NCBI GenBank assembly: GCA_020852515.1
Contig: JADZAS010000015.1
Span: 372,001-436,000, forward strand
Length of the DNA: 64,000 bases
Source of the DNA: Phycisphaerales bacterium
Lineage (GTDB): Bacteria; Planctomycetota; Phycisphaerae; Phycisphaerales; UBA5793
Direction of reading: 5' to 3'
Within the stretch, counting starts at the first letter, position 1, and each line of letters starts with the position of its first letter. The notes beneath the pieces are model-generated. The model had not been told where the DNA came from. It did not search any database and saw only the letters and a list, made by a program, of their open reading frames with translations. A program made the position numbers and the translations under genes. Below, piece after piece: positions 1 to 64,000 of the stretch.

Positions 1-437
1 ATTGCATCAATGGGCTGCGCTGCAGCAACGAGCGCCACGCGATCCGACGCCTTGAGCGAACCGACGATCTGGCTGGCCTGCTGCACGTGCCGCTGCAGCG
101 CGGTGCGGCCGTCGGCGCCGGTGGCCGTCGAAGCCACGCCGTTGTCGATGACGAGATACACCACGCGACTGCCCGGACCCAGCGGCAACGTCGAGTTGCT
201 CAGCAGCGGCCGGGCCAGCGCCATTCCAAGCAAAGCCAGCACGAGACAGCGGATCGCCAGCAGCAGCCACTGCTCGAGGCGCATGCGATGGCGGCTGCGC
301 CGATACGCCTCGAGCAGGAAGCGCATCGCACCCCACTCGATCGGCCGGCGCCGCTGGCGGAACAGCAGGTGAATGATGATGGGAATCGCCACGGCGGCGA
401 GACCCGCGATCGCCAGTCCCATGTGCACGAAGTTCAT
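1..437 (-). CDS. BatA-like membrane protein, partial (3' end beyond window)
   Basis: The visible N-terminus reads MNFVHMGLAIAGLAAVAIP and continues with a hydrophobic segment, then IIIHLLFRQRRRPIEWGAMRFL. This is the pattern of the BatA/aerotolerance N-terminal domain: one membrane helix, a basic loop, and a second helix at about residues 58-75 (LLLAIRCLVLALLGMALARP). A stretch beginning VVYLVIDNG follows, which would start a von Willebrand-like fold; the usual DxSxS metal motif is not recognisable in the part seen. The start ATG overlaps the stop of the DUF58 gene by 4 bases (ATGA), so the two are translationally coupled. The coding sequence runs off base 1, so the C-terminal part is unseen. 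The role (cell-envelope stress, metalloprotein assembly) is inferred from the MoxR-DUF58-BatA gene group. Confidence 0.8.
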   Translation of the reverse strand, partial: MNFVHMGLAIAGLAAVAIPIIIHLLFRQRRRPIEWGAMRFLLEAYRRSRHRMRLEQWLLLAIRCLVLALLGMALARPLLSNSTLPLGPGSRVVYLVIDNGVASTATGADGRTALQRHVQQASQIVGSLKASDRVALVAAAQPIDA

Positions 438-1384
438 CCGCGCCCCCTGCGGCCCTGGGCCATGCGCCGGGCGAGAAAGTGGCTCAGCACCGGTCCGAGC
501 GAGTCGTGCGTGTCGATCCGCTGGTAATCGAAGTGGAAGCCGCGCGCGAGTTTTTCGAGCGCGCGGCAGTGTTCGCTCAGCACTTCGAGATACGCCTGCC
601 GCAGCGAGCGCGGGTCAAGATTCAGTTTGCCTTCGAGTTCCAAGCCTTCAAAGGGCGCGGGTGTGCGGAAGTCGAACCGCATCTCCTGCCGGTCGAGCAC
701 CTGCAGCAGGACGAGGTCGTGGCCGCGGTGGCGCACGCGGGCCATGGCGCTGCGGATCTGGTCGAGATCATCGAAAAAGTCACTGATGATGACGAACAGC
801 ACGCGGTTGGTCACCTTGCCCAAGGCCTGGTCCACGCACCGGCCGATGCTCGTCGCCTCCTTCACCGGGTGGGTGTTGAGCGCCGCGACGATCTGCCGCC
901 AGTGCCCCCGGGCGCTGCTGCGATTGACCAGCGAGCGCACGCCGTCGGCGAAGACGACCATGCCCACGCGGTCCTGCTGCTGCAGCGCCAGGAACGACAT
1001 CGCGGCGCCCAGGGCGGTGGCGTGGTCGAACTTGCGCCAGGTGCGCTTCGTGCCGTCGTCGCCAGTGACCTCGAGCGTGCCGAAGCGCATCGAACCGGAT
1101 GAATCGACGAGCAGCACGACGTCGAGATTGGTCTCCTGCTCGTACTGCTTGAGATACAGCTTGTCGCTGCGGCCGAAGACCTTCCAGTCGAGGTGGCGAA
1201 TGTCGTCGCCCTGCACGTACTGCCGATGCTGGGCAAACTCGACGGAGAAGCCGTAGTACGGGCTCTCGTGCATGCCCGAGCGAATGCCCTCGATGATCAT
1301 CCGCGCGCGCAATTCGAACGCGCCAAGCCGCGCCAGTGTCGCAGGCGAGAGGTAGTCGTCAGTCTGGAGAGGTGTGTCGGGCAT
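434..1384 (-). CDS. DUF58 domain protein with vWA fold
   Basis: A 316-residue protein with the DUF58 signature DIRHLDWKVFGRSDKLYLKQY followed by a von Willebrand A fold. The metal-ion-dependent adhesion motif is intact as VVLLVDSSGSM (DxSGS). The N-terminus (YLSPATLARLGAFELRARMIIEG) matches the usual start of this family, and the length is typical. There is no signal peptide or membrane helix, so it is probably cytoplasmic and may contact the membrane through the BatA-like protein encoded next. DUF58 proteins normally work with MoxR ATPases; the moxR gene here lies upstream on the same strand but is separated by two oppositely oriented small genes. Confidence 0.9.
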   Translation of the reverse strand: MPDTPLQTDDYLSPATLARLGAFELRARMIIEGIRSGMHESPYYGFSVEFAQHRQYVQGDDIRHLDWKVFGRSDKLYLKQYEQETNLDVVLLVDSSGSMRFGTLEVTGDDGTKRTWRKFDHATALGAAMSFLALQQQDRVGMVVFADGVRSLVNRSSARGHWRQIVAALNTHPVKEATSIGRCVDQALGKVTNRVLFVIISDFFDDLDQIRSAMARVRHRGHDLVLLQVLDRQEMRFDFRTPAPFEGLELEGKLNLDPRSLRQAYLEVLSEHCRALEKLARGFHFDYQRIDTHDSLGPVLSHFLARRMAQGRRGRG

Positions 1385-1471
1385 GGTGTTTCAACTGCGA
1401 GCGTGCAAAGCATTGCCTGCCGTTGGTGGCAAAGTAAGATGGGTCTGATCTTTGAAGTCGGGATCGTGGCG

Positions 1472-1756
1472 ATGGGTTCGTTCTTTCAGAGAATCAAGCA
1501 GGCTGTTTCGGCAGACCGCTACGTCATCGGGGTCCATGCCGCCCAGAGACTGCGGGAACGAAGAGTTCCGCAATGGCAAGCGGTCGCGGGCCTGGCCGAC
1601 GGAGTCCTGATTGCTGAACGCCCGCGATCGAAGCCTAACGCCTCGGTCGAGGTGGAACAATCGCTGCCGGACGGAACAGCCGTCAAGGCCGTCTGGTCGT
1701 GGCTCCCCTATGATCAAGCGGCGAAACTGGTAACGGTCCACTTCCTGGACAGGTGA
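1472..1756 (+). CDS. DUF4258 domain protein
   Basis: A 94-residue protein beginning MGSFFQRIKQAVSADRYVI and then VHAAQRLRERRVPQWQAVAGL. The pattern H-A-x-x-R-x-x-E-R followed by a short strand-rich C-terminus (KLVTVHFLDR) is the DUF4258 layout, a small fold often found beside antitoxin-like partners. The start at 1472 was chosen because it gives the family's normal N-terminus; an in-frame ATG at 1439 would add 11 residues. It lies in the opposite orientation inside a moxR-DUF58 gene pair, and its stop is 3 bases before the next gene. A toxin role is possible from the family and pairing, but nothing in the sequence proves it. Confidence 0.65.
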   Translation: MGSFFQRIKQAVSADRYVIGVHAAQRLRERRVPQWQAVAGLADGVLIAERPRSKPNASVEVEQSLPDGTAVKAVWSWLPYDQAAKLVTVHFLDR

Positions 1757-1759
1757 GCG

Positions 1760-1993
1760 GTGAAACTCGAAGGCCAGCACGTCAAGCAGACTTTGTGGTT
1801 CGAAAGCGGCGATTCCGTCGTCCGCATTATCGTCGATGCGGTTATCCCGAGGGATGATCCATCCGAACCGTGCTTTGAGCCCGAGACCGTCCGGTTCCTC
1901 AGCGAGGTGCAGCAGCGCGCCAACGCCGGTGACATCGAGTGGCTCAAGACCGTTGGCGACGTCTACGTGCTTGCGCATTCCCGATCCGCCTGA
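1760..1993 (+). CDS. small hypothetical protein paired with DUF4258 gene
   Basis: A 77-residue protein starting at GTG. The sequence AGGTGA that ends the upstream gene sits 5-6 bases before this GTG and can serve as its ribosome binding site, which supports coupled translation. I do not recognise the family. It is acidic in the middle (PRDDPSEPCFEPETVRFL), has predicted alternating strand and helix segments and no membrane segment. Position and size would fit the second half of a two-gene toxin-antitoxin or regulatory pair; this is inference from context only. Confidence 0.55.
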   Translation: MKLEGQHVKQTLWFESGDSVVRIIVDAVIPRDDPSEPCFEPETVRFLSEVQQRANAGDIEWLKTVGDVYVLAHSRSA

Positions 1994-2030
1994 ATGCCGC
2001 CGCCCTTTGCCCGCTGATATCACGCCGACC

Positions 2031-3131
<1,101 letters not shown>

Positions 3132-3438
3132 CCTCGTGTACGATACGGTCGGGCTTGAGCGCGCCGGCGGCTGGGGCATCGAACCGAGCGAGCCGCCGAC
3201 GCTTCGTTAGGAAGAAGATCGGCGTTCTCTCTGGCTCGCTTCGAGTATAGTCGCCGGCCCCCGGACCTGTTGCAGCCAAGGCTCGTTGTTGCAGCGCAAA
3301 GTCGACATTCCGCTCGATTTGGCGGTGATGTCCGCTGCCGGCGCGCCCGCGGGAATCTCCGCACTCGCTTTCCCTGATCTGCGCCGGTTTTGATCACCTG
3401 CCGCAAGTCCACCGGGCGATCTGGCCGACCAGATTCGC

Positions 3439-4089
3439 ATGAACGCACCCACGCCCGCCAGACCAGTTGCGCTGCTGCTCAGCCTGGCCCTCGCCCCCGC
3501 TGCGCCGGCTCAGATTATCGGCAGCGCGCACGACTTCACCTCGGCCGGATGGGCCCAGTCGCAGTCCTGCCTGCCGTGCCACACCTCGCACAACGCTGCG
3601 GCGATCGAGATCAACGGCTACAGCGCCGGGCGCCTCTGGAACCACGCCCTGCCCGCCCAGAACCAGGTCTACACGACCTACGAAGGCGATCTCACGCGCG
3701 ATGAGGCGCTCGACTCCTACAGCCTGCTGTGCATGGGCTGCCACGACGGCACCGTCGCGCTCGACGCGTTCGGCGACGGCGTCGGCACCCAGTTCATTTC
3801 GGGAGATGCGCTGGTCGGCACCGACCTCACCGCGCAGCATCCCGTCGGCGCCAGCGCCGTCTGGCCCAACCCTGAGCCGAGCTACCTCAACCCGCGCAGC
3901 ACCTGGGAGAACCAGTCCTTCGGCGGCGACCGCATGGGCCGCCTGCGCCTCATGGTCGTGCAGGGCGCCGAGCAATCCGTCGTCAGTTGCGCCACCTGCC
4001 ACGAGCCGCACAACCGCGGCGGGAACGACTACCTCCTGCGCATCGATAACACCAACAGCCAGATGTGCCTCACCTGCCACAGCAAGTAA
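3439..4089 (+). CDS. secreted tetraheme c-type cytochrome
   Basis: A 216-residue protein with a short N-terminal signal peptide (ALLLSLALAPAAPAQ) and four CxxCH haem-attachment motifs: CLPCH at 44-48, CMGCH at 98-102, CATCH at 184-188 and CLTCH at 210-214. Additional histidines (for example in PCHTSHN and TCHEPHN) could be distal ligands. The motif spacing and the pairing of the last two resemble doubled-CxxCH cytochromes involved in extracytoplasmic electron transfer. No electron-transfer partner is encoded next to it. The last motif ends two residues before the stop, so the protein is complete. Confidence 0.85.
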   Translation: MNAPTPARPVALLLSLALAPAAPAQIIGSAHDFTSAGWAQSQSCLPCHTSHNAAAIEINGYSAGRLWNHALPAQNQVYTTYEGDLTRDEALDSYSLLCMGCHDGTVALDAFGDGVGTQFISGDALVGTDLTAQHPVGASAVWPNPEPSYLNPRSTWENQSFGGDRMGRLRLMVVQGAEQSVVSCATCHEPHNRGGNDYLLRIDNTNSQMCLTCHSK

Positions 4090-4165
4090 CGGCGATCCTG
4101 AGTGCGTCAGCACGTTGGGCTCTGGAGATCGTGAAGGAGGCGCGGCGGTGCGATACGATCGCCGC

Positions 4166-4780
4166 ATGACACCCGACGCCGAGCAGAATCCGCACTGGAA
4201 TGAGTATTACGCGGCCACCGAAACCCGCCCGCCGCGCGACACCGTGCTCAGGGCCCTGGAGCACACGCCCCGCGACGGCCGCGGCTTCGATCTCGGCTGC
4301 GGCGTCGGCCACGACACCATCGCCATGCTCCGACATGGCCTGCGCGTCACCGCGGTCGATCAGTCCGAAGAAGCCATCGCCCGCACACGCCGCCAGGCGC
4401 AGGATCTCGGGCTCGATGCGCGGCTCACCACGGTCGTCGAGCCGTTTGAGCGCATCGAACTGACGCCGGCCGATCTCATCAACGCGGCGTACTCGCTGCC
4501 GTTCTGCGCGCTCGATGCGTTCGAGTCGCTGTGGGCGCGCATCATCGATACGCTGCGGCCGGGCGGCATTTTCGCGGGCCAGTTGTTCGGTGTGAATGAC
4601 CAGTGGGCCACCGAGCCGGGGCACCACGCCAACATCTTCCTCTCACGCGCGCAAGTGGATGAACTCACCGCCGGCCTCGAGCGCCTGCACTTCAACGAGT
4701 TCGAAGGCGACGGCACCACCGCCACCGGCAAGCCGCGCTACTGGCACCTCTACCACATGGTGTTGCGCAAGGCGCCGTAA
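4166..4780 (+). CDS. class I SAM-dependent methyltransferase
   Basis: A 204-residue soluble protein with the Rossmann-fold S-adenosylmethionine motif FDLGCGVGHDT at about 41-51, an acidic residue after strand two (TAVDQSEEAI) and a post-motif segment LRPGGIFAGQLFG typical of class I methyltransferases. The start ATG at 4166 was chosen because the protein then begins a short distance before the conserved HWNEYYA segment; a GTG at 4148 is an alternative. The overall pattern resembles TehB/UbiE-type small-molecule methyltransferases. The substrate cannot be told from the sequence, and the neighbours give no pathway. Confidence 0.85.
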   Translation: MTPDAEQNPHWNEYYAATETRPPRDTVLRALEHTPRDGRGFDLGCGVGHDTIAMLRHGLRVTAVDQSEEAIARTRRQAQDLGLDARLTTVVEPFERIELTPADLINAAYSLPFCALDAFESLWARIIDTLRPGGIFAGQLFGVNDQWATEPGHHANIFLSRAQVDELTAGLERLHFNEFEGDGTTATGKPRYWHLYHMVLRKAP

Positions 4781-4804
4781 CCCGAGCCGCCGGGCAGGCA
4801 CCGC

Positions 4805-5269
4805 TCAGTTTCCATCCTCGCGCGGCGCATCCAGCGGCGGCTCGGTCGGTTTGCCGAGGTCGATCCACTCGCGCAGGCCGCCGCGATAGGTCTGCACATC
4901 CTTGTAGCCCAGCGCCATGAGCTTCTTGCTCATGGCCAGCGCGATCGGGTCTTCCCAGTCCAGCGCGTAGACGATGATCCCCTTGACATCCTTGAGCCGC
5001 TCGTCATCGCGCACGGCGTCGGCCAGCGGGATGTTGATCGCCCCCGGGATGTGGGCCAGTTCGTAGCGCGGGGCGATGCGGGCATCGACGATGATGACTC
5101 GCTTCTTCGAACTCTCCATGGCCTCCGCGAGGGCCGGAGTCTCGATGTAGACCAGGTCGCTGTCGTTGACCTTGGGCTGGTTGCTGCAGCAGGCGGCCGC
5201 CAGGCACAGGCCCGCTGCAGCCGCAGCCAGCACAAACCTCCACGCGGCGCGGGTGGGGGGTGAAATCAT
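4805..5269 (-). CDS. rhodanese-like lipoprotein lacking the active-site cysteine
   Basis: A 154-residue protein with a signal peptide that ends in a possible lipobox (LAAAC), followed by a rhodanese fold: VIIVDARIAPRYELAHIPGAINIPL at the domain start and YKDVQTYRGGLREW at the end, both typical. The catalytic loop normally reads VYC followed by six residues; here it reads IVYALDWEDP, so the cysteine is replaced and sulfur transfer is unlikely. Such inactive rhodaneses are usually binding or regulatory modules. The start at 5269 leaves an AAAGGA-like ribosome site a little far upstream. It is divergent from the DsbD-like gene, which would fit an envelope redox theme. Confidence 0.82.
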   Translation of the reverse strand: MISPPTRAAWRFVLAAAAAGLCLAAACCSNQPKVNDSDLVYIETPALAEAMESSKKRVIIVDARIAPRYELAHIPGAINIPLADAVRDDERLKDVKGIIVYALDWEDPIALAMSKKLMALGYKDVQTYRGGLREWIDLGKPTEPPLDAPREDGN

Positions 5270-5461
5270 CGGGAATGGCCATCCTTTCGCACGTGTCTTG
5301 TTCTGTGTACGCCGGCCGAATGGCCGCACGGGGACATCCTTACTCTAAGCGCCTGCGCGGCCCGGCATCGGCTGCGTCGGCATTCGGCCCAGCGCTGGGA
5401 CGCGCCGGCGGGCACTACCATTCCACGGCTGCGCCCGAATCGGAGTGGAAAGGAACAGCAC

Positions 5462-6328
5462 ATGGCACCTTTGCGCGCTGCGGCGCTCTCTATTCTCGTC
5501 CCCGCTGCGGGTCTTCTCGGCGCCTCGCCAGCCCTGTCAGCTCGCCTGGGCCCCTCCCAGCCTGAGCCCGACAAGGTCACGGTGGATCTGTACGCCGACG
5601 TGGCGGCCATCGGCGCCAATGCGACGTTTCACCTTGCCGTGCAGTACGACATCGCCAAGGACTGGCACATCTACTGGGTCAACCCCGGCGACACCGGCTT
5701 TGCCACCAGCCTGGAAGTCAAGGCCCCGGAGAACTTCATCGTCGGCCCCGTGCAGTATCCCGGCCCGCACCGCTTTGAACAGGCCGGCGATCTGGTCAGT
5801 TTCGGCTACGAAGAGCAGGCCACGCTCATCGTCGAGATCAAGGCGCCCCAGACGCTGCGGCCCGATGGAGAGTTCACTTTCGAGATCCGCTCGGACTGGC
5901 TCGTGTGCAAGGAAGCCTGCATGGCCGGCAGCGCTGAGAAGTCCATCACGCTCAAGTCAAAGGTGTTCATCGAAGAGCCCGAGCCCGCGGTACAGGAGCG
6001 ATTCAAAGAGGCCCTGGCTCGGCTTCCCCAGCCGCTTAAGGATCTCACGATCGGCAGGGTCCGCTGGCAGGGGAGCAAATCGCGGCCGCGCTTCGAGGCG
6101 ACCTTTCCAAAGGACGTTGAGTTCGAGGTGTTTCCGCTCATCGTCGAGGGAGCCGAAGCGCACGAGCCGGAGATCACGCCGCTTGAAGACGGCTCAAGCC
6201 GCCTGACGATAACGTTCGATGTGGATGAGAGCCGCGCCTGGCCCGCCGGACCGCGTCCGCTGGCGGTGCTGCGCGTGCAGAGCGGCAATGAGGAGAATTA
6301 CTACGAACTCGTGCCCAGGTTTGACTGA
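5462..6328 (+). CDS. secreted DsbD N-terminal-domain-like protein
   Basis: A 288-residue exported protein. After a signal peptide (to about residue 27) the sequence matches the N-terminal periplasmic domain of DsbD/ScsB: DWHIYWVNPGDTGF, then PGPHRFEQAGDLVSFGYEEQ, then the cysteine-bearing DWLVCKEACMAGSA. In DsbD the two cysteines of this domain receive electrons from the transmembrane domain. Here no transmembrane or C-terminal thioredoxin domain is present; the gene ends after a beta-rich C-terminal segment. A redoxin gene begins 11 bases downstream, so the two probably form one operon and act on thiols outside the cytoplasm. The source of electrons is not visible in the window. Confidence 0.85.
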   Translation: MAPLRAAALSILVPAAGLLGASPALSARLGPSQPEPDKVTVDLYADVAAIGANATFHLAVQYDIAKDWHIYWVNPGDTGFATSLEVKAPENFIVGPVQYPGPHRFEQAGDLVSFGYEEQATLIVEIKAPQTLRPDGEFTFEIRSDWLVCKEACMAGSAEKSITLKSKVFIEEPEPAVQERFKEALARLPQPLKDLTIGRVRWQGSKSRPRFEATFPKDVEFEVFPLIVEGAEAHEPEITPLEDGSSRLTITFDVDESRAWPAGPRPLAVLRVQSGNEENYYELVPRFD

Positions 6329-6339
6329 CTGATCGCCGC

Positions 6340-7005
6340 ATGACCCACGCTTCGTTCCATCCCGTCTTTCGATTCAGCCGCCTCGCACTCGCCATGGCGC
6401 TGCTGGCGCTTCTATGCGCCGGAGCCGCCGCGCAGCGGTCCAAGCCGGTGGCGGTCGGCGAGGTCGTACCCGATTTCAAACTCACCGGTATCGACGGCAA
6501 AGAGCGGCAACTGAGCGACTGCAAGGGCCAGATCGTCATCCTCGAGTGGTTCAACCCCCAGTGCCCTTACGTCATCGACCAGTACACCAAGCGCACGCTC
6601 AAGAGCTTCGGCAACGACATGCAGCAGGCCGGCGTGGTGTACCTCGCCATCAACTCCGGTGCGCCCGGCCAGCCCGGCTCCGGAAAGCAGGCCAACGAAG
6701 AGGCCCGCGAACGCTTCGGCATCCGCTTCCCGATCCTGCTCGATGAAGACGGCCAGGTCGGCCGCATGCTCGACGCCCGCTTCACGCCGCAGATGTTCAT
6801 CATTGATGGCAAGGGCGTGCTGCGCTACGCCGGCGCGCTCGACAACGCGCCGCTGGGCAAGGTGAACGAAACCTACCCGCCGGGCAAAGGCAAGCAGCGC
6901 GGCGAATACGTCAACTACGTCCAGCAGGCCTACGACGAACTCAAGGCCGGCGAAGACGTGAGCACGCCCAAGACCAAGCCGTATGGCACGCGCGTGAAAT
7001 ACTGA
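6340..7005 (+). CDS. exported redoxin/thioredoxin-like protein
   Basis: A 221-residue protein with an N-terminal signal peptide (LALAMALLALLCAGAAAQ) followed by an AhpC/TSA-redoxin fold: VGEVVPDFKLTGIDGKERQLSD, then LEWFNPQCPYV, then IRFPILLDEDGQVGRMLDA and FTPQMFIIDGKGVLRYAGALD. Only one cysteine is present in the active-site region (C75, NPQCPYV), as in one-cysteine redoxins, so it is more likely a peroxidase or acceptor than a CxxC oxidoreductase. It lies 11 bases after the DsbD-like gene and is probably co-transcribed with it. Confidence 0.85.
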   Translation: MTHASFHPVFRFSRLALAMALLALLCAGAAAQRSKPVAVGEVVPDFKLTGIDGKERQLSDCKGQIVILEWFNPQCPYVIDQYTKRTLKSFGNDMQQAGVVYLAINSGAPGQPGSGKQANEEARERFGIRFPILLDEDGQVGRMLDARFTPQMFIIDGKGVLRYAGALDNAPLGKVNETYPPGKGKQRGEYVNYVQQAYDELKAGEDVSTPKTKPYGTRVKY

Positions 7006-7091
7006 GCGGCAGCGGAATCATGCCACTCCGTGAGGGAGCGGCGTTGCCGTTGCTGGTATTTGACGCTCACCGTATGCCACCATCGACGACC

Positions 7092-8432
7092 TCATTCCTG
7101 CGAAGGTTGCGCGTCGAAATCAAACCACATGAGGTGGTGCGTGTTCCAGACGGGGTACTCGACGGCCATGCGATAGCCGACGAACTGCTCGGAGTTCCAG
7201 CCGCCGAGTTCGAAGAGGTATTCAGCGAGCGGCGCGAGACGCGGGTAGGGCGAGCCATGCAGGCGGCTGGTGCCGAGGCCCAGGTACTCGATGGGCGGCG
7301 AGCCGGGCAGTCTGTCATACCAGCGGTCGCGGGGCAGTACGACTTTCGGCTTGCCGGCCGGGTCGAACTCGACGACGCCCACCGGGTTCTTGGCGAACAC
7401 CCCGGATGATGCGACTGCGGATGCGGCGAGCGAGCGATGAAGGAAGACCACCATGATGAGCCGGCGCGAAGGACCGTCCGACAGCAGATGGCAGAATTGC
7501 GCTCGCGGCTCGTCGGCGGCCGGATGCGGGTTGCCCTGGTACATGGCGCCGAGAACGACGTCGAACGGGCCGCGCTGCGCATCGGCGGGTTCGACGAGGA
7601 TGGGAGCGCGCCCCTCCTGCCTTCGAACAACGATGCGCGGCGCAGGATCGGAGCAGAACTCGCCGATCAGCCCGACGTTGCGCCGACTCTGCCCATCGGG
7701 GCGACTCAGCGACGCCAGCGGACTCTCGCCGCGACCCAGCAGCGACCCGGTGTCGGATGAGGTGACGGGGCAGATCGGCATGGCGCCGGGGTTGCGCCGA
7801 ATGTCGATCAGCCCCAGCGCGGTGGTGCAGTCGAAGGCGCCTTTGAAGCGGGTGGACGGGCCGTAGATAAAGGTGGCGAGTTCAACGCCGTATTCGCGCT
7901 CGGTGATGCCGCGCGCGCCTTCGAACGCCAGGATGCGCGCGTCTGACGGCTCCGTCGGCGCTGAAGTGGCGGAAGGTGTGGCAATGCCAGCAGAGCCGTT
8001 CCCGGCTCCGTCGAACGCGCCGAGCATCTTCTTGCGGCCGCCGTGACGCTCGAGCAGTGAGGAGTACGCGGAGACGGCGGCCTCGGCGGATTCGATCCGC
8101 TCGGGATCAATGCCCTTGCGGCGGGCGGCCGCCAGAAAGCCGGCCAGGCCGCGAACCCCTGGCGCTTCGCGGAGCGCGGCGAGCCCGCCGCCGGCGGCGC
8201 GGGCGGTGGCGACGGTTCGATGGCAGATCGGCCGGGAAACTTCGAGCCACCGGGCCATCGACGCCACTGGACGCTGTTCGACGGGAAACTCATCGATCAG
8301 CGCCGCCAGTTCCGACTGGAGACGATCGCCGGTCCGTCCAGCAGCCTGGGCCTCGGCGGGCATGGGAGAAAGCGCAGAGCCAGGGGGCACTTGGACTCGT
8401 GAGGCTTGTATTCGATCTGTGGAAGTTCGCAA
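7092..8432 (-). CDS. unknown protein with possible N-terminal helix-turn-helix
   Basis: A protein of 446 residues that I do not recognise as a named family. The N-terminal 130 residues are helical and include VEQRPVASMARWLEVSRP, which could be a helix-turn-helix, followed by a segment GLAALREAPGVRGLAGFLAAAR. The rest is a mixed alpha/beta domain with several conserved-looking aromatic patches near the C-terminus (RDRWYDRLPG, NTHHLMWFDFD). No signal peptide or membrane helix is present. The TTG at 8432 was chosen because GGAG stands about 7 bases before it; an ATG at 8363 is the alternative. It is divergent from a secreted-protein gene across a region with a strong palindrome, which would suit a DNA-binding regulator. 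Confidence 0.6.
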   Translation of the reverse strand: MRTSTDRIQASRVQVPPGSALSPMPAEAQAAGRTGDRLQSELAALIDEFPVEQRPVASMARWLEVSRPICHRTVATARAAGGGLAALREAPGVRGLAGFLAAARRKGIDPERIESAEAAVSAYSSLLERHGGRKKMLGAFDGAGNGSAGIATPSATSAPTEPSDARILAFEGARGITEREYGVELATFIYGPSTRFKGAFDCTTALGLIDIRRNPGAMPICPVTSSDTGSLLGRGESPLASLSRPDGQSRRNVGLIGEFCSDPAPRIVVRRQEGRAPILVEPADAQRGPFDVVLGAMYQGNPHPAADEPRAQFCHLLSDGPSRRLIMVVFLHRSLAASAVASSGVFAKNPVGVVEFDPAGKPKVVLPRDRWYDRLPGSPPIEYLGLGTSRLHGSPYPRLAPLAEYLFELGGWNSEQFVGYRMAVEYPVWNTHHLMWFDFDAQPSQE

Positions 8433-8534
8433 ATGCCGCTCCGTGGCGTGGCCCGTTTGGAGACCGGTGTTCTCTGATGTTCTCTACATTATTCATTCAT
8501 ACTCGGAATTTGTCCAGAAAAATCCACAAAATTC

Positions 8535-8558
8535 GGGAACATGTGCTGGAATGTTCCC
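8535..8558. promoter_or_regulatory. perfect inverted repeat, candidate operator
   Basis: GGGAACAT and ATGTTCCC form perfect 8-base arms around an 8-base spacer. The element lies in the 196-base divergent region between the unknown possible regulator and the secreted protein gene. The half site is partly repeated upstream as two TGATGTTCTC/GTGTTCTC copies near 8463-8484. The spacing does not match the known GAAC-N4-GTTC LexA box. Binding by the divergent gene product is a guess. Confidence 0.5.
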
Positions 8559-8628
8559 AATAGTGCTGTACAGTTCCTGCAACAGCGGGCGATGAAACAC
8601 CACAAGTGTCCTTTCTGGAGGCCTCACC

Positions 8629-9441
8629 ATGACGAAGCGATCCTTGGCCGTAGCGTTGGCGGCGATTCTGACCATTCCAGCCGTGGCGTCCGCCGACCAC
8701 ATCCCCGGCCACCACAACTACGACCCGACCTGGCCGGTGCCGATTCCGGGCCGCGAGTTCTTCAATGGCGGCGTCCTCTTCGTCGATGCGATCGGACCGC
8801 TCGGCGGCTACGAGATCACCAACGCCACTTTCGACATCACCTACGTCTCGGACGGCGCGACGCCCGCGAGCGACATCGTCATCGTCGCCGCAATCCAGAC
8901 GCAAAGCGGTTACCTTGAAACCGAGGTGACGGGCGCCGACCTTGGTTTCGGCTCGGGGCCAGGCACCTTCAAGGGAACGTTCGCGACCCACGCGCTCGAT
9001 GGCGTTGTGGAGCGCGGTTTCCTTGGACCCTACAGCCTGATGCATCTGACGATCGATTCGCTCCAGGGCGGCATTCAGGGCGAGGGCTACTTTGTGCAGT
9101 CCGCCATCGTGCTGGATGTAACCGGCACCATCCCGAGCATTCAGGTCACCGGCGACTGCCCGGGATCAATGACGTTTACCGTGTCAGGCGCGCAGCCGAA
9201 CCAGCGCATCGCGCTGCTCGCGGCTCGCGGCGAGGGGTCTCTCGAGATTCCTCGGGGCGCGTGCGCCGGGCAGACGCTTGGGCTGGACTCGTCGGCGCGC
9301 ATCGCGGCAGTCACTTCAGCGGACGGCGGCGGCACAGCCATCTTTACTGCCAACGTTGCCTCCGGCGCCTGCGGCCGATACTGGGTCCAGGCCATTGATT
9401 CGGTCAGTTGCCTGGTCACCGAGGTCCGGCCGATTCAGTAA
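8629..9441 (+). CDS. secreted protein with cysteine-type C-terminal module
   Basis: A 270-residue exported protein with signal peptide MTKRSLAVALAAILTIPAVASA. A TGGAGG-like ribosome site lies upstream of the ATG. The N-terminal part (about 24-165) is a beta-rich domain with histidines at its start (DHIPGHHNYDP) and no recognised family. The last 100 residues run from TGDCPGSMTFTVSGAQPNQ to the end with four cysteines. This matches the C-terminal part of the protease at the other end of the window (TGVCPGLVTVTWENATPNS), with similar spacing of glycines and cysteines. The shared tail suggests a common surface-binding or sorting role. Function otherwise unknown. Confidence 0.7.
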   Translation: MTKRSLAVALAAILTIPAVASADHIPGHHNYDPTWPVPIPGREFFNGGVLFVDAIGPLGGYEITNATFDITYVSDGATPASDIVIVAAIQTQSGYLETEVTGADLGFGSGPGTFKGTFATHALDGVVERGFLGPYSLMHLTIDSLQGGIQGEGYFVQSAIVLDVTGTIPSIQVTGDCPGSMTFTVSGAQPNQRIALLAARGEGSLEIPRGACAGQTLGLDSSARIAAVTSADGGGTAIFTANVASGACGRYWVQAIDSVSCLVTEVRPIQ

Positions 9442-9546
9442 CTCTTGCTCCCCACTGCGACTCCGTTTCGCGCGAGCCCGGCTGCACCTTCGTGCAGCCG
9501 GGCATTCGATCGCGCGGCTCGTAGCGGGCGCTGCGCTTCGCCATTC

Positions 9547-9732
9547 GACGAGGCCGAAGGCCAGGACGAGGCCGAAGGTCGAGACGAGCCGCGCCTGTCA
9601 GGGGCTCTTGCTCATAGGTGCGCCAGCACCGTCATGCCTGCGCAGGCAGGCATCCGCGAGCGTGAAATCGGGCGCGCTCTGTGTCTGGTTGTGAGTGATG
9701 CATCGTGGATTCCCGCCTGCGCGGGAATGACG
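9547..9732. repeat. intergenic repeat block, palindromic repeats in inverted pair
   Basis: This block fills much of the gene-free stretch 9442-9904. It starts with two copies of GACGAGGCCGAAGG (9547 and about 9565), the second followed by a GAGACGAGCCGCGCCTGTC segment that recurs near 13670-13694. Then come one dispersed palindromic element (9630-9664, core CCTGCGCAGGCAGG) and a second in inverse orientation (9707-9732, core CCCGCCTGCGCGGG). The remainder of the stretch holds no gene that I can support. Confidence 0.75.
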
Positions 9733-9904
9733 GACTTGAGCACCAGACCCGTCAGGAAGCGGTATGGGGCGCGTGCGCGCGGGAAGCACACAAAGTCGTC
9801 ATGCGCACCGACCGCAGTCCTCATGTACGGCATGACCTTGCTCCCCTTCGCCCCCAGCCATTCCTGGCGAATGTTCCGCTCCCTTCACAGGTTACACTTC
9901 CCTC

Positions 9905-11077
9905 ATGGGCTTCATCGAGCACATACCCGGCACGCAGCCGGTCGTTGCCCCGCCGCGACACCCCAAGGCGATCGGCGTGGGCGTGCTCGGCCTGCACGAG
10001 GGCCGCACAATGCTCATGGCCCTGGCGACGCGCTGCGGCTTCGTCTATCCCGTCGCCGGCTGCGACCTGAGTGCCGACAAGATCGACGCCAGCCGGCGGC
10101 AGTGGCCCGATCTCTTCTACACGAATGACTACGACGCGATGCTCGCGCGCCCCGACATCGGCATCGTCGCCATCTACACGCCTGACCGCGAGCACGCCGG
10201 GCACATCATCAAGGCCTTCGAAGCGGGCAAGGATGTCATCTGCACCAAGCCGATTGTGAATTCACTCGACGCGGCGCGGCAGGTGCTCGAAGCGGGAAGG
10301 CGCACGGGCCGCCAGCTCCTCGTCGGACAGAGCACGCGCTTCTTCGAGCCCTTCCGCCGCCAGCGGCTAGCGTTCGAGCGCGGCGAATTCGGCGCCATCG
10401 AACTCGCCGACGCCCACTACATCCACCGCATGGACTGGTATTACCGCAAGAGCCCGTGGGCGGCGACGGACACCGACTGGGTGTTTCTGGGCCTCTCGCA
10501 CCCGCTCGATCTGCTGCGCTGGTATCTCGGGCCGATCAGCAGTGTGCAGGCGGTCGGCTCGCGCTCGAAGATGGGTAGCGCGTTCAATGTAAAGGGACGC
10601 GATATGTACCTGGTCCATGTTGAGGCAGTGAGTGGCGCGATCGGCCGGGCCATGGGGCACTACGGCTGCCACGAACTGCCGCGGGCCCGCAACTGCATCG
10701 AACTGATGCTCTACGGCAGCGCGGGCAGCAGCCTCGCGCAGTACCACGACATGCGCTACATCCACACCACGCCGCAAGCGGACGCGAAGGAGAGCGCCGG
10801 CGGCTTCGATCCTGGCGCGCTGGGCGAAGTAGTTGAGGATTACCTCTATGCGGGCCGGCAGTACTACTTCAATTCCGAGGTGCACGGAATGCACTACGGC
10901 GAGTTCGCCAACTACGCCGACCACTTCGGCCGGGCGCTGATCGAGGGCTCGCCGTATTCACCCGATCTTGAGGAAGGCATCGAGACGCTGTGCCTCATGG
11001 AAGCCGTGCGCCAGAGCACCGAATCGGGCCAGCCGGTGAAGTTGGCGCCAGTTCTGGAAGCGGTGAGGCTGCGATAG
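9905..11077 (+). CDS. Gfo/Idh/MocA family oxidoreductase
   Basis: A 390-residue soluble protein with an NAD(P)-binding Rossmann domain: IGVGVLGLHEGRTMLMAL, acidic residue at GCDLSADKI, then IVAIYTPDREHAGHIIKAFEAGKDVICTKPI. The last of these is the conserved EKP-type segment, here with threonine instead of glutamate before the lysine. The C-terminal half is the alpha/beta substrate domain (GEFGAIELADAHYIHRMDWY, LGLSHPLDLLRWYLGPI), with the histidine of SHPLDLLRW in the position typical of the family. Members oxidise or reduce sugars and inositols. The substrate is not evident, and no sugar-pathway genes flank it. Confidence 0.88.
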   Translation: MGFIEHIPGTQPVVAPPRHPKAIGVGVLGLHEGRTMLMALATRCGFVYPVAGCDLSADKIDASRRQWPDLFYTNDYDAMLARPDIGIVAIYTPDREHAGHIIKAFEAGKDVICTKPIVNSLDAARQVLEAGRRTGRQLLVGQSTRFFEPFRRQRLAFERGEFGAIELADAHYIHRMDWYYRKSPWAATDTDWVFLGLSHPLDLLRWYLGPISSVQAVGSRSKMGSAFNVKGRDMYLVHVEAVSGAIGRAMGHYGCHELPRARNCIELMLYGSAGSSLAQYHDMRYIHTTPQADAKESAGGFDPGALGEVVEDYLYAGRQYYFNSEVHGMHYGEFANYADHFGRALIEGSPYSPDLEEGIETLCLMEAVRQSTESGQPVKLAPVLEAVRLR

Positions 11078-11177
11078 CGTGGCGCGAGGCGGCAAGCCGC
11101 GAAGAACCCAGTCAGAACGCTTTGTTGCCCGCCAAACCCGCCAGCAATGCAGCGCGGTACCATCTCAGTGTAGAGCC

Positions 11178-13628
11178 ATGCCGCGCCTTGCCGCTCCATC
11201 GCTGCTGTTCGTGCTTATTGCGCTGCTCGTCGCCGGCGCCGCGTCGCCGCGCGCCACCGCCCAGCGGCCGGCTGATCCCGTCATCGTCACGCCCGAGGGC
11301 CTTACCGACGTCGAGATCGGCTGGGCCATCGACGCCATCCGCGACGGCCTGTACGCCCGGCAGAACCGCTCGGGCACGTGGGAGTTCGAATCCGGCGACC
11401 CGTCGCTGCTGCACCTCGTCACCCACCTCACGGGCCAGACGACCATCGCGGTGTACGCCCTGCTCGCGTCGGGGCAGAGTTACCAGGAGCCGCGCCTCCA
11501 GCCGGCGATCGACTTCCTCCGGGCCCAGAAGCCCGACTACACCTACGTCCGCTCGCTGCGGGCTCACATCTGGGCCCTGCTGCCCGAGAAGTTCGGCCCG
11601 CTGCTGGAAGACGATCGCAACTGGCTCCTGCGCGCCTACGGCTTTGACAGCGGCTCATGGGCGTACACCGAGATCCCCATGGAGTCGGGCTACGACAACT
11701 CGCTCACGCAATACGGCTTGCTGGGCCTGTGGGAAGCCGCCAAGCGCAACCACGAGATTCCCGATCGCATCTGGAAGCGCATCGAGGATCATTACCTGCG
11801 CACGCAACTCGTGGATGGCGGGTGGAACTATCGCCCGCAGTTCGCCGAGGCGCGCGGCTCGATGACCGCGGCGGGGCTGACGTGCCTGTTCGTCACGCAG
11901 GACTTCCTCCACGCCGACGAATTCATCAAGCCCGGCCTGCGCGACACCGACCAGCAGAAGGCGATCGAGCGCGGGCTCGACTGGTTCGACCAGAACTTCG
12001 CCGTGCAACGCCACCCCGGCCTCGTGTTCGAAGCCGACCAGACATACCTGTTCTATTACCTCTACGGCATGGAGCGCGTGGGCCTGGCCAGCGGGTACAA
12101 GCGCTTCGGCCGGCACGACTGGTTCCGCGCCGCCGCCGCCGAAGTCATCAACCGCCTGTGCGATCCGATCATCGATCCGGAAACGGGCCGGCTGGCCGGC
12201 CTGACGGCCAAGGCGAACATCGGCTCGACGGGCATGGTCGAAACGCCGGTCGTGCAGATGTCGTTCGGCCTCATGTTTCTCGCGCATGGCCGCGTGCCGA
12301 TCATCGTAAGCAAACTGCGCGATCCGTCCCTGGCGTGGAACAATCGGCCGCGCGACGCGGCGCACCTGGCGGCGTGGATCGGCCGCGAAACCGAGCAGCG
12401 CCTCAGCTGGCAGATCCTCAACATGGATGCGCCCCTGGAAGAGTGGTTCGACGGGCCGATGGTCTATCTCGCCAGCCACGAAGCGTTTGACTATCTCAGC
12501 GAATACAACGATGAACTGCAGCGGCGCGGCCGGGGCGATGCGCCGCGCTTCACCAAGCTCGAGCGGCTCAAGCGATACATCGACCTGGGCGGGCTGGTGC
12601 TCACCAACGCCGACGCGGGCAACCAGCGCTTCACCGACGCCGTGCAGACGCTGGGGCGCAAGATGTACCCGCAGTACGAGTGGCGCGAGCTGCCCGTCGA
12701 TCACTTCGTCTACACGCTCTCGGCGCCGGTCGAGCGGCCCGGCGGGCTCATCGGGTTGAGCAGCGGCGTGCGGGAGCTGATGATCCACTGCCCGAAGTCA
12801 GACTTCGGCGCAGCGCTGCAGGTTAATGACGTCAACAAGCGCCGCGACGACTTCAGCACGCTCAGCAACGTCTATTACTATGCCTCCGAGCGCGGCCTCA
12901 CGGCGCCGCGGCTCAATCGCAAGCTGCTCCTCGACGAAAAGCAGGTGACGGACGGCGTGCAGCCGCTGGGCGCTCCGCTGTTCACGAAAGCGACGATCGC
13001 CCGGGCCGTGTACGGCGGCAACTGGAACCCTGAGCCCGCCGCCGATGAATTGCTCGCGCTGCGCCTGCGCACCAGCCGCAGCATCGACCTGAGCACCATC
13101 GACGTGCCGCTTGAGAGTGTGGATGATTCACCCGCCAGTGCGGCGGCGCTGCTCATCGTGCGCGGCACGTCGGCGCATGCCTTTACCCAAGCCGAGGGCA
13201 AGGCGCTCAAGGCCTATATCGACGGCGGCGGAACGGTTTTGTTTGAAGATGTCGGCGGCGTCTCCGCCTTTGGCCGCAGCGCGGAGGAGTTCGTCGAGTC
13301 GCTCGCGCCCGGCTCGCGCTTCCGTCGGCCCACGCGCCACGCGGTGATTACCGGCGCGACGCTCGAGCGCGGCGTGGACTGCACCAACGTCTCGTATCGC
13401 CTCTACTCGCTCGAGCGCTTCGGCGGTCGCGAGCCGCGGCCGCGTCTCCGCGCGCTGCACGAGCGCAATGACAGTGAAGAGCTGCGCGTCTTCGTCAGCC
13501 GCGAAGACCTGAGCAACGCCCTGCTCGGCCAACCCTGCTGGGGCGTGAGCGGCTACACGACCGCCGACGCGGCGAACCTCATGGGCAACCTCATCAATTA
13601 CGGCCTGCAGCGGCGCGCGGGGAAGTAA
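11178..13628 (+). CDS. DUF4159 protein with prenyltransferase-like helical repeats
   Basis: An 816-residue exported protein. The start at 11178 was chosen because it gives a signal peptide (LAAPSLLFVLIALLVAGAASPRATA); the reading frame is open from 11079. The N-terminal half (about 35-370) has repeated helical motifs such as QNRSGTWEFESG and LVDGGWNYRPQ, which fit the alpha/alpha-toroid of terpenoid cyclase-like repeats. The C-terminal half contains the DUF4159 pattern: RLKRYIDLGGLVLTNADAGN followed by YPQYEWRELPVDHFVYTL and then GGLIGLSSGVRELMIH. DUF4159 proteins are common near Bat/MoxR-type genes in planctomycetes; here the MoxR group is 8 kb away. Function unknown. Confidence 0.82.
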   Translation: MPRLAAPSLLFVLIALLVAGAASPRATAQRPADPVIVTPEGLTDVEIGWAIDAIRDGLYARQNRSGTWEFESGDPSLLHLVTHLTGQTTIAVYALLASGQSYQEPRLQPAIDFLRAQKPDYTYVRSLRAHIWALLPEKFGPLLEDDRNWLLRAYGFDSGSWAYTEIPMESGYDNSLTQYGLLGLWEAAKRNHEIPDRIWKRIEDHYLRTQLVDGGWNYRPQFAEARGSMTAAGLTCLFVTQDFLHADEFIKPGLRDTDQQKAIERGLDWFDQNFAVQRHPGLVFEADQTYLFYYLYGMERVGLASGYKRFGRHDWFRAAAAEVINRLCDPIIDPETGRLAGLTAKANIGSTGMVETPVVQMSFGLMFLAHGRVPIIVSKLRDPSLAWNNRPRDAAHLAAWIGRETEQRLSWQILNMDAPLEEWFDGPMVYLASHEAFDYLSEYNDELQRRGRGDAPRFTKLERLKRYIDLGGLVLTNADAGNQRFTDAVQTLGRKMYPQYEWRELPVDHFVYTLSAPVERPGGLIGLSSGVRELMIHCPKSDFGAALQVNDVNKRRDDFSTLSNVYYYASERGLTAPRLNRKLLLDEKQVTDGVQPLGAPLFTKATIARAVYGGNWNPEPAADELLALRLRTSRSIDLSTIDVPLESVDDSPASAAALLIVRGTSAHAFTQAEGKALKAYIDGGGTVLFEDVGGVSAFGRSAEEFVESLAPGSRFRRPTRHAVITGATLERGVDCTNVSYRLYSLERFGGREPRPRLRALHERNDSEELRVFVSREDLSNALLGQPCWGVSGYTTADAANLMGNLINYGLQRRAGK

Positions 13629-13657
13629 CCGCACGCAGACGACCGGCAAACGCGCGT

Positions 13658-13828
13658 GACGAGGCCGAAGGCCGAGACGCGCGCCGCGCCTGTCTGAGAG
13701 ACCCTGAGCTCGTCGAAGGGGGAGGAACCGGCGTTCGCCAAACACCAGCCTTCGCCGGACGCTTTTCGTCATGCCTGCGCAGAGCCCGCCCCTGCGCAGG
13801 CAGGGGCAGGCTCTGCGCAGGAATGACG
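13658..13828. repeat. intergenic repeat and nested hairpin between convergent genes
   Basis: The segment 13658-13694 repeats the GACGAGGCCGAAGGCCGAGACG sequence block seen near 9547. At 13702-13719 lies a CCTGAGCTCGTCGAAGG element. At 13767-13828 a dispersed palindromic element contains a nested inverted repeat: outer arms CCTGCGCAGAGCC and GGCTCTGCGCAGG enclose inner arms GCCCCTGC and GCAGGGGC. It sits between the convergent ends of the DUF4159 gene and trpA, where a strong hairpin could stop transcription from both sides. Confidence 0.75.
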
Positions 13829-13838
13829 GGCTATGTCA

Positions 13839-14669
13839 TCAACCGCCCGTGGATACCCGCCCCGGCTGTGCGAGCCCGGCTGCGAGTTGGCGCACGAATT
13901 CCTCGACCACGGCGATCCGCTGCTGCACCGGCGCCTCGCGCACATCGGCGAGCCGCTTGACGATCGCGCTGCCGACGATGGCCGCGTCGGCGTGCCGTGT
14001 CACCGCGCGCACCGCATCCGCTGAACCGATGCCAAAGCCGCACGCGATGGGCAGGTCCGTGACCGCCCGCAGCGCCACGACGCGCGATTCAATCTCCGGC
14101 GCATCGGAGCGCACGCCGGTGATCCCCGTTCTCGCGATCAGATAGACAAAGCCCGTGCAGGCCCGCGCGATCGCCTCAGCACGCTCGGCCGGCGTGGTCG
14201 GCGCAATGAGCAGCGAGCACGTCAGCCCGGCAGACTTCGCCAGCGCCCGCGCCTCATCCGATTCCTCCAGGGGCAGATCGGGAAAAACGAAGCCGTCGAA
14301 GCCCGCTGATGCGCATTCCTTAATAAACGCCTCTGTTCCGCGCCGCTGCACGATCGACCAGCTCACCATCGCCACCAGGCCCATCTTGGTGTGCGGCCGC
14401 GCAGCGCGGATCGTCTCGAACACGTGCGACAGGCGAAGGCCTCGCTGCAGCGCTTCGTGCATGCTCGCCGCGATCACGGGGCCATCGGCAATCGGATCCG
14501 AAAACGGCAGTCCGATCTCGCAAATGCTCGCACCGGCGCGTTCGAGCGCGGGTATGAGCGAGGCCGTAGTTTCCAGATCGGGAAAGCCGGCGGTGATGAA
14601 CGGCATCAGGGCCGCCCGCCCGGCGCTCCGGTGCCCGGCGAAGATGGATTCGACGCGATTGCTGCTCAC
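13839..14669 (-). CDS. trpA: tryptophan synthase alpha subunit
   Basis: A 276-residue TIM-barrel enzyme that splits indole-3-glycerol phosphate to indole and glyceraldehyde-3-phosphate. The signature is complete: LMPFITAGFPDLETT, then ICEIGLPFSDPIADGPVI with the catalytic glutamate E51 and aspartate D62, then GFVYLIARTGITG and CGFGIGSADAVRAV for phosphate binding. Length is normal (E. coli 268). No trpB or other trp gene adjoins it in the window; the upstream gene, overlapping by 4 bases, is a MazG-like hydrolase. The trp genes therefore appear scattered in this genome. Confidence 0.96.
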   Translation of the reverse strand: MSSNRVESIFAGHRSAGRAALMPFITAGFPDLETTASLIPALERAGASICEIGLPFSDPIADGPVIAASMHEALQRGLRLSHVFETIRAARPHTKMGLVAMVSWSIVQRRGTEAFIKECASAGFDGFVFPDLPLEESDEARALAKSAGLTCSLLIAPTTPAERAEAIARACTGFVYLIARTGITGVRSDAPEIESRVVALRAVTDLPIACGFGIGSADAVRAVTRHADAAIVGSAIVKRLADVREAPVQQRIAVVEEFVRQLAAGLAQPGRVSTGG

Positions 14670-14962
14670 GACTTGGTGCCCTGCGGCCCGCCACCCACGG
14701 TGTACTTGCTCAGCGCTTCGGCCAGGTCGATGTCATTGATGTTCGCCAACGTACACAGCCAGGCAAGCACATCCGCGAACTCCTCCTCGAGGTTGGCGCG
14801 ATCCTCTCTACCGCGGTGCTTTTCTCCGAGGGCGTGCGCCAGTTCGCCGACTTCCTCGCTGAACCAGAGGAACGTCGCCGCGCTGCCGCGCGCGCTGTCC
14901 GTGGCGTAGTAGCGCTGCCGGATGAGATCCTGAAACGCGCGGATGGTCAGATCATCAGCCAT
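14666..14962 (-). CDS. MazG-like nucleotide pyrophosphohydrolase
   Basis: A 98-residue all-alpha protein with the metal-binding pattern of the MazG superfamily: WFSEEVGELAHAL (ExxE) and, 19-25 residues on, LEEEFADVLAWLCTLAN (EExxD). These residues coordinate magnesium for hydrolysis of nucleoside triphosphates to monophosphate and pyrophosphate. The start ATG at 14962 gives the normal N-terminus MADDLTIRAFQDLI. Its stop overlaps the trpA start (ATGA), indicating coupled translation. Substrate unknown; house-cleaning of noncanonical nucleotides is the usual inference. Confidence 0.85.
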   Translation of the reverse strand: MADDLTIRAFQDLIRQRYYATDSARGSAATFLWFSEEVGELAHALGEKHRGREDRANLEEEFADVLAWLCTLANINDIDLAEALSKYTVGGGPQGTKS

Positions 14963-15033
14963 GCGCGATGAGTGTAGGTCGAGGCTGCCCGCGGGAATGC
15001 CCGGCACAGCCCGCCTACCGTCGCGCCAGCCGG

Positions 15034-16092
15034 ATGAAACCCGACGCCAGCCCATCGTTGCGCCTCAACCCTCTGGCAGCGCCACTGCTGGCCACGGTTG
15101 TTCTTTCGCTCCTGCTGCTGACCGACGCCGCGCTGGTCCGCTGGCACGCCTCGATCAACTGGCCGTGGCGACTGAGCGACCTGGAGCATCTCGGCAGCGC
15201 GTGGTGCAATCGCGTCGTGCCCTACGCGGCCCTGCTCGTCGGCCTGGCGTTCAATCGACGCGCGATGCGGCAACTCATCTTCGCCTTGCCGCTGCAGGCG
15301 ATCATCGCGCATCTGCTCAAGTGGATCATCGGGCGCGTGCGGCCCACACACGGCGACTCATCGCTGCTCTTCTCGCCCTTCTCGCTCGTGCATGGTGCGA
15401 TCCCATCCGGCCACGCCACGCTCGTCTGGACGGTGGCGTTTGTCTTCGCCTGTCAGAAGTCGCGCTCGACGGCTCTGTGGATCGTGGTGGCGCTGTTCGT
15501 CTGCTGGGCCCGGCTGCAGACGTACGCCCACTTTCCCAGCGACCTCTTCGCCGGCGCGATGATCGGCTGGATGGTCGCGCTGCTCACCGGCCAGGCGCTG
15601 GCGAAGTGGATCGAGACCGGCGAATTCGCGAGCCTGCGCGCCAGGCCCAGCATGCACTGGCGGGAACTGATCCTGTGGTGGATGGCGCTGGCGGCGCCGA
15701 TCGGCGTGGCCGTCGCGCTGGGCGAGCGCCCGGTCTCCAGCGAGCCGGCCGCGGCGCGCGACCACGTCGCCGCGTTCTATCGCGATTACCTTGGCCGCGA
15801 GCCGGACGAGCCAGGACTCGCCGCGTACACGCGCCAGCGCCTCGATGGTCTCCCACTGCTGTCCATCGCGCGCGACTTCCTCGACAGCGACGAGTTTCGC
15901 AAGCGCCTGCGCGACCTCGAGCCGCCGCAGCGCGTCGCCCTGCTCTATGAACTGCTGCTGCACCGCGAACCGTCGCCGCAGGAGATCGCGCGCGATGCCC
16001 CGCTCGTCGAGGACCTCTCGCGCCAGCGCAGCCGCCTGCCCCTGCTCATCATGCGCCTGACGTGGAACTACGCGGCGCCCCGCGAGCCGTGA
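15034..16092 (+). CDS. PAP2-family phosphatase fused to DUF4214 domain
   Basis: A 352-residue integral membrane protein. The three PAP2 motifs are present: K96-x6-RP (KWIIGRVRP), PSGH at 124-127, and R160-x5-H166-x3-D170 (ARLQTYAHFPSD), within about five membrane helices. Proteins of this type dephosphorylate lipid phosphates such as undecaprenyl pyrophosphate or phosphatidic acid. After the last helix, residues about 250-315 match the DUF4214 pattern (AAFYRDYLGREPDEPGLAAYTRQ, LSIARDFLDSDEF), followed by a further DUF4214-like half (LLYELLLHREPSPQE). The gene is divergent from the MazG-like gene; the two starts are only 71 bases apart. Confidence 0.85.
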   Translation: MKPDASPSLRLNPLAAPLLATVVLSLLLLTDAALVRWHASINWPWRLSDLEHLGSAWCNRVVPYAALLVGLAFNRRAMRQLIFALPLQAIIAHLLKWIIGRVRPTHGDSSLLFSPFSLVHGAIPSGHATLVWTVAFVFACQKSRSTALWIVVALFVCWARLQTYAHFPSDLFAGAMIGWMVALLTGQALAKWIETGEFASLRARPSMHWRELILWWMALAAPIGVAVALGERPVSSEPAAARDHVAAFYRDYLGREPDEPGLAAYTRQRLDGLPLLSIARDFLDSDEFRKRLRDLEPPQRVALLYELLLHREPSPQEIARDAPLVEDLSRQRSRLPLLIMRLTWNYAAPREP

Positions 16093-16151
16093 GGCGAAGC
16101 GCCCGCCGAGCCGTCTAAACTAACCTCCACTCGCGTCGGCGGCATGTCTTC

Positions 16152-17027
16152 ATGTGGACTCACGTATTCATCTTCCTCGGCGGCATGCTCGTGTGCGCCA
16201 TCCTCGCGGCGCCGCTGCTGCTCATCATGCGCCGCGAGCAGGACCGCCGCGCCCGCATCGCCAAGCGCCGCATGGATGACGCCGAGCGCCTGGCCGAATT
16301 GGGCACGATGACCGGCGGCCTGGCGCACGAGATCAAGAACCCGCTCTCGACGCTCAGCCTCAACGCCCAGCTGCTGGCCGAAGATGTCGCCGAACTGAAC
16401 GTGGCTGATGACGCCCGCCAGCGCATCATCCGCCGCACCGAATCGCTCCGCCGCGAGGCTGATCGGCTCAAGGGCATTCTCACCGACTTTCTCCAGTTCG
16501 CCGGCCGGATCCGCCTCGACCCCGAGCCGCACGATCTCAACGTGCTCGTCGATGAACTCATCGATTTCTTCCTGCCTCAGGCGCTGGCGGCGGGGGTGCA
16601 GTTGCGCACGACGCTGGCCCGCCAGCCCGCCGTGGCGCGCGTGGATTCGGCGCTGTTCAAGCAGGCGCTGCTCAACCTGCTCATCAACGCCGTGCAGGCG
16701 CTGGAAACCCTGCCGGCCAAGGACACGCGCAGCCGCGAACTGATGATCCGCGTCGAAGCCTCCGCATCCGCCAGGCCGCGCGACGGGCAGGCGGCGATGC
16801 ACTGCATCCACGTGACCGACACCGGCCCGGGCATCGCGCCTGAGCATCTCAAGAGCATCTTCCAGCCGTACTTCTCGACCAAGAAGGGCGGCACGGGCCT
16901 GGGCCTGGCCACCACGCGGCGCATCATCGAAGAGCATCGAGGGTCGATCGAGGTTCACGCCGAAGCCGGTCGCGGCTCGGACTTTGTCATCCATCTGCCC
17001 GCCGCATCCTCAGACGAACCTGCGTGA
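16152..17027 (+). CDS. sensor histidine kinase
   Basis: A 291-residue protein with a single N-terminal membrane helix (about 3-26) and no separate sensor domain. The dimerisation/phosphoacceptor region has the H-box GGLAHEIKNPLSTLSLN with H59. The ATPase domain shows the N-box QALLNLLINAVQAL, the G1 box VTDTGPGIAPEHL, the F-box IFQPYFSTKKGGTGLGL and the final GSIEVHAEAGRGSDFVIHLP. It would autophosphorylate and pass phosphate to a response regulator; no response regulator gene is nearby. Its last bases overlap the GTG of the next gene. Confidence 0.93.
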   Translation: MWTHVFIFLGGMLVCAILAAPLLLIMRREQDRRARIAKRRMDDAERLAELGTMTGGLAHEIKNPLSTLSLNAQLLAEDVAELNVADDARQRIIRRTESLRREADRLKGILTDFLQFAGRIRLDPEPHDLNVLVDELIDFFLPQALAAGVQLRTTLARQPAVARVDSALFKQALLNLLINAVQALETLPAKDTRSRELMIRVEASASARPRDGQAAMHCIHVTDTGPGIAPEHLKSIFQPYFSTKKGGTGLGLATTRRIIEEHRGSIEVHAEAGRGSDFVIHLPAASSDEPA

Positions 17028-17686
17028 CGCCGAATCGACGCGCTGCGCCACAGCCCAAAGGCCAAATGGCCGATACCCGTGAGGCAGTGGTTCGCGCACA
17101 CGCCATACCGGACGCCTGGTCATCGCCCAAGGCCGGTCTTATCGGCCTTGTCTCAGGCTCGCTTGCCGCCGGCGCGATGTACGCGTGGCAAAGCAGCATT
17201 GAACTGTCCGTCTCCACGTTCATGATCGCCGGCTACACCGCCAGCCTCTGGCTGCACCTGAGCGCCACGGCCCGGCGCTACGGCAGCCATTACCATCACC
17301 TCAAGCAGATGGAGATTAACCGCATCTCCCTGCGCATCCGCCGCATGCTCACCGACTTTGCCTTCTGGTGGTCGCTCATGTTCGGCCTGGCGGTGATCGG
17401 CGGGGCCGCGTGGTACGGCGGCCTGCGCAGCACCACCACCATCGGCTGGATCGAACTGTGCTGGGCGCTCGTCACGCTCTTTCTCAACTTCGAAGTCACC
17501 GTGCTCGAGCCCACCACCCGCTGCCGGCACTGCGGCTATCAACTCATCGGCCAGCTCGACCCCAGCGACGCCGCCCAGCGCGTCCGCTGCCCGGAATGCG
17601 GCAAGACGTGGTCCAAGAGCGACCTGTGCCTCATCCCGCCGGGTTACCACGTCGTCACGACCGACCCCGTCACCCGCGCCGCGTAA
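17024..17686 (+). CDS. membrane protein with C-terminal zinc ribbon
   Basis: A 220-residue protein starting at GTG 17024, overlapping the kinase stop (GTGA); ATG 17066 is an in-frame alternative. Four hydrophobic segments are visible (about 38-54, 62-78, 112-130 and 140-157). Near the C-terminus lies a four-cysteine ribbon, TRCRHCGYQLIGQLD followed by RVRCPECGKTW, which should bind one zinc ion on the cytoplasmic side. Similar ribbons occur in several other membrane proteins of this window. Function unknown; overlap with the histidine kinase gene suggests co-expression. Confidence 0.75.
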   Translation: MTPNRRAAPQPKGQMADTREAVVRAHAIPDAWSSPKAGLIGLVSGSLAAGAMYAWQSSIELSVSTFMIAGYTASLWLHLSATARRYGSHYHHLKQMEINRISLRIRRMLTDFAFWWSLMFGLAVIGGAAWYGGLRSTTTIGWIELCWALVTLFLNFEVTVLEPTTRCRHCGYQLIGQLDPSDAAQRVRCPECGKTWSKSDLCLIPPGYHVVTTDPVTRAA

Positions 17687-17851
17687 AGCCACCGTCGGGC
17701 GGCGAATGTTCCAGCACGAAGACGCCAAGGCACGAAGCCACAAAGCCAAGACAGATCCAGGAGTCCCGCCGTCGGCGCACCCAGTTAGCCGCGACGCGCA
17801 GGCTCTGCGGGCGGAGCGCTTCATCTCTGGGAGAGTGCATGGGTCCGATGT

Positions 17852-19243
17852 TCAAGCCGCGTGCTGGAGGGTAGCCGCGAGGCGGCGGGCGTCTGCATAG
17901 TTTGGATTGATGCGCAGCGCTTCGTTCACTTCCTCGGCCGCCTCGCGCTCGCGGCCGAGCGCGCTGAGGCAGTTGCCGCGATGGAAGTGCACATCCGCAA
18001 AATGCGGCGACTGCTCGAGCACTTCGCCCAGCACGTTCGTCGCGTGGCTGAGCAGCGGCTCGAGCACGCTCTGCGTCGGATCGGCGCCCGCACGCTCGCA
18101 CGACGTCTGCGCTGCGATGATCTGCGCCATGAGTCCGCGCCGCCAGGCCCGCGCCAGCAGCGACTGATCGCGCACGCCCAGCCGCGCCCGGCAGCGTTCG
18201 GCGAGCATCCGCCTACCCAGCAGCGCCGCCGCCACCGACAGCAGCGCGAGCGCCATCGGCGCCTGCCCGCCCGTGCGACACCGCCGCGCCAGGCGCACGC
18301 ATCGCGGCGCATCATCCATGTTCAGCATGCTCTCCGCCAGCCGCACGAGCACCGCGCCGCAGCGGAACGGGTCATCGACTTCCGCATCCGCCAGCGCCTG
18401 CAGCGCTTCCCGATCGCCGAGGCGCTCGAGCACTTCGATGCGCTCGATTGACGCGCGGAGCAGATCGGCGTCGCCGACGAGGCCGCGATTGGGCCGTCGC
18501 AGCGCCATGCTCGCCACGTGCGTGGGCGAGATCGACTGAAACGCGGGCGTCGCGTGCCCGGCGTCGATCACGCGGTCGTACATCTCCACCGCTTCGCGCC
18601 ACCGCCCGGCGCCCGCGAGCAGGCGCGCGTGCAGCAGGCACGGCGGATCGATCAATGCCCCCAGCGCCGCCAGGCCGAGATCATGCTCTTCATTCGCCAG
18701 CGCGAGTTCGGCCAGTTCGATGCGCAGGCTCGCGCGACGCGGCCGCAGACTGGCTGCAGCGCGTACGGCGTCGAGAGCCTCTTTGATGTTTCCCGCGCGC
18801 GCTTCGGCGCGGCCGAGCCATTCGAGCAGCCGGGCCCGCCGCGGCGCCAGCGCGCACGCCCGCCGGGCCGGCGCGAGTGCTTCGTCGACTCGCCCTTCAT
18901 CCATCGCCGCACGAGCCGCGATGTGCAGCAGCGTCGCGTCGTCGCCGAAGCGCCGCTGCGCGACGCGGATCAGATGCGCGAGCCGCTCGTGCCGGCCGGC
19001 GAGATAGGCGCACTGCGCCGCCAGCCGCGTCGCCCCGAGCGCCCAGCACTGCCGCGGCGAAACTGATTCGCGCTGCTCCGCCTGGCGCGGCGAGGGCATA
19101 AGCTCGCACTCTTCTTCGACAAGGCGCACGACGGGTTCGAGCGTGTCGAGCGCTTCACCGAGCCGGCTGAGGCGCCAGTTGAACCGCGCCTGCCGCAGCA
19201 GCCGCGCCACTTCGAGCCGCGCTGGACATTGGATCGTGCTCAT
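17852..19243 (-). CDS. tetratricopeptide-repeat protein
   Basis: A 463-residue, alanine- and arginine-rich helical protein made of degenerate TPR units: for example LLHIAARAAMDEGRVDEALAPARRA, LLEWLGRAEARAGNIKEALDAVRAA and, at the C-terminus, FADVHFHRGNCLSALGREREAAEEVNEALRINPNYADARR. No signal peptide, so probably a cytoplasmic protein-protein interaction scaffold. The start overlaps the stop of the upstream related gene by 4 bases, so the two form an operon. Partner unknown. Confidence 0.8.
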   Translation of the reverse strand: MSTIQCPARLEVARLLRQARFNWRLSRLGEALDTLEPVVRLVEEECELMPSPRQAEQRESVSPRQCWALGATRLAAQCAYLAGRHERLAHLIRVAQRRFGDDATLLHIAARAAMDEGRVDEALAPARRACALAPRRARLLEWLGRAEARAGNIKEALDAVRAAASLRPRRASLRIELAELALANEEHDLGLAALGALIDPPCLLHARLLAGAGRWREAVEMYDRVIDAGHATPAFQSISPTHVASMALRRPNRGLVGDADLLRASIERIEVLERLGDREALQALADAEVDDPFRCGAVLVRLAESMLNMDDAPRCVRLARRCRTGGQAPMALALLSVAAALLGRRMLAERCRARLGVRDQSLLARAWRRGLMAQIIAAQTSCERAGADPTQSVLEPLLSHATNVLGEVLEQSPHFADVHFHRGNCLSALGREREAAEEVNEALRINPNYADARRLAATLQHAA

Positions 19244-20316
19244 GCCGCCTCCAGTCGCCGCCGGGCCTTGCGCACGTCGCTCCAGTCGGGGTGCGCGCGG
19301 ATGACCAGGTCGAGCGCTTCGATCTGTTCGCTGCGCCTCGGCAGGACGTGGACGCCCGCGAGCAGATTCTGCCGCTCATCGCCCGCCTCCTCCGCCGCGG
19401 GCAGTTCAGCCAGCAGGATCGCCAGCGGCGCGCAGAGCGGGTTGATCCGCAGGCCCGCGTCGATCCACCGCCGCGCCGTGGCCGTGTCATTGAGCGTCAG
19501 CGCCAGCCGCGCCATGGCTTCGCACGCCGAACCCGGCGATTCGAGCCGGTCGAACGCCGACTCAAGCGCGCGAAGCAGCAGCAGCGCGCGCGGCTGCGAG
19601 CCGTCGTAGCGCGCCGCCGCCTCCAGCGACACGATGATCGATTCGCACGCAAGCAGTTCGAGCGCCAGTTGCTCGACGAGCGCATCAGGCGGCTCGGCCG
19701 AGGCATCGGCACACGGCAGTCCCAACGCGCCCAGCCACGCGCTCACCGCGGGCCGGTCCGTCCAGTTGATCGCGAGGTTCTGGAGCCGCTGGGCCCATCG
19801 CTGCGCCTCGGCCGCGTCGCCGCGCTCGAGTTGAATAAGGATGATCGCCTGGAGGGTCTTCGGATCGTCGATCTGCGCCAGGTTGCGATTGAGCGTGGCG
19901 ATGGCCCGGGCCCGATCGCCCTCGTCGATCTGCAGCAGCGCGAGCATGAGCCGCGCATCCATCGGGCAGCACGAGCGCTTGGACCACTCGACGAGATCGA
20001 GTTGAGCCTCGACGCGCCGCCCGGCAAGCGTGCGGCAGGCATTGATGAGCAGGCGCGAGGCCGACGTCGGCGCCGCCTGGCGCTCGGCAAAGTCGAGCGC
20101 TCCAGCCGTATCGCCGGCCGCGAGCATGGCGCGGGCCTGGCGCTCGCACCGCTCCAGAGGTTTGTGATTGGCGCGGCAGGCGCCCGCCGAGGCCGACGCG
20201 GGGGCCCGTTCGCCCAGCGGCGACGGCGCGGCGACCTCAGAAGGTGCGGCGACTTCAACAGCCCGGCCGCGCCGCACACGCCCCCATCCCGCCGTTATTC
20301 GACCCAGCATTCCCAT
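19240..20316 (-). CDS. TPR-like helical repeat protein
   Basis: A 358-residue protein, first gene of the two-gene minus-strand operon with the TPR protein. The body is built from helical pairs such as ARAMLAAGDTAGALDFAERQ, LMLALLQIDEGDRARAIATLNRNL and ATARRWIDAGLRINPLCAPLAI, consistent with degenerate TPRs. The start ATG at 20316 (MGMLGRITAGWGRVRRG) is chosen over a longer in-frame start at 20361. The N-terminal 55 residues are low-complexity. No enzyme motif or signal peptide is visible. Function unknown. Confidence 0.72.
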   Translation of the reverse strand: MGMLGRITAGWGRVRRGRAVEVAAPSEVAAPSPLGERAPASASAGACRANHKPLERCERQARAMLAAGDTAGALDFAERQAAPTSASRLLINACRTLAGRRVEAQLDLVEWSKRSCCPMDARLMLALLQIDEGDRARAIATLNRNLAQIDDPKTLQAIILIQLERGDAAEAQRWAQRLQNLAINWTDRPAVSAWLGALGLPCADASAEPPDALVEQLALELLACESIIVSLEAAARYDGSQPRALLLLRALESAFDRLESPGSACEAMARLALTLNDTATARRWIDAGLRINPLCAPLAILLAELPAAEEAGDERQNLLAGVHVLPRRSEQIEALDLVIRAHPDWSDVRKARRRLEAA

Positions 20317-20551
20317 AGCCAAGGCTCCGAACCGGCGTCCGCAGACGAGACGCCCCCACACCCATCGGTTCCCGGACCGAGGGGGTTAAGGCGAAAGAGG
20401 TAAAATGTGCGGGTTCGGGCGCGCGAGGCGAAGGAGCGGCTTTGACGCTCTTGTCAGCGGCCCTGATCGCCCAGATTGTGGAAAACTACCTAGTTACCCA
20501 CCGTCCTCGGCGAAAACCGGATTAATTTTGGCTTAAGTTTGGTTTTTGGGC

Positions 20552-20580
20552 TTGAAGTGCGGCCTTTGATAGGGTATATT
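20552..20580 (+). promoter_or_regulatory. candidate sigma-70 promoter
   Basis: TTGAAG and TATATT are separated by 17 bases, a good match to a housekeeping promoter, in an AT-richer patch that stands out from the surroundings. It points toward lexA, 827 bases further on, with no convincing gene between. Confidence 0.5.
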
Positions 20581-21406
20581 CACCGCGAGCGGCGGAGTCC
20601 GCGGGTTTGGGCGGCGTGGGAGACGCCGGCCGCTTCGGCCACACGGCCGGGGCGGGAAACACACTGGTCTCGAACGGATTCGAACCGGAGCGGCCATGGT
20701 CGGCCAGAGCCCGCGACTCAATTCAGTGCTGTCCGCGCCAGCGCGACCCGTCGGCGCGGGACCCGGCGAGCAGAGCCCGCCTGTCGGACTGGCCGGTCCA
20801 GCCCGGCACGCCGCGGGCCGTGGGCGCCTCGCGCAGCACACACAGCCCGCTGATCGAGCCGGTCAGCAGGAGCGGGAGCATGCCACACGACGACCATCGC
20901 CATCGCACCGACCGGCGCAGCGCCCGCGGGTGCGGTACGCGCCCGCGCCGCGTCAGCCCGCGCCGCGTCAGCCCGCGCCGCATCAGCCAGCGCCGCACCA
21001 CGCTGCGCAGCGCACCGATCTCCCCGCCGCCGCGCGCTGCTCCGTTCATCGCTTCGAGGCCCGCAACTGAGAGGCGATGCACCCATGGCCACCCCCCTGC
21101 TCATCCTCGGCCCCGGCGGCGACTTCACCTGCGAATATCACCCGGATCCGCGCGGCACGCAACTGATCAAGACCGGCCCCTCGTGGGCGCCGTCCAACGC
21201 CGTCGTCGGATGGATCGTGTCATCGCGCCGGCGACTCGCCGGGCATCTGGCGCGCCTCGCGACGCCGGCCGCCGCCGCCACCCACACTTCGGCCCCCCGC
21301 ACCTCCGTCCTCCACACCTCCGCCGCGCTCCATCAGCCGGCCGGCGCCGCCCGCGCAGCGGATGCAGCGCCTGATCGACTCCATCGAGTATCGGAAAGGA
21401 ATCGCC
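20581..21406 (+). other. long leader before lexA; tandem repeat, no supported gene
   Basis: The stretch has no reading frame with convincing protein-like content. An ATG at 20880 is preceded by GGAGCGGGAGC and opens an arginine-rich frame. A 15-base unit repeated just over three times (20944-20998) encodes RRVSP repeats in that frame. Another frame begins at 21085 but overlaps lexA by 200 bases. GAAC occurs twice with six bases between (20672-20685), a half-site arrangement that could attract LexA. All of this is weak. Confidence 0.35.
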
Positions 21407-22024
21407 ATGAATCTCACGCCCAAGCAACTTCGCATCCTTCAGATCATCCGCGACCGGCGCACCCGGTCTGGCTATTCCCCGACGCTGCAGGAAATGGCCG
21501 ACGAACTCGGCGTCAGCAAAGTCACCGTCTTCGAGCACGTCGAGGCGCTCATCCGCAAGGGAGCGCTCGTGCGCGATCCGAACAAGGCTCGCTCTTTGGC
21601 CATCCGTAACGACTCGGTCGTTCCCGATGAAGGACGGCCGATGCGCTTCCCGCTCGTGGGCCGCATCGCCGCCGGCTATCCGATCGAGAAGGTCGAGAAC
21701 CGCGATGAACTCGATCTCGAAGACTTCTTCGGCCCGCGCCGCGGCCAGTCGGGCGCGGTCTTCGCCCTGCAGGTCGAAGGCGAGTCGATGCGCGATGAAG
21801 GCATCTGGGATGGCGACTACGTCCTCATCCACCGCCGCGAAACCGCCCGCAACGGCGAGCGCGTCGTGGCCATGCTGCCCAACGGCGAGACGACGCTCAA
21901 GCGCTTCTACAAGGAGCACGGCCGCATCCGCCTCCAGCCGTCCAACCCTGACTTTGAGCCGATCATCGTCAGCGACTGCCAGATCCAGGGCGTGGTGATC
22001 GGCGTGATCCGGCGTTACGACTGA
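21407..22024 (+). CDS. lexA: LexA repressor
   Basis: A 205-residue SOS repressor. Residues 1-65 form the winged helix (LTPKQLRILQIIRDRRTRSGYSPTLQEMADELGVSKVTVFEHVEALIRKG). The C-terminal S24 peptidase domain has the self-cleavage site A89-G90 (GRIAAGYPIE), the nucleophile S127 (EGESMRDEGI) and the general base K165 (ETTLKRFYKE). RecA filaments on single-stranded DNA trigger cleavage and derepression. The ATG at 21407 is preceded by GGAAAGGA at a good distance; the frame is open further upstream but without such a site. The operator sequence it recognises here is not known. Confidence 0.96.
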   Translation: MNLTPKQLRILQIIRDRRTRSGYSPTLQEMADELGVSKVTVFEHVEALIRKGALVRDPNKARSLAIRNDSVVPDEGRPMRFPLVGRIAAGYPIEKVENRDELDLEDFFGPRRGQSGAVFALQVEGESMRDEGIWDGDYVLIHRRETARNGERVVAMLPNGETTLKRFYKEHGRIRLQPSNPDFEPIIVSDCQIQGVVIGVIRRYD

Positions 22025-22176
22025 GCAGTTTCCCCACGCAGCGATCAGCACTTTCGGCCCCCTGCTGCTCATGGGGCGCCATGCGCCTGCGCGTACCATT
22101 TTCTGTCGGTGCTGCGATAGCTTCGCGCTAGGCGGCGCCGCATGGTCAATGAATCCTGCTCAGAAAGGCGCAACAA

Positions 22177-22575
22177 ATGAAAGCAGCGCTGCCCTTTGCC
22201 TTCGTCGGTGCGATCGCTCTGTCACTCGCCGCGGTCCTTGCGCCCGGATGCGCGGCACTGGTCGTCGGCGCCGCGGCGGGCGTCGGCACCGTGGCCTACG
22301 TCAACGGCGAACTCGACACCGTCGTCGAAGCCAGCCTCGATGACACGTGGGAGGCGACGCAGGCCGCGATCGAGGATCTCGAATTCACCGTAACCGAGAG
22401 CAGCAAAGACGCCCTCGCCGCCGAGCAGGTCTCGCGCACCGCCGAGGACAAGAAAATCCAAATCCACCTCAACCGCGAGACGGATTCGACGACGCGCATC
22501 CGCATCCGCGTGGATGTGTTCGGCAACGAAGACCTCTCGCGCACGATTCTCGAAGAGATCAAGGATCAACTTTGA
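22177..22575 (+). CDS. DUF3568 family lipoprotein
   Basis: A 132-residue protein with a lipoprotein signal peptide ending LAPGC, then ALVVGAAAGVGTVAYVNGELDTVVEASLDDTWEATQAAIEDLEF, which is the DUF3568 pattern. It ends in a short alpha/beta domain (TTRIRIRVDVFGNEDLSRTILEEIKDQL). The mature protein would be anchored in a membrane and face outside the cytoplasm. Family members have no established biochemical role. An AGAAAGG ribosome site precedes the ATG. Confidence 0.82.
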   Translation: MKAALPFAFVGAIALSLAAVLAPGCAALVVGAAAGVGTVAYVNGELDTVVEASLDDTWEATQAAIEDLEFTVTESSKDALAAEQVSRTAEDKKIQIHLNRETDSTTRIRIRVDVFGNEDLSRTILEEIKDQL

Positions 22576-22993
22576 GCGTGAAGCCTGCAGGTCGCGACCA
22601 GACACTTTGGCGCGCCCGCTGCGCCGAAGCCTCATGACGCGGCCGACGCTCACGCCACGAGAACTCCTCCGGAATTCAGGGGAACTTGAATCGCTTCCCG
22701 GGGGTGGCTCGAAGACTCGCTTCACCCCCGTCTGCGGGCGATCACACCCTCGGCGTGCCGACGATCTGCCACGCAGCACGCCCCCGCCATGCCGCTCGCG
22801 ACTGCACGCGGGGCATTCGGACGGAACTGCGACAGGCTCAGCCCAGCGAAGCGCGACGCCATGCCACGCGTCACCAGAGCCGGTGGAGGGCGACCGACCA
22901 AAGCCGTTTTCGGACCTCACAGAAGCGCCGGCTAGAAATCTCGGGCTTCTGCTGCCGAACAAGTCCGGCGGGCGGCACTAAGATTGTTCGGCC
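22576..22993. other. gene-free stretch with a degenerate dispersed repeat
   Basis: No supported gene. A segment around 22826-22855 (CTGCGACAGGCTCAGCCCAG) resembles the CCTGAGC...TCGAAGG-type intergenic repeats seen near 13702, and GAGCCGGTGGAGG near 22877 could be its partner arm. Reading frames crossing the region have shadow-like composition. Confidence 0.4.
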
Positions 22994-23656
22994 ATGTTTA
23001 CCACCATCGTCATCAGCATTCTGTCGGTCGCGCTGGGTGCTCTCGGGGCATGGGTGCTGTTGCGGCGCCTGGCCGGCAACGCGGCGCCGACGGTCACCAC
23101 CCACGTCATCGCCGAACGGGTGCGAGCCGTGGGCAAGCTCATCGGCCTTGAGGTCATGTCCAAGGAAATCGTGACGCAGACGCGCGGCCTGTCGTGGCTG
23201 CCTCCCCTGCTGCTCAGCCAGGCCCGGCTGGCGATGATCTTCTGCTTTGAAAAGCAGTATTTCGTCGATCTCGCCCGCCTGCGCGAGACCAACGTGGAAC
23301 ATCTCGGCGGCAAGCAGTACCGCCTCACCCTGCCCGCCATCGACGGCTCGCTGCGGCTCATCGACGTCACGCCCTACGACATCCAGTCGGGCAAACTGCT
23401 GGGCCTGCTCGACGTGTTCCGCATGGACGCCCCGGCGCAGAAGGACCTCATGGTCCGGGCCCAGGATGAAGCCCAGCACCTCTACGAGACGCACGCGCGG
23501 CGTTACGAGCAGGAGGCCCGCCTGGCCGTGGTGCGGCAGGTCGTCGGTCTGCTGCAACTGTTCGACATCGACGTCGAGGTGCGCTTTGAGTCGGGCGATT
23601 CGCCGGTCCGGGCCGAGACGCAGCCGCCGCGCTCGCTTGCCGCGGCGCCCGCCTGA
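22994..23656 (+). CDS. DUF4230 domain protein, membrane-anchored
   Basis: A 220-residue protein with one N-terminal membrane helix (about 3-24) and the DUF4230 body: VIAERVRAVGKLIGLEVMSKEIVTQ, then IFCFEKQYFVDLARL and YRLTLPAIDGSLRLIDVTPYDIQSG. The helix-rich C-terminal region (ARRYEQEARLAVVRQVVGLLQLFDIDVEVRF) is typical of the family. The large domain would lie outside the cytoplasm. Function of DUF4230 is not established. No operon partner is apparent. Confidence 0.85.
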   Translation: MFTTIVISILSVALGALGAWVLLRRLAGNAAPTVTTHVIAERVRAVGKLIGLEVMSKEIVTQTRGLSWLPPLLLSQARLAMIFCFEKQYFVDLARLRETNVEHLGGKQYRLTLPAIDGSLRLIDVTPYDIQSGKLLGLLDVFRMDAPAQKDLMVRAQDEAQHLYETHARRYEQEARLAVVRQVVGLLQLFDIDVEVRFESGDSPVRAETQPPRSLAAAPA

Positions 23657-23881
23657 GATTGCCAAAAGGCTGCGTCCGGGCCGCCAAGCCCGGAAAAAGC
23701 AAAGATTCGCGGCCAGTTGAGCGGATTTCCCCTTGCACCATGCGGATATACGGGTATTCTGAAGGTATCTGACCGCCCGACGAAGGCGGTGGTTGCGCGC
23801 GCCGGCGTCGCACAGCGTCGGATCAGGCGTCGCAGGTTTCGAACTCGTCCGGCCCCGATCAGGCCCCGAGAGAGGTGTGGT

Positions 23882-24670
23882 ATGCAGAACAATTCGCACA
23901 AGTCGATCGCACGGGGCTTCACCCTCGTCGAACTGCTGGTGGTCATCTCAATCATCGCCCTGCTCATCGGGCTGCTCCTGCCCGCGCTGTCGCGGGCCCG
24001 CGAGGCCAGCCGCACTGCCACCTGCGCCAACAACCTCAAGCAGGTCGCCACGGCGATGGAGTTGTACGCGGATGACTATCAGGACCTCTACCCGCGCGCC
24101 TTGCCGCTGGTCGATCCCTCCAATGCCGATGACCCGGCCGAGTGGAAGATTCCCTGGCCGGCCGAGCAGTGCCCGCTGTACTGGCAGTCGGGCTATGCGT
24201 CCATGGTCGTGCCGTATCTCGGCATCCCCGTCAAGAACCCCTTCGACTATTCCCGTCTGCCCGAGCAGTTCGACGACCCGCAGTCGCCCAACCTCAATCC
24301 ATCCGCCAAGATCACGACCTTCTTCCGCTGCCCGAGCAACAAGATCGACCGCAGCGAACTTGAGAAGCGCAAGTGCGGCTATCCGATCGACTACGGCCTC
24401 GCCAACTGGGCCAGCCAGAACCGCCGCCGCGACGTGCATCAAAACCGGCACTTCCTCGCGTCGGACATGACCTGGGGACTGGGATTCGTCAAGGGCAGCG
24501 ACACCTCGCAACTTAACGCGGAGGCGGATCTGGACGGCTGGTGGCTGCCGTTCATCCACACCGGCGAGTCGCTCAACATCCTCACGCCCGACGCCGCGGT
24601 GTCTTCCATGACCAAGACCGAGTTCATCGAACGATTCAAGAACCTGCGCGACGAAGAGGATCCGATCTGA
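23882..24670 (+). CDS. type II secretion/type IV pilin-like prepilin
   Basis: A 262-residue protein with a class III prepilin signal: short basic leader SIARG, cleavage expected before [20 protein letters not shown], glutamate at +5. The [27 protein letters not shown] segment that follows is characteristic of the large prepilin-like family of planctomycetes and verrucomicrobia. The ectodomain contains [10 protein letters not shown] and late cysteines ([13 protein letters not shown]). GAGAGGTG precedes the ATG. It probably sits in the membrane or in a pseudopilus; no other pilus genes are adjacent. Confidence 0.88.
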
Positions 24671-24766
24671 CCCGGCTGCACGAGAAAGTTCAACCGTCGG
24701 CACGTGGCGCCGGCGTCACCGGTCAACCAGGATGACCAGCCATCCAACGCTGAAGGAGATTTGGGA

Positions 24767-25684
24767 ATGACTGCACGTTCGACTCAACTGCTGGCCGGCT
24801 CGCTCGCGGCCGTCTGCTTTGCCTCCGCCGCATTCGCCGCCGCCGAAGGCGTCACCCGGCGCACCGTGATCGTCGAGGAGTTCACCGCGGAGTGGTGCGG
24901 CCCGTGCGTGGGCGGCTTCTACGCCATGGAGCGCATGCAGGATCGCTGGGGCGATGAGGTCTCGCTGCTCACCTGGAGCATCGCCGACCGCTATACGCAC
25001 GGCGACGCCACCCGCCGCCAGGGCGAAGTCGGCGTCAACGCCATTCCCTCGTTCCTCTTCCAGGGCACCTACTTCTCCGTCGGCACGCCCTCGGATCAGA
25101 CCATCGACACCTATGTGCGCAACAGCCAGAGCCTGCCGACTTCGGGCAGCATCATCGGCCGGTGGAAACTCAAGCCCAACAGCATTGTGCGCGTAGGCCT
25201 CAAGTTCCAGGCGGACCAGAACCTGAGCAACTACGAGCTGCGCGTGCACGTGCACGAGTCGAACTGGTTCGTCTTCTGCAGCAACGGTCTGACTCATTAC
25301 AACAACCACGTGCAGCAGGTCTTCTACGAAACGCTGCCGACCCTGCAGGCCGGCGAGCAGTACACGCTCATCAAGGAATACGACCTCTCGAATAACTCGT
25401 GGATCCATGACGTCGAGCAACTCGGCGTCACCGTCTTCCTGCACGACCGCGCGAGCAACCGCAGCGTCAAGGCCGGCTGGGAACTCGGCGCGGTCCACCT
25501 CGGCGACCTCGACGGCGATCTGAACATCACCCGCGCCGACGGCGTGCTCTTCCAGCAGCAGATGGGCAAGAACAGCGGCCAGCAGGGCTTCAATCCCGCC
25601 GCCGACTGGGATGGCAACGGCACGATCAACAGCATCGATCGCCAGATGTTCCTCGATTACGTCCGCAACGGCGGCATGCGCTGA
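24767..25684 (+). CDS. secreted thioredoxin-like protein with dockerin-like tail
   Basis: A 305-residue exported protein with signal peptide (SLAAVCFASAAFAAA), then a thioredoxin-type active site WCGPC at 43-47 (EEFTAEWCGPCVGGF). The middle region (about 130-245) is beta-rich and resembles Omp28-type extensions (LTHYNNHVQQVFYETLP). The last 60 residues contain two EF-hand-like calcium loops, GDLDGDLNITRADGVLF and DWDGNGTINSIDRQMF, which is the type I dockerin arrangement. GAAGGAGA lies before the ATG. Thiol redox activity outside the cytoplasm is expected from the CxxC; the dockerin would attach it to a cohesin or act alone as a calcium-bound fold. Confidence 0.82.
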   Translation: MTARSTQLLAGSLAAVCFASAAFAAAEGVTRRTVIVEEFTAEWCGPCVGGFYAMERMQDRWGDEVSLLTWSIADRYTHGDATRRQGEVGVNAIPSFLFQGTYFSVGTPSDQTIDTYVRNSQSLPTSGSIIGRWKLKPNSIVRVGLKFQADQNLSNYELRVHVHESNWFVFCSNGLTHYNNHVQQVFYETLPTLQAGEQYTLIKEYDLSNNSWIHDVEQLGVTVFLHDRASNRSVKAGWELGAVHLGDLDGDLNITRADGVLFQQQMGKNSGQQGFNPAADWDGNGTINSIDRQMFLDYVRNGGMR

Positions 25685-25726
25685 AGCAGCGCTGCGCCGG
25701 AGCGAAGCAGATTGAATTCATCCAAA

Positions 25727-25757
25727 GCCCCCGGTCTCCTGACCGGGGGCGCTTCGT
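25727..25757 (+). terminator. rho-independent-type terminator
   Basis: Perfect 10-base arms GCCCCCGGTC and GACCGGGGGC around a TCCT loop, followed by a moderately T-rich GCTTCGTTT. It lies 43 bases after the stop of the thioredoxin-dockerin gene. Confidence 0.8.
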
Positions 25758-25872
25758 TTCAGTAGTGCGTCGATCAGCATCGCCATCAGTTTTTGAAACA
25801 CAGCGCCATCATCCGCCCGCTGCTCCACGATGGCTCTACACTGCACGATCACCGTCACGGGGAGCGCACGCC

Positions 25873-26655
25873 GTGCAACGCAGCGACACGCAGGATGAAC
25901 TTCTCCGCCTCGCGCGAGTCTGCGTGCGCACTGACGCGGAATCGACCGTCGTGCGACTCGCCGAATCGAGCGCGTTCATGTCGTTTGTCGCGTGGCTTAT
26001 CGGCCTGGGCTTATTGGGCTGTCTCGTGTACGTCGGAATCGCCGCCGTGCTGCCCTCGCACCAGGTGCCGTTGCCGTGGGTGGCGATCGAAGTCATCATC
26101 GTGATCGGCGTCTCGGTGGCGATGGGCTATCGCCGGCATCTCACCAACGAAAGCGGCGAGTACGATCTCATTATCGATCGCGTGAGCGCGAGCGCATCGC
26201 TGCCGCGCTCGTGCGGGCGGGTCGATCGTGTTTTGCTGCCGCTGGCGAGCATCAGTGCGATTGTGCCGGCCGAGGAATTCGCCCGGCACGACACGCCGAT
26301 GCTGAGTGATGAGACGTTCGGGCCCAAAGTCTACAAGCCGCTGCGTCTGGTCGTCGGCGAGCCGGTGCGCGATTTCGGTCACCGGCAGAACATCTGCTTT
26401 GGCGTGGTGATCGTGTGGCGCGATGACGATGGCCGCGAGCGCCTCGAGGCGGTGGCCCGCTGGTACGACCACCCGCGCGCCAATGCTTTTGCTCACTGGC
26501 TCAGCATGGAGTGCGGCGTGCCGGTGCCTTGTCGAGAACACAGAGTCGGCAATGCGAGTGTGACTCAGCCGACGCCGAACTCGGCGCGCGAGCCGCGATC
26601 GAGCAGACCCCACAGCCCGAAGGCGCCCAGCGGCAGAAACAGCGATGGGAGGTAG
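25873..26655 (+). CDS. hypothetical membrane protein
   Basis: A 260-residue protein starting at GTG 25873, with GGGGAG about 9 bases before. Two hydrophobic segments (about 37-57 and 68-86) are followed by a soluble region with IIDRVSASASLPRSCGRVDRVLLPLASISAIV and a short domain ending ARANAFAHWLSMECGVP-like sequence. I do not recognise the family. The last 30 codons (serine/arginine/proline-rich) overlap the 3' end of the convergent gene and look like run-on sequence. Confidence 0.6.
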   Translation: MQRSDTQDELLRLARVCVRTDAESTVVRLAESSAFMSFVAWLIGLGLLGCLVYVGIAAVLPSHQVPLPWVAIEVIIVIGVSVAMGYRRHLTNESGEYDLIIDRVSASASLPRSCGRVDRVLLPLASISAIVPAEEFARHDTPMLSDETFGPKVYKPLRLVVGEPVRDFGHRQNICFGVVIVWRDDDGRERLEAVARWYDHPRANAFAHWLSMECGVPVPCREHRVGNASVTQPTPNSAREPRSSRPHSPKAPSGRNSDGR

Positions 26656-26903
26656 ATGCCGAAGATGCACAGCCCGGCGATCCAGGCCCAGAACTTGCGC
26701 CGCCGAATCCCCCACGCAACAAACTCGATTCCGATGATCAACGCGATGCAGAACACCGACAGCGCCGCGCCGACAACCCCGGCGTATTCGGGATCGTCCT
26801 CGAATATCACCTCCGAGAAGCTCCACATCAACCCTGCGAACAGCGCATAGACGGCAGCGCTGATATGCAGGCACACATTCGCCATGGTGAGTTTGTGCGT
26901 CAT
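26565..26903 (-). CDS. small multi-spanning membrane protein
   Basis: A 112-residue protein with three to four hydrophobic helices (LHISAAVYALFAGLMWSFS, GVVGAALSVFCIALIIGIEFV, FWAWIAGLCIFGIYLPSLFLPLG). The start ATG at 26903 gives MTHKLTMANVCL; the frame is open upstream but arginine/glutamine-rich there. No family recognised. The 3' end overlaps the convergent neighbouring gene by 91 bases. Confidence 0.6.
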   Translation of the reverse strand: MTHKLTMANVCLHISAAVYALFAGLMWSFSEVIFEDDPEYAGVVGAALSVFCIALIIGIEFVAWGIRRRKFWAWIAGLCIFGIYLPSLFLPLGAFGLWGLLDRGSRAEFGVG

Positions 26904-27020
26904 GTTCAGGCGCCTTGCTGCGTGGTGGAGTTGTCGCTGCTGCTCCTGCTCTTGAGGTCGGCCAAGGATAGTCCTTTGCCGCCGCACAGGACTGCCAGCC
27001 CACGCGGGCCCGCGCGCGAG

Positions 27021-27712
27021 TTACTGCCGCGCCCCAAAAGGGGAGCCGCACTCGGGGCACACAGCGCCCGCGCAGGCACGGATGTCATAGTTGCATGCCT
27101 CACACCGTCCGCGCCGCGTGCGCAACCATGCTCTTGCGCGAGTTGAGCCGCACACTGCTGCGAACAAGGCGGCGCCATACAGCGCACTGCTCATCAGCAG
27201 CGGTACCCACAGCGGTTCGGTTGGAATGATGCGCGGGTAGGGTTGCACACCGTTGAAGAGACCGCCTGATGGATTCATCATGAGATAAGAGTGCATGCGA
27301 GGCTTGCTGATCATCAGCACGCGGCTCTCGTCAATGTCCCACCAGTGTTCGGCGAGCACGCGCCACGGCCAGCCTGAAGCAACGGCCCAGTAAAGGCCGG
27401 CATCCTCACCGCCCTCGGAATGGCGATGACCTCATCCCAACGCAACGACTCCCAGTTCATGATGACCGCATCCGCGATCCATGAGCGCGCGGAGAAGTAC
27501 TCCCACCACTGTTCACCGTCCGCCGGGATGCGGAACCGCTCTTGCTTGGAGATCGCGGGCATTCCAAGAAGCGCGCCACCCAGCGCCATCACCAGCGACA
27601 GAACGGCGCCGAGGAGAAAGTACGCGGCCAACCGGCAGGCGCGACGATGTGGCCGCCAAGCCGGGATTGATCGAGAGGAGTGGTCGCCCGTGGCGTGCTG
27701 CTGCGTGTGCAT
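27021..27712 (-). pseudogene. zinc-ribbon membrane protein gene with a one-base frameshift
   Basis: The gene starts at ATG 27712 (GGAG 8 bases upstream) and reads through a membrane helix (LAAYFLLGAVLSLVMALGGALL) to EVIAIP, where the frame is lost near 27412-27420 and reaches a stop near 27314. The next frame continues with EGGEDAGLYWAVASGWPWRVLAEHWWDIDESRVL, a second hydrophobic segment and the zinc ribbon RCEACNYDIRACAGAVCPECG. Adding one C to the minus-strand sequence ATTCCGAGGG would restore an uninterrupted protein of about 230 residues. Both halves keep protein-like composition, so the break is recent or a sequencing error. Confidence 0.75.
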
Positions 27713-27798
27713 GTGAGGCGCTCCCGCTCGAGAGTCTAAGCACGCCATCGACACGCCTCGCGAGTGTGGACCGACGCCTCCGCAGATGGTTATCGGAC

Positions 27799-28623
27799 CT
27801 ACGCCGACCTGCGCGACTGGTTCTGCCTCGGCGCCGGCAGGCGGATGCAGAACGTCGTGCCTTGGCCCGGGGCGCTGTGGAGGTCGATGTCGCCCCCCGC
27901 TTCTTCGACGAGGCGTTTGCAGATCGCCAGGCCCAGGCCGTGGCCCCGGCGCGGCGAGGCTACTCCGCCGCCATCGACCGCCTCGCGCGGGCGGCTCTTG
28001 AGCGGCGTGAACGCCTGCTCCACCATCTCGCGCGACATGCCGCAGCCGGTGTCGGCGACGATGAGCCGCACCTGGCCTCGGGCCTCGATCTCGGAGTCGA
28101 GGCGAAGTTCCCCCCCGCTGCCGCGCATGGCTTCGATGGCGTTGAGGAAGAGATTCAGCAGCACCTGCTGGAGGCAGATCGGCCGTATTCCCGCGCGCAG
28201 GCCGCTGGGGATGCGGCGAACGAGCCGGACGCCCGCCTTCTGCGGGTCCTTGGCCATGCACTCGAGCGTGAGATCGACGACGCGATTCACATCGGCATCC
28301 GCCAGCTGATCGTCATCACGCAGGAAGCCCAGGATCGCGCTGGCGATGCGGCTCAGTTGCTCGGCGCCATCCACGGTGCGTGTCAGGGCCTTGGTGACCA
28401 GTTCGCGGTCATCCGGCGAGGCGATGGCGAGCTGAGAGTAGCTCATGACCGGCGTGAGCAGGTTGTTGAACTCGTGCGCGATCATCCCGGCGAGGATCCC
28501 CAGCGTGGCCAGGCGGCTCGTGCGATCGAGATCTGACTCCAGGCGCTGAATCTGCGACTCCATCTCGCGGATCCGGCCAAGGAGCACATCGCGGTCGTGG
28601 TCGAGTTTGGCGTCGTAGGGCAT
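27799..28623 (-). CDS. soluble sensor histidine kinase
   Basis: A 274-residue protein with no membrane helix. A short coiled coil (about 13-36) precedes the H-box LAGMIAHEFNNLLTPVMSYSQLA (H50). The ATPase domain has the N-box QQVLLNLFLNAIEAMRG, the G1 box VADTGCGMSREMV and the G2 segment RRGHGLGLAICKRLVEEAGGDIDLHSAPGQGTTF. The H-box form (HEFNN) is that of NtrB-like kinases. No response regulator is adjacent. It is divergent from parB and its start lies about 100 bases from the parS sites. Confidence 0.92.
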   Translation of the reverse strand: MPYDAKLDHDRDVLLGRIREMESQIQRLESDLDRTSRLATLGILAGMIAHEFNNLLTPVMSYSQLAIASPDDRELVTKALTRTVDGAEQLSRIASAILGFLRDDDQLADADVNRVVDLTLECMAKDPQKAGVRLVRRIPSGLRAGIRPICLQQVLLNLFLNAIEAMRGSGGELRLDSEIEARGQVRLIVADTGCGMSREMVEQAFTPLKSRPREAVDGGGVASPRRGHGLGLAICKRLVEEAGGDIDLHSAPGQGTTFCIRLPAPRQNQSRRSA

Positions 28624-28724
28624 TGGGGGCTACCGGTCGGATCTGCACAGACGTTCCGGGCCAAGATCGGCGATTCTGGCAGGGGGCTTAAGCGGCACAC
28701 CCTCTCGCCGCTGCCGTTGGCCGG

Positions 28725-28740
28725 TGTTCCACGTGGAACA
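28725..28740. promoter_or_regulatory. parS: parS centromere site 1
   Basis: TGTTCCACGTGGAACA, a perfect 16-base palindrome and a known form of the chromosomal parS consensus TGTTTCACGTGAAACA. ParB loads here as a CTP-dependent clamp. It lies 110 bases before the parB start. Confidence 0.93.
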
Positions 28741-28763
28741 CGAGAAGTGGGCAATGTGGGGAG

Positions 28764-28779
28764 TGTTCCACGTGGAACA
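28764..28779. promoter_or_regulatory. parS: parS centromere site 2
   Basis: A second, identical perfect palindrome TGTTCCACGTGGAACA, 39 bases from the first centre to centre and 71 bases before the parB start. Its position within the likely parB promoter suggests autoregulation in addition to segregation. Confidence 0.93.
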
Positions 28780-28849
28780 TCTTGCCTGCCTCCGCACACC
28801 GCGCTAGATTCGATCGGCCCTTCACACTTCCTTTGCGAAAGGACCAGGG

Positions 28850-29824
28850 ATGGTCGATTCCTCTGCCGGCGCCCGGAACCGCAAGCGGCTTGGTCGCGGC
28901 CTGGCCAGCCTGATGAGCCAGCCGATCAGCGTGACCGCCGATCATCGTCCAGCCGTGGAGCCCCCGGATCCCGTCCAAGTCGCCGCACCCACCGGCCCGC
29001 CCGCGGAGACCGCGCCGGCGGAATCTGACTCGGGGCTGCGCAGCATTGCGGTGGGGGAGATTCAGCCGAACCGCTATCAGCCGCGCAAGCAGATCGACCC
29101 CGCGCGGCTCGAATCGCTTGCCGCCTCGATCCGCCAGTCCGGAGTGATGCAGCCGGTTCTCGTGCGGCCTCGAAAGGGGGGAGGCTACGAGCTCATCGCT
29201 GGCGAGCGCCGCTGGCGTGCAGCGCAACTCGTTGGCCTGCAAGTACTTCCGGCGCTCGTCCGCAATCTTCCCGACTCGCAGGCCGCCGAATGGGCGATTG
29301 TTGAGAACCTGCAGCGCGAAGATCTTGACCCGATCGAGCGCGCCGAATCGTTTCAATCGCTGGTCACTGAATTCGGCCTGACGCACTCTCAAATCGCCGA
29401 GCGCATCGGCCTGGACCGCTCCAGCGTCGCTAACACCATACGCCTCAATAACTTAGATGACGACACCAAGGCCGACGTCCGCTCGGGCCGGCTGAGCCAG
29501 GGTCATGCCAAGGCGCTGCTGGCCATTGGCGACTCTCAGCGCCGCCGGGCGCTGGCGCTGCGCGTGTTGCGGCAAGGTTGGACGGTGCGCCGGCTCGAGC
29601 GCGAGGTCGAATCGCTCGCCGCGGCGCAGGCCGGCTCGCCGCGCGCTTCGGCCAAGTCATCCAAGGCCGCGCACATCACCGAACTCGAAGAGCGCCTCTC
29701 CAAGGCGCTGGCGCTGCCGGCGCGCATCGCCTCGCGCTCGCGCACAAGCGGGCAGGTCATCTTCACCTTCCGCACGCTCGAAGAGTTCGAGGCGTTTCTG
29801 GCGCGTGCTGAGCGCCGCGGCTGA
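28850..29824 (+). CDS. parB: ParB/Spo0J chromosome partitioning protein
   Basis: A 324-residue DNA-binding CTPase. The N-terminus contains KRLGRGLASLM, the ParA-stimulating LGRGL motif. The CTP-binding domain has LRSIAVGEIQPNRYQPRK, then SIRQSGVMQPVLVR and the GERRWRA box at 118-124, followed by NLQREDLDPIERAESF. The helix-turn-helix (THSQIAERIGLDRSSVANTIRLNNL) binds parS, and the C-terminal dimerisation region ends in FTFRTLEEFEAFL. Two parS sites stand just upstream. parA, normally the preceding gene, is not in the window; a histidine kinase gene in the opposite direction takes its place. Confidence 0.96.
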   Translation: MVDSSAGARNRKRLGRGLASLMSQPISVTADHRPAVEPPDPVQVAAPTGPPAETAPAESDSGLRSIAVGEIQPNRYQPRKQIDPARLESLAASIRQSGVMQPVLVRPRKGGGYELIAGERRWRAAQLVGLQVLPALVRNLPDSQAAEWAIVENLQREDLDPIERAESFQSLVTEFGLTHSQIAERIGLDRSSVANTIRLNNLDDDTKADVRSGRLSQGHAKALLAIGDSQRRRALALRVLRQGWTVRRLEREVESLAAAQAGSPRASAKSSKAAHITELEERLSKALALPARIASRSRTSGQVIFTFRTLEEFEAFLARAERRG

Positions 29825-30081
29825 GTTGGCGCGCCACGCGCGCTTTGTTCGCCGCCCGTTTGGTTGCGTGCGCCAGATAAGGAGGCCGACCGCGGAGCCG
29901 CCCCGGTTCGCGCGCGGTGGGTGCGCATTGCATTGGACCTGGCGGAATGCATTTACTAACATTGCCGTCGAATTCCATTTTCTCTGGATTCGATGTAATT
30001 CAACTGTGCAATGCCGGACGCTGATGTGTGGTCGCGTCGAAGCGGCAGCGCGTATCGGACTGACATCGATAAAGGCAGCAA

Positions 30082-30573
30082 ATGGCAAAACGCAAACTGA
30101 GCGGAATCTCCTCGATCGATCTCCGGCGGGAACTCGATCGGCGCCAGAATCAACTGGGCAAACTCATGGCTCAGCGCGAAAAGATCGCCGCGGAACTGGC
30201 GCAACTCGACGCCGAACTCGAAGCCTTCGGCCCTGTCACGGTTCGCCGCGGCCCCGGCCGTCCGCGCGGCAGCAAGAACAAGCGCAAGACGAGCAAGACC
30301 GGCAAGACCCACAAGACGGGCAAGCGCGGGCGCAAGGCGCGCGGGACGAATCGCGGCGCTGTGACGCGCTCCGAGAATTCGATGACGCTCACCGAGTCGC
30401 TGCAGAAGGTGCTCAAGGGCAAAACCATGGGGGTGACCGAAGTCGCCGCCGCCGTGCAGAAGGCCGGCTACAAAACCAACTCTGAGAACTTCCGCACCAT
30501 CGTCAACCAGACGCTCATCAAAAATCCGAAGATGTTCAAGAAGGTTTCGCGCGGCCAGTACACCGCCGCCTGA
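30082..30573 (+). CDS. coiled-coil, AT-hook and HARE-like winged-helix protein
   Basis: A 163-residue basic protein in four parts. Residues 14-50 form a coiled coil (LRRELDRRQNQLGKLMAQRE). Residues 57-66 are an AT-hook (GPGRPRGSKNK). Residues 67-92 are a lysine/threonine-rich linker. Residues 101-161 (SLQKVLKGKTMGVTEVAAAV and onward to SRGQYTA) have the pattern of a HARE-HTH-type winged helix. The arrangement suggests a nucleoid- or promoter-associated DNA-binding protein. The 257-base region before it (29825-30081) is AT-richer than its surroundings and holds no other gene. Function unknown. Confidence 0.72.
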   Translation: MAKRKLSGISSIDLRRELDRRQNQLGKLMAQREKIAAELAQLDAELEAFGPVTVRRGPGRPRGSKNKRKTSKTGKTHKTGKRGRKARGTNRGAVTRSENSMTLTESLQKVLKGKTMGVTEVAAAVQKAGYKTNSENFRTIVNQTLIKNPKMFKKVSRGQYTAA

Positions 30574-30609
30574 TATTCTCGCAACATCACACGCTTTCGG
30601 CGCAGCGAA

Positions 30610-31986
30610 TCAGATCGATTCGCTGCCGCCGTTTTTGACCGCCGCATCGGCGTCGGCGGCAAGGCGGCGGAACTCGCGCGGCTGCGTCTCGATGAGCGTC
30701 GCTTCCGCAACCTGTTTTGATGACTTCACGCCCAGCGCCTCGAAACGCCGCGCCTGCACGATCGCCTGGCTCTCGAGCGAGCCGACGAAGGCGTTGTACG
30801 ACCGCATCGCGCGATCAAGCCCGTCGCCGACCTTGCCGGCGTGCTCGCACAGCGTGCACAGGCGCTGGTGCATCTCGCAACCGAGGTTCATGATTTCGCG
30901 CGCGTTCTCCGCGAGCGATTCCTGGCGCCAACCGTACGCCACGCTCTTGAGCAGCGCCATGAGCGTCATCGGCGTGGCGATGAGCACGTTGCGCGCCATC
31001 GCGTCGTCGAACAGCGTGTGATCGACGCGAACCGCCTCGGCAAAGTGCGATTCGCCCGGCAGGAACATCACCACGAAATCCGGCGCATGATCAAACTGTT
31101 CCCAGTAGGCCTTGCCGCCCAGCGAGACGACCTGCTCGCGCACGTGCCGCGCATGGCGCGTGAGCGCCGCTGATCGTGCTTCATCTGTTTCGGCGCCAAT
31201 CGCATCCTGGTAGGCATCGATGACCGCCTTGGCGTCCACAACGATGCAGCGCCCCTCGGGCAGATGCACGATCATGTCCGGCCGCTGCCGCGCGCCGCCG
31301 GCCGCCTCCAGCGAGGGCTGCTCGACATAATCGATGTGCTCGGCCAGGCCCGCGAGTTCGACGATGCGCCGCAACTGAAATTCGCCCCACCGGCCGCGCG
31401 TCTGCGATCCCTTGAGCGCGAGCGTGAGTTGCGAGGTCTCGCGGCGGAGCGTCTCGCCCGTCTGTTTCATGTATTCGATCTGCTCGTGAAGGCGCGTGTG
31501 CGACGCAGCGCGGTCCTTTTCAATCGCGCCGAGCATCTTCTCGTAGCGCTCGAGCGACTCGCGCATGGGCTTGATCATCTCATCAATCGCCTTGCGCCGC
31601 TGGTCGAAGTGCTCGGCGGCGCGGGCGTTGTTGTCTTTGAGAATATCGCTCGATATCGCTTTGAACTGGTCGGTAAGTTGCTGCCGGGCCGCCTGAAGGT
31701 CGGCGAGGCGCTGCTGATGGGCCCGTTCGTCGGCGTCCTGGCGGGCTTCAAGGGCGGCGACCCGCTGGCTCGCCTGTGAGAGTTCAACCGCGAGCCGCTC
31801 GGCCCGCTCGGCGGCGGCGCGGCGATCCTGCTCGATCCGGTCCAGGGCCGCCTGGCCATGCCGCAGCTCCTCCTGCACCCGCGCCGCGGCCAGCGCCAAC
31901 CGCGAGCGGCCCACCGCCAGCCACGCGGCGAGGGCCAGAGTGAGCAGAAAGAGCACGAGAAACACAATCGCCAGCGTCTCAGCCAT
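30610..31986 (-). CDS. rmuC: DNA recombination protein RmuC homologue
   Basis: A 458-residue protein: one N-terminal membrane helix (TLAIVFLVLFLLTLALAAWLAV), a long coiled coil (about 28-180), then the RmuC nuclease-like domain with GRWGEFQLRRIVELAGL, then RPDMIVHLPEGRCIVVDAKAVIDAY and VVMFLPGESHFAEAV. The D-x18-DAK pattern (PDMIV and VVDAKA) is the PD-(D/E)xK-like catalytic core. RmuC limits inversions and rearrangements at short repeats. Length is close to E. coli RmuC (475). The start ATG at 31986 is preferred over 32037 because the helix then begins directly. Confidence 0.93.
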   Translation of the reverse strand: MAETLAIVFLVLFLLTLALAAWLAVGRSRLALAAARVQEELRHGQAALDRIEQDRRAAAERAERLAVELSQASQRVAALEARQDADERAHQQRLADLQAARQQLTDQFKAISSDILKDNNARAAEHFDQRRKAIDEMIKPMRESLERYEKMLGAIEKDRAASHTRLHEQIEYMKQTGETLRRETSQLTLALKGSQTRGRWGEFQLRRIVELAGLAEHIDYVEQPSLEAAGGARQRPDMIVHLPEGRCIVVDAKAVIDAYQDAIGAETDEARSAALTRHARHVREQVVSLGGKAYWEQFDHAPDFVVMFLPGESHFAEAVRVDHTLFDDAMARNVLIATPMTLMALLKSVAYGWRQESLAENAREIMNLGCEMHQRLCTLCEHAGKVGDGLDRAMRSYNAFVGSLESQAIVQARRFEALGVKSSKQVAEATLIETQPREFRRLAADADAAVKNGGSESI

Positions 31987-32084
31987 GCAACCAGTGTACC
32001 CGAATCGATGGGGGAAGTGGGGGGACTGGTCGTGCAATTCCCGTAACGCGACCGTTCTATTGCGGCTTCCGTTATAATCGACGA

Positions 32085-32777
32085 ATGTCCGCGACCGATC
32101 CTGCCTTCGAAATCGGCCCAGACACGCCGCAAGCCATCTGCCCGGTGTGCGGCTATCCGCTCGATCCGCAGGCCACTTCGGGCTGCTGCCCCGAGTGCGG
32201 CCTGTCTCTGGACGACATCATCGTGGAAAGTGACGCTCGAGTCACGTTCAGCACATCCGGCCCCCAGATGCTCAATGTCGTCTTCGGCTCGTGCGTCATC
32301 GCCACGGGACTGGCCTTTCACTTCGGCTACCTCTCCTCGAACACCGCGTTCGTCCTGACCGTTGCGGCTACCCTCGCGCTGCTCGGCGGCGCACTGGTGT
32401 GGCATGTGCGCGACTTCTCGTCGCCGCACGTCATGCACCGCTTCTGGATGCTGGCCGACGGGATCATCATCCACACGCCCAATGGGTGCATCATTCGGCT
32501 GCCGTGGTCCGCGCTGCGCTCGGCCGTCAGTTCAGAGCGCGATCCGCAGTCCGGCTCGCTCGCGCACCGGCTGGGACAGTTGTCGATTTCGAACCTGGAT
32601 CTTTCCCCGCCCGATGCGCACTTCTGCACGCTCCGCTTCTATGCGACGACGTGGCCCACACTGCTGTGTCCGATCAGGATGCTCGTGGTGGTCATCCCGC
32701 CTGAGCGCCGCGAGGCGTTCAACACCAAACTGCGGCAGGTGCTGCGGCCCGATGCCGCGGCCGTCGCCGTCGCCTGA
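32085..32777 (+). CDS. zinc-ribbon membrane protein
   Basis: A 230-residue protein. The N-terminus holds a four-cysteine ribbon (ICPVCGYPLDPQATSGCCPECGLSLD). Two hydrophobic helices follow (about 62-82 and 87-105), then a soluble domain with DGIIIHTPNGCIIRLPWSALRSAVSSE. It is divergent from rmuC, and 59 bases precede the helicase gene on the same strand. It belongs with the other ribbon membrane proteins of the window; the N-terminal rather than C-terminal ribbon is the exception. Function unknown. Confidence 0.7.
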   Translation: MSATDPAFEIGPDTPQAICPVCGYPLDPQATSGCCPECGLSLDDIIVESDARVTFSTSGPQMLNVVFGSCVIATGLAFHFGYLSSNTAFVLTVAATLALLGGALVWHVRDFSSPHVMHRFWMLADGIIIHTPNGCIIRLPWSALRSAVSSERDPQSGSLAHRLGQLSISNLDLSPPDAHFCTLRFYATTWPTLLCPIRMLVVVIPPERREAFNTKLRQVLRPDAAAVAVA

Positions 32778-32836
32778 CGCCACACCTGCGCGCCTGGCGC
32801 CGCCTGCATCGCGGTCAGAGCCCTTACAATCCCCGG

Positions 32837-34984
32837 ATGTCCGAGACGATTACCAGCCTGCTGGCGCCTGATGGGCCGATTGCCCGCCGCATCAGCGGAT
32901 TCGAGGCGCGGCCACAGCAAACTGAGATGGCCCGGGCCGTCGAGCACACGCTCGCGACCCGCGGCCACCTGCTCGTCGAGGCGGGTACTGGCGTGGGCAA
33001 GAGCTTCGCCTACCTGCTGCCGGCCATTCAGCGCGCCGTCGCCGCACGCGAGCGCATCGTCATCGCGACCAACACCATCAGTCTGCAGGAGCAGTTGATG
33101 GAAAAGGACATCCCGCTGCTCCAGGCGGCGCTGCCCGAGGAGTTCACCGCCGTGCTCGTCAAGGGTCGCGGCAATTACCTCTCGATCCGCCGCCTCAAAC
33201 TCGCCAGCGAGCGGCAGAAGACGCTCTTTCCCGATCGCACCCAGCTCGATGACCTGCACATGATCGAAGACTGGGCGTATGAAACCAACGACGGCACACT
33301 GGCCACGCTGCCGCAACTGGCCCGGCCGGACATCTGGGATCGCGTGCAGTCCGACGCGGACAACTGCATGGGCCGGCGCTGCCCGACCTATCGCAAGTGC
33401 TTTTTCCAGAGCGCCCGGCGGCGCATGGAGGCAGCCAACATCCTCGTGTGCAACCACGCGCTGTTCTTCTCCGACCTCGCGCTGCGCAGCCAGGGCGTGG
33501 GCTTCCTGCCGCGTTACGACCACGTCATCTTCGACGAAGCACACAACATTGAAGACGTCGCATCCGAACACTTCGGCCTGTCGCTCACCGAGGGTCGCGT
33601 GGTGCATCTGCTCAACGCGCTCTACGCCGATCGGCGCAGCAGGGCGCAGACCCGGCCGCGCGGCTTTCTGGCCTCGCTCGAACTCGAAGATGGCGATGAC
33701 GAGGCCATCAACCAGGCGCTCAACGCCGTGAGCCGGTGCCGGGCCGCCATGCGCGCCTGGTTTGACAACTGGATTGCGTATTACGAGCACAGGCGCGGCA
33801 GCCAGCAGGCCGTGCGCCTGCACGAGCCGAATCTTGTCGAGAATCTTCTCAGCCCCGTCGCGACGGAACTTTCGCTGCGCCTGCGCCGGCTCAAGGAGTG
33901 CGCCAAGCGCGAGGAAGACAAGTTCGAACTCAACTCGTACATGCAGCGGTCCTCGGCTATCGCCGGCGACGCCGCGGCGCTCACCGAGCAGGCGCTGGGC
34001 GGCTGCGTGTACTGGGTCGAAGTGGGGGCCCGCAGCGAGCATCGCGCTTCGCGCCGCGTGAGCCTGTCATGCTCGCCGGTGGAAGTGGGGCCCGTGCTGC
34101 GCGAGCATCTGTTTGAGTCTGAGGCGAAGGCGCAAGCGGCAGGCGGTGATGATGAGACATTCGACGGCGCGCCCTTTGATAATGAAGATGCGCCGCCCGC
34201 GCCGCCGTCCGCGCCGCCCGCATCGCAAGGCAACGTCGCCAAGCGCCCTTCGATCATCCTTACCAGCGCCACGCTCACGACCGGTCGCGGCGACTTCTCG
34301 CACCTGCGCAATCGCCTTGGCTGCGACGACGCCGAGGAACTGCAACTCGGCAGCCCCTTTGACTACGCCCGGCAGGTCAAGGTCATCATCGAGCGCGACC
34401 TGCCCGACCCCGGCGACGGCTCGTACATCGACCGGCTCGTGCCGCGCATCCTCCATCACCTCCGCGCCACCGACGGCGGGGCGTTCGTGCTCTTTACGAG
34501 TTTCGCGATGCTCAACCACGTGGCCGATCGCCTGCTCGTCGAGTGCCGCGAGACGGGCGTCGAGGAGTTTCCGCTGCTCATTCACGGCCAGGACGGGCCG
34601 CGCGGTCTGCTGCTCAAGCGCTTCCGCGAAGATGAGCGCAGCGTCTTGCTGGGCACGGCGAGCTTCTGGCAGGGCGTCGATGTGCGCGGCCGCAACCTGC
34701 GCAACGTCATCATCACCCGCCTGCCCTTTGATGTGCCCGACCGGCCGCTCATCGAAGCGCGGCTCGAGCGCATCAAGCAGCGGGGGGGCAACCCCTTCAT
34801 GGAAGATTCGCTGCCGCGCGCTGTGATCCGCTTCAAGCAGGGCTTCGGCCGGCTGATCCGCTCGACGACCGACACGGGACGCTTCGTCGTGCTCGATTCG
34901 CGCGTGGTGACCAAGTTCTACGGCCGCAAGTTCCTCGATGCACTGCCTGAGGGCGTGGTGGTGGAGGTGGAGGAGGAGGAGTGA
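32837..34984 (+). CDS. dinG: DinG/XPD-type ATP-dependent DNA helicase
   Basis: A 715-residue superfamily 2 helicase (E. coli DinG has 716). Walker A is EAGTGVGKS at 48-56; the DEAH box lies in HVIFDEAHNIEDVASEHF. Between them, NCMGRRCPTYRKCFFQSARRR and the later ANILVCNHALFFSD carry four cysteines in the arrangement of the iron-sulfur cluster of XPD/DinG enzymes. Motif V/VI region reads LLGTASFWQGVDVRGRNLRNVIITRLPF and FKQGFGRLIRSTTDTG. An acidic, alanine/proline-rich insert occurs at about 420-465. It should unwind 5'-tailed and R-loop DNA. The gene symbol is by family resemblance; the related YoaA cannot be excluded. Confidence 0.9.
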   Translation: MSETITSLLAPDGPIARRISGFEARPQQTEMARAVEHTLATRGHLLVEAGTGVGKSFAYLLPAIQRAVAARERIVIATNTISLQEQLMEKDIPLLQAALPEEFTAVLVKGRGNYLSIRRLKLASERQKTLFPDRTQLDDLHMIEDWAYETNDGTLATLPQLARPDIWDRVQSDADNCMGRRCPTYRKCFFQSARRRMEAANILVCNHALFFSDLALRSQGVGFLPRYDHVIFDEAHNIEDVASEHFGLSLTEGRVVHLLNALYADRRSRAQTRPRGFLASLELEDGDDEAINQALNAVSRCRAAMRAWFDNWIAYYEHRRGSQQAVRLHEPNLVENLLSPVATELSLRLRRLKECAKREEDKFELNSYMQRSSAIAGDAAALTEQALGGCVYWVEVGARSEHRASRRVSLSCSPVEVGPVLREHLFESEAKAQAAGGDDETFDGAPFDNEDAPPAPPSAPPASQGNVAKRPSIILTSATLTTGRGDFSHLRNRLGCDDAEELQLGSPFDYARQVKVIIERDLPDPGDGSYIDRLVPRILHHLRATDGGAFVLFTSFAMLNHVADRLLVECRETGVEEFPLLIHGQDGPRGLLLKRFREDERSVLLGTASFWQGVDVRGRNLRNVIITRLPFDVPDRPLIEARLERIKQRGGNPFMEDSLPRAVIRFKQGFGRLIRSTTDTGRFVVLDSRVVTKFYGRKFLDALPEGVVVEVEEEE

Positions 34985-35000
34985 GAGCGGACGCCGCTTG

Positions 35001-35270
35001 TCAGCCGCTCATCATTGCGGCGAACACCCAAAATGCGATGGCGCTGAGGATTCCGCCCACGGCGATGCCCAGAGCGATAGTGCGAACAATCACGACCTGG
35101 TCGGCATAATTCCACATCGACGGCCGGATGTACTGCTCAGGGTCGCGCGACAGCTGCACCTGCGGCACGATGTTGGTTCCACGGCAGGCGGGGCATTCCA
35201 CCTGCCGATCGATCATCGACTCGGGCGCGCTGATCCACCGGCCACACTTGTCGCAGCTCCACGTCATCAT
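35001..35270 (-). CDS. small zinc-ribbon membrane protein
   Basis: An 89-residue protein: N-terminal ribbon SCDKCGRWISAPESMIDRQVECPACRG, then a single membrane helix (RTIALGIAVGGILSAIAFWVFAAMM). Last gene of a three-gene operon; its ATG overlaps the stop of the preceding gene by 4 bases. Function unknown. Confidence 0.72.
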   Translation of the reverse strand: MMTWSCDKCGRWISAPESMIDRQVECPACRGTNIVPQVQLSRDPEQYIRPSMWNYADQVVIVRTIALGIAVGGILSAIAFWVFAAMMSG

Positions 35271-36016
35271 GACTTCATACCTCCTTCAAACGCCGCCCCG
35301 CACTCCGGGCACACGCCGCTGGTGTTACCCGTGAGGTCGTAGCCGCAGCGTTCGCACAATCCGGCGCGTGGGACTCTGAAGGGCGGGCAGATGAATACGG
35401 CGAGCACGCTGAGCAGGCACACCGAAATGAACGCCGGCACGGCTGAATCGAGCGGGTAATACAGTGATCGGCTCGTGGCCATGTATGCGATGGTGACGAT
35501 CGCCGCGCCGCCGTAGACCAGCGGCAGGGCGTATCGCAGGTCGCGCCGCTCCAGCAGCGGCACGACCATCAGACTGCTGCACATGCCCACGACGCAGCCG
35601 ACGAAGAACGAGACTGGCACACCCAGGCTCGCGTCAGCTGCTGTATCCGAAACACCCCCGAACGCCGACGGCGTCACGAGCAGCGCATAGAGCATGGCCA
35701 TCACGCCCAGGCCGCCCATGGCAAAGATGGAAGTCGCGACGAGCCGCGGCACGCGCGAAGCGACCGCCAGCGACTGCATCACCGCAAAGCCGCATATCGG
35801 GCAGTGGCCGTCGCGCGCGAGATATTCAAGCTGCGCGCGACAGGCGGCGCACGTCACACACACGAAGTCGGTCCAGTGGACAAGGTCGCTCGGAGCATCG
35901 CCCGGCTCCTGGTTCCACTGCGACCACTGGGGCAGCACGCGCTGCTGAGCCGGCCGGCCCGCTCGCCGCCGGAGGGCAAAGGCATGCACGAGATAGCGCC
36001 GCAGCCGCGACATCAT
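35267..36016 (-). CDS. multi-spanning membrane protein with two zinc ribbons
   Basis: A 249-residue protein with a ribbon near residue 60 (VTCAACRAQLEYLARDGHCPICG), four or five membrane helices (about 85-205) and a C-terminal ribbon LCERCGYDLTGNTSGVCPECG. It is the middle gene of a three-gene operon and overlaps both neighbours by 4 bases (ATGA). The start at 36016 is chosen because of that overlap; a longer frame from 36055 is open. Function unknown. Confidence 0.75.
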   Translation of the reverse strand: MMSRLRRYLVHAFALRRRAGRPAQQRVLPQWSQWNQEPGDAPSDLVHWTDFVCVTCAACRAQLEYLARDGHCPICGFAVMQSLAVASRVPRLVATSIFAMGGLGVMAMLYALLVTPSAFGGVSDTAADASLGVPVSFFVGCVVGMCSSLMVVPLLERRDLRYALPLVYGGAAIVTIAYMATSRSLYYPLDSAVPAFISVCLLSVLAVFICPPFRVPRAGLCERCGYDLTGNTSGVCPECGAAFEGGMKS

Positions 36017-36753
36017 GCGGTGTCTCCGTGGACTTTGAATCCGCACTCCGGACACACGCCGCTGGTGTTACCCTCCAGACGATACCCGCAGGCGGTGCAT
36101 CGGCCCCGGCGCAGGCGCCACCGTCGGCGCAAGCTGAATCCAAGCGGGAACGTGGCAACGACGGCAAGCCACATCGCCGCACACAGCGCCTGCCCGGTCC
36201 ATATCACGCCGAGCGGCCAGTCGCCCCTAATGACCACAACGCCGGGTGAGCCGGCCGGGCGACGTTCACCCTGCCACGGCACCGTCCGCATGCGCGACCC
36301 AAACTCATCCTGTTGCCGACCCACCCACAACAGGCGCATCGGCCAACCGACTGCGGCGTAATGCGTCCAGCGGATCGGTTCAACACCAGCGGAGCGCTCG
36401 TTGTGCTCAATAGCCGCCTGCGTCGCGCGCTCGAGCCAGGCGGGCGCAACCGCCTCATAACTTGGCTGACGATTGGAAGGCGCTGAATCGCTCACTCGAA
36501 GAATCGCAACGAGCCACGTCGTGACGGCCGCAGTAGGCTCGCCCTCCGTTACACGAATGAGAGTTGGTCCGCCGGGCGAAAGCACGGCAACCGTCGTCCC
36601 CTGATGGCGAACCGTCTTTCCATTGAAGGTCGACGCGCCGGCGAATCGAAACCACACCGCCCAAGAGGTGTTCGTTACAACCAGCAGCCCCGCGGTCCAC
36701 AGGAGCATGATCAACGCTGTTCGCCCCCGGGATTTCGAGCCGCCGTTGGTCAT
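36013..36753 (-). CDS. membrane protein with C-terminal CGYxLxGNTSGVCPECG ribbon
   Basis: A 246-residue protein with a helix at about 13-33, an extracytoplasmic region of about 140 residues, a second helix at about 184-206 and a C-terminal ribbon RCTACGYRLEGNTSGVCPECG. It begins a three-gene minus-strand operon of ribbon proteins. The architecture parallels the frameshifted gene at 27.0-27.7 kb (helix, outer domain with a tryptophan-rich segment, helix, ribbon). Function unknown. Confidence 0.75.
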   Translation of the reverse strand: MTNGGSKSRGRTALIMLLWTAGLLVVTNTSWAVWFRFAGASTFNGKTVRHQGTTVAVLSPGGPTLIRVTEGEPTAAVTTWLVAILRVSDSAPSNRQPSYEAVAPAWLERATQAAIEHNERSAGVEPIRWTHYAAVGWPMRLLWVGRQQDEFGSRMRTVPWQGERRPAGSPGVVVIRGDWPLGVIWTGQALCAAMWLAVVATFPLGFSLRRRWRLRRGRCTACGYRLEGNTSGVCPECGFKVHGDTA

Positions 36754-37115
36754 GGGCGCCCGGTCTCCTTCCGTCCCACACCCAGTCGCCTGCCGCTGTT
36801 GTTTCCGTCAGGACAATACCCGCGCGTGGGGGAGCGGCACGGCGGGGCTGTCTCCTCCACTGCACGGAACCGTCGGCTGCCGCCGAGGGCTATGGGCCGG
36901 CAATCAGTCGCGCCTCCACACACTCCGGACGCAAATGGGAACAAAAACCCCGCGCAAAACGTTGCTCTGTGGACCATTGGGCGCATTCTTCCGGTACCAT
37001 ACCCGGCCGCGCCCCCGCCATCGCGTTATCAGACCGCCTCTCACAACCTTCGCCACGTCAATACCTTCCGGACATCTCCGTCCACCTCAGCCACATACCT
37101 GGAGCATCGAAGAAC
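36754..37115. other. divergent intergenic region
   Basis: 362 bases between the ribbon operon and the divergent secreted-protein gene. It must carry promoters for both directions, but I see no clear -35/-10 pair, repeat or supported small gene. Confidence 0.4.
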
Positions 37116-40106
37116 ATGACCCACCACCACGGACCGAACCGCCTTCTGCGGCCGCTTGCATTTGCAGCCGCCATCACCGCTTTTGCCGCCGCAGCCGCCT
37201 CGGCCGACGACGCCCGGCTCGACCTGGGCCGTCTCGCCTTCCACGAGGCCCAGGCCAACACCTTCACGCACAGCGCGCAGGACCGGGCCTGCCTGGCGAT
37301 CGACTCGAAGGGCAACGTGCTGGTGGTGTGGGACAGCCGGCGGCAGGAGCTGTACTCCTACGGCGTGGTGGGGCAGTACTTCGATCCGCTCGGCCGGCCG
37401 ATCGGCGGCGAGATGCGCATCAACGCTCATGCGCCGGGCATGCAGCACGAGTCCGCCGTCATGTTCGACGGCCAGGACCGCGCCTGGGTCGCGTGGGAAT
37501 CCAACGATCAGGACGGCGACGCTTCGGGCATCTACCTTCGCGCCTTCAGCGCCAAGGACGGCGGCTTTGCGCCGGTCACCGAAGAGATCGCCGTCAACAC
37601 GACGACGGTGGGCGCCCAGTGCGACCCGTCGATCGCGATCAACAGCAAGGGTGAAATCTGCGTCGTCTGGTGCAGCGCCGAAGTGGAAGGCCGCGCCGTT
37701 GCCACGGCCCGGCTGTTCGACTCGGCCGGCCAGCCCGCGAGTGAAGAGATCGTGATCGGCGCCTCCGCCGGCGGGCAGGATCGCCTTGCCACGGTCGCCG
37801 CGCTCTCTGATGGCCGGTTCGTCGTCGCGTGGGATCACGTGGACGGCAAGGGAGTTCCGACTGGTCTCGTGGCGCGGACCATTGCGGCCGGCCACGAGCC
37901 GGCCCTGGGCGCGGCCCAGCGTCTGACGCCTGAGCATGCCGGCCCGACGCACATCGAACCCGCGCTGGCCATCAACAGTCGCGATGAAGTCATCGTCACC
38001 TGGATGCGCCTGGGCGAAATGGCGCAGGGTTACGACGTGGTCGCGCGTCGCTTCGACGCCGACCTTCAGCCGATTTCCGGCGTGCAGATCGTCTCCGCAT
38101 TCACCGGCGCCTGGCAGTCGGGCGCGGCGGTGACGGTCGCGGGCAATGACGATTTCGTGATCGCCTGGAACGTGGACGGCGATAAGCAGCCGGTCACGCC
38201 CGATCTGCGCGTGCCCACGCCCTCCACGCTGATGGCGCGCACGTATGACGCGGCCGGCGCGGCGCTGGGCGAGGCGCGAGTCGTGAAGCAATCGGAATAC
38301 GGCAAGCACTCGCTCGCCGCCGCCTCCAACGCGCAGCGCATCGCGGCTTCAGACATCGGCACGCTGGCGTTCGCCTGGGACGGACGCGCCGGTGACGACG
38401 AGTCCGGCATCGGCCTGCTCGTCGCGGCTCCGGCTTCACTCGATCTTCCGGCCCCGCCCGCGGTTGAGCGGCTCGCGGCCGGGCACGAACTGACCGCTGA
38501 CGACGTCACGGTCCCGCCGATCCGCACCGAGAACTGGAAGCCGCAGGAGCGCGAACTGTTCCCGGCCCTGGCGGGTCCGGATTTTGGCTTCCAGGCGTTC
38601 ACGACCACCGAGTGGCAGCCGCCGGATCCTGATCTGGCCGTCGGACCCAACCACGTCGTGTGCGTCGTCAACATGCGCATCATGGTGCTCGACAAGGACG
38701 GCAACCAGATCTCCGAAGAATACCTCGAAGACTTCTGGGGCTCGTTGGGCGCGAACTACTTCGTCTTCGACCCCGTCGCTCAATACGACCACTACAGCGA
38801 TCGCTTCGTCGTCGCCGCAGCCGAACACGAAGGCGGCAACTCGAGCCAGAGCCGCATGGACATCGCCGTGTCCAAGACGTCCAATCCCGCGGACGGCTGG
38901 CACAAGTATCGCTTCGCGCTCAATTCGATCGGATCGTTCGTTGACTTCGAAAACCTGGGCATCGGCGAGGATGCGTACTTCATCAGCGCCGACTACTTCG
39001 GCGGCGGCGGCAACAACATCCACATCTTTGAAAAGGCGCCGATGCTCGTCGGCAACCCGATCACGATGCGCTGGATCCGCACCGTCAACGACATCATCTC
39101 GCTCGCCAGCACCGACGACTTCGACGCGAATTCGCCGGCGCAGTACTTCGCGTCGAGCTTCGCCGCGGGCAGCAACCAGATCCGCCTGTACGCGCTGCGC
39201 AATCCCAACACGAACCCGACGCTGACGCAGTTCAATCTCACGGTGCCGGGCTTCTCGAACCCGCCCAGCGCGCCGCAGCGCGGCTCGTCGAACCGGCTGG
39301 CGACGATCGACCGCCGCATCAAGCACGGCGTGCACCGCGACGGCTCGCTCTACCTGGCGCACGCCACCGGCGAGAACAACATCGCCCGCGTCCGCTGGTA
39401 CGAAATCGCAATGAACGGCTGGCCGACTTCGGGCCAGAACCCGACGCTCACGCAATCGGGCAATCTCGATCCCGGCGCGGGCCAGTACTCCTGGTTCGGC
39501 GACATCGGCGTCGATGCCGATGGCGACATGGTCATCGTCGCCAACCGCTCATCGACGGCCGACTACCCGTTCGTCTCTCGCTTCGTGCGCAAGGCCGGCG
39601 ATGCGACCGGCACGTTCCGCGCCGAGTCGCGCCTCGTTGAGAGCACCGGCGCTCACACCGGCGGCCGCTGGGGAGACTACGCCGGCGTCGATGAAGATCC
39701 GGCCGAGCCCGGCGTCTTCTGGTCGCACCACGAGTACAACGAAGGCACGGGCACGAACTGGCGCACCTGGGTCGGCCGCGTCGACTCCGACCAGGCGCTC
39801 GTGCTCGAAGCGCCCACCGTGCTCACGCGCGGCAGCCTCGAGACGTTCACGACGCGCGCGGCCAAGCCCGGCGCCACCGTGTACGTCGTCTACAGCACGC
39901 GCGGCCTGGGCTCGACGTACGTGCCCGCGCTCGACGCCACGCTCAAACTCGCCCAGCCCAGACTCGCCGGCTCATCGATCGCCGACGCGTCCGGTGTCGC
40001 GACGCTGAACATGGTGATTCCCAACAACGCCCCGCGCGCGCCCGTGTGGATCCAGACGATCGAGAACCGCAACACGTCCAACGTGGTCGCGGCGACGATC
40101 AACTGA
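37116..40106 (+). CDS. large secreted beta-propeller-like protein
   Basis: A 996-residue exported protein. The start ATG at 37116 gives a signal peptide (LLRPLAFAAAITAFAAAAASA). Residues 35-440 contain repeats of the type ACLAIDSKGNVLVVWDSRR, SIAINSKGEICVVWCSAE and ALAINSRDEVIVTWMRLG, spaced about 55-60 residues apart, which fit blades of a beta-propeller. A second region (about 480-890) starts with WQPPDPDLAVGPNHVVCVVN and also has propeller-like units. The last 100 residues (LEAPTVLTRGSLETFTTRA to NTSNVVAATIN) match the C-terminal module of the paralogue cluster at 51-57.6 kb. No catalytic motif is evident. A strong terminator follows the gene. Confidence 0.78.
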   Translation: MTHHHGPNRLLRPLAFAAAITAFAAAAASADDARLDLGRLAFHEAQANTFTHSAQDRACLAIDSKGNVLVVWDSRRQELYSYGVVGQYFDPLGRPIGGEMRINAHAPGMQHESAVMFDGQDRAWVAWESNDQDGDASGIYLRAFSAKDGGFAPVTEEIAVNTTTVGAQCDPSIAINSKGEICVVWCSAEVEGRAVATARLFDSAGQPASEEIVIGASAGGQDRLATVAALSDGRFVVAWDHVDGKGVPTGLVARTIAAGHEPALGAAQRLTPEHAGPTHIEPALAINSRDEVIVTWMRLGEMAQGYDVVARRFDADLQPISGVQIVSAFTGAWQSGAAVTVAGNDDFVIAWNVDGDKQPVTPDLRVPTPSTLMARTYDAAGAALGEARVVKQSEYGKHSLAAASNAQRIAASDIGTLAFAWDGRAGDDESGIGLLVAAPASLDLPAPPAVERLAAGHELTADDVTVPPIRTENWKPQERELFPALAGPDFGFQAFTTTEWQPPDPDLAVGPNHVVCVVNMRIMVLDKDGNQISEEYLEDFWGSLGANYFVFDPVAQYDHYSDRFVVAAAEHEGGNSSQSRMDIAVSKTSNPADGWHKYRFALNSIGSFVDFENLGIGEDAYFISADYFGGGGNNIHIFEKAPMLVGNPITMRWIRTVNDIISLASTDDFDANSPAQYFASSFAAGSNQIRLYALRNPNTNPTLTQFNLTVPGFSNPPSAPQRGSSNRLATIDRRIKHGVHRDGSLYLAHATGENNIARVRWYEIAMNGWPTSGQNPTLTQSGNLDPGAGQYSWFGDIGVDADGDMVIVANRSSTADYPFVSRFVRKAGDATGTFRAESRLVESTGAHTGGRWGDYAGVDEDPAEPGVFWSHHEYNEGTGTNWRTWVGRVDSDQALVLEAPTVLTRGSLETFTTRAAKPGATVYVVYSTRGLGSTYVPALDATLKLAQPRLAGSSIADASGVATLNMVIPNNAPRAPVWIQTIENRNTSNVVAATIN

Positions 40107-40133
40107 TCCTCGCGACATCCTGCAGTTCATTCA

Positions 40134-40168
40134 CCCGGCCGCGCTCCGCGCGGCCGGGCTGTTTTTTT
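40134..40168 (+). terminator. rho-independent terminator
   Basis: Perfect 10-base arms CCCGGCCGCG and CGCGGCCGGG around a 5-base loop, followed by CTGTTTTTTT. It lies 27 bases after the stop of the large secreted protein gene. Confidence 0.92.
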
Positions 40169-40290
40169 CCACCCCCGCGTGGGCACGCGAGCAGCCCGGC
40201 TATGATCGCAGTGCCCCGCCGCGATTGCGGCCCGGCGCGTCTGACTCTGCCATTCCATCCGGGTGAAAGCCCGGGTGCGGAGATTGCCTC

Positions 40291-41208
40291 ATGCTCCCCA
40301 AGCCGCCGCCGCGCCTCGGCCAACTCGGCTACCTCTACTTTCCGCCCTACCGCATCGAAGGCTACTCCATCGCCGGCGAAGCCACCGCCGTCATGGTCCC
40401 GGAGCTGGAGGTCTGCTTTGACATCGGCTTGTGCGCCCGGCCGATGCTCTCGGCCAAGTACGTCGCCATCACGCACGGACACATGGACCACGTCGCCGGC
40501 CTCCCGTACTACTTCAGCCAGCGCTGGTTCCAGGGCATGGGCATGGGCACGTGCGTGTGTGATCGGCGCATCGAGCCGGCGGTGCGCAACATGATGCTCG
40601 GCTGGGTGGACCTCGAACAACAGCGCACATCGCACGAGATCATCGGCCTGGCGCCGGGCGAGACGCACGAGATCAAGAACAACCTGTTCCTCGGGCCGTG
40701 TGAAGTGGATCACACCGTCCCGAGCGTCGGCTGGAGCGTCGTCGAGCGCCGCACGAAGTTGCGCGAGGAGTTCATCGGCTTGCCTCAGGAGAAGTTGCGC
40801 GATCTAAAGCTGGGCGGGACGGAGATCACGCGCGAGCTGCGCGTGCCGCTGGTGGCGTATATTGGGGACACGCTGCCGGGACCACATCTGCTAGCGGATG
40901 TCGTGCGCAAGGCGCGACTGCTCATCATCGAGTGCACGTTCTTCGAACCCGACCACAAGGAGCGCGCGGTCGTCGGCAAGCACGTGCACGTCGATGACAT
41001 CGCCGAACTGCTCGAGCGCGTGCAGGCCGAAGCGGTGGTGCTGACGCACATCTCGCGGCGCACGAACCTCGGAGCGGCCAAGAAGATGCTGCACGATCGG
41101 CTCGGCGCGGAGGGCGCGCGCCGCGTGCACCTGCTCATGGATCACGTCGCCAATCGCGCGCGCTATGAGCAGCAGTGCGCCGAAGCAATCGAGAGCGAGT
41201 CGCGCTGA
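40291..41208 (+). CDS. metallo-beta-lactamase-fold hydrolase, RNase Z-like
   Basis: A 305-residue soluble protein of the metallo-beta-lactamase superfamily. The metal motif is AITHGHMDHVAGLPYY (H62, H64, D66, H67). A later histidine in PCEVDHTVPSVGWSVVERR and an aspartate in VAYIGDTLPGPHLL complete a two-metal site in the RNase Z/phosphodiesterase arrangement, and LTHISRRTN supplies the final histidine. It may process RNA 3' ends, but a long exosite arm typical of bacterial RNase Z is not recognisable, so another phosphodiester substrate is possible. It precedes dnaA on the same strand with a separate promoter region between. Confidence 0.85.
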   Translation: MLPKPPPRLGQLGYLYFPPYRIEGYSIAGEATAVMVPELEVCFDIGLCARPMLSAKYVAITHGHMDHVAGLPYYFSQRWFQGMGMGTCVCDRRIEPAVRNMMLGWVDLEQQRTSHEIIGLAPGETHEIKNNLFLGPCEVDHTVPSVGWSVVERRTKLREEFIGLPQEKLRDLKLGGTEITRELRVPLVAYIGDTLPGPHLLADVVRKARLLIIECTFFEPDHKERAVVGKHVHVDDIAELLERVQAEAVVLTHISRRTNLGAAKKMLHDRLGAEGARRVHLLMDHVANRARYEQQCAEAIESESR

Positions 41209-41239
41209 AAAACTTTTGCGTGTCTCACGGAAGTTGCCT

Positions 41240-41286
41240 GAATCGCGCGATTCGGGGTTGACAACCGCGCGAGGAAGAATTACCTT
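41240..41286 (+). promoter_or_regulatory. candidate dnaA promoter with palindromic operator
   Basis: GAATCGCGCGATTC at 41240-41253 is a perfect 14-base palindrome. Four bases on stands TTGACA (41258-41263), a perfect -35, and 17 bases further TACCTT (41281-41286), a weak -10. The order palindrome, -35, -10, dnaA suggests a regulated promoter. No perfect DnaA box is present in the 195 bases before dnaA. Confidence 0.55.
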
Positions 41287-41403
41287 TGTCCCGTCCGACC
41301 GACGCCGGCAGTGACAGCGGCTCCGTTCAGTTTCGTGGTGGTGCAGCGCGGTCGGCGGTGGAGTTTTCCGTAACCAGACTTCCGTTCAGGAAAGTGTCAG
41401 CCC

Positions 41404-42906
41404 ATGAACACTTCCCCCGATCCCATGATCCGGGACGAGATTCTTGCGCACCTTAAGCGGCACCATCCGGACCGATGCCGGCAGTGGTTTGAAGAAATCG
41501 AGATCGTCGATCTCGCCGCAGGTGTGCTCACGCTCAGCGCCGTTCAGCCCGTGCAGCTGCGCTACCTGCAGCGCGAGTGCGTCGAGATCTTCCGCGAGGC
41601 CGCGCAAAGCGTTACGGGTCGCTTGCTTAGCGTCGTGTTCATCTCGTCGGACGAAGCCGACCAGATGACGCCGGCGAGCGCCGGCGGTGTCGCCACGCTT
41701 TCGGTTCGCGCGCCCGTGGTCGTCGCGTCGGCGTCGGCGCCTGCGGCGCGGACCGCCATCACGGCGGTCAATGGCCGCGGCAACGGCCATTCCCGCCACC
41801 CCGTCGCCGCGGCGGCGGCGTTCGAAGACGAGCCCGCGCGCACGCCTGGCGCCACCGTCTGGGGCACACTCTACGACGAGATGGTCATCAACCCCGACTA
41901 CTCATTCGAGACCTACATCGTCGGGCCCAACAACCGCCTCGCGCACGCGGCGGCCGTCGCCGTCTCCCAGCAGCCCGGCGTCGCCTACAACCCCTTCTTC
42001 ATTCACAGCGGCGTGGGTCTGGGCAAGACGCACCTGCTCCAGGCCATCTGCCAGGCAATCCTCTCAAACAAACCCGACTGCCGCATCTACTACGTTTCCT
42101 GCGAAGGGTTTGTGAGCCAGTTCATGGAAGCGGTGCAGGCTGGCGAGATGCTCCAGTTCCGCCACAAGTTCCGCGACATCGACGTGCTCGTGGTCGATGA
42201 CATTCACTTCCTCGCCGCGCACGAGCGCACGCAGGAAGAGTTCTTCCACACGTTTAACAGTCTCTGGCAGAGCCGCAAGCAGATCGTGCTCAGTTCCGAT
42301 GCGGCGCCCAACGAAATTCCGAAATTGGAAGACCGCCTGCTCAGCCGGTTCAAGTCCGGCCTGGTCGCGCGCATGGACAAGCCCTGCTACGAGACGCGGC
42401 TGGCCATCCTGCGCATCAAGTCGCGGCTGCGCGGGCTCGTTCTACCAGATGATGTGCTCTGCTTCGTCGCGCACCACACGGACTCGAACATCCGCGTACT
42501 CGAGGGCGCGCTGACGCAGTTGCAGGCCACCGCCATGGCGATGAACCGCGAGATCGATCTCGAGCTGGCGCGCGAAGCGCTCGGCGACGCCCCCTCGCCG
42601 CTCACGCCCATTGTCAGCATCCAGGCGATCATCGCCGCGATCGCGCGACACTTTGAAGTCAAGCAGACGGACCTCTTCTCCAAGAGGCGCCACAAGTCGA
42701 TCGCCCTGCCGCGACAGGTCGGCATGTACCTGGCCCGCTGCCACACCAGCCACAGCCTGCAGGAGATCGGTGGCTTCTTCGGCGGTCGCGACCACACCAC
42801 CGTGATGCACGCGGTCGAGAAGATCAGCCGGATGCGCTCGACCGATCCTGCCATGGATCGCCGCCTCGACATGATCGAGCGCGACCTGGCCATCCGCTTG
42901 TCTTGA
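41404..42906 (+). CDS. dnaA: chromosomal replication initiator DnaA
   Basis: A 500-residue AAA+ initiator. Domain I spans about 1-90 (ILAHLKRHHPDRCRQWFEEIEI). Domain II is a low-complexity linker (about 95-150). The AAA+ domain starts at NPDYSFETYIVGPNNRLAHAAA and shows Walker A GVGLGKTHL (K208), Walker B VLVVDDIHFL and the sensor/arginine-finger region LEDRLLSRFKSGLVARM. Domain IV carries the DNA-binding signature: LPRQVGMYLARCHTSHSLQEIGGFFGGRDHTTVMHAVEKI. It melts the origin and loads the helicase. Usual neighbours dnaN, recF and gyrB are absent; the gene stands alone between a hydrolase and a membrane protein. Confidence 0.97.
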   Translation: MNTSPDPMIRDEILAHLKRHHPDRCRQWFEEIEIVDLAAGVLTLSAVQPVQLRYLQRECVEIFREAAQSVTGRLLSVVFISSDEADQMTPASAGGVATLSVRAPVVVASASAPAARTAITAVNGRGNGHSRHPVAAAAAFEDEPARTPGATVWGTLYDEMVINPDYSFETYIVGPNNRLAHAAAVAVSQQPGVAYNPFFIHSGVGLGKTHLLQAICQAILSNKPDCRIYYVSCEGFVSQFMEAVQAGEMLQFRHKFRDIDVLVVDDIHFLAAHERTQEEFFHTFNSLWQSRKQIVLSSDAAPNEIPKLEDRLLSRFKSGLVARMDKPCYETRLAILRIKSRLRGLVLPDDVLCFVAHHTDSNIRVLEGALTQLQATAMAMNREIDLELAREALGDAPSPLTPIVSIQAIIAAIARHFEVKQTDLFSKRRHKSIALPRQVGMYLARCHTSHSLQEIGGFFGGRDHTTVMHAVEKISRMRSTDPAMDRRLDMIERDLAIRLS

Positions 42907-42929
42907 GCACCGTCATCCTGGCCGGGCCT

Positions 42930-43430
42930 TCAGCGCCACGTCGCCCATGATGAACCGCCCGCCATGTCGCGCATGCGATCCGGCAGGCGGATCCACTGAG
43001 CCAGCAGAATGGCGCTGCCCACCAGCGCGATGAGCAGATACGGCGGCCCGCCGAGCAGCGCCGCCACCGCGGCCAGGAGCGTCGGCGCCTGGATCAGTGC
43101 CGCAAAGGTGAGTACGGCGCCAGACACCTGCGATGTGACGACGACTTCGCCACGGCGAGCCTTCGCGTCAACGCGTCGCACGATGACCAGGCCGATGACG
43201 AGATTCAGAACCATCACAAGCACCGAGATCGCGCCGAGAAACACAGGGAGCGACTGGTTCGCGCCCATCAGCGGGCCGCGGCTGGCGCTCAGTCCCAGCA
43301 CGATCGCGGCGAAGGTGAGCGCTCCAAGCGCCATGGCCCCGACAACCAGCCGCGCCTGCCGGATCGCCGCCTCGATCTGCCCGGTCCTGCTATCCGCCGC
43401 ATCTTCAGTTATTTGCGTCTGTCCCGCCAT
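42930..43430 (-). CDS. small integral membrane protein
   Basis: A 166-residue protein with a hydrophilic N-terminus of about 25 residues and four hydrophobic helices (VVGAMALGALTFAAIVLGLSA, LPVFLGAISVLVMVLNLVIGLVIV, GAVLTFAALIQAPTLLAAVAALL, LLIALVGSAILLAQWI). No family recognised. It is convergent with dnaA (24 bases between stops). The 347 bases upstream contain the candidate origin. Confidence 0.7.
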   Translation of the reverse strand: MAGQTQITEDAADSRTGQIEAAIRQARLVVGAMALGALTFAAIVLGLSASRGPLMGANQSLPVFLGAISVLVMVLNLVIGLVIVRRVDAKARRGEVVVTSQVSGAVLTFAALIQAPTLLAAVAALLGGPPYLLIALVGSAILLAQWIRLPDRMRDMAGGSSWATWR

Positions 43431-43505
43431 GGTTACACCCCTCGATCAGCGAGGCTGACTGGCCCCGCTGGCGTCTCGCGCCGGATCAATTCAGCCTGAC
43501 TGTCA

Positions 43506-43877
43506 TTGTGCACAACTTGTTGGGAACGGCGCGCTGCACCGTGCCGACCCGACAGCCGACCGAGCGGGATGGCTTGCGGTCCACCATCGGCGAGCCGTTC
43601 ATCCACGAAACTCCGTGGGGTTCGAGGCGCTGCCCGATGCTTCGCGCCAGCGACTTGACAGGCTATCCACAATCGTCCATTCATCGCAACTGGTGGCAAA
43701 AGCGGCACTTGCAGCCGGGGATGAGGTTGCTGTGCACTCATTAACAGGGTATTAAACGGAGATGAAGAGATATTTCTTCATCCTATCCTGGTCTTGGCGC
43801 CTCTGCCGGCTCGGCCCGCCGCACTTCCGGTCGGCCGCGTCCGCAGTGTTCGACCTCGCGCCGGTGCATGTGGATAA
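43506..43877. other. candidate chromosomal replication origin
   Basis: Within the gene-free stretch 43431-43777 and the nonconserved 3' end of mutM are several DnaA-box-like sequences: TTGTGCACAA (43506-43515, palindromic, one mismatch per box to TTATNCACA), CTATCCACA (43663-43671, one mismatch) and TGTGGATAA (43869-43877, perfect box on the minus strand). Between the last two lies an AT-rich patch (about 43739-43790) that also contains an inverted repeat GATGAAGA/TCTTCATC (43761-43782). dnaA ends 600 bases away. The number of boxes is small, so this is a candidate only. Confidence 0.4.
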
Positions 43878-44737
43878 CTGGTGGATGGCCTCAGGGGTTG
43901 GCATCGGGGGCAGAACGTCGTCGTCCGCTGGGCGACCACAAGATGTAGCAGCGGCTCACCGCATCCGCGGCAAGGCTCGCCGGCCCGGGCGTACGCGAGC
44001 AGGTCCGGGCGGTTGCGGCCGCCTCGGCCGTTGCCATCCACGTAGTCGCGCAGCGTCGTGCCGCCGGCACTGATCGATCGCCGAAGGGTGGTGCGGATCG
44101 CCTGGGCCAGTCGCCTTACCTGCACTGCATCCAGATCGCTGGCAGGGCAGAGCGGATGAATCTCCGCGCGGATCAGCGATTCATCAGCATAGATGTTCCC
44201 CACTCCGGCGAGCACCGCCTGGTCGAGCAGCGCCGCCTTGATCGCCCGTCGCGTACCCGCCAGGGCCGGTTTCAACTCCCGCTGACTGATCGCCAGAGCA
44301 TCGGGCCCCAGCCGCGACCACGGGCCGGCCTGCACCGCCTCGAGCGATTCGAACGGCGTCAGCGCACCGAAGCGACGCGCATCGCGGAAGATGACCCGCT
44401 CGCCGTCTGGCTGGCCGTCGAGCAGCCAGGTGATGTGAACATGATCGCCGCGCCGCGGCTGCGCCCCGGCGCCGACGTACACCACCTGCCCCGTCATGCC
44501 CAGCTGGACCAGCAGCACGGCGCCGTCCTCGGCAATGATCGCCAGTTGCTTGCCGCGCCGCCGCAACTCGGCGACCCGCCGGCCCTCGAGCAGCAGACGC
44601 GGCAAGGCGTCGGCGGCGATCCTGCTCCCCGCGCGCACCACATCAGGGCGATGCACCAGGACGCGCTCGATCCGCCGGCCGAGCAGTCGTGGCGCCAGCG
44701 TCAGGCGCAGATGTTCAACTTCAGGCAGTTCAGGCAT
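43778..44737 (-). CDS. mutM: formamidopyrimidine-DNA glycosylase
   Basis: A 319-residue base-excision repair enzyme that removes 8-oxoguanine and formamidopyrimidines and nicks the DNA. The N-terminus PELPEVEHLRLTLAP gives the catalytic P2 and E3. LVQLGMTGQVVYV and FRDARRFGAL follow, then the helix-two-turn-helix region with VLAGVGNIYADESLIRAEIHP, and the zinc finger GEPCRGCGEPLLHLVVAQRTTTFCPRCQ with four cysteines. About 40 residues beyond the zinc finger (LRPSTSYPHAPARGRTLR and onward) have no counterpart in typical MutM proteins (about 270 residues) and overlap the candidate DnaA box. The start lies 26 bases after the HEAT-repeat gene, so the two are probably co-transcribed. Confidence 0.95.
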   Translation of the reverse strand: MPELPEVEHLRLTLAPRLLGRRIERVLVHRPDVVRAGSRIAADALPRLLLEGRRVAELRRRGKQLAIIAEDGAVLLVQLGMTGQVVYVGAGAQPRRGDHVHITWLLDGQPDGERVIFRDARRFGALTPFESLEAVQAGPWSRLGPDALAISQRELKPALAGTRRAIKAALLDQAVLAGVGNIYADESLIRAEIHPLCPASDLDAVQVRRLAQAIRTTLRRSISAGGTTLRDYVDGNGRGGRNRPDLLAYARAGEPCRGCGEPLLHLVVAQRTTTFCPRCQPLRPSTSYPHAPARGRTLRTRPTGSAAGRAGRGAKTRIG

Positions 44738-44763
44738 GGCAACAGGTGCAAAGGACGTGGGCG

Positions 44764-46275
44764 CTAACGGCGAGATTCGGCGGGGAGGTCATCAATGCTC
44801 TTGTCACCAAGAGTATCCACCGCGGTCCACTCCAGCGCGCGGCCCAGGGCGCTCTGGGCCTGCTCCCAGCCGATGAACTCCGGGTCGGCCGCCAGGCCGC
44901 GCAGAAGTTCGATCTCTCCCGGCCTCAGCGGCGTGAGCCGGCCGATGGACAGCGCCGCCTCCTGCCGCACCATGAGCGATTCATCGCCCAGCAGGCCCAC
45001 AAGGATCCGCACCTGCAGCGGCTCATCCGCCCGGTAGCGGCCGATCTCGCTGGCCACTCGATACCGCACCTGCTCCACCGGCACCCGCGACGCAATCTCC
45101 AGGCTCGCAAGCACCTCGGGGTCGTAGGAGTCGATCGCGAGCAGCGCTTCCAGTGCGGCCACGCGCCGGTAGTCCATGACGCGCGGCTCGGTGAGCAGCA
45201 GTGTCAGGCGCGGCACGGCCGGGCGCGCCACCGGGCCAAGCAGCTGCAGCGCCCGCAGGGCCGCATCCATTCGACGGTCATCCGCATCGATCGCCGCGAT
45301 GATCTCATCCACCGCCGGAGTGGCCGCAAGCCCAAGTCGCCCGAGTGCGCGAATGGCGTTGGCCCCCACCATGCTGGACGGGTCGTCGATGAGTTCGGTC
45401 AGCTTCGGCGCCGCCACCTCGGCCATGCTGCCGAACTTGCCCAGCACATCGCACACTTCCGATCGAACCTCAGCCCGCTCGTCGGCCAGCGCCTCGACCA
45501 GCGGCTCGATCGCATCGGGATGCAGCGGCCGAAGGAAGTCAAAAACCCGCGCCGCACGCGTCCGCACCGCCACGCGGCTGTCGCTCAAGCACCCAGCCAC
45601 GCGCCGGGCGCAGCGGCCGGCATCGACGATGTGGTCCGCCCCGGCGATGAGCGAAAGCGCATTGAGCGACTCGATGCGAATCGTCGGATCCGCATCCTCC
45701 GTTGCCAGCAGCAGTGCCCGCTCGGCGACGTCATCGCGCAGACGCATGTCGGAGATGAGCTGCACCGCCCGCAGCCGGGTGGGGCGACCGGCTTCGATGA
45801 TCGCCGCGCAGCGGTGCGCAAAGAACCGGCCGTACTCGGAGATCTCGCGGTTGTGGCGGCGGAACCACTCCGGGTTCGATGCGTTCACCCGGGCGTCCGC
45901 CTCGTCGAGCACCCATGGGTTGTCGGTCCAGGGCATGACGATCATCAATGCGGTGGTGGGGATCAGCGCCGTCCAGCCCTGCTCCTGCACCCGCGGCAGG
46001 ACCGCCAGCGTCGAGCCGCACACGATCAGCAAAGCGCCCAGCAGGGCCTGCATGCGGTAGCGGCGCGTGCGCAGGAGGTTGCGCTGCCTCCGGGCGTCGT
46101 GGCCGCACTCGGGACACACAAACCCCCGGCTGCCGGTCATGTCGTACCAGCAACTCGGGCACCGCGGCCGCCCGCGCGAGCGGTCGGCAAAGCCGGCCCG
46201 GTAGAGGACGAGCACGCCGACGGCGCCGAGCAGCGCTGCGACGAGAAAGAGGATGACACAGGCGAGCACGGACAA
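44764..46275 (-). CDS. membrane protein with zinc ribbon and HEAT repeats
   Basis: A 503-residue protein. An N-terminal membrane helix (LACVILFLVAALLGAVGVLVLYRAGFA) is followed by a zinc ribbon (RCPSCWYDMTGSRGFVCPECG), a second helix pair at about 75-112, then HEAT-like repeats from about 165 to 480 (for example DPTIRIESLNALSLIAG, RAEVRSEVCDVLGKFGS, SSMVGANAIRALGRLGL, ESLMVRQEAALSIGRL). HEAT repeats build a protein-binding scaffold. It stands just upstream of mutM on the same strand. Partner unknown. Confidence 0.8.
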   Translation of the reverse strand: MSVLACVILFLVAALLGAVGVLVLYRAGFADRSRGRPRCPSCWYDMTGSRGFVCPECGHDARRQRNLLRTRRYRMQALLGALLIVCGSTLAVLPRVQEQGWTALIPTTALMIVMPWTDNPWVLDEADARVNASNPEWFRRHNREISEYGRFFAHRCAAIIEAGRPTRLRAVQLISDMRLRDDVAERALLLATEDADPTIRIESLNALSLIAGADHIVDAGRCARRVAGCLSDSRVAVRTRAARVFDFLRPLHPDAIEPLVEALADERAEVRSEVCDVLGKFGSMAEVAAPKLTELIDDPSSMVGANAIRALGRLGLAATPAVDEIIAAIDADDRRMDAALRALQLLGPVARPAVPRLTLLLTEPRVMDYRRVAALEALLAIDSYDPEVLASLEIASRVPVEQVRYRVASEIGRYRADEPLQVRILVGLLGDESLMVRQEAALSIGRLTPLRPGEIELLRGLAADPEFIGWEQAQSALGRALEWTAVDTLGDKSIDDLPAESRR

Positions 46276-46645
46276 TCGTAGGAGCCGGCCGCGAAAGCCG
46301 GTCCGGGGCAGCGTCCAGGTAGCGAGCTGGTCAGATCGACGACATCACCTTGTCCGCCAGCCCGGCGGGGATGTACTGAGCGGCGAGCCCATCGCAGTTC
46401 ACCGGTTGCGTGCCTCAAACCACGAGAAATCCACCCTGATCAAGTGTCGTTATGGCGCTTTGTTCTCGACGGTGTGGCGTTCCGCAGGTACGTTGGAGCC
46501 GCGTTACTGCATGCTGTCGCCCATGGCGCGGGGTGGCCGCGGGTCGCAGGGGCTACTGGCGCCGTTCTCAGTCGGTGTTGCGGTGGATGGAGTCGTCATC
46601 TGTCGATGGCGAATTTGTCGCCGCCCTCTTCGAAGGAGGCGTCCT
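46276..46645. other. divergent intergenic region
   Basis: 370 bases between the HEAT-repeat gene and the divergent secreted-protein cluster. It carries a ribosome site (GAAGGAGG) at its right end; no clear promoter pair, repeat or small gene could be identified. Confidence 0.4.
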
Positions 46646-49285
46646 ATGAGACGTCCTTTCAAGCGCGTTCACAGTGGATTCTCGACCATCTCGCTGCTCG
46701 GAGCCAGTACAATCTTGCTGGCGGCTGCGGGCGAAACCGTTTGGCACGTCAACTCGGCGGCCACTTGGGAGGGAAGGTGGGCCGCACCGACAGTCGGGGT
46801 GGAAGCCGCTGCTGCCGCCGTGTCGGCGGGCAGCGCGGAAGCGGAGAGCGAGATGCTGACCACGCCGATCTTCAAGCCGTTCGTGCCTGTGCGCATTGCG
46901 CCGCCCAGCGGCTATTCCTCCGGCGAAGTGATGGCGCTCAACGAAGCAGGGCAGGCGGTCGGCTGGATGTGGAACGACTCCGCCGAAGTCGAGTACCCGT
47001 TCTTCTTCGATCCTGCGGGTGGCGTCACGATGCTCGACCTGCCCACGGGCGCCGATGCCGGCGGAGCGCTGAGCCTCAACAGCGACGACCCGCCGATGAT
47101 CGTCGGCTATGCGCACGACACCACGCTCGACGAGGATTTGGGCGCGGTCTGGTCATCCGATGGCGACTTCGACGGCTACATCTTTGATGTCGAGACCCCG
47201 ATCCACGGCAACGGAGTGAACGCCTCCGAGCGGATCGCCTGCAACTACAAGGATTCAGGCGACAATCATTCGCTCGTCTGGGAAGACGAGTACAACTACT
47301 GGAATCCGGCTTCGACCACATCGAGCGCCGCCTGCGGAGTCAACTCGAGCGGCAAGGTCGTCGGCTGGCACCTCGTGAGCAGCGTGTCGCACGCGTACAC
47401 CTGGGTGCCCGATACGCTGACGGACATTCATCCGAACCCGTTTGACGCCAGCGGCGCGCTTGCCATCAACGATGGCGGTTACATCGGGGGTTGGGTGGAT
47501 GACGACGGCGAATTTCTGGCGGCGCTTTGGACGCCGCTGACACCGGGCGTGTACACCGTCGAGCCGTTCGCCGCGGGGGCGGATGCCGCAGTGATGGACC
47601 TCAACGACGAGGGCGAGATGGTCATCATGCGCACCGACGGTACGGCCGGTGTGGCCATCTGGAACAAGCGCGGCAGCATCAACAGCGCTGACCTGCTTGA
47701 CAGCATCACCCTGATGCGCGGTGCGACGGATGTGATCGCCTCCGGCCGGGCCATCAACAACGCCGGCTGGATCGGCGGCAGTTACAAAGCGGGCGGCACG
47801 GGCGACCCGCTGCCGTGCCTGGTGATTCCGTATGACGTAGACAACAACGGCGAGCCGGACTACCGCGAGATTCTCGACGATCCGGAGAATCTGGACAGCA
47901 ATGACAACTGGCTTCTTGACTGGGCTGAGAACATGCGCGTCGGCTTGCACTCGCCCAATTCATCAGCGGACCCCGAAGGGGCTATCGATCCGGCTCAACT
48001 CGTGCGCCTGGGCGTGAACGTCGGACCGGCAGGCATTGAAGACCGGCCGGAATCAATCGCCGGCGAGTACTGGGTCGAAGACATTCTGCATCCGGAAGTG
48101 GATGACTGCGCTTCATGCACTGGATTCCATACTGCCGTGACCAGTTGGGGCACGGGCGAGGGCCGCGCCAACGAGAATCTGACCTCGGAGATCCTGATTC
48201 GGGTGCACTCGATGATGGGGCCGGAGGAGTTCGGCGACAGCGAAGCCCTTCCCGACCCCGAAGCGCCGCAGGAGAAGCAGGCGGCGCTCGATGATCTGCG
48301 GCTCTTCGCGTACCGATTCGCGCGCTGCATTGACTACCTGCAATGGGGCAACGAATCTTTCGGCGGGGCGCGGGGCTATCGGTTCCGCGAGGATGAGTTC
48401 GATTGTGATTCATTCGATGAAGGTACGTTGTTTCAGTATCTGCCGGCCAACTGCAAGGCGCTCGCGGTGAGTGCGGTGCAGGACTGGCAGGCGGAGATGC
48501 TGTGGGCGGCGCTGGAAGGATCGGCCCTGGCCGGTCGGCCGCTGCGGATGACCAGTTGCGGGATCAGCGATGGCAACGTGTACAACGGATACGAGGCCCA
48601 GGACCCGAATGACGCAGGTCGTTACCTGACGACCAAGGTGGCTGACTGGTGCAACTCCAACCAGGCATACTTCTCGATGCATGTGCATTACAATGAGGCG
48701 CAGCCGGCGCTGGACGCCATTCAGCGCCTGGTGGATGAGACGGGCGCGCCTTGGGACGTGCCGAACTGGCGCATCTCGACGGAAGTCGGGGCTATGGCGG
48801 ACTTTCAGAATGATGACTGGTGGCTTGAGGAAGTCGATCCGTTCGGCGTCACCAACATCCAGATCCACCAGATGTTCTTCTGGGGCACTACGAATCCACC
48901 GACGGGAGAGAGTTGGGAAGATTTCATCAACCGCTGGGAGTCTGACGCAGACCGTTGGAATCCCGTCGGATTGGAGGCCGGCTTCCGCATCGACGATCTC
49001 TTCGGCGAGTTCAATGATGCGGACTTCGTCGGACTGTGCTGGTCCACGCTCCAGTGGGACAAGGGATCAGTCGGACAGCCCAGCCGCTTCCTCGTCGAGG
49101 GACTTCGCGCCACCCAGGTGCGCAACGACGAGGATCTGTTCGAGTCAGGCAACTACACGAACCGCTACACTCCGATCATGGAGGCGTATGAGACGACGGG
49201 CGCGACCTACAAGATCGCCAACTTCGCGCCCCATGCATTCGGGTGCGATGAGAGTGAAGTCTGCCCCGGCTGCGGCGGGCAGTGA
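46646..49285 (+). CDS. secreted HAF-repeat protein with clan GH-A-like domain
   Basis: An 879-residue exported protein; GAAGGAGG precedes the ATG. The signal segment (STISLLGASTILLAAAGETVW) is followed by HAF-like repeats at about 85-390: VMALNEAGQAVGWMWNDS, ACGVNSSGKVVGWHL, ALAINDGGYIGGWVDD, GRAINNAGWIGGSYKAG. A short calcium-binding-like DVDNNGEPDYREI comes next. The second half (about 435-860) looks like a TIM barrel: CIDYLQWGNESFGG places E570 after N as in the acid/base of clan GH-A, and NWRISTEVGAMADFQNDDWW places E713 where the nucleophile is expected. Polysaccharide hydrolysis is therefore possible; no family was assigned. Ends in a CPGCGGQ tail without the module shared by its neighbours. 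Confidence 0.72.
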   Translation: MRRPFKRVHSGFSTISLLGASTILLAAAGETVWHVNSAATWEGRWAAPTVGVEAAAAAVSAGSAEAESEMLTTPIFKPFVPVRIAPPSGYSSGEVMALNEAGQAVGWMWNDSAEVEYPFFFDPAGGVTMLDLPTGADAGGALSLNSDDPPMIVGYAHDTTLDEDLGAVWSSDGDFDGYIFDVETPIHGNGVNASERIACNYKDSGDNHSLVWEDEYNYWNPASTTSSAACGVNSSGKVVGWHLVSSVSHAYTWVPDTLTDIHPNPFDASGALAINDGGYIGGWVDDDGEFLAALWTPLTPGVYTVEPFAAGADAAVMDLNDEGEMVIMRTDGTAGVAIWNKRGSINSADLLDSITLMRGATDVIASGRAINNAGWIGGSYKAGGTGDPLPCLVIPYDVDNNGEPDYREILDDPENLDSNDNWLLDWAENMRVGLHSPNSSADPEGAIDPAQLVRLGVNVGPAGIEDRPESIAGEYWVEDILHPEVDDCASCTGFHTAVTSWGTGEGRANENLTSEILIRVHSMMGPEEFGDSEALPDPEAPQEKQAALDDLRLFAYRFARCIDYLQWGNESFGGARGYRFREDEFDCDSFDEGTLFQYLPANCKALAVSAVQDWQAEMLWAALEGSALAGRPLRMTSCGISDGNVYNGYEAQDPNDAGRYLTTKVADWCNSNQAYFSMHVHYNEAQPALDAIQRLVDETGAPWDVPNWRISTEVGAMADFQNDDWWLEEVDPFGVTNIQIHQMFFWGTTNPPTGESWEDFINRWESDADRWNPVGLEAGFRIDDLFGEFNDADFVGLCWSTLQWDKGSVGQPSRFLVEGLRATQVRNDEDLFESGNYTNRYTPIMEAYETTGATYKIANFAPHAFGCDESEVCPGCGGQ

Positions 49286-49358
49286 GTGACTCTCTCTGTC
49301 TGGAGCGGCGAGAGCCGCTCCAGACCATTGCGTTCACTTTTTTGAAAGGCCCGCCACC

Positions 49359-50738
49359 ATGCGACAAATGCGGTTTGGAACCGTTATCCAGTTATCAATT
49401 CTCATGATCTGCTCTTCCGTGTTGTCTCAGGAATACCGGTATGCGACGATCCAATTGCGTTCACAGAACGAATCACTGGCATCTGATGTCGCCGACGGGC
49501 TAAATCTGTTCGGGGATACCGTTGGGCAAGCGCCCTTGGAGAGCTTCTGGCTTCCTCGACCGGCTCTCTGGCCGCGAGATGGTGGCGTCATCGACCTCGG
49601 AACGCTCGGCGGCGACCTGGGCAGCGCCAGAGACATTAATGAAGTCGGCGAGGTCGTGGGCTCGTCCGGCTTCGAACCGGGTGGAAGCATCTTCGTCGGC
49701 CATGCGTTCTTGTGGCGCAATGGAATCATGATCGAGCTTGGGACGTTGGGGGGTGAGTCCAGCGGGGCCGGCGCGATCAACAATCAGGGCCAGATCGTCG
49801 GAGACTCGGAGTACGAGTTCGGGAACTATGCAGATCGTGGGTTTCTTTGGGAGAACGGTGTAATGACCGCGCTCCCGGCAGCGCCGCCTGAGCTTTACTC
49901 GAGGGGCGCAAATGATATCAACGAGAAGAGCGAGGCGATTGGTTATGGCGGGGGGTTTGACCTTCAGGTAAATGCCCTGCTGTGGCGCAATGGCGAGATG
50001 ATCGACCTGGGTTCACTCTCGGGCCAAGGAAGTCGCGCCGAAGCGATCAATGACCTCGGCCAGATTGTGGGTCGGTCAGAAGCGGCCAATGGCAACGGGC
50101 ATGCAGTGGTGTGGATCGACGGTCGCATCATTGACATTCACGATGGACGATACGGTGCATACAGCTGGGGCCAGGATATCAACAATGCCGGCCACGTCAT
50201 TGGCGCGATCGGCGACTTCGCTACCACGCGCGAAATGTTCATCCGCGAGTCTGGCCATCCCATGCGCCTGCTCAAAGACCTGATGCCGCCGCGCACCCGT
50301 GAAGACTGGCGGCTCGATCGTGGCCATATCAATGACGCCGGACAGATGTCCGTCGCGGCGAACATAAGGGGAACCCTTGATTACTTCGCGCTCCTGCTCA
50401 CGCCCGTCGATCCCTCGCTGGACCTCGCCGCCCCCGCGCCCGGCCGCGCCGGCGAGGCGAACGCCCTCAGCGTGACCAACGCGACGCCAAGCGCACGGGT
50501 CGTATTTCTCTACAGCAAACACGGCGGGGGCACGCGCATCCCCGGCTGCGACCTCCAGCAGAACGCGCTGCAACTCGATCAGCCAACCATCATCGGCAGC
50601 GCCATCGCCGACGGCAACGGCGTGGCCGCCATCACCCGCACCGTCCCCCTCGTCGCCCGCGGGCAGACCATCCTCTTCCAGGCCGTCGTCCAGAACGAGT
50701 GCGCGATCAGCCAGTTGGTGGTGCATGAGTTTGAGTAG
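49359..50738 (+). CDS. secreted HAF-repeat protein with shared C-terminal module
   Basis: A 459-residue exported protein with a signal peptide ending about residue 23. Residues 45-355 are HAF repeats, each with an ALWxxGxxxDLGTLGG strand and an INxxGQIVG turn: LGTLGGDLGSARDINEVGEVVG, LGTLGGESSGAGAINNQGQIVG, LGSLSGQGSRAEAINDLGQIVG. The C-terminal 100 residues (LAAPAPGRAGEANALSVTN onward) are the module also found in the four paralogues that follow. HAF proteins are extracellular in predicted location, with unknown ligand. Second gene of the plus-strand cluster. Confidence 0.82.
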   Translation: MRQMRFGTVIQLSILMICSSVLSQEYRYATIQLRSQNESLASDVADGLNLFGDTVGQAPLESFWLPRPALWPRDGGVIDLGTLGGDLGSARDINEVGEVVGSSGFEPGGSIFVGHAFLWRNGIMIELGTLGGESSGAGAINNQGQIVGDSEYEFGNYADRGFLWENGVMTALPAAPPELYSRGANDINEKSEAIGYGGGFDLQVNALLWRNGEMIDLGSLSGQGSRAEAINDLGQIVGRSEAANGNGHAVVWIDGRIIDIHDGRYGAYSWGQDINNAGHVIGAIGDFATTREMFIRESGHPMRLLKDLMPPRTREDWRLDRGHINDAGQMSVAANIRGTLDYFALLLTPVDPSLDLAAPAPGRAGEANALSVTNATPSARVVFLYSKHGGGTRIPGCDLQQNALQLDQPTIIGSAIADGNGVAAITRTVPLVARGQTILFQAVVQNECAISQLVVHEFE

Positions 50739-50789
50739 AGGCCAGGCATGAAGAGAGGCATTAGGCACTAGGCACTGGGCATTAGGGGA

Positions 50790-50821
50790 AAGGCATCAAG
50801 GCATCAAGGCATCAAGGCATC
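50790..50821. repeat. 8-base tandem repeat
   Basis: Four perfect copies of AAGGCATC, preceded by a looser run of GGCACT/GGCATT units from about 50757. It lies in the 263-base gap between the HAF gene and the first BNR paralogue. Such short arrays vary by slippage. Confidence 0.85.
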
Positions 50822-51001
50822 GAGACAGGAGCCGGTGGGCCCCATGCCGCCCGCCGCGGCTGGCGCTGTTCAGTTGGAACAACCCGGCCCCGACAGCGGT
50901 TGAGAGAGAGCGAACCTGTGCGGCAAACCCGCAGGGATGCAGGTTTTTGGCGCCTGTGGCCGCGCCGCCGCCCGGGTCAATCGCGAAAGGGGAGTCGGGT
51001 C

Positions 51002-52585
51002 ATGCAGCATCTCAGATTGGTGGGGCGGGTGGGCGCGGGGTGCAGCGCCCTCGTCATCGCGGCCGCGTTCACGGTCTCGGCGGCGGCTCAGCAAGGCGTG
51101 CAGGTCAACCTCGACGCCAACGGGATGAACATCCCCGGCGATGCGGCCAACGAGCCGAGTTTCGCCATCGACCCGACCAACCCCCTGCACCTCGTCGCCG
51201 GCTGGCGGCAGTTTCCCACCATCAACTCCGACGCCCGCTACGCCGGGGTCGCGGTGAGCACCGATGGCGGGCTGTCGTGGTTCAATGAAGGCACGCTGCC
51301 TCCGCCGCCCGATGCGCCCAACGCACAGCAGTCTGACCCCGTGCTCGCGGTCGATTGGAACGGCGTGTTCTTTTACAACAGCCTCATCTTCCGAGGCAAC
51401 CACCTCGGCGTGGCAACGTACCGCAGCGACACGGGCGGCTTCTCGTGGGAGGAGCCAGTGTTCATGCGCAACAGTTCCGCCGACAAGAACTGGTACGAGA
51501 TCGACTACCTCTCCGGCCACCACTACGGCATCTGGCAGTTCCCTGGCGAGTTTGCCCGCAGCACCGACGGCGGGCAGACCTGGAGCCGCTGGGACGTGGG
51601 CGCGAGCATCTTCGCGCACATCGGCATCGGGCCCGACGCCGAGGTCTACATCGGCTGGTGGGAGAACGCGGGCGTGAAGGTGCGGCGCTCCGACAACGCG
51701 GGCGATCCAAACGCGACGCCGAGTTTCACGCCTGAGGTCACGGTGCCGCTGGGCGGCATGGTCTGGCAGCCGCCGGTCAACCCGGACGGCGGGGCGAGCC
51801 AGGTGTGGATCGCCACCGATCATCGTGACGGGCCGCAGCGCGGCTGGGTGTACGTGCTCAGTTCATCCGAGACTTCCAACGACGTGGCCGACGTCATGTT
51901 CTCGCGCAGCACCGATCGCGGCCAGACGTGGAGCGCGCCGATCCGCGTCAACGATGATGCGCCGGGCCAGGATTACCAGTGGATGGCGGCGATGTCGCTC
52001 GCGCCCGGCGGCCGGCTCGACGCGGCGTGGTTTGACACGCGCGACGACCCCGGGCACCGTCTCTCGCGCCTCTATTACGCGCACTCGTATGACGGCGGCG
52101 CGACGTGGTCGCCCAGCCGCGCCGTGGGCGACCAGTTCGACTCGCGCGTCGGTTGGCCGCAGCAGCGCAAGATGGGCGACTATTTCCACGCGCGCTCGGA
52201 CAACGGTTCGATGAGTTTCGTGCACGCGGCGACGTACAACGGCGAGCAGGACATTTACTACCGCCGCCTGCACCCGATGGTGCTCGAATCGACGGACCTC
52301 TTCGCCGGCCAGCCGGCGCAGTTCAGCGTGAGCGAGTGCCGCCCGGGCGAGCGCGTGTGGATCGTCTACAGCCTGGCCGGCGCGGGCTACACAGACGTGC
52401 CGCAACTGGATGTGCCGGTGAATCTCGCCCAGCCGCGCCTGGCCGTCGGGCCGCGCGCGGCGGACGCCAACGGCGATGTGTCTTGGATGGTCACCATGCC
52501 GCCGCAGTCGCGCGGCCAGCACATCTACTTCCAGGCCATCCAGCGGCAGAACGCCAGCAACGTGCTCGAAGCCGACGTGCAGTGA
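51002..52585 (+). CDS. secreted BNR/sialidase-fold protein, paralogue 1
   Basis: A 527-residue exported protein; signal peptide ends ...VSAAAQ. The mature start QGVQVNLDANGMNIPGDAANEPSFAIDP is shared by all four paralogues. Propeller blades show BNR-like Asp-box motifs: STDGGLSWFN, RSDTGGFSWEE, STDGGQTWSRW, STDRGQTWSAP, SYDGGATWSPS. The consensus SxDxGxTW is that of sialidase-type propellers, but the catalytic arginine triad of true sialidases is not recognisable, so binding or another hydrolase role is equally likely. The C-terminal 95 residues (LFAGQPAQFSVSECRPGERV to NASNVLEADVQ) are the shared module. The ATG at 51002 was chosen because the signal peptide starts there. Confidence 0.8.
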   Translation: MQHLRLVGRVGAGCSALVIAAAFTVSAAAQQGVQVNLDANGMNIPGDAANEPSFAIDPTNPLHLVAGWRQFPTINSDARYAGVAVSTDGGLSWFNEGTLPPPPDAPNAQQSDPVLAVDWNGVFFYNSLIFRGNHLGVATYRSDTGGFSWEEPVFMRNSSADKNWYEIDYLSGHHYGIWQFPGEFARSTDGGQTWSRWDVGASIFAHIGIGPDAEVYIGWWENAGVKVRRSDNAGDPNATPSFTPEVTVPLGGMVWQPPVNPDGGASQVWIATDHRDGPQRGWVYVLSSSETSNDVADVMFSRSTDRGQTWSAPIRVNDDAPGQDYQWMAAMSLAPGGRLDAAWFDTRDDPGHRLSRLYYAHSYDGGATWSPSRAVGDQFDSRVGWPQQRKMGDYFHARSDNGSMSFVHAATYNGEQDIYYRRLHPMVLESTDLFAGQPAQFSVSECRPGERVWIVYSLAGAGYTDVPQLDVPVNLAQPRLAVGPRAADANGDVSWMVTMPPQSRGQHIYFQAIQRQNASNVLEADVQ

Positions 52586-52631
52586 TCCAAGGTGAAGTGA
52601 ATCGGGCAACTAGAGAGGACGAGGGGGAGAC

Positions 52632-54284
52632 ATGCGCACATCACCACGAACAGCGCTGCGCCGGGCCGGTGCGGCGCTGCTGTTGACGCTGCCAGCGCTG
52701 GGTTCATCGGCGCTCGCGCAGCGCGGCGTGCAGATCAACACCGACGCCCTGGGCAACGACATCATCGGCGATGCGGCCAACGAGCCGACCTTTGCCGTCA
52801 GCCCTGTCGATCCTGATCGGCTCGTTGTCGGCTGGCGCCAGTTTCCGACCATCAACTCCGACTCGCGCTACGCCGGGTACGCGTGGTCGAGCGACGGCGG
52901 GCTGACGTGGACCAACGGCGGCACGCTTGCCGGCCCGCCGGGCTACCAGAACCCCGAACAGTCCGACCCGCTTGTCAAGGTCAACGCGCAGGGCGTTTTC
53001 TATTACTGGAGCGAGGTCTTTCGGCCCAACTACGCACAGTGGATGTACCAGTCCGCCGACGGCGGGCAGACGTGGTCCGTGCCGGACCCCATCGAAGATC
53101 CGACCAGCGGCGACAAGCCGTGGCTGGCCATCGACAACACGGGCGGGATGGGAGACGGGCACCTGTACGGCGGATGGAATCACTTCACCCTCGGGGGCTA
53201 CTGCTATGTCGAGTCCACCGACGGCGGCCACACGTGGACGCCAAGCAAGCGCATCGCCGACGCCGGCGGCACGCAGTGGATGCTGCACATGGTCGTAGGC
53301 CCCGAGGGCGAGGTGTACGCCGGCTGGAAGAACTACAACCAGAACGCGATCCTCATCACCAAGTCCACCAACGCCAAGGACCCCAACGTCACCACGACCT
53401 TCGACGCCTTCGGCGCCGGCGGGCGCGATGGCCTTGATATCCGCATCGACGCCGCGAACGACCCGGGCAACGTGCCCGTGAACCCGACCGGCTTTCACCA
53501 GTTGTTTCTCGGCGTCGATTCATCCGGCGGGCCTCGCCGCGGCTGGGTCTACGCCCTCTGGCCCGACGACCGGCGCGATGGCGCGGATCTCTCGTTTGCG
53601 CGCAGCAGCGACGGCGGCTTCACGTGGGAGACGGGCATTCGCGTCAACGACGACGGGCCGGGCGCGCTGCAGTGGATGCCGGCGATGAGCGTCGCGCCCA
53701 ATGGCCGCATCGACGTTTTCTGGTTCGACACGCGTAACAGCAGCGGACATCCCGTGCCGTGGTCGCAGCTCTTCTACACCTTCTCGACCGACGGCGGGTC
53801 AAATTGGGCGCCGAATCGGCGACTCTCGGACGCGTTCGATACCACGCTCGGCTGGCCGCAGCAGCAGAAGATCGGCGACTACATGGAGAGCGTGTCAGAC
53901 GATCGCGGCGCGGGGGTCGTCTATCCGGCGACGTTCAACGGCGGGCAGGATCTCTGGTTCATGCGCCTCGAACCGTTCCAGGTGAATGTGAGCGCGCTCG
54001 TGGCCGGTCAGCAGGGCAGCGCGAGCGTGGCCGGGGCGCGGGCCAATGAGAGCGTCTGGCTCGCCGCGACTCTGAGCGGCCTGGGCAGCACGTACGTTGC
54101 GCAGCTCAACGTAACGCTCAGTCTCGACCGCCCGTTCCAGGTCGGCTCGATGAAGACGACCGACGCGAGCGGCGCGGCGCAGTGGAGCCTCCCCGTGCCG
54201 CGCCTGGCCGCCGGCCGCACCCTCTGGTTCCAGGCCGTCCAGCGCGAGAGCACGAGCAACGTCGCCCAGGCGGTGGTGGAGTAA
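52632..54284 (+). CDS. secreted BNR/sialidase-fold protein, paralogue 2
   Basis: A 550-residue exported protein, the most divergent of the four. The mature start RGVQINTDALGNDIIGDAANEP, the Asp-box motifs (SSDGGLTWTNG, SADGGQTWSVP, STDGGHTWTPS, SSDGGFTWETG, STDGGSNWAPN) and the C-terminal module (LVAGQQGSASVAGARANES to STSNVAQAVVE) mark it as a paralogue. It lacks the FADKNWYTID-type block as such and has SGDKPWLAIDNTGG instead. 46 bases separate it from paralogue 1. Confidence 0.82.
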   Translation: MRTSPRTALRRAGAALLLTLPALGSSALAQRGVQINTDALGNDIIGDAANEPTFAVSPVDPDRLVVGWRQFPTINSDSRYAGYAWSSDGGLTWTNGGTLAGPPGYQNPEQSDPLVKVNAQGVFYYWSEVFRPNYAQWMYQSADGGQTWSVPDPIEDPTSGDKPWLAIDNTGGMGDGHLYGGWNHFTLGGYCYVESTDGGHTWTPSKRIADAGGTQWMLHMVVGPEGEVYAGWKNYNQNAILITKSTNAKDPNVTTTFDAFGAGGRDGLDIRIDAANDPGNVPVNPTGFHQLFLGVDSSGGPRRGWVYALWPDDRRDGADLSFARSSDGGFTWETGIRVNDDGPGALQWMPAMSVAPNGRIDVFWFDTRNSSGHPVPWSQLFYTFSTDGGSNWAPNRRLSDAFDTTLGWPQQQKIGDYMESVSDDRGAGVVYPATFNGGQDLWFMRLEPFQVNVSALVAGQQGSASVAGARANESVWLAATLSGLGSTYVAQLNVTLSLDRPFQVGSMKTTDASGAAQWSLPVPRLAAGRTLWFQAVQRESTSNVAQAVVE

Positions 54285-54309
54285 ACCTCAACAGACGAGG
54301 AGTTTGAAG

Positions 54310-55911
54310 ATGATCCGGATGGAACAGAATCGCGCTGCAGCCGCCACTTTGCTTGTCGCTCTCACGGGCGCCCTTTGCGCCTCAGGCGCGATCGGGCAGC
54401 AGGGCGTGCAGATCAACATAGACGGGCAAGGCTTCAACATCCCCAACGACGCGGCGAACGAGCCGAGCTTTTCCATCGATCCGCTTCACCCCCAGCACAT
54501 GGTTGTAGGATGGCGCGAATTCCCCACCGTCAATTCGAATTCGCGGTATGCCGGCTATGCCGTGACGACCGATGGCGGCCTCACGTGGTACAACGGAGGA
54601 ACGCTTCCCCCACCCGACGGCTCACCCAACGGCGAGCAGTCCGACCCGGTCATCGCCGTCGATAATGACGGCAGGTTCTTCTACAACAGCCTGCTCTTCA
54701 CGGGTGGGCAACTCGGCATCCTGATCTACAACAGCGATACGGGCGGCTATTCATGGAACGACCCGCTCTACCTGTTCACGGGGTTCGCCGACAAGAACTG
54801 GTACACCATCGACCGCAGCGGCGCAAGCCGACATCACTATTGCAGTTGGGGGAACACCACGATCTACGTCTCGCGCAGCATCACCGAGGGAGCGACCTGG
54901 CAGACGCCGCAGCCGCTCGGCGCAGGCATCCGCTCCTATATGGAAACGGGATTGAACGGCGAGTTGTACCTGGCGTGGTGGGACTACAACGCGCAGCGCG
55001 TCGCATTTCGAACTTCCCGCAACGCAAGCGATCCAAACCAGACTCCGACGTGGAGTCCGGAAGTGCGGCTGCCGTTCGGGCGCATGCCTTCGGGTCTGCG
55101 CATCAACCCGGGCGGTGGGTCAGGCCAGGTCTGGATCATGGTTGACACGAGCGACGGCCCGAGTCGCGGCAACGTGTACGCCTGTTCATCATCGGTCCCC
55201 GCCAATGATGTCTGCGACGTCATGTTCGCTCGCAGCACCGACGGGGGGCAGACCTTCAGCACTCCCATCCGCATCAATGACGATCCGCCGGGCCAGGACT
55301 ATCAGTGGATGGCGAGTATCTCGATCGCGCCCTCCGGCCGGCTCGACGCGACGTGGTTCGACACGCGCGATGACCCCAATCACTTCATCTCCCGCCTCTA
55401 CTACTCGTACTCGTGGGATGGCGGCCTCACCTGGTCTCCCAACCGCGCCGTCGGCGATCCGTTCGATCCTTCGCTCGGCTACCCGCAGCAGAACAAGATC
55501 GGCGACTACTTCCAGTGCCAGTCCGACAATGGCTCGGTCAGCGTGATTCACCCCGCCACGTTCAATGGCGAGCAGGACATCTACTACCAGCGCCTGCACC
55601 CGATGGTGCTCGAATCATCGCCGCTCCGCGCCGGCGAGCAGGCGCAGTTCGCCGTGAGCGAAGCGCGGCCCGGCGAGCAGGCCTGGGTCGTCTACAGCCT
55701 CACCGGCCGCGGCTACACGAACATCGGCATGCTCGATGTCCCCGTCAACCTCGCCCGGCCGCAACTCGGCGCCGGCCCGCGCCTGGCCGATCAAAGCGGC
55801 AACGTGATGTGGACGGTCACGATGCCGCCCCAGTCACAGGGGCGAACCGTGTGGTTCCAGGCCATCCAGCGCGAGAACGCGAGCAACGTCATCGAGGCGG
55901 TGGTGGAGTAG
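54310..55911 (+). CDS. secreted BNR/sialidase-fold protein, paralogue 3
   Basis: A 533-residue exported protein. The ATG at 54310 follows GAGGAG at 7 bases; a TTG at 54304 is in frame. Signal peptide, then QGVQINIDGQGFNIPNDAANEP. Asp-box motifs: TTDGGLTWYNG, NSDTGGYSWND, STDGGQTFSTP, SWDGGLTWSPN. From KIGDYFQCQS to the C-terminus (138 residues) it differs from paralogue 4 at only three positions, while the upstream halves are clearly diverged, which points to gene conversion or a recent partial duplication. 25 bases separate it from paralogue 2. Confidence 0.82.
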   Translation: MIRMEQNRAAAATLLVALTGALCASGAIGQQGVQINIDGQGFNIPNDAANEPSFSIDPLHPQHMVVGWREFPTVNSNSRYAGYAVTTDGGLTWYNGGTLPPPDGSPNGEQSDPVIAVDNDGRFFYNSLLFTGGQLGILIYNSDTGGYSWNDPLYLFTGFADKNWYTIDRSGASRHHYCSWGNTTIYVSRSITEGATWQTPQPLGAGIRSYMETGLNGELYLAWWDYNAQRVAFRTSRNASDPNQTPTWSPEVRLPFGRMPSGLRINPGGGSGQVWIMVDTSDGPSRGNVYACSSSVPANDVCDVMFARSTDGGQTFSTPIRINDDPPGQDYQWMASISIAPSGRLDATWFDTRDDPNHFISRLYYSYSWDGGLTWSPNRAVGDPFDPSLGYPQQNKIGDYFQCQSDNGSVSVIHPATFNGEQDIYYQRLHPMVLESSPLRAGEQAQFAVSEARPGEQAWVVYSLTGRGYTNIGMLDVPVNLARPQLGAGPRLADQSGNVMWTVTMPPQSQGRTVWFQAIQRENASNVIEAVVE

Positions 55912-56039
55912 CTCGCGGAGTGACGGCAGATCAAGGTGCTTTTCTGCTTGCACCAGGGCGAGAAACGCGTTACCTTGACCATGCCGTCGCGTCCGCCGCG
56001 CGATGAAGCACCGTCCGCACCAGTGAAAGTGAGGTAGCC

Positions 56040-57617
56040 GTGCGCCAGACCACCAATTTGTGCAGAATGACTCTCATGATGCTCGTTGCCGCTCTCGCCG
56101 CGACGCCGGGGCTGGCCCAGCGCGGCGTGCAGATCAACACCGATGCGCTCGGGATGAACATCCCCGGCGATGCGGCGAACGAGCCAAGCTTTGCGATTGA
56201 CCCGACGGATCCTCAGCACATGGTGGTGGGGTGGCGGGAGTTTGCAACCAACACCTCCGACTTTCGGCTGGCGGGGTACGCGGTTACGCTCGACGGAGGG
56301 CTGACGTGGTACAACGGCGGCACGCTCGAGCCGCCGGAAGGATCGGGAAACGCGAATCAGACCGATCCCGTGGTCAAGTTCGATCGCAACGGCATGGTCT
56401 ATTACAACAGCATGATCTACCGCTCGACGCGCGACGGGCAGACGGTGTATCGCAGCACGGATGGCGGTTTTACGTGGGAGACGCCCAATTACATCCGTGA
56501 GAATTGCTTCTGCGACAAGAACTGGTACGCCATCGATGATCTGAACGGATTCCACTACGGCATCTGGCAGATCCCCGGCGAGTTTGCCCGCTCAATCGAC
56601 GGCGGCCGCACGTGGAATTCGTGGAGTGTCGGTGCATCCGTATTCGCGTTCGTGAATCCAGGTCCCGACAGTGAGGTCTACATCGGGTGGTGGGGAAGCG
56701 GAGTAGTGCTTCGTCGATCAGATAACGCTCGCGACCCGAACGCGACACCGACGTTTACCGCCGCCATCAGTATTCCCCTGGGTTCCGGTCTGTGGTATTC
56801 GCCGCTCAACCCGGATGGGGCGGCCAGCCAGATCAACGTCGTGGTGGATCATCGTGACGGCCCGCAGCGCGGCTGGGTATACATGCTGAGTTCTGCAGTT
56901 CGAACGGACGACGTTTGTGATGTGATGTTTGCTCGAAGCACTGATGGCGGTCGGACATTCAGCACACCGATGCGCGTGAACGACGACCCGCGTGGGCCGG
57001 ATTACCAATGGATGGCTGCCATGTCCATGGCGCCCAGCGGTCGCCTCGACGCAGTCTGGCTCGATACGCGCGACGATCCGAACCACTTCATCTCACGTCT
57101 CTACTACTCGTATTCATGGGACGGCGGATTGACGTGGTCGACCAACCGTCCAGTCGGCGATCCCTGGAATCCGTCGCTGGGCTGGCCCGGCGGTCAACGC
57201 AAGATCGGCGACTACTTCCAGTGCCAGTCCGACAACGGTTCGGTGAGCGTGATTCACCCCGCCACGTTCAACGGCGAGCAGGACATCTACTACCAGCGCC
57301 TGCATCCGATGGTGCTCGAGACTTCGCCGCTCCGCGCCGGTGAGCAGGCGCAGTTCGCCGTGAGCGAAGCGCGGCCCGGCGAGCAGGTCTGGGTCGTCTA
57401 CAGCCTCACCGGCCGCGGCTACACGAACATCGGCATGCTCGATGTCCCCGTCAACCTCGCCCGGCCGCAACTCGGCGTCGGCCCGCGCCTGGCCGATCAA
57501 AGCGGCAACGTCATGTGGACGGTGACGATGCCGCCACAGTCGCAGGGGCGAACCGTGTGGTTCCAGGCCATCCAGCGCGAGAATGCGAGCAACGTCATTG
57601 AAGCGGTCGTCGAGTAA
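56040..57617 (+). CDS. secreted BNR/sialidase-fold protein, paralogue 4
   Basis: A 525-residue exported protein starting at GTG 56040 with GAGGTAG just before. The signal segment MTLMMLVAALAATPGLAQ leads to RGVQINTDALGMNIPGDAANEP. Asp-box motifs: TLDGGLTWYNG, STDGGFTWETP, SIDGGRTWNSW, STDGGRTFSTP, SWDGGLTWSTN. Its first half resembles paralogue 1 (for example FHYGIWQIPGEFARS against HHYGIWQFPGEFARS), while its last 138 residues are nearly identical to paralogue 3, so it looks mosaic. It ends the cluster, 33 bases before a dispersed repeat. Confidence 0.82.
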   Translation: MRQTTNLCRMTLMMLVAALAATPGLAQRGVQINTDALGMNIPGDAANEPSFAIDPTDPQHMVVGWREFATNTSDFRLAGYAVTLDGGLTWYNGGTLEPPEGSGNANQTDPVVKFDRNGMVYYNSMIYRSTRDGQTVYRSTDGGFTWETPNYIRENCFCDKNWYAIDDLNGFHYGIWQIPGEFARSIDGGRTWNSWSVGASVFAFVNPGPDSEVYIGWWGSGVVLRRSDNARDPNATPTFTAAISIPLGSGLWYSPLNPDGAASQINVVVDHRDGPQRGWVYMLSSAVRTDDVCDVMFARSTDGGRTFSTPMRVNDDPRGPDYQWMAAMSMAPSGRLDAVWLDTRDDPNHFISRLYYSYSWDGGLTWSTNRPVGDPWNPSLGWPGGQRKIGDYFQCQSDNGSVSVIHPATFNGEQDIYYQRLHPMVLETSPLRAGEQAQFAVSEARPGEQVWVVYSLTGRGYTNIGMLDVPVNLARPQLGVGPRLADQSGNVMWTVTMPPQSQGRTVWFQAIQRENASNVIEAVVE

Positions 57618-57650
57618 TGCGTTGGTCCAGCGCTGGCGCACGCCGGGGCC

Positions 57651-57688
57651 CGTCATTCCTGCGCAGGCAGGAATCCACGGGCGTGCAA
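57651..57688. repeat. dispersed palindromic repeat, copy A
   Basis: A 38-base element starting CGTCATTCCTGCGCAGG and ending GGGCGTGCAA. It matches copy B at 58556 with one difference in 38. It lies between the convergent ends of paralogue 4 and the OmpH-like gene, so it could fold and act as a bidirectional terminator. Confidence 0.88.
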
Positions 57689-57738
57689 TGGTCGTCAGTA
57701 GCCGGGTGTGAAGCGAGTCTTCGAGTGCCACGCGGCCC

Positions 57739-58362
57739 TCATTTTCCGGCGCGGAACTCGTTGTTCATCAGTAGTACGACTTCGTCGGTGATATCGACGG
57801 CCTGCGCGTGTGAGTAAAGCACCTGTCGCCGGTTCATGATGTTGGCAGCCTCTTCGGGCCTCGTGTCTTCGATGGGCCTGCTTCGCGAATCGTCCAACAG
57901 AACAATTTGCCACCCGTCACGCTCGGCGATCCGCCCGACTGCGGTGGTGATGCTGTTGTAGAGACGGATGCGCCGCTTGGCCTGCTCAGATTTCAGTTTG
58001 TTCTCTGCGAACGCCTTCCACGCGTTGAAGTTCAGGAGTTGAAGATTGAACTCCTCCCGCGCGCGCTGTCGAGCCGGGCCGCCTTCAGGCAACACCTGGA
58101 TGCTCTCATTCAGTTCAGTGAGCGCTTTTTGCATCTCACTGCCTTGCCGCTGAAGGTCGCCATCGAGCGCTTTCAATTCGGCGAGCATGTCTTTCCAGAG
58201 ATCGATCTTGTCGGCTACGGCCGTCCAGTCCACGACTGCGACCGCCGTTGGAGCAGCGGGCTTGCGGGACAGTGCAGAAGCTTGCACGCTCGCAAAAAGC
58301 GCGATGCCGATACCCATGAGCGCAAGAAGCACGGCGGCGTGTCGTCTGAACCAGAAGTTCAT
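57739..58362 (-). CDS. OmpH/Skp-like periplasmic coiled-coil protein
   Basis: A 207-residue exported protein. The ATG at 58362 follows AAAGGAGA. Signal peptide or anchor helix (AVLLALMGIGIALFASVQASAL), then the OmpH layout: a strand VAVVDWTAVADKI, a long coiled coil (about 60-155) and a C-terminal pair of strands (DGWQIVLLDD, VDITDEVVLLMN). This matches Skp/OmpH chaperones that escort outer-membrane proteins. It stands alone rather than beside bamA. Convergent with the BNR cluster. Confidence 0.82.
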   Translation of the reverse strand: MNFWFRRHAAVLLALMGIGIALFASVQASALSRKPAAPTAVAVVDWTAVADKIDLWKDMLAELKALDGDLQRQGSEMQKALTELNESIQVLPEGGPARQRAREEFNLQLLNFNAWKAFAENKLKSEQAKRRIRLYNSITTAVGRIAERDGWQIVLLDDSRSRPIEDTRPEEAANIMNRRQVLYSHAQAVDITDEVVLLMNNEFRAGK

Positions 58363-58555
58363 GAGCGGGTCTCCTTTTAAAGTGGCGATGCTGTGCGCAT
58401 CAGCATAGCCGCCGCATTCGGTGGGCAGACCCGAGGTCGTGAGATACATTTGCGATGACTTCGGCGAAGGCTGGTGTCCGGCGGATACCGCTTCCTCACC
58501 CTTCGATGGACTCCGGGTACTGCGGACTGGCGCGGCTCGTGTCAGCTTGCGGCTT

Positions 58556-58593
58556 CGTCATTCCTGCGTAGGCAGGAATCCACGGGCGTGCAA
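58556..58593. repeat. dispersed palindromic repeat, copy B
   Basis: Same 38-base element as at 57651, with one base changed in the centre (GCGTAGG for GCGCAGG). It lies in the 328-base gap between ffh and the OmpH-like gene, which otherwise holds no gene. Confidence 0.88.
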
Positions 58594-58640
58594 CGACGTT
58601 CGGTTCATCAATGGGTGGCGAGCGCTCAGGCACGTTCGTC

Positions 58641-58667
58641 TGGATGCCTGCCTGCGCAGGCATGACG
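58641..58667. repeat. dispersed palindromic repeat, inverse half copy
   Basis: TGGATGCCTGCCTGCGCAGG followed by CATGACG: the core of the repeat in the opposite orientation, 24 bases before the stop of ffh and 47 bases from copy B. Together they form an inverted pair like the one at 9630-9732. Confidence 0.75.
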
Positions 58668-58690
58668 AGGAGCGCTGCGCCACGCGCCGT

Positions 58691-60208
58691 CTACCGCCGC
58701 TTGCCGCGGCCTTTCTGGCGTTTGCGCGCCTTGGCCTTGGGGCTCTCGGTGTGGGTCGAGCCTTTGGTCTTGAACATGCCCGCCAGAGCGCCCGCACCGC
58801 CGCGGCCGCCGCCGGTTCCCGCCGCCTGGGCCGCGGCCATCTGTCTCATCGCCGCGAGTTTGCCCTTGCCGCCCGCACCGCTCATGGTCTTGCTCATCTT
58901 GTTGACCATGTCGAACTGCTTGCCGAGGCGCGCCACATCCTGCAGCGACGAGCCGCTGCCCTTGGCGATGCGCTGCCGGCGCGAGTTGTTGAGCACGTTC
59001 ACATCGCGCCGCTCCTCTTTGGTCATCGAGTTGACGATGCCCTCGAGGCGGTTGAGCTGCCGATCATCGACCTGCACTTCCTTGAGCATCGAGCCCACGC
59101 CCGGCAGCATGCCCAGCAGTTGCTTGAGCGGGCCCATCCGCCGCAGCATGCGCAACTGGCCGAGGAAGTCATCCATCGTCAGTTGGCCCTTGCTCATCTT
59201 CTCCTGCAGGTCTTCGGCTTCCTCTTCGGAAACCTCCATCTGCGCGCGCTCGACGAGGCTGAGCACATCGCCCATGCCCAGGATGCGCCCGGCCATGCGT
59301 TCGGCGTGAAATTCTTCGAGCGCATCGAGATGCTCGCCCACACCGATGAACTTGATGGGCGCGCCGGTGATTTCCTTGACGCTCAGCGCCGCGCCGCCGC
59401 GCGTGTCCGAATCAAACTTGGTCAGGATCACGCCGTCGATCGCCAGCGCCTCGTTGAACGCCTTGGCCGAGTTGACCGCGTCCTGCCCCGTCATCGCATC
59501 GACGACGAGGTAGATCTGGTGCGGCTGTACGGCGGAGTTGACCGCGCGCAGTTCGTTCATCAGATCGTCATTGACGTGCAGGCGCCCGGCGGTGTCAAGG
59601 ATGAGCACATCCACGCCGGTCTTACGCGCCGCGGCCAGGGCGCGCTCGCACACGCCCACCGCCACGCCCACCGCCTTGCCGTATGCAGCGCACTTGTCAG
59701 GCTCGGCGTAGAAGTGGATCGATCCTTCGCCGCGGATCTTCTCCTGCACCTGCTTTGAGACCGTCTGCAACTGCTCGACGGCGGCGGGCCGCTGCAGGTC
59801 GGCGGCGGCGAGCATGACGCTCTTGCCTTTGCGGCGCAGGTGGCCGGCGAGCTTGCCGCACGTTGTCGTCTTCCCGCTGCCCTGCAGGCCGCACATCATG
59901 ATGACCGTCGGCGCGGGCGAAACGAACATGATGCCCGGCTCGACCGGCCCCATCAGTTCGACGAGGCGCTTGTGGACGATGCCGATCATCTCCTGGCCGG
60001 GCTTGAGGCTCTTGGTGACCTCTTCGCCCAGCGCATCTTCCATGACCTCGTCGCAGAACTTCTTGACCACGTCATAGTGGACGTCCGCCTCGAGCAGGGC
60101 GGTGCGGACTTCGCGCATGGCTTCCGAGACGTTCGCCTCAGTGATGCGCCCGCGCCCGGACAGTTTCCGGAAAGTTTCGTTGAACCGTTCGCTCAGGGTT
60201 GCGAACAT
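58691..60208 (-). CDS. ffh: signal recognition particle protein Ffh (SRP54)
   Basis: A 505-residue GTPase that binds signal sequences and targets ribosomes to the membrane together with FtsY. N domain 1-90; G domain with G1 GLQGSGKT at 107-114, AAADLQRPAA, DTAGRLH and LTKFDSDTRGGAAL; the M domain is methionine-rich (LGQLRMLRRMGPLKQLLGMLPG, then RRDVNVLNNSRRQRIAKGSGSS for SRP RNA binding). A C-terminal tail rich in glycine, alanine and lysine/arginine extends past the usual end (about 450 residues). No SRP RNA gene was recognised nearby. Confidence 0.97.
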   Translation of the reverse strand: MFATLSERFNETFRKLSGRGRITEANVSEAMREVRTALLEADVHYDVVKKFCDEVMEDALGEEVTKSLKPGQEMIGIVHKRLVELMGPVEPGIMFVSPAPTVIMMCGLQGSGKTTTCGKLAGHLRRKGKSVMLAAADLQRPAAVEQLQTVSKQVQEKIRGEGSIHFYAEPDKCAAYGKAVGVAVGVCERALAAARKTGVDVLILDTAGRLHVNDDLMNELRAVNSAVQPHQIYLVVDAMTGQDAVNSAKAFNEALAIDGVILTKFDSDTRGGAALSVKEITGAPIKFIGVGEHLDALEEFHAERMAGRILGMGDVLSLVERAQMEVSEEEAEDLQEKMSKGQLTMDDFLGQLRMLRRMGPLKQLLGMLPGVGSMLKEVQVDDRQLNRLEGIVNSMTKEERRDVNVLNNSRRQRIAKGSGSSLQDVARLGKQFDMVNKMSKTMSGAGGKGKLAAMRQMAAAQAAGTGGGRGGAGALAGMFKTKGSTHTESPKAKARKRQKGRGKRR

Positions 60209-60623
60209 ATTGGAGTAACTCCTACGGACAGGAGGACTTAGCTGGTCGCCAACGCGGTCTGACGGGGCCCGACAAGGGCTCGCCGGACGATCGCGGGCAG
60301 GATGATAGGCCCTGGCGGGCCCGTTCCGACCGGTTTCGCGGCCCTGGGCCGTTCGCGGGTGGAATTATGAGAAGGGAATCCACGCCCGGCGGCCGCGCCG
60401 GGCAGACTGCGGCACGTCCGAAATGGCGTTCGAGAGGGCGCCACGGCGCGTCAAGGCCGGTCATCGGCGCCGGCTGCACCGTCGCCGCGCCCGGCCAAAG
60501 GCGCCATCTCGCTGGACAGACCCGGTTCATGGTGTAGTCTAGTTGTGGGCGGCGCGAGCCCACCGAGCACAGCCTTTTACAGCGCCGCCCGGTTGGAAAA
60601 TGGAAGAGTGAGGAGAAAGTGTC
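60209..60623. other. divergent intergenic region
   Basis: 415 bases between ffh and the divergent sorting-tail protein gene. Apart from the TGAGGAGA ribosome site at the right end, I see no clear promoter pair, hairpin or supported gene. Confidence 0.4.
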
Positions 60624-61358
60624 ATGAACACCAAAACTATCAGTGCGCTCGCAGCGATCGCCGCCGCGGCTTCAGCATTCAGTGCCGCCCGCGCCGATCT
60701 CATTCACGACGGCGGATTCGAGCTGAGCACCGCGCCCGGCCTGCGCCTGCCCACCACCATGAACACCTGGTCAGGCGACGTCGCCGAAGTCACCACCGCC
60801 GCCGACGGGATCATCCCGTTCGAAGGCGCGCAGATGATTCACTTCATGTATTCCACGCCGCGCGGCCCCTACGGCGACATCATCGGCAGCGAACTCTGGC
60901 AGATCATCGATGTCAGCGAATATCGCCAACTCATCGACGCCGGCACCGCCGCCGCCACCGCCACCGGCTGGTTCAACCGCGTCGGGGGCGAGGATCCGCT
61001 CATCGACACCCAGTTCTCCATCGTTCTCTCGGCCTACGCCGGCGAGCCGATCGACTTCCCCTCGATGTGGAAGCAGAGCGAACTCGCGCTGACCGAGGGC
61101 TTCGCCTACACCGACGGCGATATACGCACCTGGCAGATGGCCACCACTTCGATGATGATTCCCGTCGAGACCGATTTCCTCGTCTACCGCATCACCGCGA
61201 CCGAGAACGTTTTCGACGACGCGAGCGGCATCGAGTTCCACGGCCACTACGGCGACGCGTTCGAACTGAGCATCACCGAAGTGCCCGCCCCGGCGAGCCT
61301 GGTCATGATGCTCGGCGGCGCGCTGACCATCGGCGCCCGTCGCCGGCGCAGCGCGTGA
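60624..61358 (+). CDS. secreted protein with PEP-CTERM-type sorting tail
   Basis: A 244-residue exported protein; TGAGGAGA lies before the ATG. Signal peptide TISALAAIAAAASAFSAARA, then a beta-rich body (LIHDGGFELSTAPGLR and onward). The last 25 residues, VPAPASLVMMLGGALTIGARRRRSA, have the three parts of a PEP-CTERM-like signal: the VPAPAS motif, a hydrophobic helix and a basic end. Such tails are recognised by exosortase, which is not encoded in the window. The N-terminal GGFEL segment resembles carbohydrate-binding-like domains. Ligand unknown. Confidence 0.82.
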   Translation: MNTKTISALAAIAAAASAFSAARADLIHDGGFELSTAPGLRLPTTMNTWSGDVAEVTTAADGIIPFEGAQMIHFMYSTPRGPYGDIIGSELWQIIDVSEYRQLIDAGTAAATATGWFNRVGGEDPLIDTQFSIVLSAYAGEPIDFPSMWKQSELALTEGFAYTDGDIRTWQMATTSMMIPVETDFLVYRITATENVFDDASGIEFHGHYGDAFELSITEVPAPASLVMMLGGALTIGARRRRSA

Positions 61359-61388
61359 TTCTCCTCGCGCCGCTTTGAAATGAAATGA

Positions 61389-61419
61389 ACAGCCCACCCT
61401 CATCGCGAGGGTGGGCTGT
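61389..61419. terminator. bidirectional hairpin between convergent genes
   Basis: Perfect 13-base arms ACAGCCCACCCTC and GAGGGTGGGCTGT with a 5-base loop. It lies between the convergent ends of the sorting-tail gene and the protease gene. The tail on the plus side is CGTTTGAA, a poor T-run; on the minus side TCATTTCATTTCA is T-rich. Confidence 0.75.
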
Positions 61420-61450
61420 CGTTTGAACGCACGTTCAGGCAGCGTTCAAC

Positions 61451-64000
61451 TTACGGATGCTGCACCACGTTGGTGAGGTTGCAGCCCGGCAGGTCGTGCA
61501 TCTGCATGAAGCCGAGGCACGCACCCGACTGCGACTGCCCGCTGCGGCTGCCGCTGCCGTTGCTTCCCGACGGGAAGGTGGACACCAGGCGAATGCTCTG
61601 GCTGCCCAGGCCCAGCACCGTGCCCTGGCACGGTCCGAAGGGAATAACGAACGAGCCGGTGTTTCGCGCGTAGATGAGCGCGACGGTCGAATTCGGCGTC
61701 GCGTTCTCCCACGTCACGGTCACGAGGCCGGGGCACACGCCCGTCGCCGTCAGCGTGAACGGCAGCGAGGTGGCTCGATAGCCCAGGTCCATGCGCGTCG
61801 CGGTGGTCGGCGAGGTTGAGTTGCCAAAGCGCGTCGAGTTGTATGCGCGCGACGATTCGCTGCTTCCGCTCGCTCGCGAGACGGCCGTATCGACGCCCGA
61901 ACTGTTGACGGAAACGATCTCGACGAGCAGGTTTCCGTTGTTGGGGTTGTAGGTAAACGTGTTGCGGCCGAAATCGAAGAACATGCTGTGCTCGATCGAG
62001 CCGTTGCTCATATAGGTGCGCTTGGTGGCGCTGCCGGAATACAGCGTCGTCATGGCGCCGTTGCGGTTGTTGGCCAGGACCGCGTCGAGGCCGCCCTGGT
62101 TCGTGTCAACACCCGGGATCTTGTTCGTGTATCCCATGCGGATGGTGATGCTCGAAGTCGCGGTGTCACCGATCAGGCTCGTGTTGGGCGCGAAGCCGAT
62201 GGACTCCATGGTGACCGGGCCGCTGAAGAGGCCGCTGTCGAAGACCTGGTGCATCGTGCACGTGTCGCCGTCGCCGAAGGGAATGAAGTTGTACGCCGCG
62301 TGCGCGCCGGTGGGCAGGATGCCGCCGGGGTTGATGCGGTAGTGAACCGAGCCGTTGAACACGCGGTTGGCGAACGTGGTGCCGAACGGATAGGTCTTGC
62401 CCACGCCGCGGTCTTCCCAGCGGATGTTGGCGTCCTGGTAGGCGCCCAGCGGGCCGTTGCTGTACGACAGCGAACTGCCGTCGGTGCGGGTGATGTAGAT
62501 GCCCACGGTCTGATTCTGCGCGAGGGTGAGGCTGCCGACGTTGATGCCCGTGGGTTCGCCGACGGGCGAAGTCGTGATGTTCGAGTGCGAGCCCAGCAGC
62601 GTCCAGGCGCCGGCGTTGGTTTCCTTGCCGACGTAGGAAGTCTTGTTGGTGACGTAGTAGACCTCGATGCTGGCCGGTCCGCCGCTGCGGTCGTTGAAGT
62701 CGAAGGCGGTGATGGTGATGCCCAGCGAATTGAGGCAGGTGATGTCGAACATGGCGCCGTTCTGGCCGTTGCCGCCCTGCCACGTCGAGCCGAGGCTGCG
62801 GCGCGCTGTGCCCGTCAGCGCCTTGGAGGCGTTGATGCGCCCGTAGCCGAACGTATTCGAATTGCCGACGTTGTCGCAGGTGCCCTTCATGAGGTTCTCG
62901 ATGTCATCGGGCGTGAAGGCGGGGTTCTGCGACCAGATCAGCGCCGCCAGTCCGGCCGCGCAAGGAGAGGCCATGCTCGTGCCGCTCATCGTCTCGTAGG
63001 CGTCGTCGCCGGTGCGAGACAGCGAGAGGATGTTGCTGCCCGGGGCGAAGAGATCGACGTACAGGCCGTAGTTCGAGAAGCTCGACTTGCCGTCGGTCTC
63101 GTTCGTCGAGCCGACGACCATGACGTCATCCGCGTCGCGATTCGAGCCGTTCATGGCCTGGTTGCTGTTACCCGCGGCCCAGAAGACGAGGCCGCCGTTG
63201 CCCTTGATGACGGTCGCCGCCGCGCGCACTGACGCGTTGTCAACGCCGCTGTAGGAGACGTTGATGGCCCGGTCGCCCTGTTCGGACGCGGTGACGGCCG
63301 CGTGGTTGAGCACGTCGATGCTCGAGTTGCCGTTGGAGAGGTTGCTCACCTTGAGGATGCGGTGGGCATAGTTCCAGCCCACGCCGGCGACGCCGCGCGC
63401 GTTGTTGCCGTGGGCGGCGGCGATGCCCGTCGTGTGCGTGCCGTGGCCGTGGATGTCGGTGATGTTGCCGCCGTTGCCTTCCCACAGTTCATCCACGGCG
63501 TTGTAGCCTTCCTTGCGCAGCGCCGGCAAGTCGAGGTGCGAAGTCCGCAGGCCCGTGTCGCAGATGGCCACGGTGATGCCGTTGAAGCCCGTGTTGTAGT
63601 TCCACGCGCTGGTCGCCTGGATCTTGGTCATGTTCCACTGCTCGCCGAAGCGCGTGTCGTTGGGCGTGACCAGGGGATAGCACGTCCAGTTCGGCTCGAC
63701 GAACTCGAACATCCCCGTGTTCATCAGGCGCTGCGCGACGGCGTTCTCCGTCTCGCCCTGGGGCACTTCGATGACGTACCAGTCCACCGCCGGGCGATAC
63801 TTGACGATCGTGTAGTCCGCCTCGAGCAGCCGGCGGGCGGCGTCGGACTGCATGACCTGCCCCTGCACGGGCCGGGCGATCATCTGCCCAGAGAACTCGA
63901 GTTCGCCGGGCTGTTCCACGAAGACGCGCGGCTGGTTGCCGCTTTCATTGCCTGTGCCCGCCATCGCCATCGTCGGCAGCAGCGCCGCAGTCAGCGCGAA
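61451..64000 (-). CDS. subtilisin-like serine protease, partial (5' end beyond window)
   Basis: A secreted S8 protease. The frame stays open to base 64000 and encodes FALTAALLPTMAMA before GTGNESG, which is the end of a signal peptide; the ATG at 63970 is therefore probably internal and the true start lies outside. After a propeptide, the triad is present: AICDTGLRTSH (Asp), DIHGHGTHTTGIAAAHG (His), oxyanion region VFWAAGNSNQ and MSGTSMASPCAAGLAAL (Ser). The roughly 450 residues after the catalytic domain are beta-rich and end with a cysteine-containing module (TGVCPGLVTVTWENATPNS) like that of the 8.6 kb protein. The substrate is unknown. Confidence 0.93.
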   Translation of the reverse strand, partial: FALTAALLPTMAMAGTGNESGNQPRVFVEQPGELEFSGQMIARPVQGQVMQSDAARRLLEADYTIVKYRPAVDWYVIEVPQGETENAVAQRLMNTGMFEFVEPNWTCYPLVTPNDTRFGEQWNMTKIQATSAWNYNTGFNGITVAICDTGLRTSHLDLPALRKEGYNAVDELWEGNGGNITDIHGHGTHTTGIAAAHGNNARGVAGVGWNYAHRILKVSNLSNGNSSIDVLNHAAVTASEQGDRAINVSYSGVDNASVRAAATVIKGNGGLVFWAAGNSNQAMNGSNRDADDVMVVGSTNETDGKSSFSNYGLYVDLFAPGSNILSLSRTGDDAYETMSGTSMASPCAAGLAALIWSQNPAFTPDDIENLMKGTCDNVGNSNTFGYGRINASKALTGTARRSLGSTWQGGNGQNGAMFDITCLNSLGITITAFDFNDRSGGPASIEVYYVTNKTSYVGKETNAGAWTLLGSHSNITTSPVGEPTGINVGSLTLAQNQTVGIYITRTDGSSLSYSNGPLGAYQDANIRWEDRGVGKTYPFGTTFANRVFNGSVHYRINPGGILPTGAHAAYNFIPFGDGDTCTMHQVFDSGLFSGPVTMESIGFAPNTSLIGDTATSSITIRMGYTNKIPGVDTNQGGLDAVLANNRNGAMTTLYSGSATKRTYMSNGSIEHSMFFDFGRNTFTYNPNNGNLLVEIVSVNSSGVDTAVSRASGSSESSRAYNSTRFGNSTSPTTATRMDLGYRATSLPFTLTATGVCPGLVTVTWENATPNSTVALIYARNTGSFVIPFGPCQGTVLGLGSQSIRLVSTFPSGSNGSGSRSGQSQSGACLGFMQMHDLPGCNLTNVVQHP

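Follow-up and report, generated by a model that had tools for sequence, protein, structure and literature searches.

Six secreted proteins encoded close together in a planctomycete genome appear to end in the same way, and the question this locus raises is what a shared C-terminal tail does on proteins whose bodies differ. The locus lies in a 64,000-nucleotide stretch of a Phycisphaerales contig (JADZAS010000015.1), referred to here as the window. The initial annotation had proposed that one tail closes a large propeller-like protein, a HAF-repeat protein and four BNR paralogues, that it is a beta-sandwich separate from the domains it follows, and that its role is to anchor or sort proteins at the cell surface.

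Six tails in the window and two divergent relatives

All six tails are present as proposed, and each ends at the stop codon of its gene (Table 1). The domain measures about 105 residues rather than the approximately 95 first suggested, and the motif originally quoted for it (a start LxAGxxxxFxVSxAxPGxxV, a middle YSxxGxGxTxxP...LDxPxxxxxxxAD and an end FQAxQxxNxSNVxxAxV) fits the BNR tails best; the BNR2 tail, which is without the YS and PG of that motif, and the HAF tail, which is without its NxSNV, deviate from it. Ten alignment columns are invariant across the six. When tail pairs were compared with 300 shuffles, all 15 pairs scored far above them (z 11 to 89), and leave-one-out profiles recovered each tail from the 601 six-frame open reading frames of the window with E values of 1e-13 to 1e-53, including 1e-21 for the large propeller-like protein, which starts with a signal peptide at 37116. 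Together the shuffles and the profiles exclude chance resemblance. Recent gene conversion has left BNR3 and BNR4 with tails that are 97% identical, and these two are not independent observations. Judged on their sequences, all six tails belong to one homologous domain.

A model built from 101 sequences identifies two further, divergent copies in the window. One closes a small secreted protein and the other, a probable copy, a subtilase whose body matches Peptidase_S8 (E 3e-40); the body of the tailed HAF-repeat protein matches TIGR02913 HAF_rpt (E 8.5e-36). Another HAF-repeat protein, adjoining the tail cluster at 46253-49285 on the forward strand, has no tail and has a long C-terminal half that is unmatched.

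Table 1. Tail domains in the window, with the reading frames that they close
Feature	Position	Strand	ORF	HMM E value	Distance to stop	Remarks
Tail of large propeller-like protein	39786..40103	+	36969-40106	5e-31	ends at stop codon	
Tail of HAF-repeat protein	50403..50735	+	49359-50738	1e-35	0	
Tail of BNR paralogue 1	52265..52582	+	51002-52585	6e-33	0	
Tail of BNR paralogue 2	53964..54281	+	52632-54284	7.5e-30	0	
Tail of BNR paralogue 3	55591..55908	+	54310-55911	2e-31	0	converted with paralogue 4
Tail of BNR paralogue 4	57297..57614	+	56058-57617	2e-32	0	converted with paralogue 3
Divergent Cys-rich tail, 270-aa secreted protein	9157..9426	+	8629-9441	3e-14	4 residues	not in the initial annotation
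Probable divergent Cys-rich tail, S8 subtilase	61457..61762	-	61451-63970	0.003 (weak)	1 residue	not in the initial annotation

Predicted fold and relation to described families

Structure prediction bears out the proposed beta-sandwich, which is modelled as a separate unit both alone and beside a BNR propeller. An AlphaFold2 model of the stretch 39786..40103, computed with 38 tails, reached a pLDDT of 95.5 and a pTM of 0.87; it has nine strands and no helix of note, and nothing follows the last strand. The AlphaFold2 model of full-length BNR1 (86.6, with 22 further rows) places the propeller at about residues 48-423 and the tail at 424-527, with the last propeller strand and the first tail strand two residues apart. 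From these models we confidently predict an Ig-like sandwich that folds independently of the body.

In fold the matches are Ig-like; the C-terminal domain of Nir2 reaches Z 10.3, and neocarzinostatin (1nco) matches at Z 9.8 and 2.9 Å over 93 of 106 residues. Other matches, at Z about 8.5-9, are complement domains, alpha-2-macroglobulin domains and antibody V domains. Among small bacterial proteins neocarzinostatin is the nearest fold to the tail, by a small margin given that antibody V domains reach about 8.8. A profile of 101 tails searched against PDB sequences placed the C-1027 apoprotein first (E 0.0053), followed by actinoxanthin (0.011) and a third match at 0.38, and the register of the match agrees, at E 0.38 when a smaller alignment is used.

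No Pfam or NCBIfam model describing the tail was found with 101 tails as queries at E 0.1, and no model matched more than four of them. The best library matches were NCBIfam FlhE (0.0055, 4 of 101), Pfam Big_3_5 (0.0083, 2 of 101) and Ig_7 (0.011, 3 of 101), values that carry no weight with so many queries, and we reject assignment to a known family for want of a significant match. A search by title and abstract opening, which left subscription literature largely uncovered, found no paper on the domain.

Number, position and export

The initial annotation had expected a profile of the six tails to find further members in the same genome, a 4.72-Mb draft, and had named a profile that found none as the outcome that would count against it. 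The six-tail profile finds at least 115 matches at E 0.01 or better (best 150 of 179 candidates scored). With the 101-tail profile there are at least 149 (best 150 of 268 candidates scored), and the true number may be higher. The domain therefore recurs, as expected; it is real, separate, abundant and apparently undescribed.

Protein sets were taken from the surroundings of the six-tail-profile matches outside the window; the first model yielded 101 tail proteins, and the 101-sequence model 120. In the larger set the distance from the end of the domain to the end of the protein is at most 3 residues in 105 proteins, 4-25 in 15 and greater in none. Setting aside L065, which runs off its contig, and L087, a decayed fragment, leaves 118 complete proteins, in every one of which the tail is C-terminal. 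The same holds elsewhere: at 27 loci of named MAGs all 35 tail proteins end within 3 residues of the domain, and at 31 loci from searches of relatives and of the phylum, a set in which some genomes overlap and one locus comes from the source genome itself, 32 of 32 tails are C-terminal with gaps of 0-18. A single protein of the genome has two tandem terminal tails, as do its relatives in two other genomes. Three secreted proteins (L044:1496-1876, L095:486-995 and L095:899-1318, all on the reverse strand) consist of little beyond a signal peptide and a Cys-rich tail. No conserved motif was found in the 40 residues upstream of the tail in the 118 complete proteins.

By a rough rule, a signal-peptide-like start is present in 88 of 101 tail proteins, as compared with 60 of 130 control genes from the same loci; of the 13 that it misses, several resemble signal peptides on inspection and others have cut or uncertain starts. 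A lipobox-like sequence, with the cysteine expected of a lipid-anchored lipoprotein, occurs in just 8 of the 88, so that the tail proteins do not as a group look like lipoproteins. The annotation had also asked how many exported proteins carry the tail. An even sample of 400 kb, made up of twenty 20-kb stretches at round-number positions set regardless of tails and read with a simple gene caller, yielded 239 genes, 8 of them with tails; among its 71 signal-peptide-like genes 7 have one, a rough estimate that puts the tail on about a tenth of putative exported proteins.

Bodies carrying the tail, and copying between genes

Attachment to different folds, a further part of the original proposal, is evident from Pfam matches of the 101 full proteins. 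The HAF-like repeats of DUF3466 (24), FG-GAP (17) and S8 subtilase (7) head the tally, with beta-helix (6), M14 carboxypeptidase (4), BNR (4), GSDH (2), CHRD (2), GDSL lipase (2) and M28 peptidase (1) behind them (tallies from the best 25 of 26 and best 25 of 30 families). One hundred bodies fall into 33 clusters, 22 of which have a single member. Of 2683 pairs of similar tails, 2185 join bodies in which no similarity could be detected. The contrary possibility, that the tail is an integral part of one propeller fold, fails: its presence on subtilases, carboxypeptidases, HAF and FG-GAP proteins and its predicted folding alone exclude it.

The likeness among tails has more than one source. The BNR3 and BNR4 bodies are 38-86% identical per 50-residue block with silent sites near saturation, while from residue 401 the proteins are 96-100% identical and silent sites 72-97% identical. 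This pattern is the signature of a recent gene conversion between the two genes (54310-57617) that covers about the last 130 codons and spans the tail. Other pairs, from a set of 84 chosen beforehand for tails at least 60% identical, show the same pattern. Protein identity is higher in the tail than in the body in 347 of 382 pairs. At third codon positions, over all 420 pairs with related bodies, identity is 0.50 for tails and 0.38 for bodies (tail above body in 326); by chance one would expect about 0.39-0.50 and 0.35-0.44, respectively. Pure selection as the source of high tail identity is excluded for several pairs, in which silent sites agree too. These comparisons indicate that the tail spreads in part through gene conversion; besides being inherited it is copied from one gene to another, and its high identity therefore cannot be read as constraint alone.

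Distribution among genomes

All six genomes sampled from the window's family are positive, with 113 to at least 150 matches each, and the tail was found in none of 55 sampled genomes from five other families of the order at E 0.001. In a sample of 392 genomes from the whole phylum, 64 have the tail (best 12 candidates scored per genome). A scan of named genomes finds the tail in Planctomycetota and Phycisphaerales MAGs; two MAGs labelled Gemmatimonadetes (L136 and L151) have 11 tails each, which may reflect transfer or a wrong label. Identical match places show that the window's genus also comprises UBA5793, PLA1, PLA5 and KLAP200, and that PNC21 is the sixth genome of the family. The MAG PLA1 (WYBR01; L135, L137, L141, L159) is labelled Vicinamibacteraceae, a label that looks wrong because its match places equal those of a planctomycete genome of the window's genus. 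In PMC12213060 the family UBA5793 and the genus PNC21 in Phycisphaerales are named from a marine anammox consortium.

We compared this distribution with that of known sorting and secretion systems. Each of 24 tail-bearing genomes has 0-9 PEP-CTERM tags (any in 9), and each of 17 genomes of the order without the tail has 0-123 (any in 13), a difference with a Mann-Whitney p of 0.0007, uncorrected for kinship. Several tail-less genomes of the order are rich in these tags and tail-bearing genomes are mostly without them; the tail-rich family f62 had no match in any of nine genomes tested. The two do not simply replace each other, because the tail-less relatives of family f3 are also poor in PEP-CTERM, with none or one match. 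Four genomes of the order (G007, G012, G017 and G020) have neither tags nor tail. Exosortase is present in all six genomes of the window's family and absent from four of six tail-rich f62 genomes, which excludes it as a required partner.

T2SS-type (GspD) secretins were found in all 24 genomes tested, tail-bearing or not, and thus do not discriminate between the two. One 3563-residue open reading frame of the source genome (L160:2746-13437, reverse strand; about 267245-277936 of G000:C13) has 34 Secretin_N domains and one secretin pore, and so encodes a giant secretin whose periplasmic part is very long. Matches of the same kind lie in open frames of 3.6 to 5.0 thousand residues in genomes of the order both with many tails and with none, and no literature on a giant secretin with 34 Secretin_N domains was found. 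The T9SS component SprA (TIGR04189) was matched in none of 41 genomes, but no control genome matched either.

Interpretation of the tail

The most economical reading, and our best explanation, is surface sorting or attachment. We put at about even the chance that the tail is a common handle of this kind, in the form of an independently folding Ig-like C-terminal domain. The cargo would be exported via a Sec-type signal peptide, and the folded tail would then be bound by one shared partner, which may be an outer-membrane protein, a surface glycan or the biofilm matrix; this binding would hold the cargo outside the cell. Since the sequence ahead of the tail has neither a conserved linker nor a conserved cut site, cleavage is unlikely and the mature protein probably keeps its tail. 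In the lineages that use it, it seems to occupy the place that PEP-CTERM tags have in some related families. We favour a handle because of the C-terminal position, the signal peptides, the 33 body clusters, the separate fold, the distribution among genomes and the contrast with PEP-CTERM; of the role first proposed, what stands is its fit to strict position, export and distribution, and the surface function itself is what we infer from them. Counted on the other side are the presence of T2SS secretins in all 24 genomes tested, the tandem-tail lineage and the three tail-only proteins, for which a pure export tag would have no use, the near absence of PEP-CTERM from the tail-less f3 relatives, and the part of tail identity that reflects gene conversion and not constraint.

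A rather doubtful alternative is that the tail works as an accessory binding module, perhaps one for a biofilm-matrix polysaccharide, which acts on substrate or matrix and gives no signal read by a machine, its C-terminal place being an accident of duplication history. Ig-like folds are common binding modules, and the existence of tail-only secreted proteins, a tandem pair and a Cys-rich subfamily suggestive of loop diversification would suit it. However, a module of that sort is normally found inside proteins and in tandem arrays as well, whereas the tail is C-terminal throughout the three sets (118/118, 35/35 and 32/32), and proteases, lipase, HAF and FG-GAP proteins are cargo without a common substrate. 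It is improbable that the tail is a true export signal like the T9SS CTD, which an outer-membrane translocon would read before the signal is cut away. The logic would be the same, a Sec signal peptide with a C-terminal Ig-like sandwich, as PMC4804311 describes it, but no T9SS sorting model is among the matched families listed, there is no conserved linker for a cut, and the propeller and tail strands in the BNR1 model are two residues apart. More improbable still is a stability cap, in which a rigid C-terminal domain would protect against tail-specific proteases or aid folding and would have no role in location. The chain does end at the last strand, and the final residue is E, Q, N or D in 73 of 118 proteins, but a cap leaves unexplained the absence from other sampled families and the inverse relation to PEP-CTERM.

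Within the surface-handle reading, we tentatively suggest, as somewhat short of an even prospect, an undescribed sorting or attachment system of Planctomycetota. The neocarzinostatin-like Ig domain would serve as an address label, read by a receptor or machine present in tail-rich and missing in tail-less lineages, and gene conversion would keep the tails alike. Each of the C-terminal labels LPXTG, PEP-CTERM and T9SS CTD opened the way to a sorting machine, and with the label on at least 149 proteins of one genome and on none in certain relatives, the search for a partner becomes a direct comparison. A profile of the tail would also annotate many planctomycete proteins that are now bare at their ends. 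Relatives in the window's family are described as abundant companions in an anammox consortium (PMC12213060), and from this abundance the tail may matter for biofilm and granule surfaces.

Comparison with known systems

The neocarzinostatin-type apoproteins (C-1027, actinoxanthin and macromomycin) have a fold like that of the tail and match its profile weakly; these are stand-alone carrier proteins of Streptomyces. No Pfam model of neocarzinostatin matched any of the 101 tails at E 0.1, and we interpret the likeness as a shared fold with remote kinship possible, and not as membership. The bacterial Ig-like domains Ig_7 and Big_3_5 give the best weak Pfam matches, far short of significance, and are typically internal and tandem.

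In deployment the tail resembles the PEP-CTERM/exosortase system, which likewise places a C-terminal module on unrelated exported planctomycete proteins and expands genome-wide. PEP-CTERM is a short motif with a membrane segment (PMC1569441), whereas the tail is a folded domain without a hydrophobic segment. The tail is not itself a PEP-CTERM: it ends in a beta-strand, has no PEP and no helix, and no PEP-CTERM model is among the matched families listed.

None of the matched families listed for the 101 tails (E 0.1) is a T9SS sorting model, in Pfam and NCBIfam libraries that presumably hold such models. T9SS CTD structures are absent among the fold matches listed for the tail, which excludes nothing. 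The architecture is nonetheless shared in outline with the T9SS CTD of Porphyromonas (Bacteroidota), which, according to PMC4804311, is a C-terminal Ig-like beta-sandwich of seven strands on many Sec-exported proteins; in contrast, the tail has about 105 residues, nine predicted strands rather than seven, and no conserved linker.

Follow-up and report, generated by a model that had tools for sequence, protein, structure and literature searches.

Positions 46646–57617 of the window (the whole analysed stretch of 64,000 nucleotides from a Phycisphaerales bacterium) carry six genes in a row whose products appear to be exported, and five of them end in the same module. Do these genes form one surface system, and what might the module be for?

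Gene Layout of the Locus

All six adjacent plus-strand open reading frames of the original prediction were found (CTD, C-terminal domain):

46646–49285, +, g1, exported protein (open frame 46253–49285)
49359–50738, +, g2, exported HAF-repeat protein with CTD
51002–52585, +, p1, exported Asp-box propeller with CTD
52632–54284, +, p2, exported Asp-box propeller with CTD
54310–55911, +, p3, exported Asp-box propeller with CTD
56040 (or 56067)–57617, +, p4, exported Asp-box propeller with CTD

The likely start of g1 is the ATG at 46646, with AAGGAGG just 5' of it. The gaps between the paralogues p1–p4 measure 46, 25 (from ATG 54310), and 128 bases, the same values as given before; g1 and g2 are separated by 73 bases. 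A hydrophobic signal-like N-terminal segment is seen in each of the six products, in line with their predicted export. HAF repeats had been proposed for both g1 and g2, and both pass the curated cut-off of TIGR02913 (22.65 bits), g1 narrowly with 24.9 bits and g2 with 121.6 bits. BNR/Asp-box models match p1–p4, with the Pfam cut-off exceeded by p1 and p2, and full-length identity among the four is 43–67%, which bears out their description as paralogous sialidase-type Asp-box propellers. Glycans or glycoproteins outside the cell are their probable targets, for binding or cleavage.

A Glycosidase-Like Domain in g1

The candidate glycosidase suspected in g1 corresponds to the second of two regions:

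46646–47929, +, N-terminal HAF region of g1
47930–49282, +, GH clan A-like domain of g1, TIM barrel (AlphaFold, homologue alignment, VIA)

The AlphaFold model of this domain (pLDDT about 70–95 for residues 24–288) is a TIM barrel, and its 50 best aligned solved structures are clan A-type glycoside hydrolases (VIA Z 17.8 with GH39). Strand 4 is followed by the motif WGNE, whose Glu is E142 in domain numbering, and E285 is located at the end of strand 7; both Glu residues at the catalytic positions are invariant in 12 of 12 homologues. The predicted domain combines the features that define clan A, i.e., the barrel plus a Glu after each of strands 4 and 7, at the positions of the acid/base and the nucleophile, respectively. 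Pfam has no model for it, solved structures (PDB) gave no sequence match, and among the 41 genomes searched the family occurs only in the CTD-bearing planctomycete family. It is apparently an unclassified glycoside hydrolase-like family; judging from the modelled fold and these residues, g1 probably hydrolyses beta-glycosides.

Two Unrelated Units

The original prediction went further and regarded the six genes as a single surface system that binds or degrades one polymer. The six genes are indeed adjacent and share a strand, with a GH clan A-like g1 and sialidase-like propellers; still, gene order in other genomes, the refuting criterion named in the original prediction itself, contradicts this view. 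Nearly all g1 relatives have a g2 relative directly downstream, and the two genes recur in the same and related genomes as a cassette in which the gene of the HAF/GH clan A-like enzyme precedes that of the HAF protein; its leader and 3' end are conserved between loci, unlike its diverged middle:

46421–50824, +, g1–g2 cassette, extent common to other loci
46421–47037, +, conserved 5' leader of the cassette
50388–50824, +, conserved 3' end of the cassette

No propeller gene was found at the cassette loci examined elsewhere. Conversely, three further genomes of the genus have a p1–p4-type array beside HEAT/mutM or ffh that lacks the two HAF genes: the G001 order mutM-HEAT-p1-p2-p3-p contains no HAF gene, and g1 and g2 are absent from the propeller arrays of G003 and G004. 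Since arrays thus occur without g1/g2 and cassettes without propellers, the six genes are, as far as synteny can tell, not one conserved system but two unrelated units, and the cluster is a composite of a conserved Asp-box propeller array and an inserted HAF/GH-A plus HAF cassette. Nor does the CTD tie the six genes together, as it occurs at no fewer than 141 sites of the genome; the predicted common C-terminal module is real in g2 and p1–p4, while it is absent from g1 and genome-wide instead of cluster-specific. A single-polymer system is therefore very unlikely, and this reading should be abandoned.

For a covarying hairpin in the g1–g2 gap, a role as regulatory RNA was weighed and rejected: similar GC hairpins follow the window genes that end at 9441, 40106, and 61358, and the permutation result is inflated because the arms had been picked for complementarity. 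An ordinary hairpin at the 3' end of a gene is the probable explanation.

The C-Terminal Domain

The CTD (105 residues) ends five of the six neighbours, and two further exported proteins of the window, outside the cluster, also carry it; in all seven cases no residues follow the domain (tail 0). Scores are given in bits to the CTD profile:

9127–9438, +, CTD of the exported protein 8629–9441, divergent CPG subtype, 67.4 bits
39789–40103, +, CTD of the exported protein 36969–40106, 109.6 bits
50409–50735, +, CTD of g2, 113.7 bits
52268–52582, +, CTD of p1, 118.5 bits
53967–54281, +, CTD of p2, 110.9 bits
55594–55908, +, CTD of p3, 118.0 bits
57300–57614, +, CTD of p4, 121.0 bits

The module of g2 shows 29–35% identity to those of p1–p4 (E 1e-5 to 1e-10), and the CTDs of p3 and p4 are 97% identical at the protein level. 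Conserved positions of the aligned segment are G26, P38, G52, G81, P90, and Q101; subtypes differ in their loops, and some bear Cys. The g2 domain belongs to a subtype with two Cys that is common to HAF proteins.

For the p4 CTD, AlphaFold predicts an Ig-like sandwich (mean pLDDT 89.1, about 91–97 from residue 21). A search with this model by Foldseek gave nothing below E 0.001; VIA Z is 9–10, a value common to many Ig folds, with a neocarzinostatin-type resemblance. No Pfam or NCBIfam model matches the domain in any of 74 CTDs searched, and no description of it was found in the literature on planctomycete C-terminal sorting domains or HAF repeats. The CTD is a hitherto undescribed domain, modelled as an Ig-like sandwich.

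Position, Passengers, and Distribution of the CTD

The search for CTDs was unrestricted as to position within the protein. In the stretches of the same genome, 80 of 81 copies end 0–5 residues before the stop codon or frame end, and the sole exception is followed in tandem by a terminal copy; the domain is also terminal in 25/25 copies from other genomes of the family and in 9/9 from distant families. Its passengers are diverse (S8, M14, FG-GAP, HAF, beta-helix, GDSL, CHRD, and others), and most have a signal-like N terminus. The CTD is thus a strictly C-terminal element of over a hundred diverse exported proteins of this uncultured lineage.

Within the order, the domain is either abundant or absent: the six genomes of the family, including the one studied here, have 100–150 or more CTDs each, and, with all candidates scored, no CTD was found in 15 further genomes of the order. 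Phylum-wide the pattern is softer than all-or-none, with 1–5 matches in some genomes among at most 15 candidates scored per genome, which counts against a sorting tag. An abundant-or-absent distribution was the argument that first revealed PEP-CTERM (Haft 2006, PMC1569441).

Relatives of the propeller family in other lineages carry other tails in the CTD slot: of 70 relatives, 35 have a T9SS tail, eight a dockerin, one an IPTL-CTERM, and one a PEP-CTERM. No CTD was found in the genomes of such relatives (21 of 21 tested), and three genomes of the CTD family retrieved by the same propeller search have at least 146 CTDs each.

Possible Function of the CTD

The number of copies (at least 141), the strict C-terminal site, the diverse passengers, the tail swap, and the abundant-or-absent distribution lead us to infer, with somewhat better than even confidence, that the CTD serves this Phycisphaerales family as a general tag for surface sorting or anchoring, equivalent in function to the T9SS CTD, dockerin, and PEP-CTERM. 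A carrier would be exported by Sec via its N-terminal signal, which is seen in the sequence; the CTD would then fold in the periplasm into the predicted Ig-like sandwich; it would be recognized by a component shared by all carriers, whether an outer-membrane translocon, a sortase, or a surface receptor; and the passenger would be displayed or retained outside the cell. More tentatively, at rather less than even confidence, the CTD may label the proteins handled by a secretion or surface-attachment system of Planctomycetota that has yet to be described. This system would be equivalent to T9SS in function with an unrelated signal and machinery, would serve well over 100 proteins in each genome, and would be replaced by other systems from one related lineage to another.

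Several candidate partners were considered. Exosortase was rejected as not CTD-specific, because all 21 genomes of the order have it, CTD-bearing or CTD-free. Peptidase C25 (of the PorU kind) is present as two copies per genome in 6/6 family genomes and occurs in 2/15 other genomes of the order; phylum-wide, it is found in 15/21 CTD-positive vs. 11/21 CTD-negative genomes. It was also rejected, as its occurrence in the phylum fails to follow that of the CTD and it is missing from most f62 genomes with at least 15 scored CTDs. These results, together with the absence of SprA (see below) and the generic character of the Ig-like fold, count against a sorting tag.

Alternatively, the CTD may be only a structural or ligand-binding Ig-like appendage, contributing stability or carbohydrate/matrix binding and spread by domain shuffling in this lineage without dedicated machinery. 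Its fold is akin to the neocarzinostatin type and many Ig domains, its loops vary, with Cys-bearing subtypes, and SprA, exosortase, and C25 all failed as partner genes. However, generic Ig modules also occupy internal and tandem positions, whereas the position of the CTD is near-absolutely C-terminal, and it is sorting or anchoring tails that replace it in the same propeller slot; we consider an appendage the less likely reading.

A distant descent of the CTD from the T9SS sorting domain, with T9SS as its machinery, is highly improbable. The two do share their position in the protein and a similar size, and T9SS tails fold as a sandwich comparable to the one predicted for the CTD. Nevertheless, a search of the genome for TIGR04183 found nothing, and hhalign of the CTD against 31 T9SS tails gave a probability of 0.2%. 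TIGR04189 also found nothing in this genome; as it was negative in every control, SprA_N (PF14349, the T9SS translocon) was used instead, with Flavobacteriia as positives, and was detected in 0/5 family genomes vs. 2/2 Flavobacteriia controls.

Little is known about how the large exoproteomes of Planctomycetota are placed at the surface; one CTD model would annotate more than 100 probable surface proteins per genome at once, and with a domain that is either abundant or absent inside a single order, finding its machinery becomes a direct comparative-genomics problem.

Comparison with Known Systems

The g1 domain resembles glycoside hydrolase clan A (GH39, GH164, GH1, GH42, GH5, GH53) in its TIM barrel and the Glu residues after strands 4 and 7, and differs in matching neither a Pfam model nor a solved structure by sequence. 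The propellers p1–p4 share Asp boxes and weak local similarity with GH33/sialidase-fold proteins, although the best match (E about 1e-5) is confined to a part of the propeller.

The CTD resembles the T9SS type A domain (PF18962, TIGR04183) in being C-terminal, about 80–100 residues long, attached to many unrelated Sec-exported passengers, and abundant or absent by genome; in Bacteroidota, that domain fills the same slot behind the same propeller. The CTD nevertheless lacks sequence relation to it (no PF18962/TIGR04183 match among the 74 CTDs with Pfam and NCBIfam) and has other conserved positions, and SprA is absent. PEP-CTERM/exosortase (PMC1569441) is similarly a strictly C-terminal homology region of dozens of diverse exported proteins with a sporadic, abundant-or-absent distribution. 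However, its tripartite motif includes a transmembrane helix and a basic tail, whereas the CTD is a folded domain of about 105 residues with neither, predicted to be a beta sandwich to its last residues; none of the CTDs matches PEP-CTERM (Pfam, NCBIfam), and exosortase is also present in every CTD-free genome of the order. In Methylococcaceae and in other Planctomycetota, dockerin type I (PF00404) can take the place of the CTD behind this propeller; it is formed by calcium-loop repeats instead of the beta sandwich predicted for the CTD. The tail swap on one propeller family provides a built-in comparison of the CTD with T9SS, dockerin, and PEP-CTERM.

Composition of the Cluster

As predicted originally, six plus-strand genes for exported proteins follow one another in a row:

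46646–49285, plus strand: g1, HAF-repeat gene with a domain like glycoside hydrolases (GH) of clan A
49359–50738, plus strand: g2, HAF-repeat gene, forming "the cassette" with g1
51002–57617, plus strand: p1–p4, four Asp-box propeller genes

The p1–p4 proteins are 43–67% identical to each other, are matched by Asp-box models, and show weak local similarity to solved sialidases (E about 1e-5); clear HAF repeats are present in g2, with g1 matching marginally. The C-terminal module (CTD, 105 residues) proposed as common to the cluster is indeed shared by g2, of which only the last ~130 residues resemble p1–p4, and is absent from g1. The genome (4.72 Mb) carries the window on contig C15. Among named genomes, the closest that share this array are three assemblies from uncultured bacteria: Phycisphaerales bacterium UBA5793, Planctomycetota KLAP200, and PLA1, the latter labeled Vicinamibacteraceae, yet grouping with this lineage.

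The Cassette and the Propeller Array Are Separate Units

Three other genomes of the genus carry the array. In G001, the gene order is mutM–HEAT–p1–p2–p3–p, with ~180 bases between HEAT and p1 and no HAF gene; in G003, an array sits ~2 kb from HEAT, again without HAF genes; in G004, p1–p2–p3 are followed by ffh and by counterparts of the window's PEP-CTERM-like gene and S8 protease, at 90–98% identity. The shared C-terminal module aside, translated search found neither g1 nor g2 at these loci. In the CTD-rich family (six Phycisphaerales genomes), almost every g1 relative is directly followed by a g2 relative. Such pairs occur in this genome on contig C4 (remnants lie on C13 and C15) and recur several times over in G001, G003, G004, and a further family genome, G005; no propellers were found at the cassette loci examined. 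Hence, the cluster is two units, which does not support one six-gene surface system for one polymer, and the cassette is an independent unit, here inserted between HEAT and p1.

The cassette 5′ leader (46600–46800) shows 92–94% DNA identity to cassettes located on different contigs or in different genomes, with bodies of just ~30–80% identity; the closest body (51–82%), from the G003 C13 cassette, comes with a leader of just 62% identity. Conservation returns (64–83%) at the 3′ end, which encodes the C-terminal module. The conflicting nearest relatives of leader and body suggest recombination, as in variable surface proteins. Similarly, p3 and p4 (54310–57617) share 94–99% identity across most of their final ~400 bases and 41–75% before, where p4 is mostly nearer p1 than p3; the C-terminal part appears to be a recent gene conversion. 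Recombination or gene conversion best accounts for the mosaicism of both units.

The cassette ends (46421–47037 and 50388–50824) are kept across loci and genomes that are otherwise unrelated, whereas the part between them has diverged. Three g1-relative fragments in this genome (C13:489743–490261, C4:9783–9959, and C15:125759–126025), two with an in-frame stop, lie beside intact g2 relatives and are decayed cassettes. The g1–g2 gap contains a perfect 12-bp hairpin (49298–49325); strong hairpins, with differing stem sequences, occupy this gap in 11/11 cassettes examined, and similar ones lie 3′ of other genes in the window.

The second half of g1 is a predicted TIM barrel (pLDDT about 70–95 over residues 24–288; the C-terminal third is poorly modeled). 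It matches no Pfam model or PDB sequence; aligned to solved structures, its 50 best hits are clan A-type glycoside hydrolases, with a GH39 enzyme first (Z 17.8, rmsd 3.4, 264 residues). Two glutamates, one following strand 4 (WGNE) and one following strand 7, are conserved without exception in 12/12 relatives. Judging from fold and residues, g1 is likely an active retaining glycosidase.

Position, Passengers, and Distribution of the CTD

A search of this genome with p4 yields 66 places; in nearly all of them, the match is confined to the last 100 residues of p4, and the CTD profile was built from proteins fetched there. In 80 of 81 matches of the own-genome set, a gap of 0–5 residues separates the CTD from the stop codon or frame end; the remaining match is the inner of two tandem copies. 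The terminal position also holds for stopped frames elsewhere, 25/25 in related genomes and 9/9 in distant families of the phylum. Among the passengers are subtilases, M14 carboxypeptidases, FG-GAP and other propellers, HAF proteins, beta-helices, a GDSL esterase, and a sorbosone dehydrogenase; they may be directed at glycans, and most have a signal-like N terminus by a crude heuristic. We infer the export route and surface location of these proteins. The CTDs have no significant match in Pfam or NCBIfam; the high-confidence model is a sandwich of eight to nine strands resembling neocarzinostatin-type and Ig domains, a likeness uninformative on function.

This genome frequently arranges CTD genes in tandem, e.g., at C15:280900–291700 and C15:173900–182000, each with four to five CTD-bearing exported paralogs. 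In the window, the S8 protease (61451–63970) has a weakly CTD-like terminal stretch (61454–61768, minus strand; 18 bits), close to the CPG subtype at 9127–9438 and at two further CTD loci (L190, L216); by sequence, it is probably a divergent CTD subfamily.

The CTD occurs at least 141 times in this genome and from 100 to at least 150 times in each of the five other family genomes, scoring having stopped at 150; none was found in 15 genomes from five other families of the order, with all candidates scored. In the phylum sample (15 candidates scored per genome, hence counts are lower bounds), 50/294 genomes have it, with some families rich (such as f62) and others showing few matches; CTD-free genomes may hold a divergent subtype.

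Candidate Partners and Comparison With Known Sorting Modules

Profile comparison of the CTD with T9SS tails was negative, and SprA was not found, while positive controls were detected. Exosortase, considered as a partner, occurs with or without the CTD; this genome has two, and the window encodes an exported protein with a PEP-CTERM-like tail (60624–61358; VPAPASLVMMLGG...RRRRS). Peptidase C25 tracks the CTD inside the order and fails across the phylum. Two gingipain-like C25 peptidases (C15:233773–234948 and C13:186988–188310), both without CTD, are kept in 6/6 family genomes and only 2/15 other genomes of the order; their neighbors are mostly housekeeping genes.

The propeller itself is widespread. 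Outside the family, 70 propeller tails comprise 35 matches to the T9SS sorting domain, 10 to thrombospondin type 3 repeats, 8 to dockerin, one to IPTL-CTERM, and one to PEP-CTERM, the rest being Pro/Thr-rich or without assignment. The CTD is absent from 21/21 genomes whose propellers carry other tails, while three family genomes in the same search have it at least 146 times; thus, it occupies the slot that in other lineages holds known modules for sorting or anchoring. Mainly due to this swap and the abundance pattern, we call the CTD a probable sorting or anchoring domain, which may be recognized by machinery common to its carriers. A secretion system not yet described would be consistent with the evidence and, equally, so would an attachment domain binding a surface component without processing; the argument from abundance was applied earlier to PEP-CTERM (PMC1569441).
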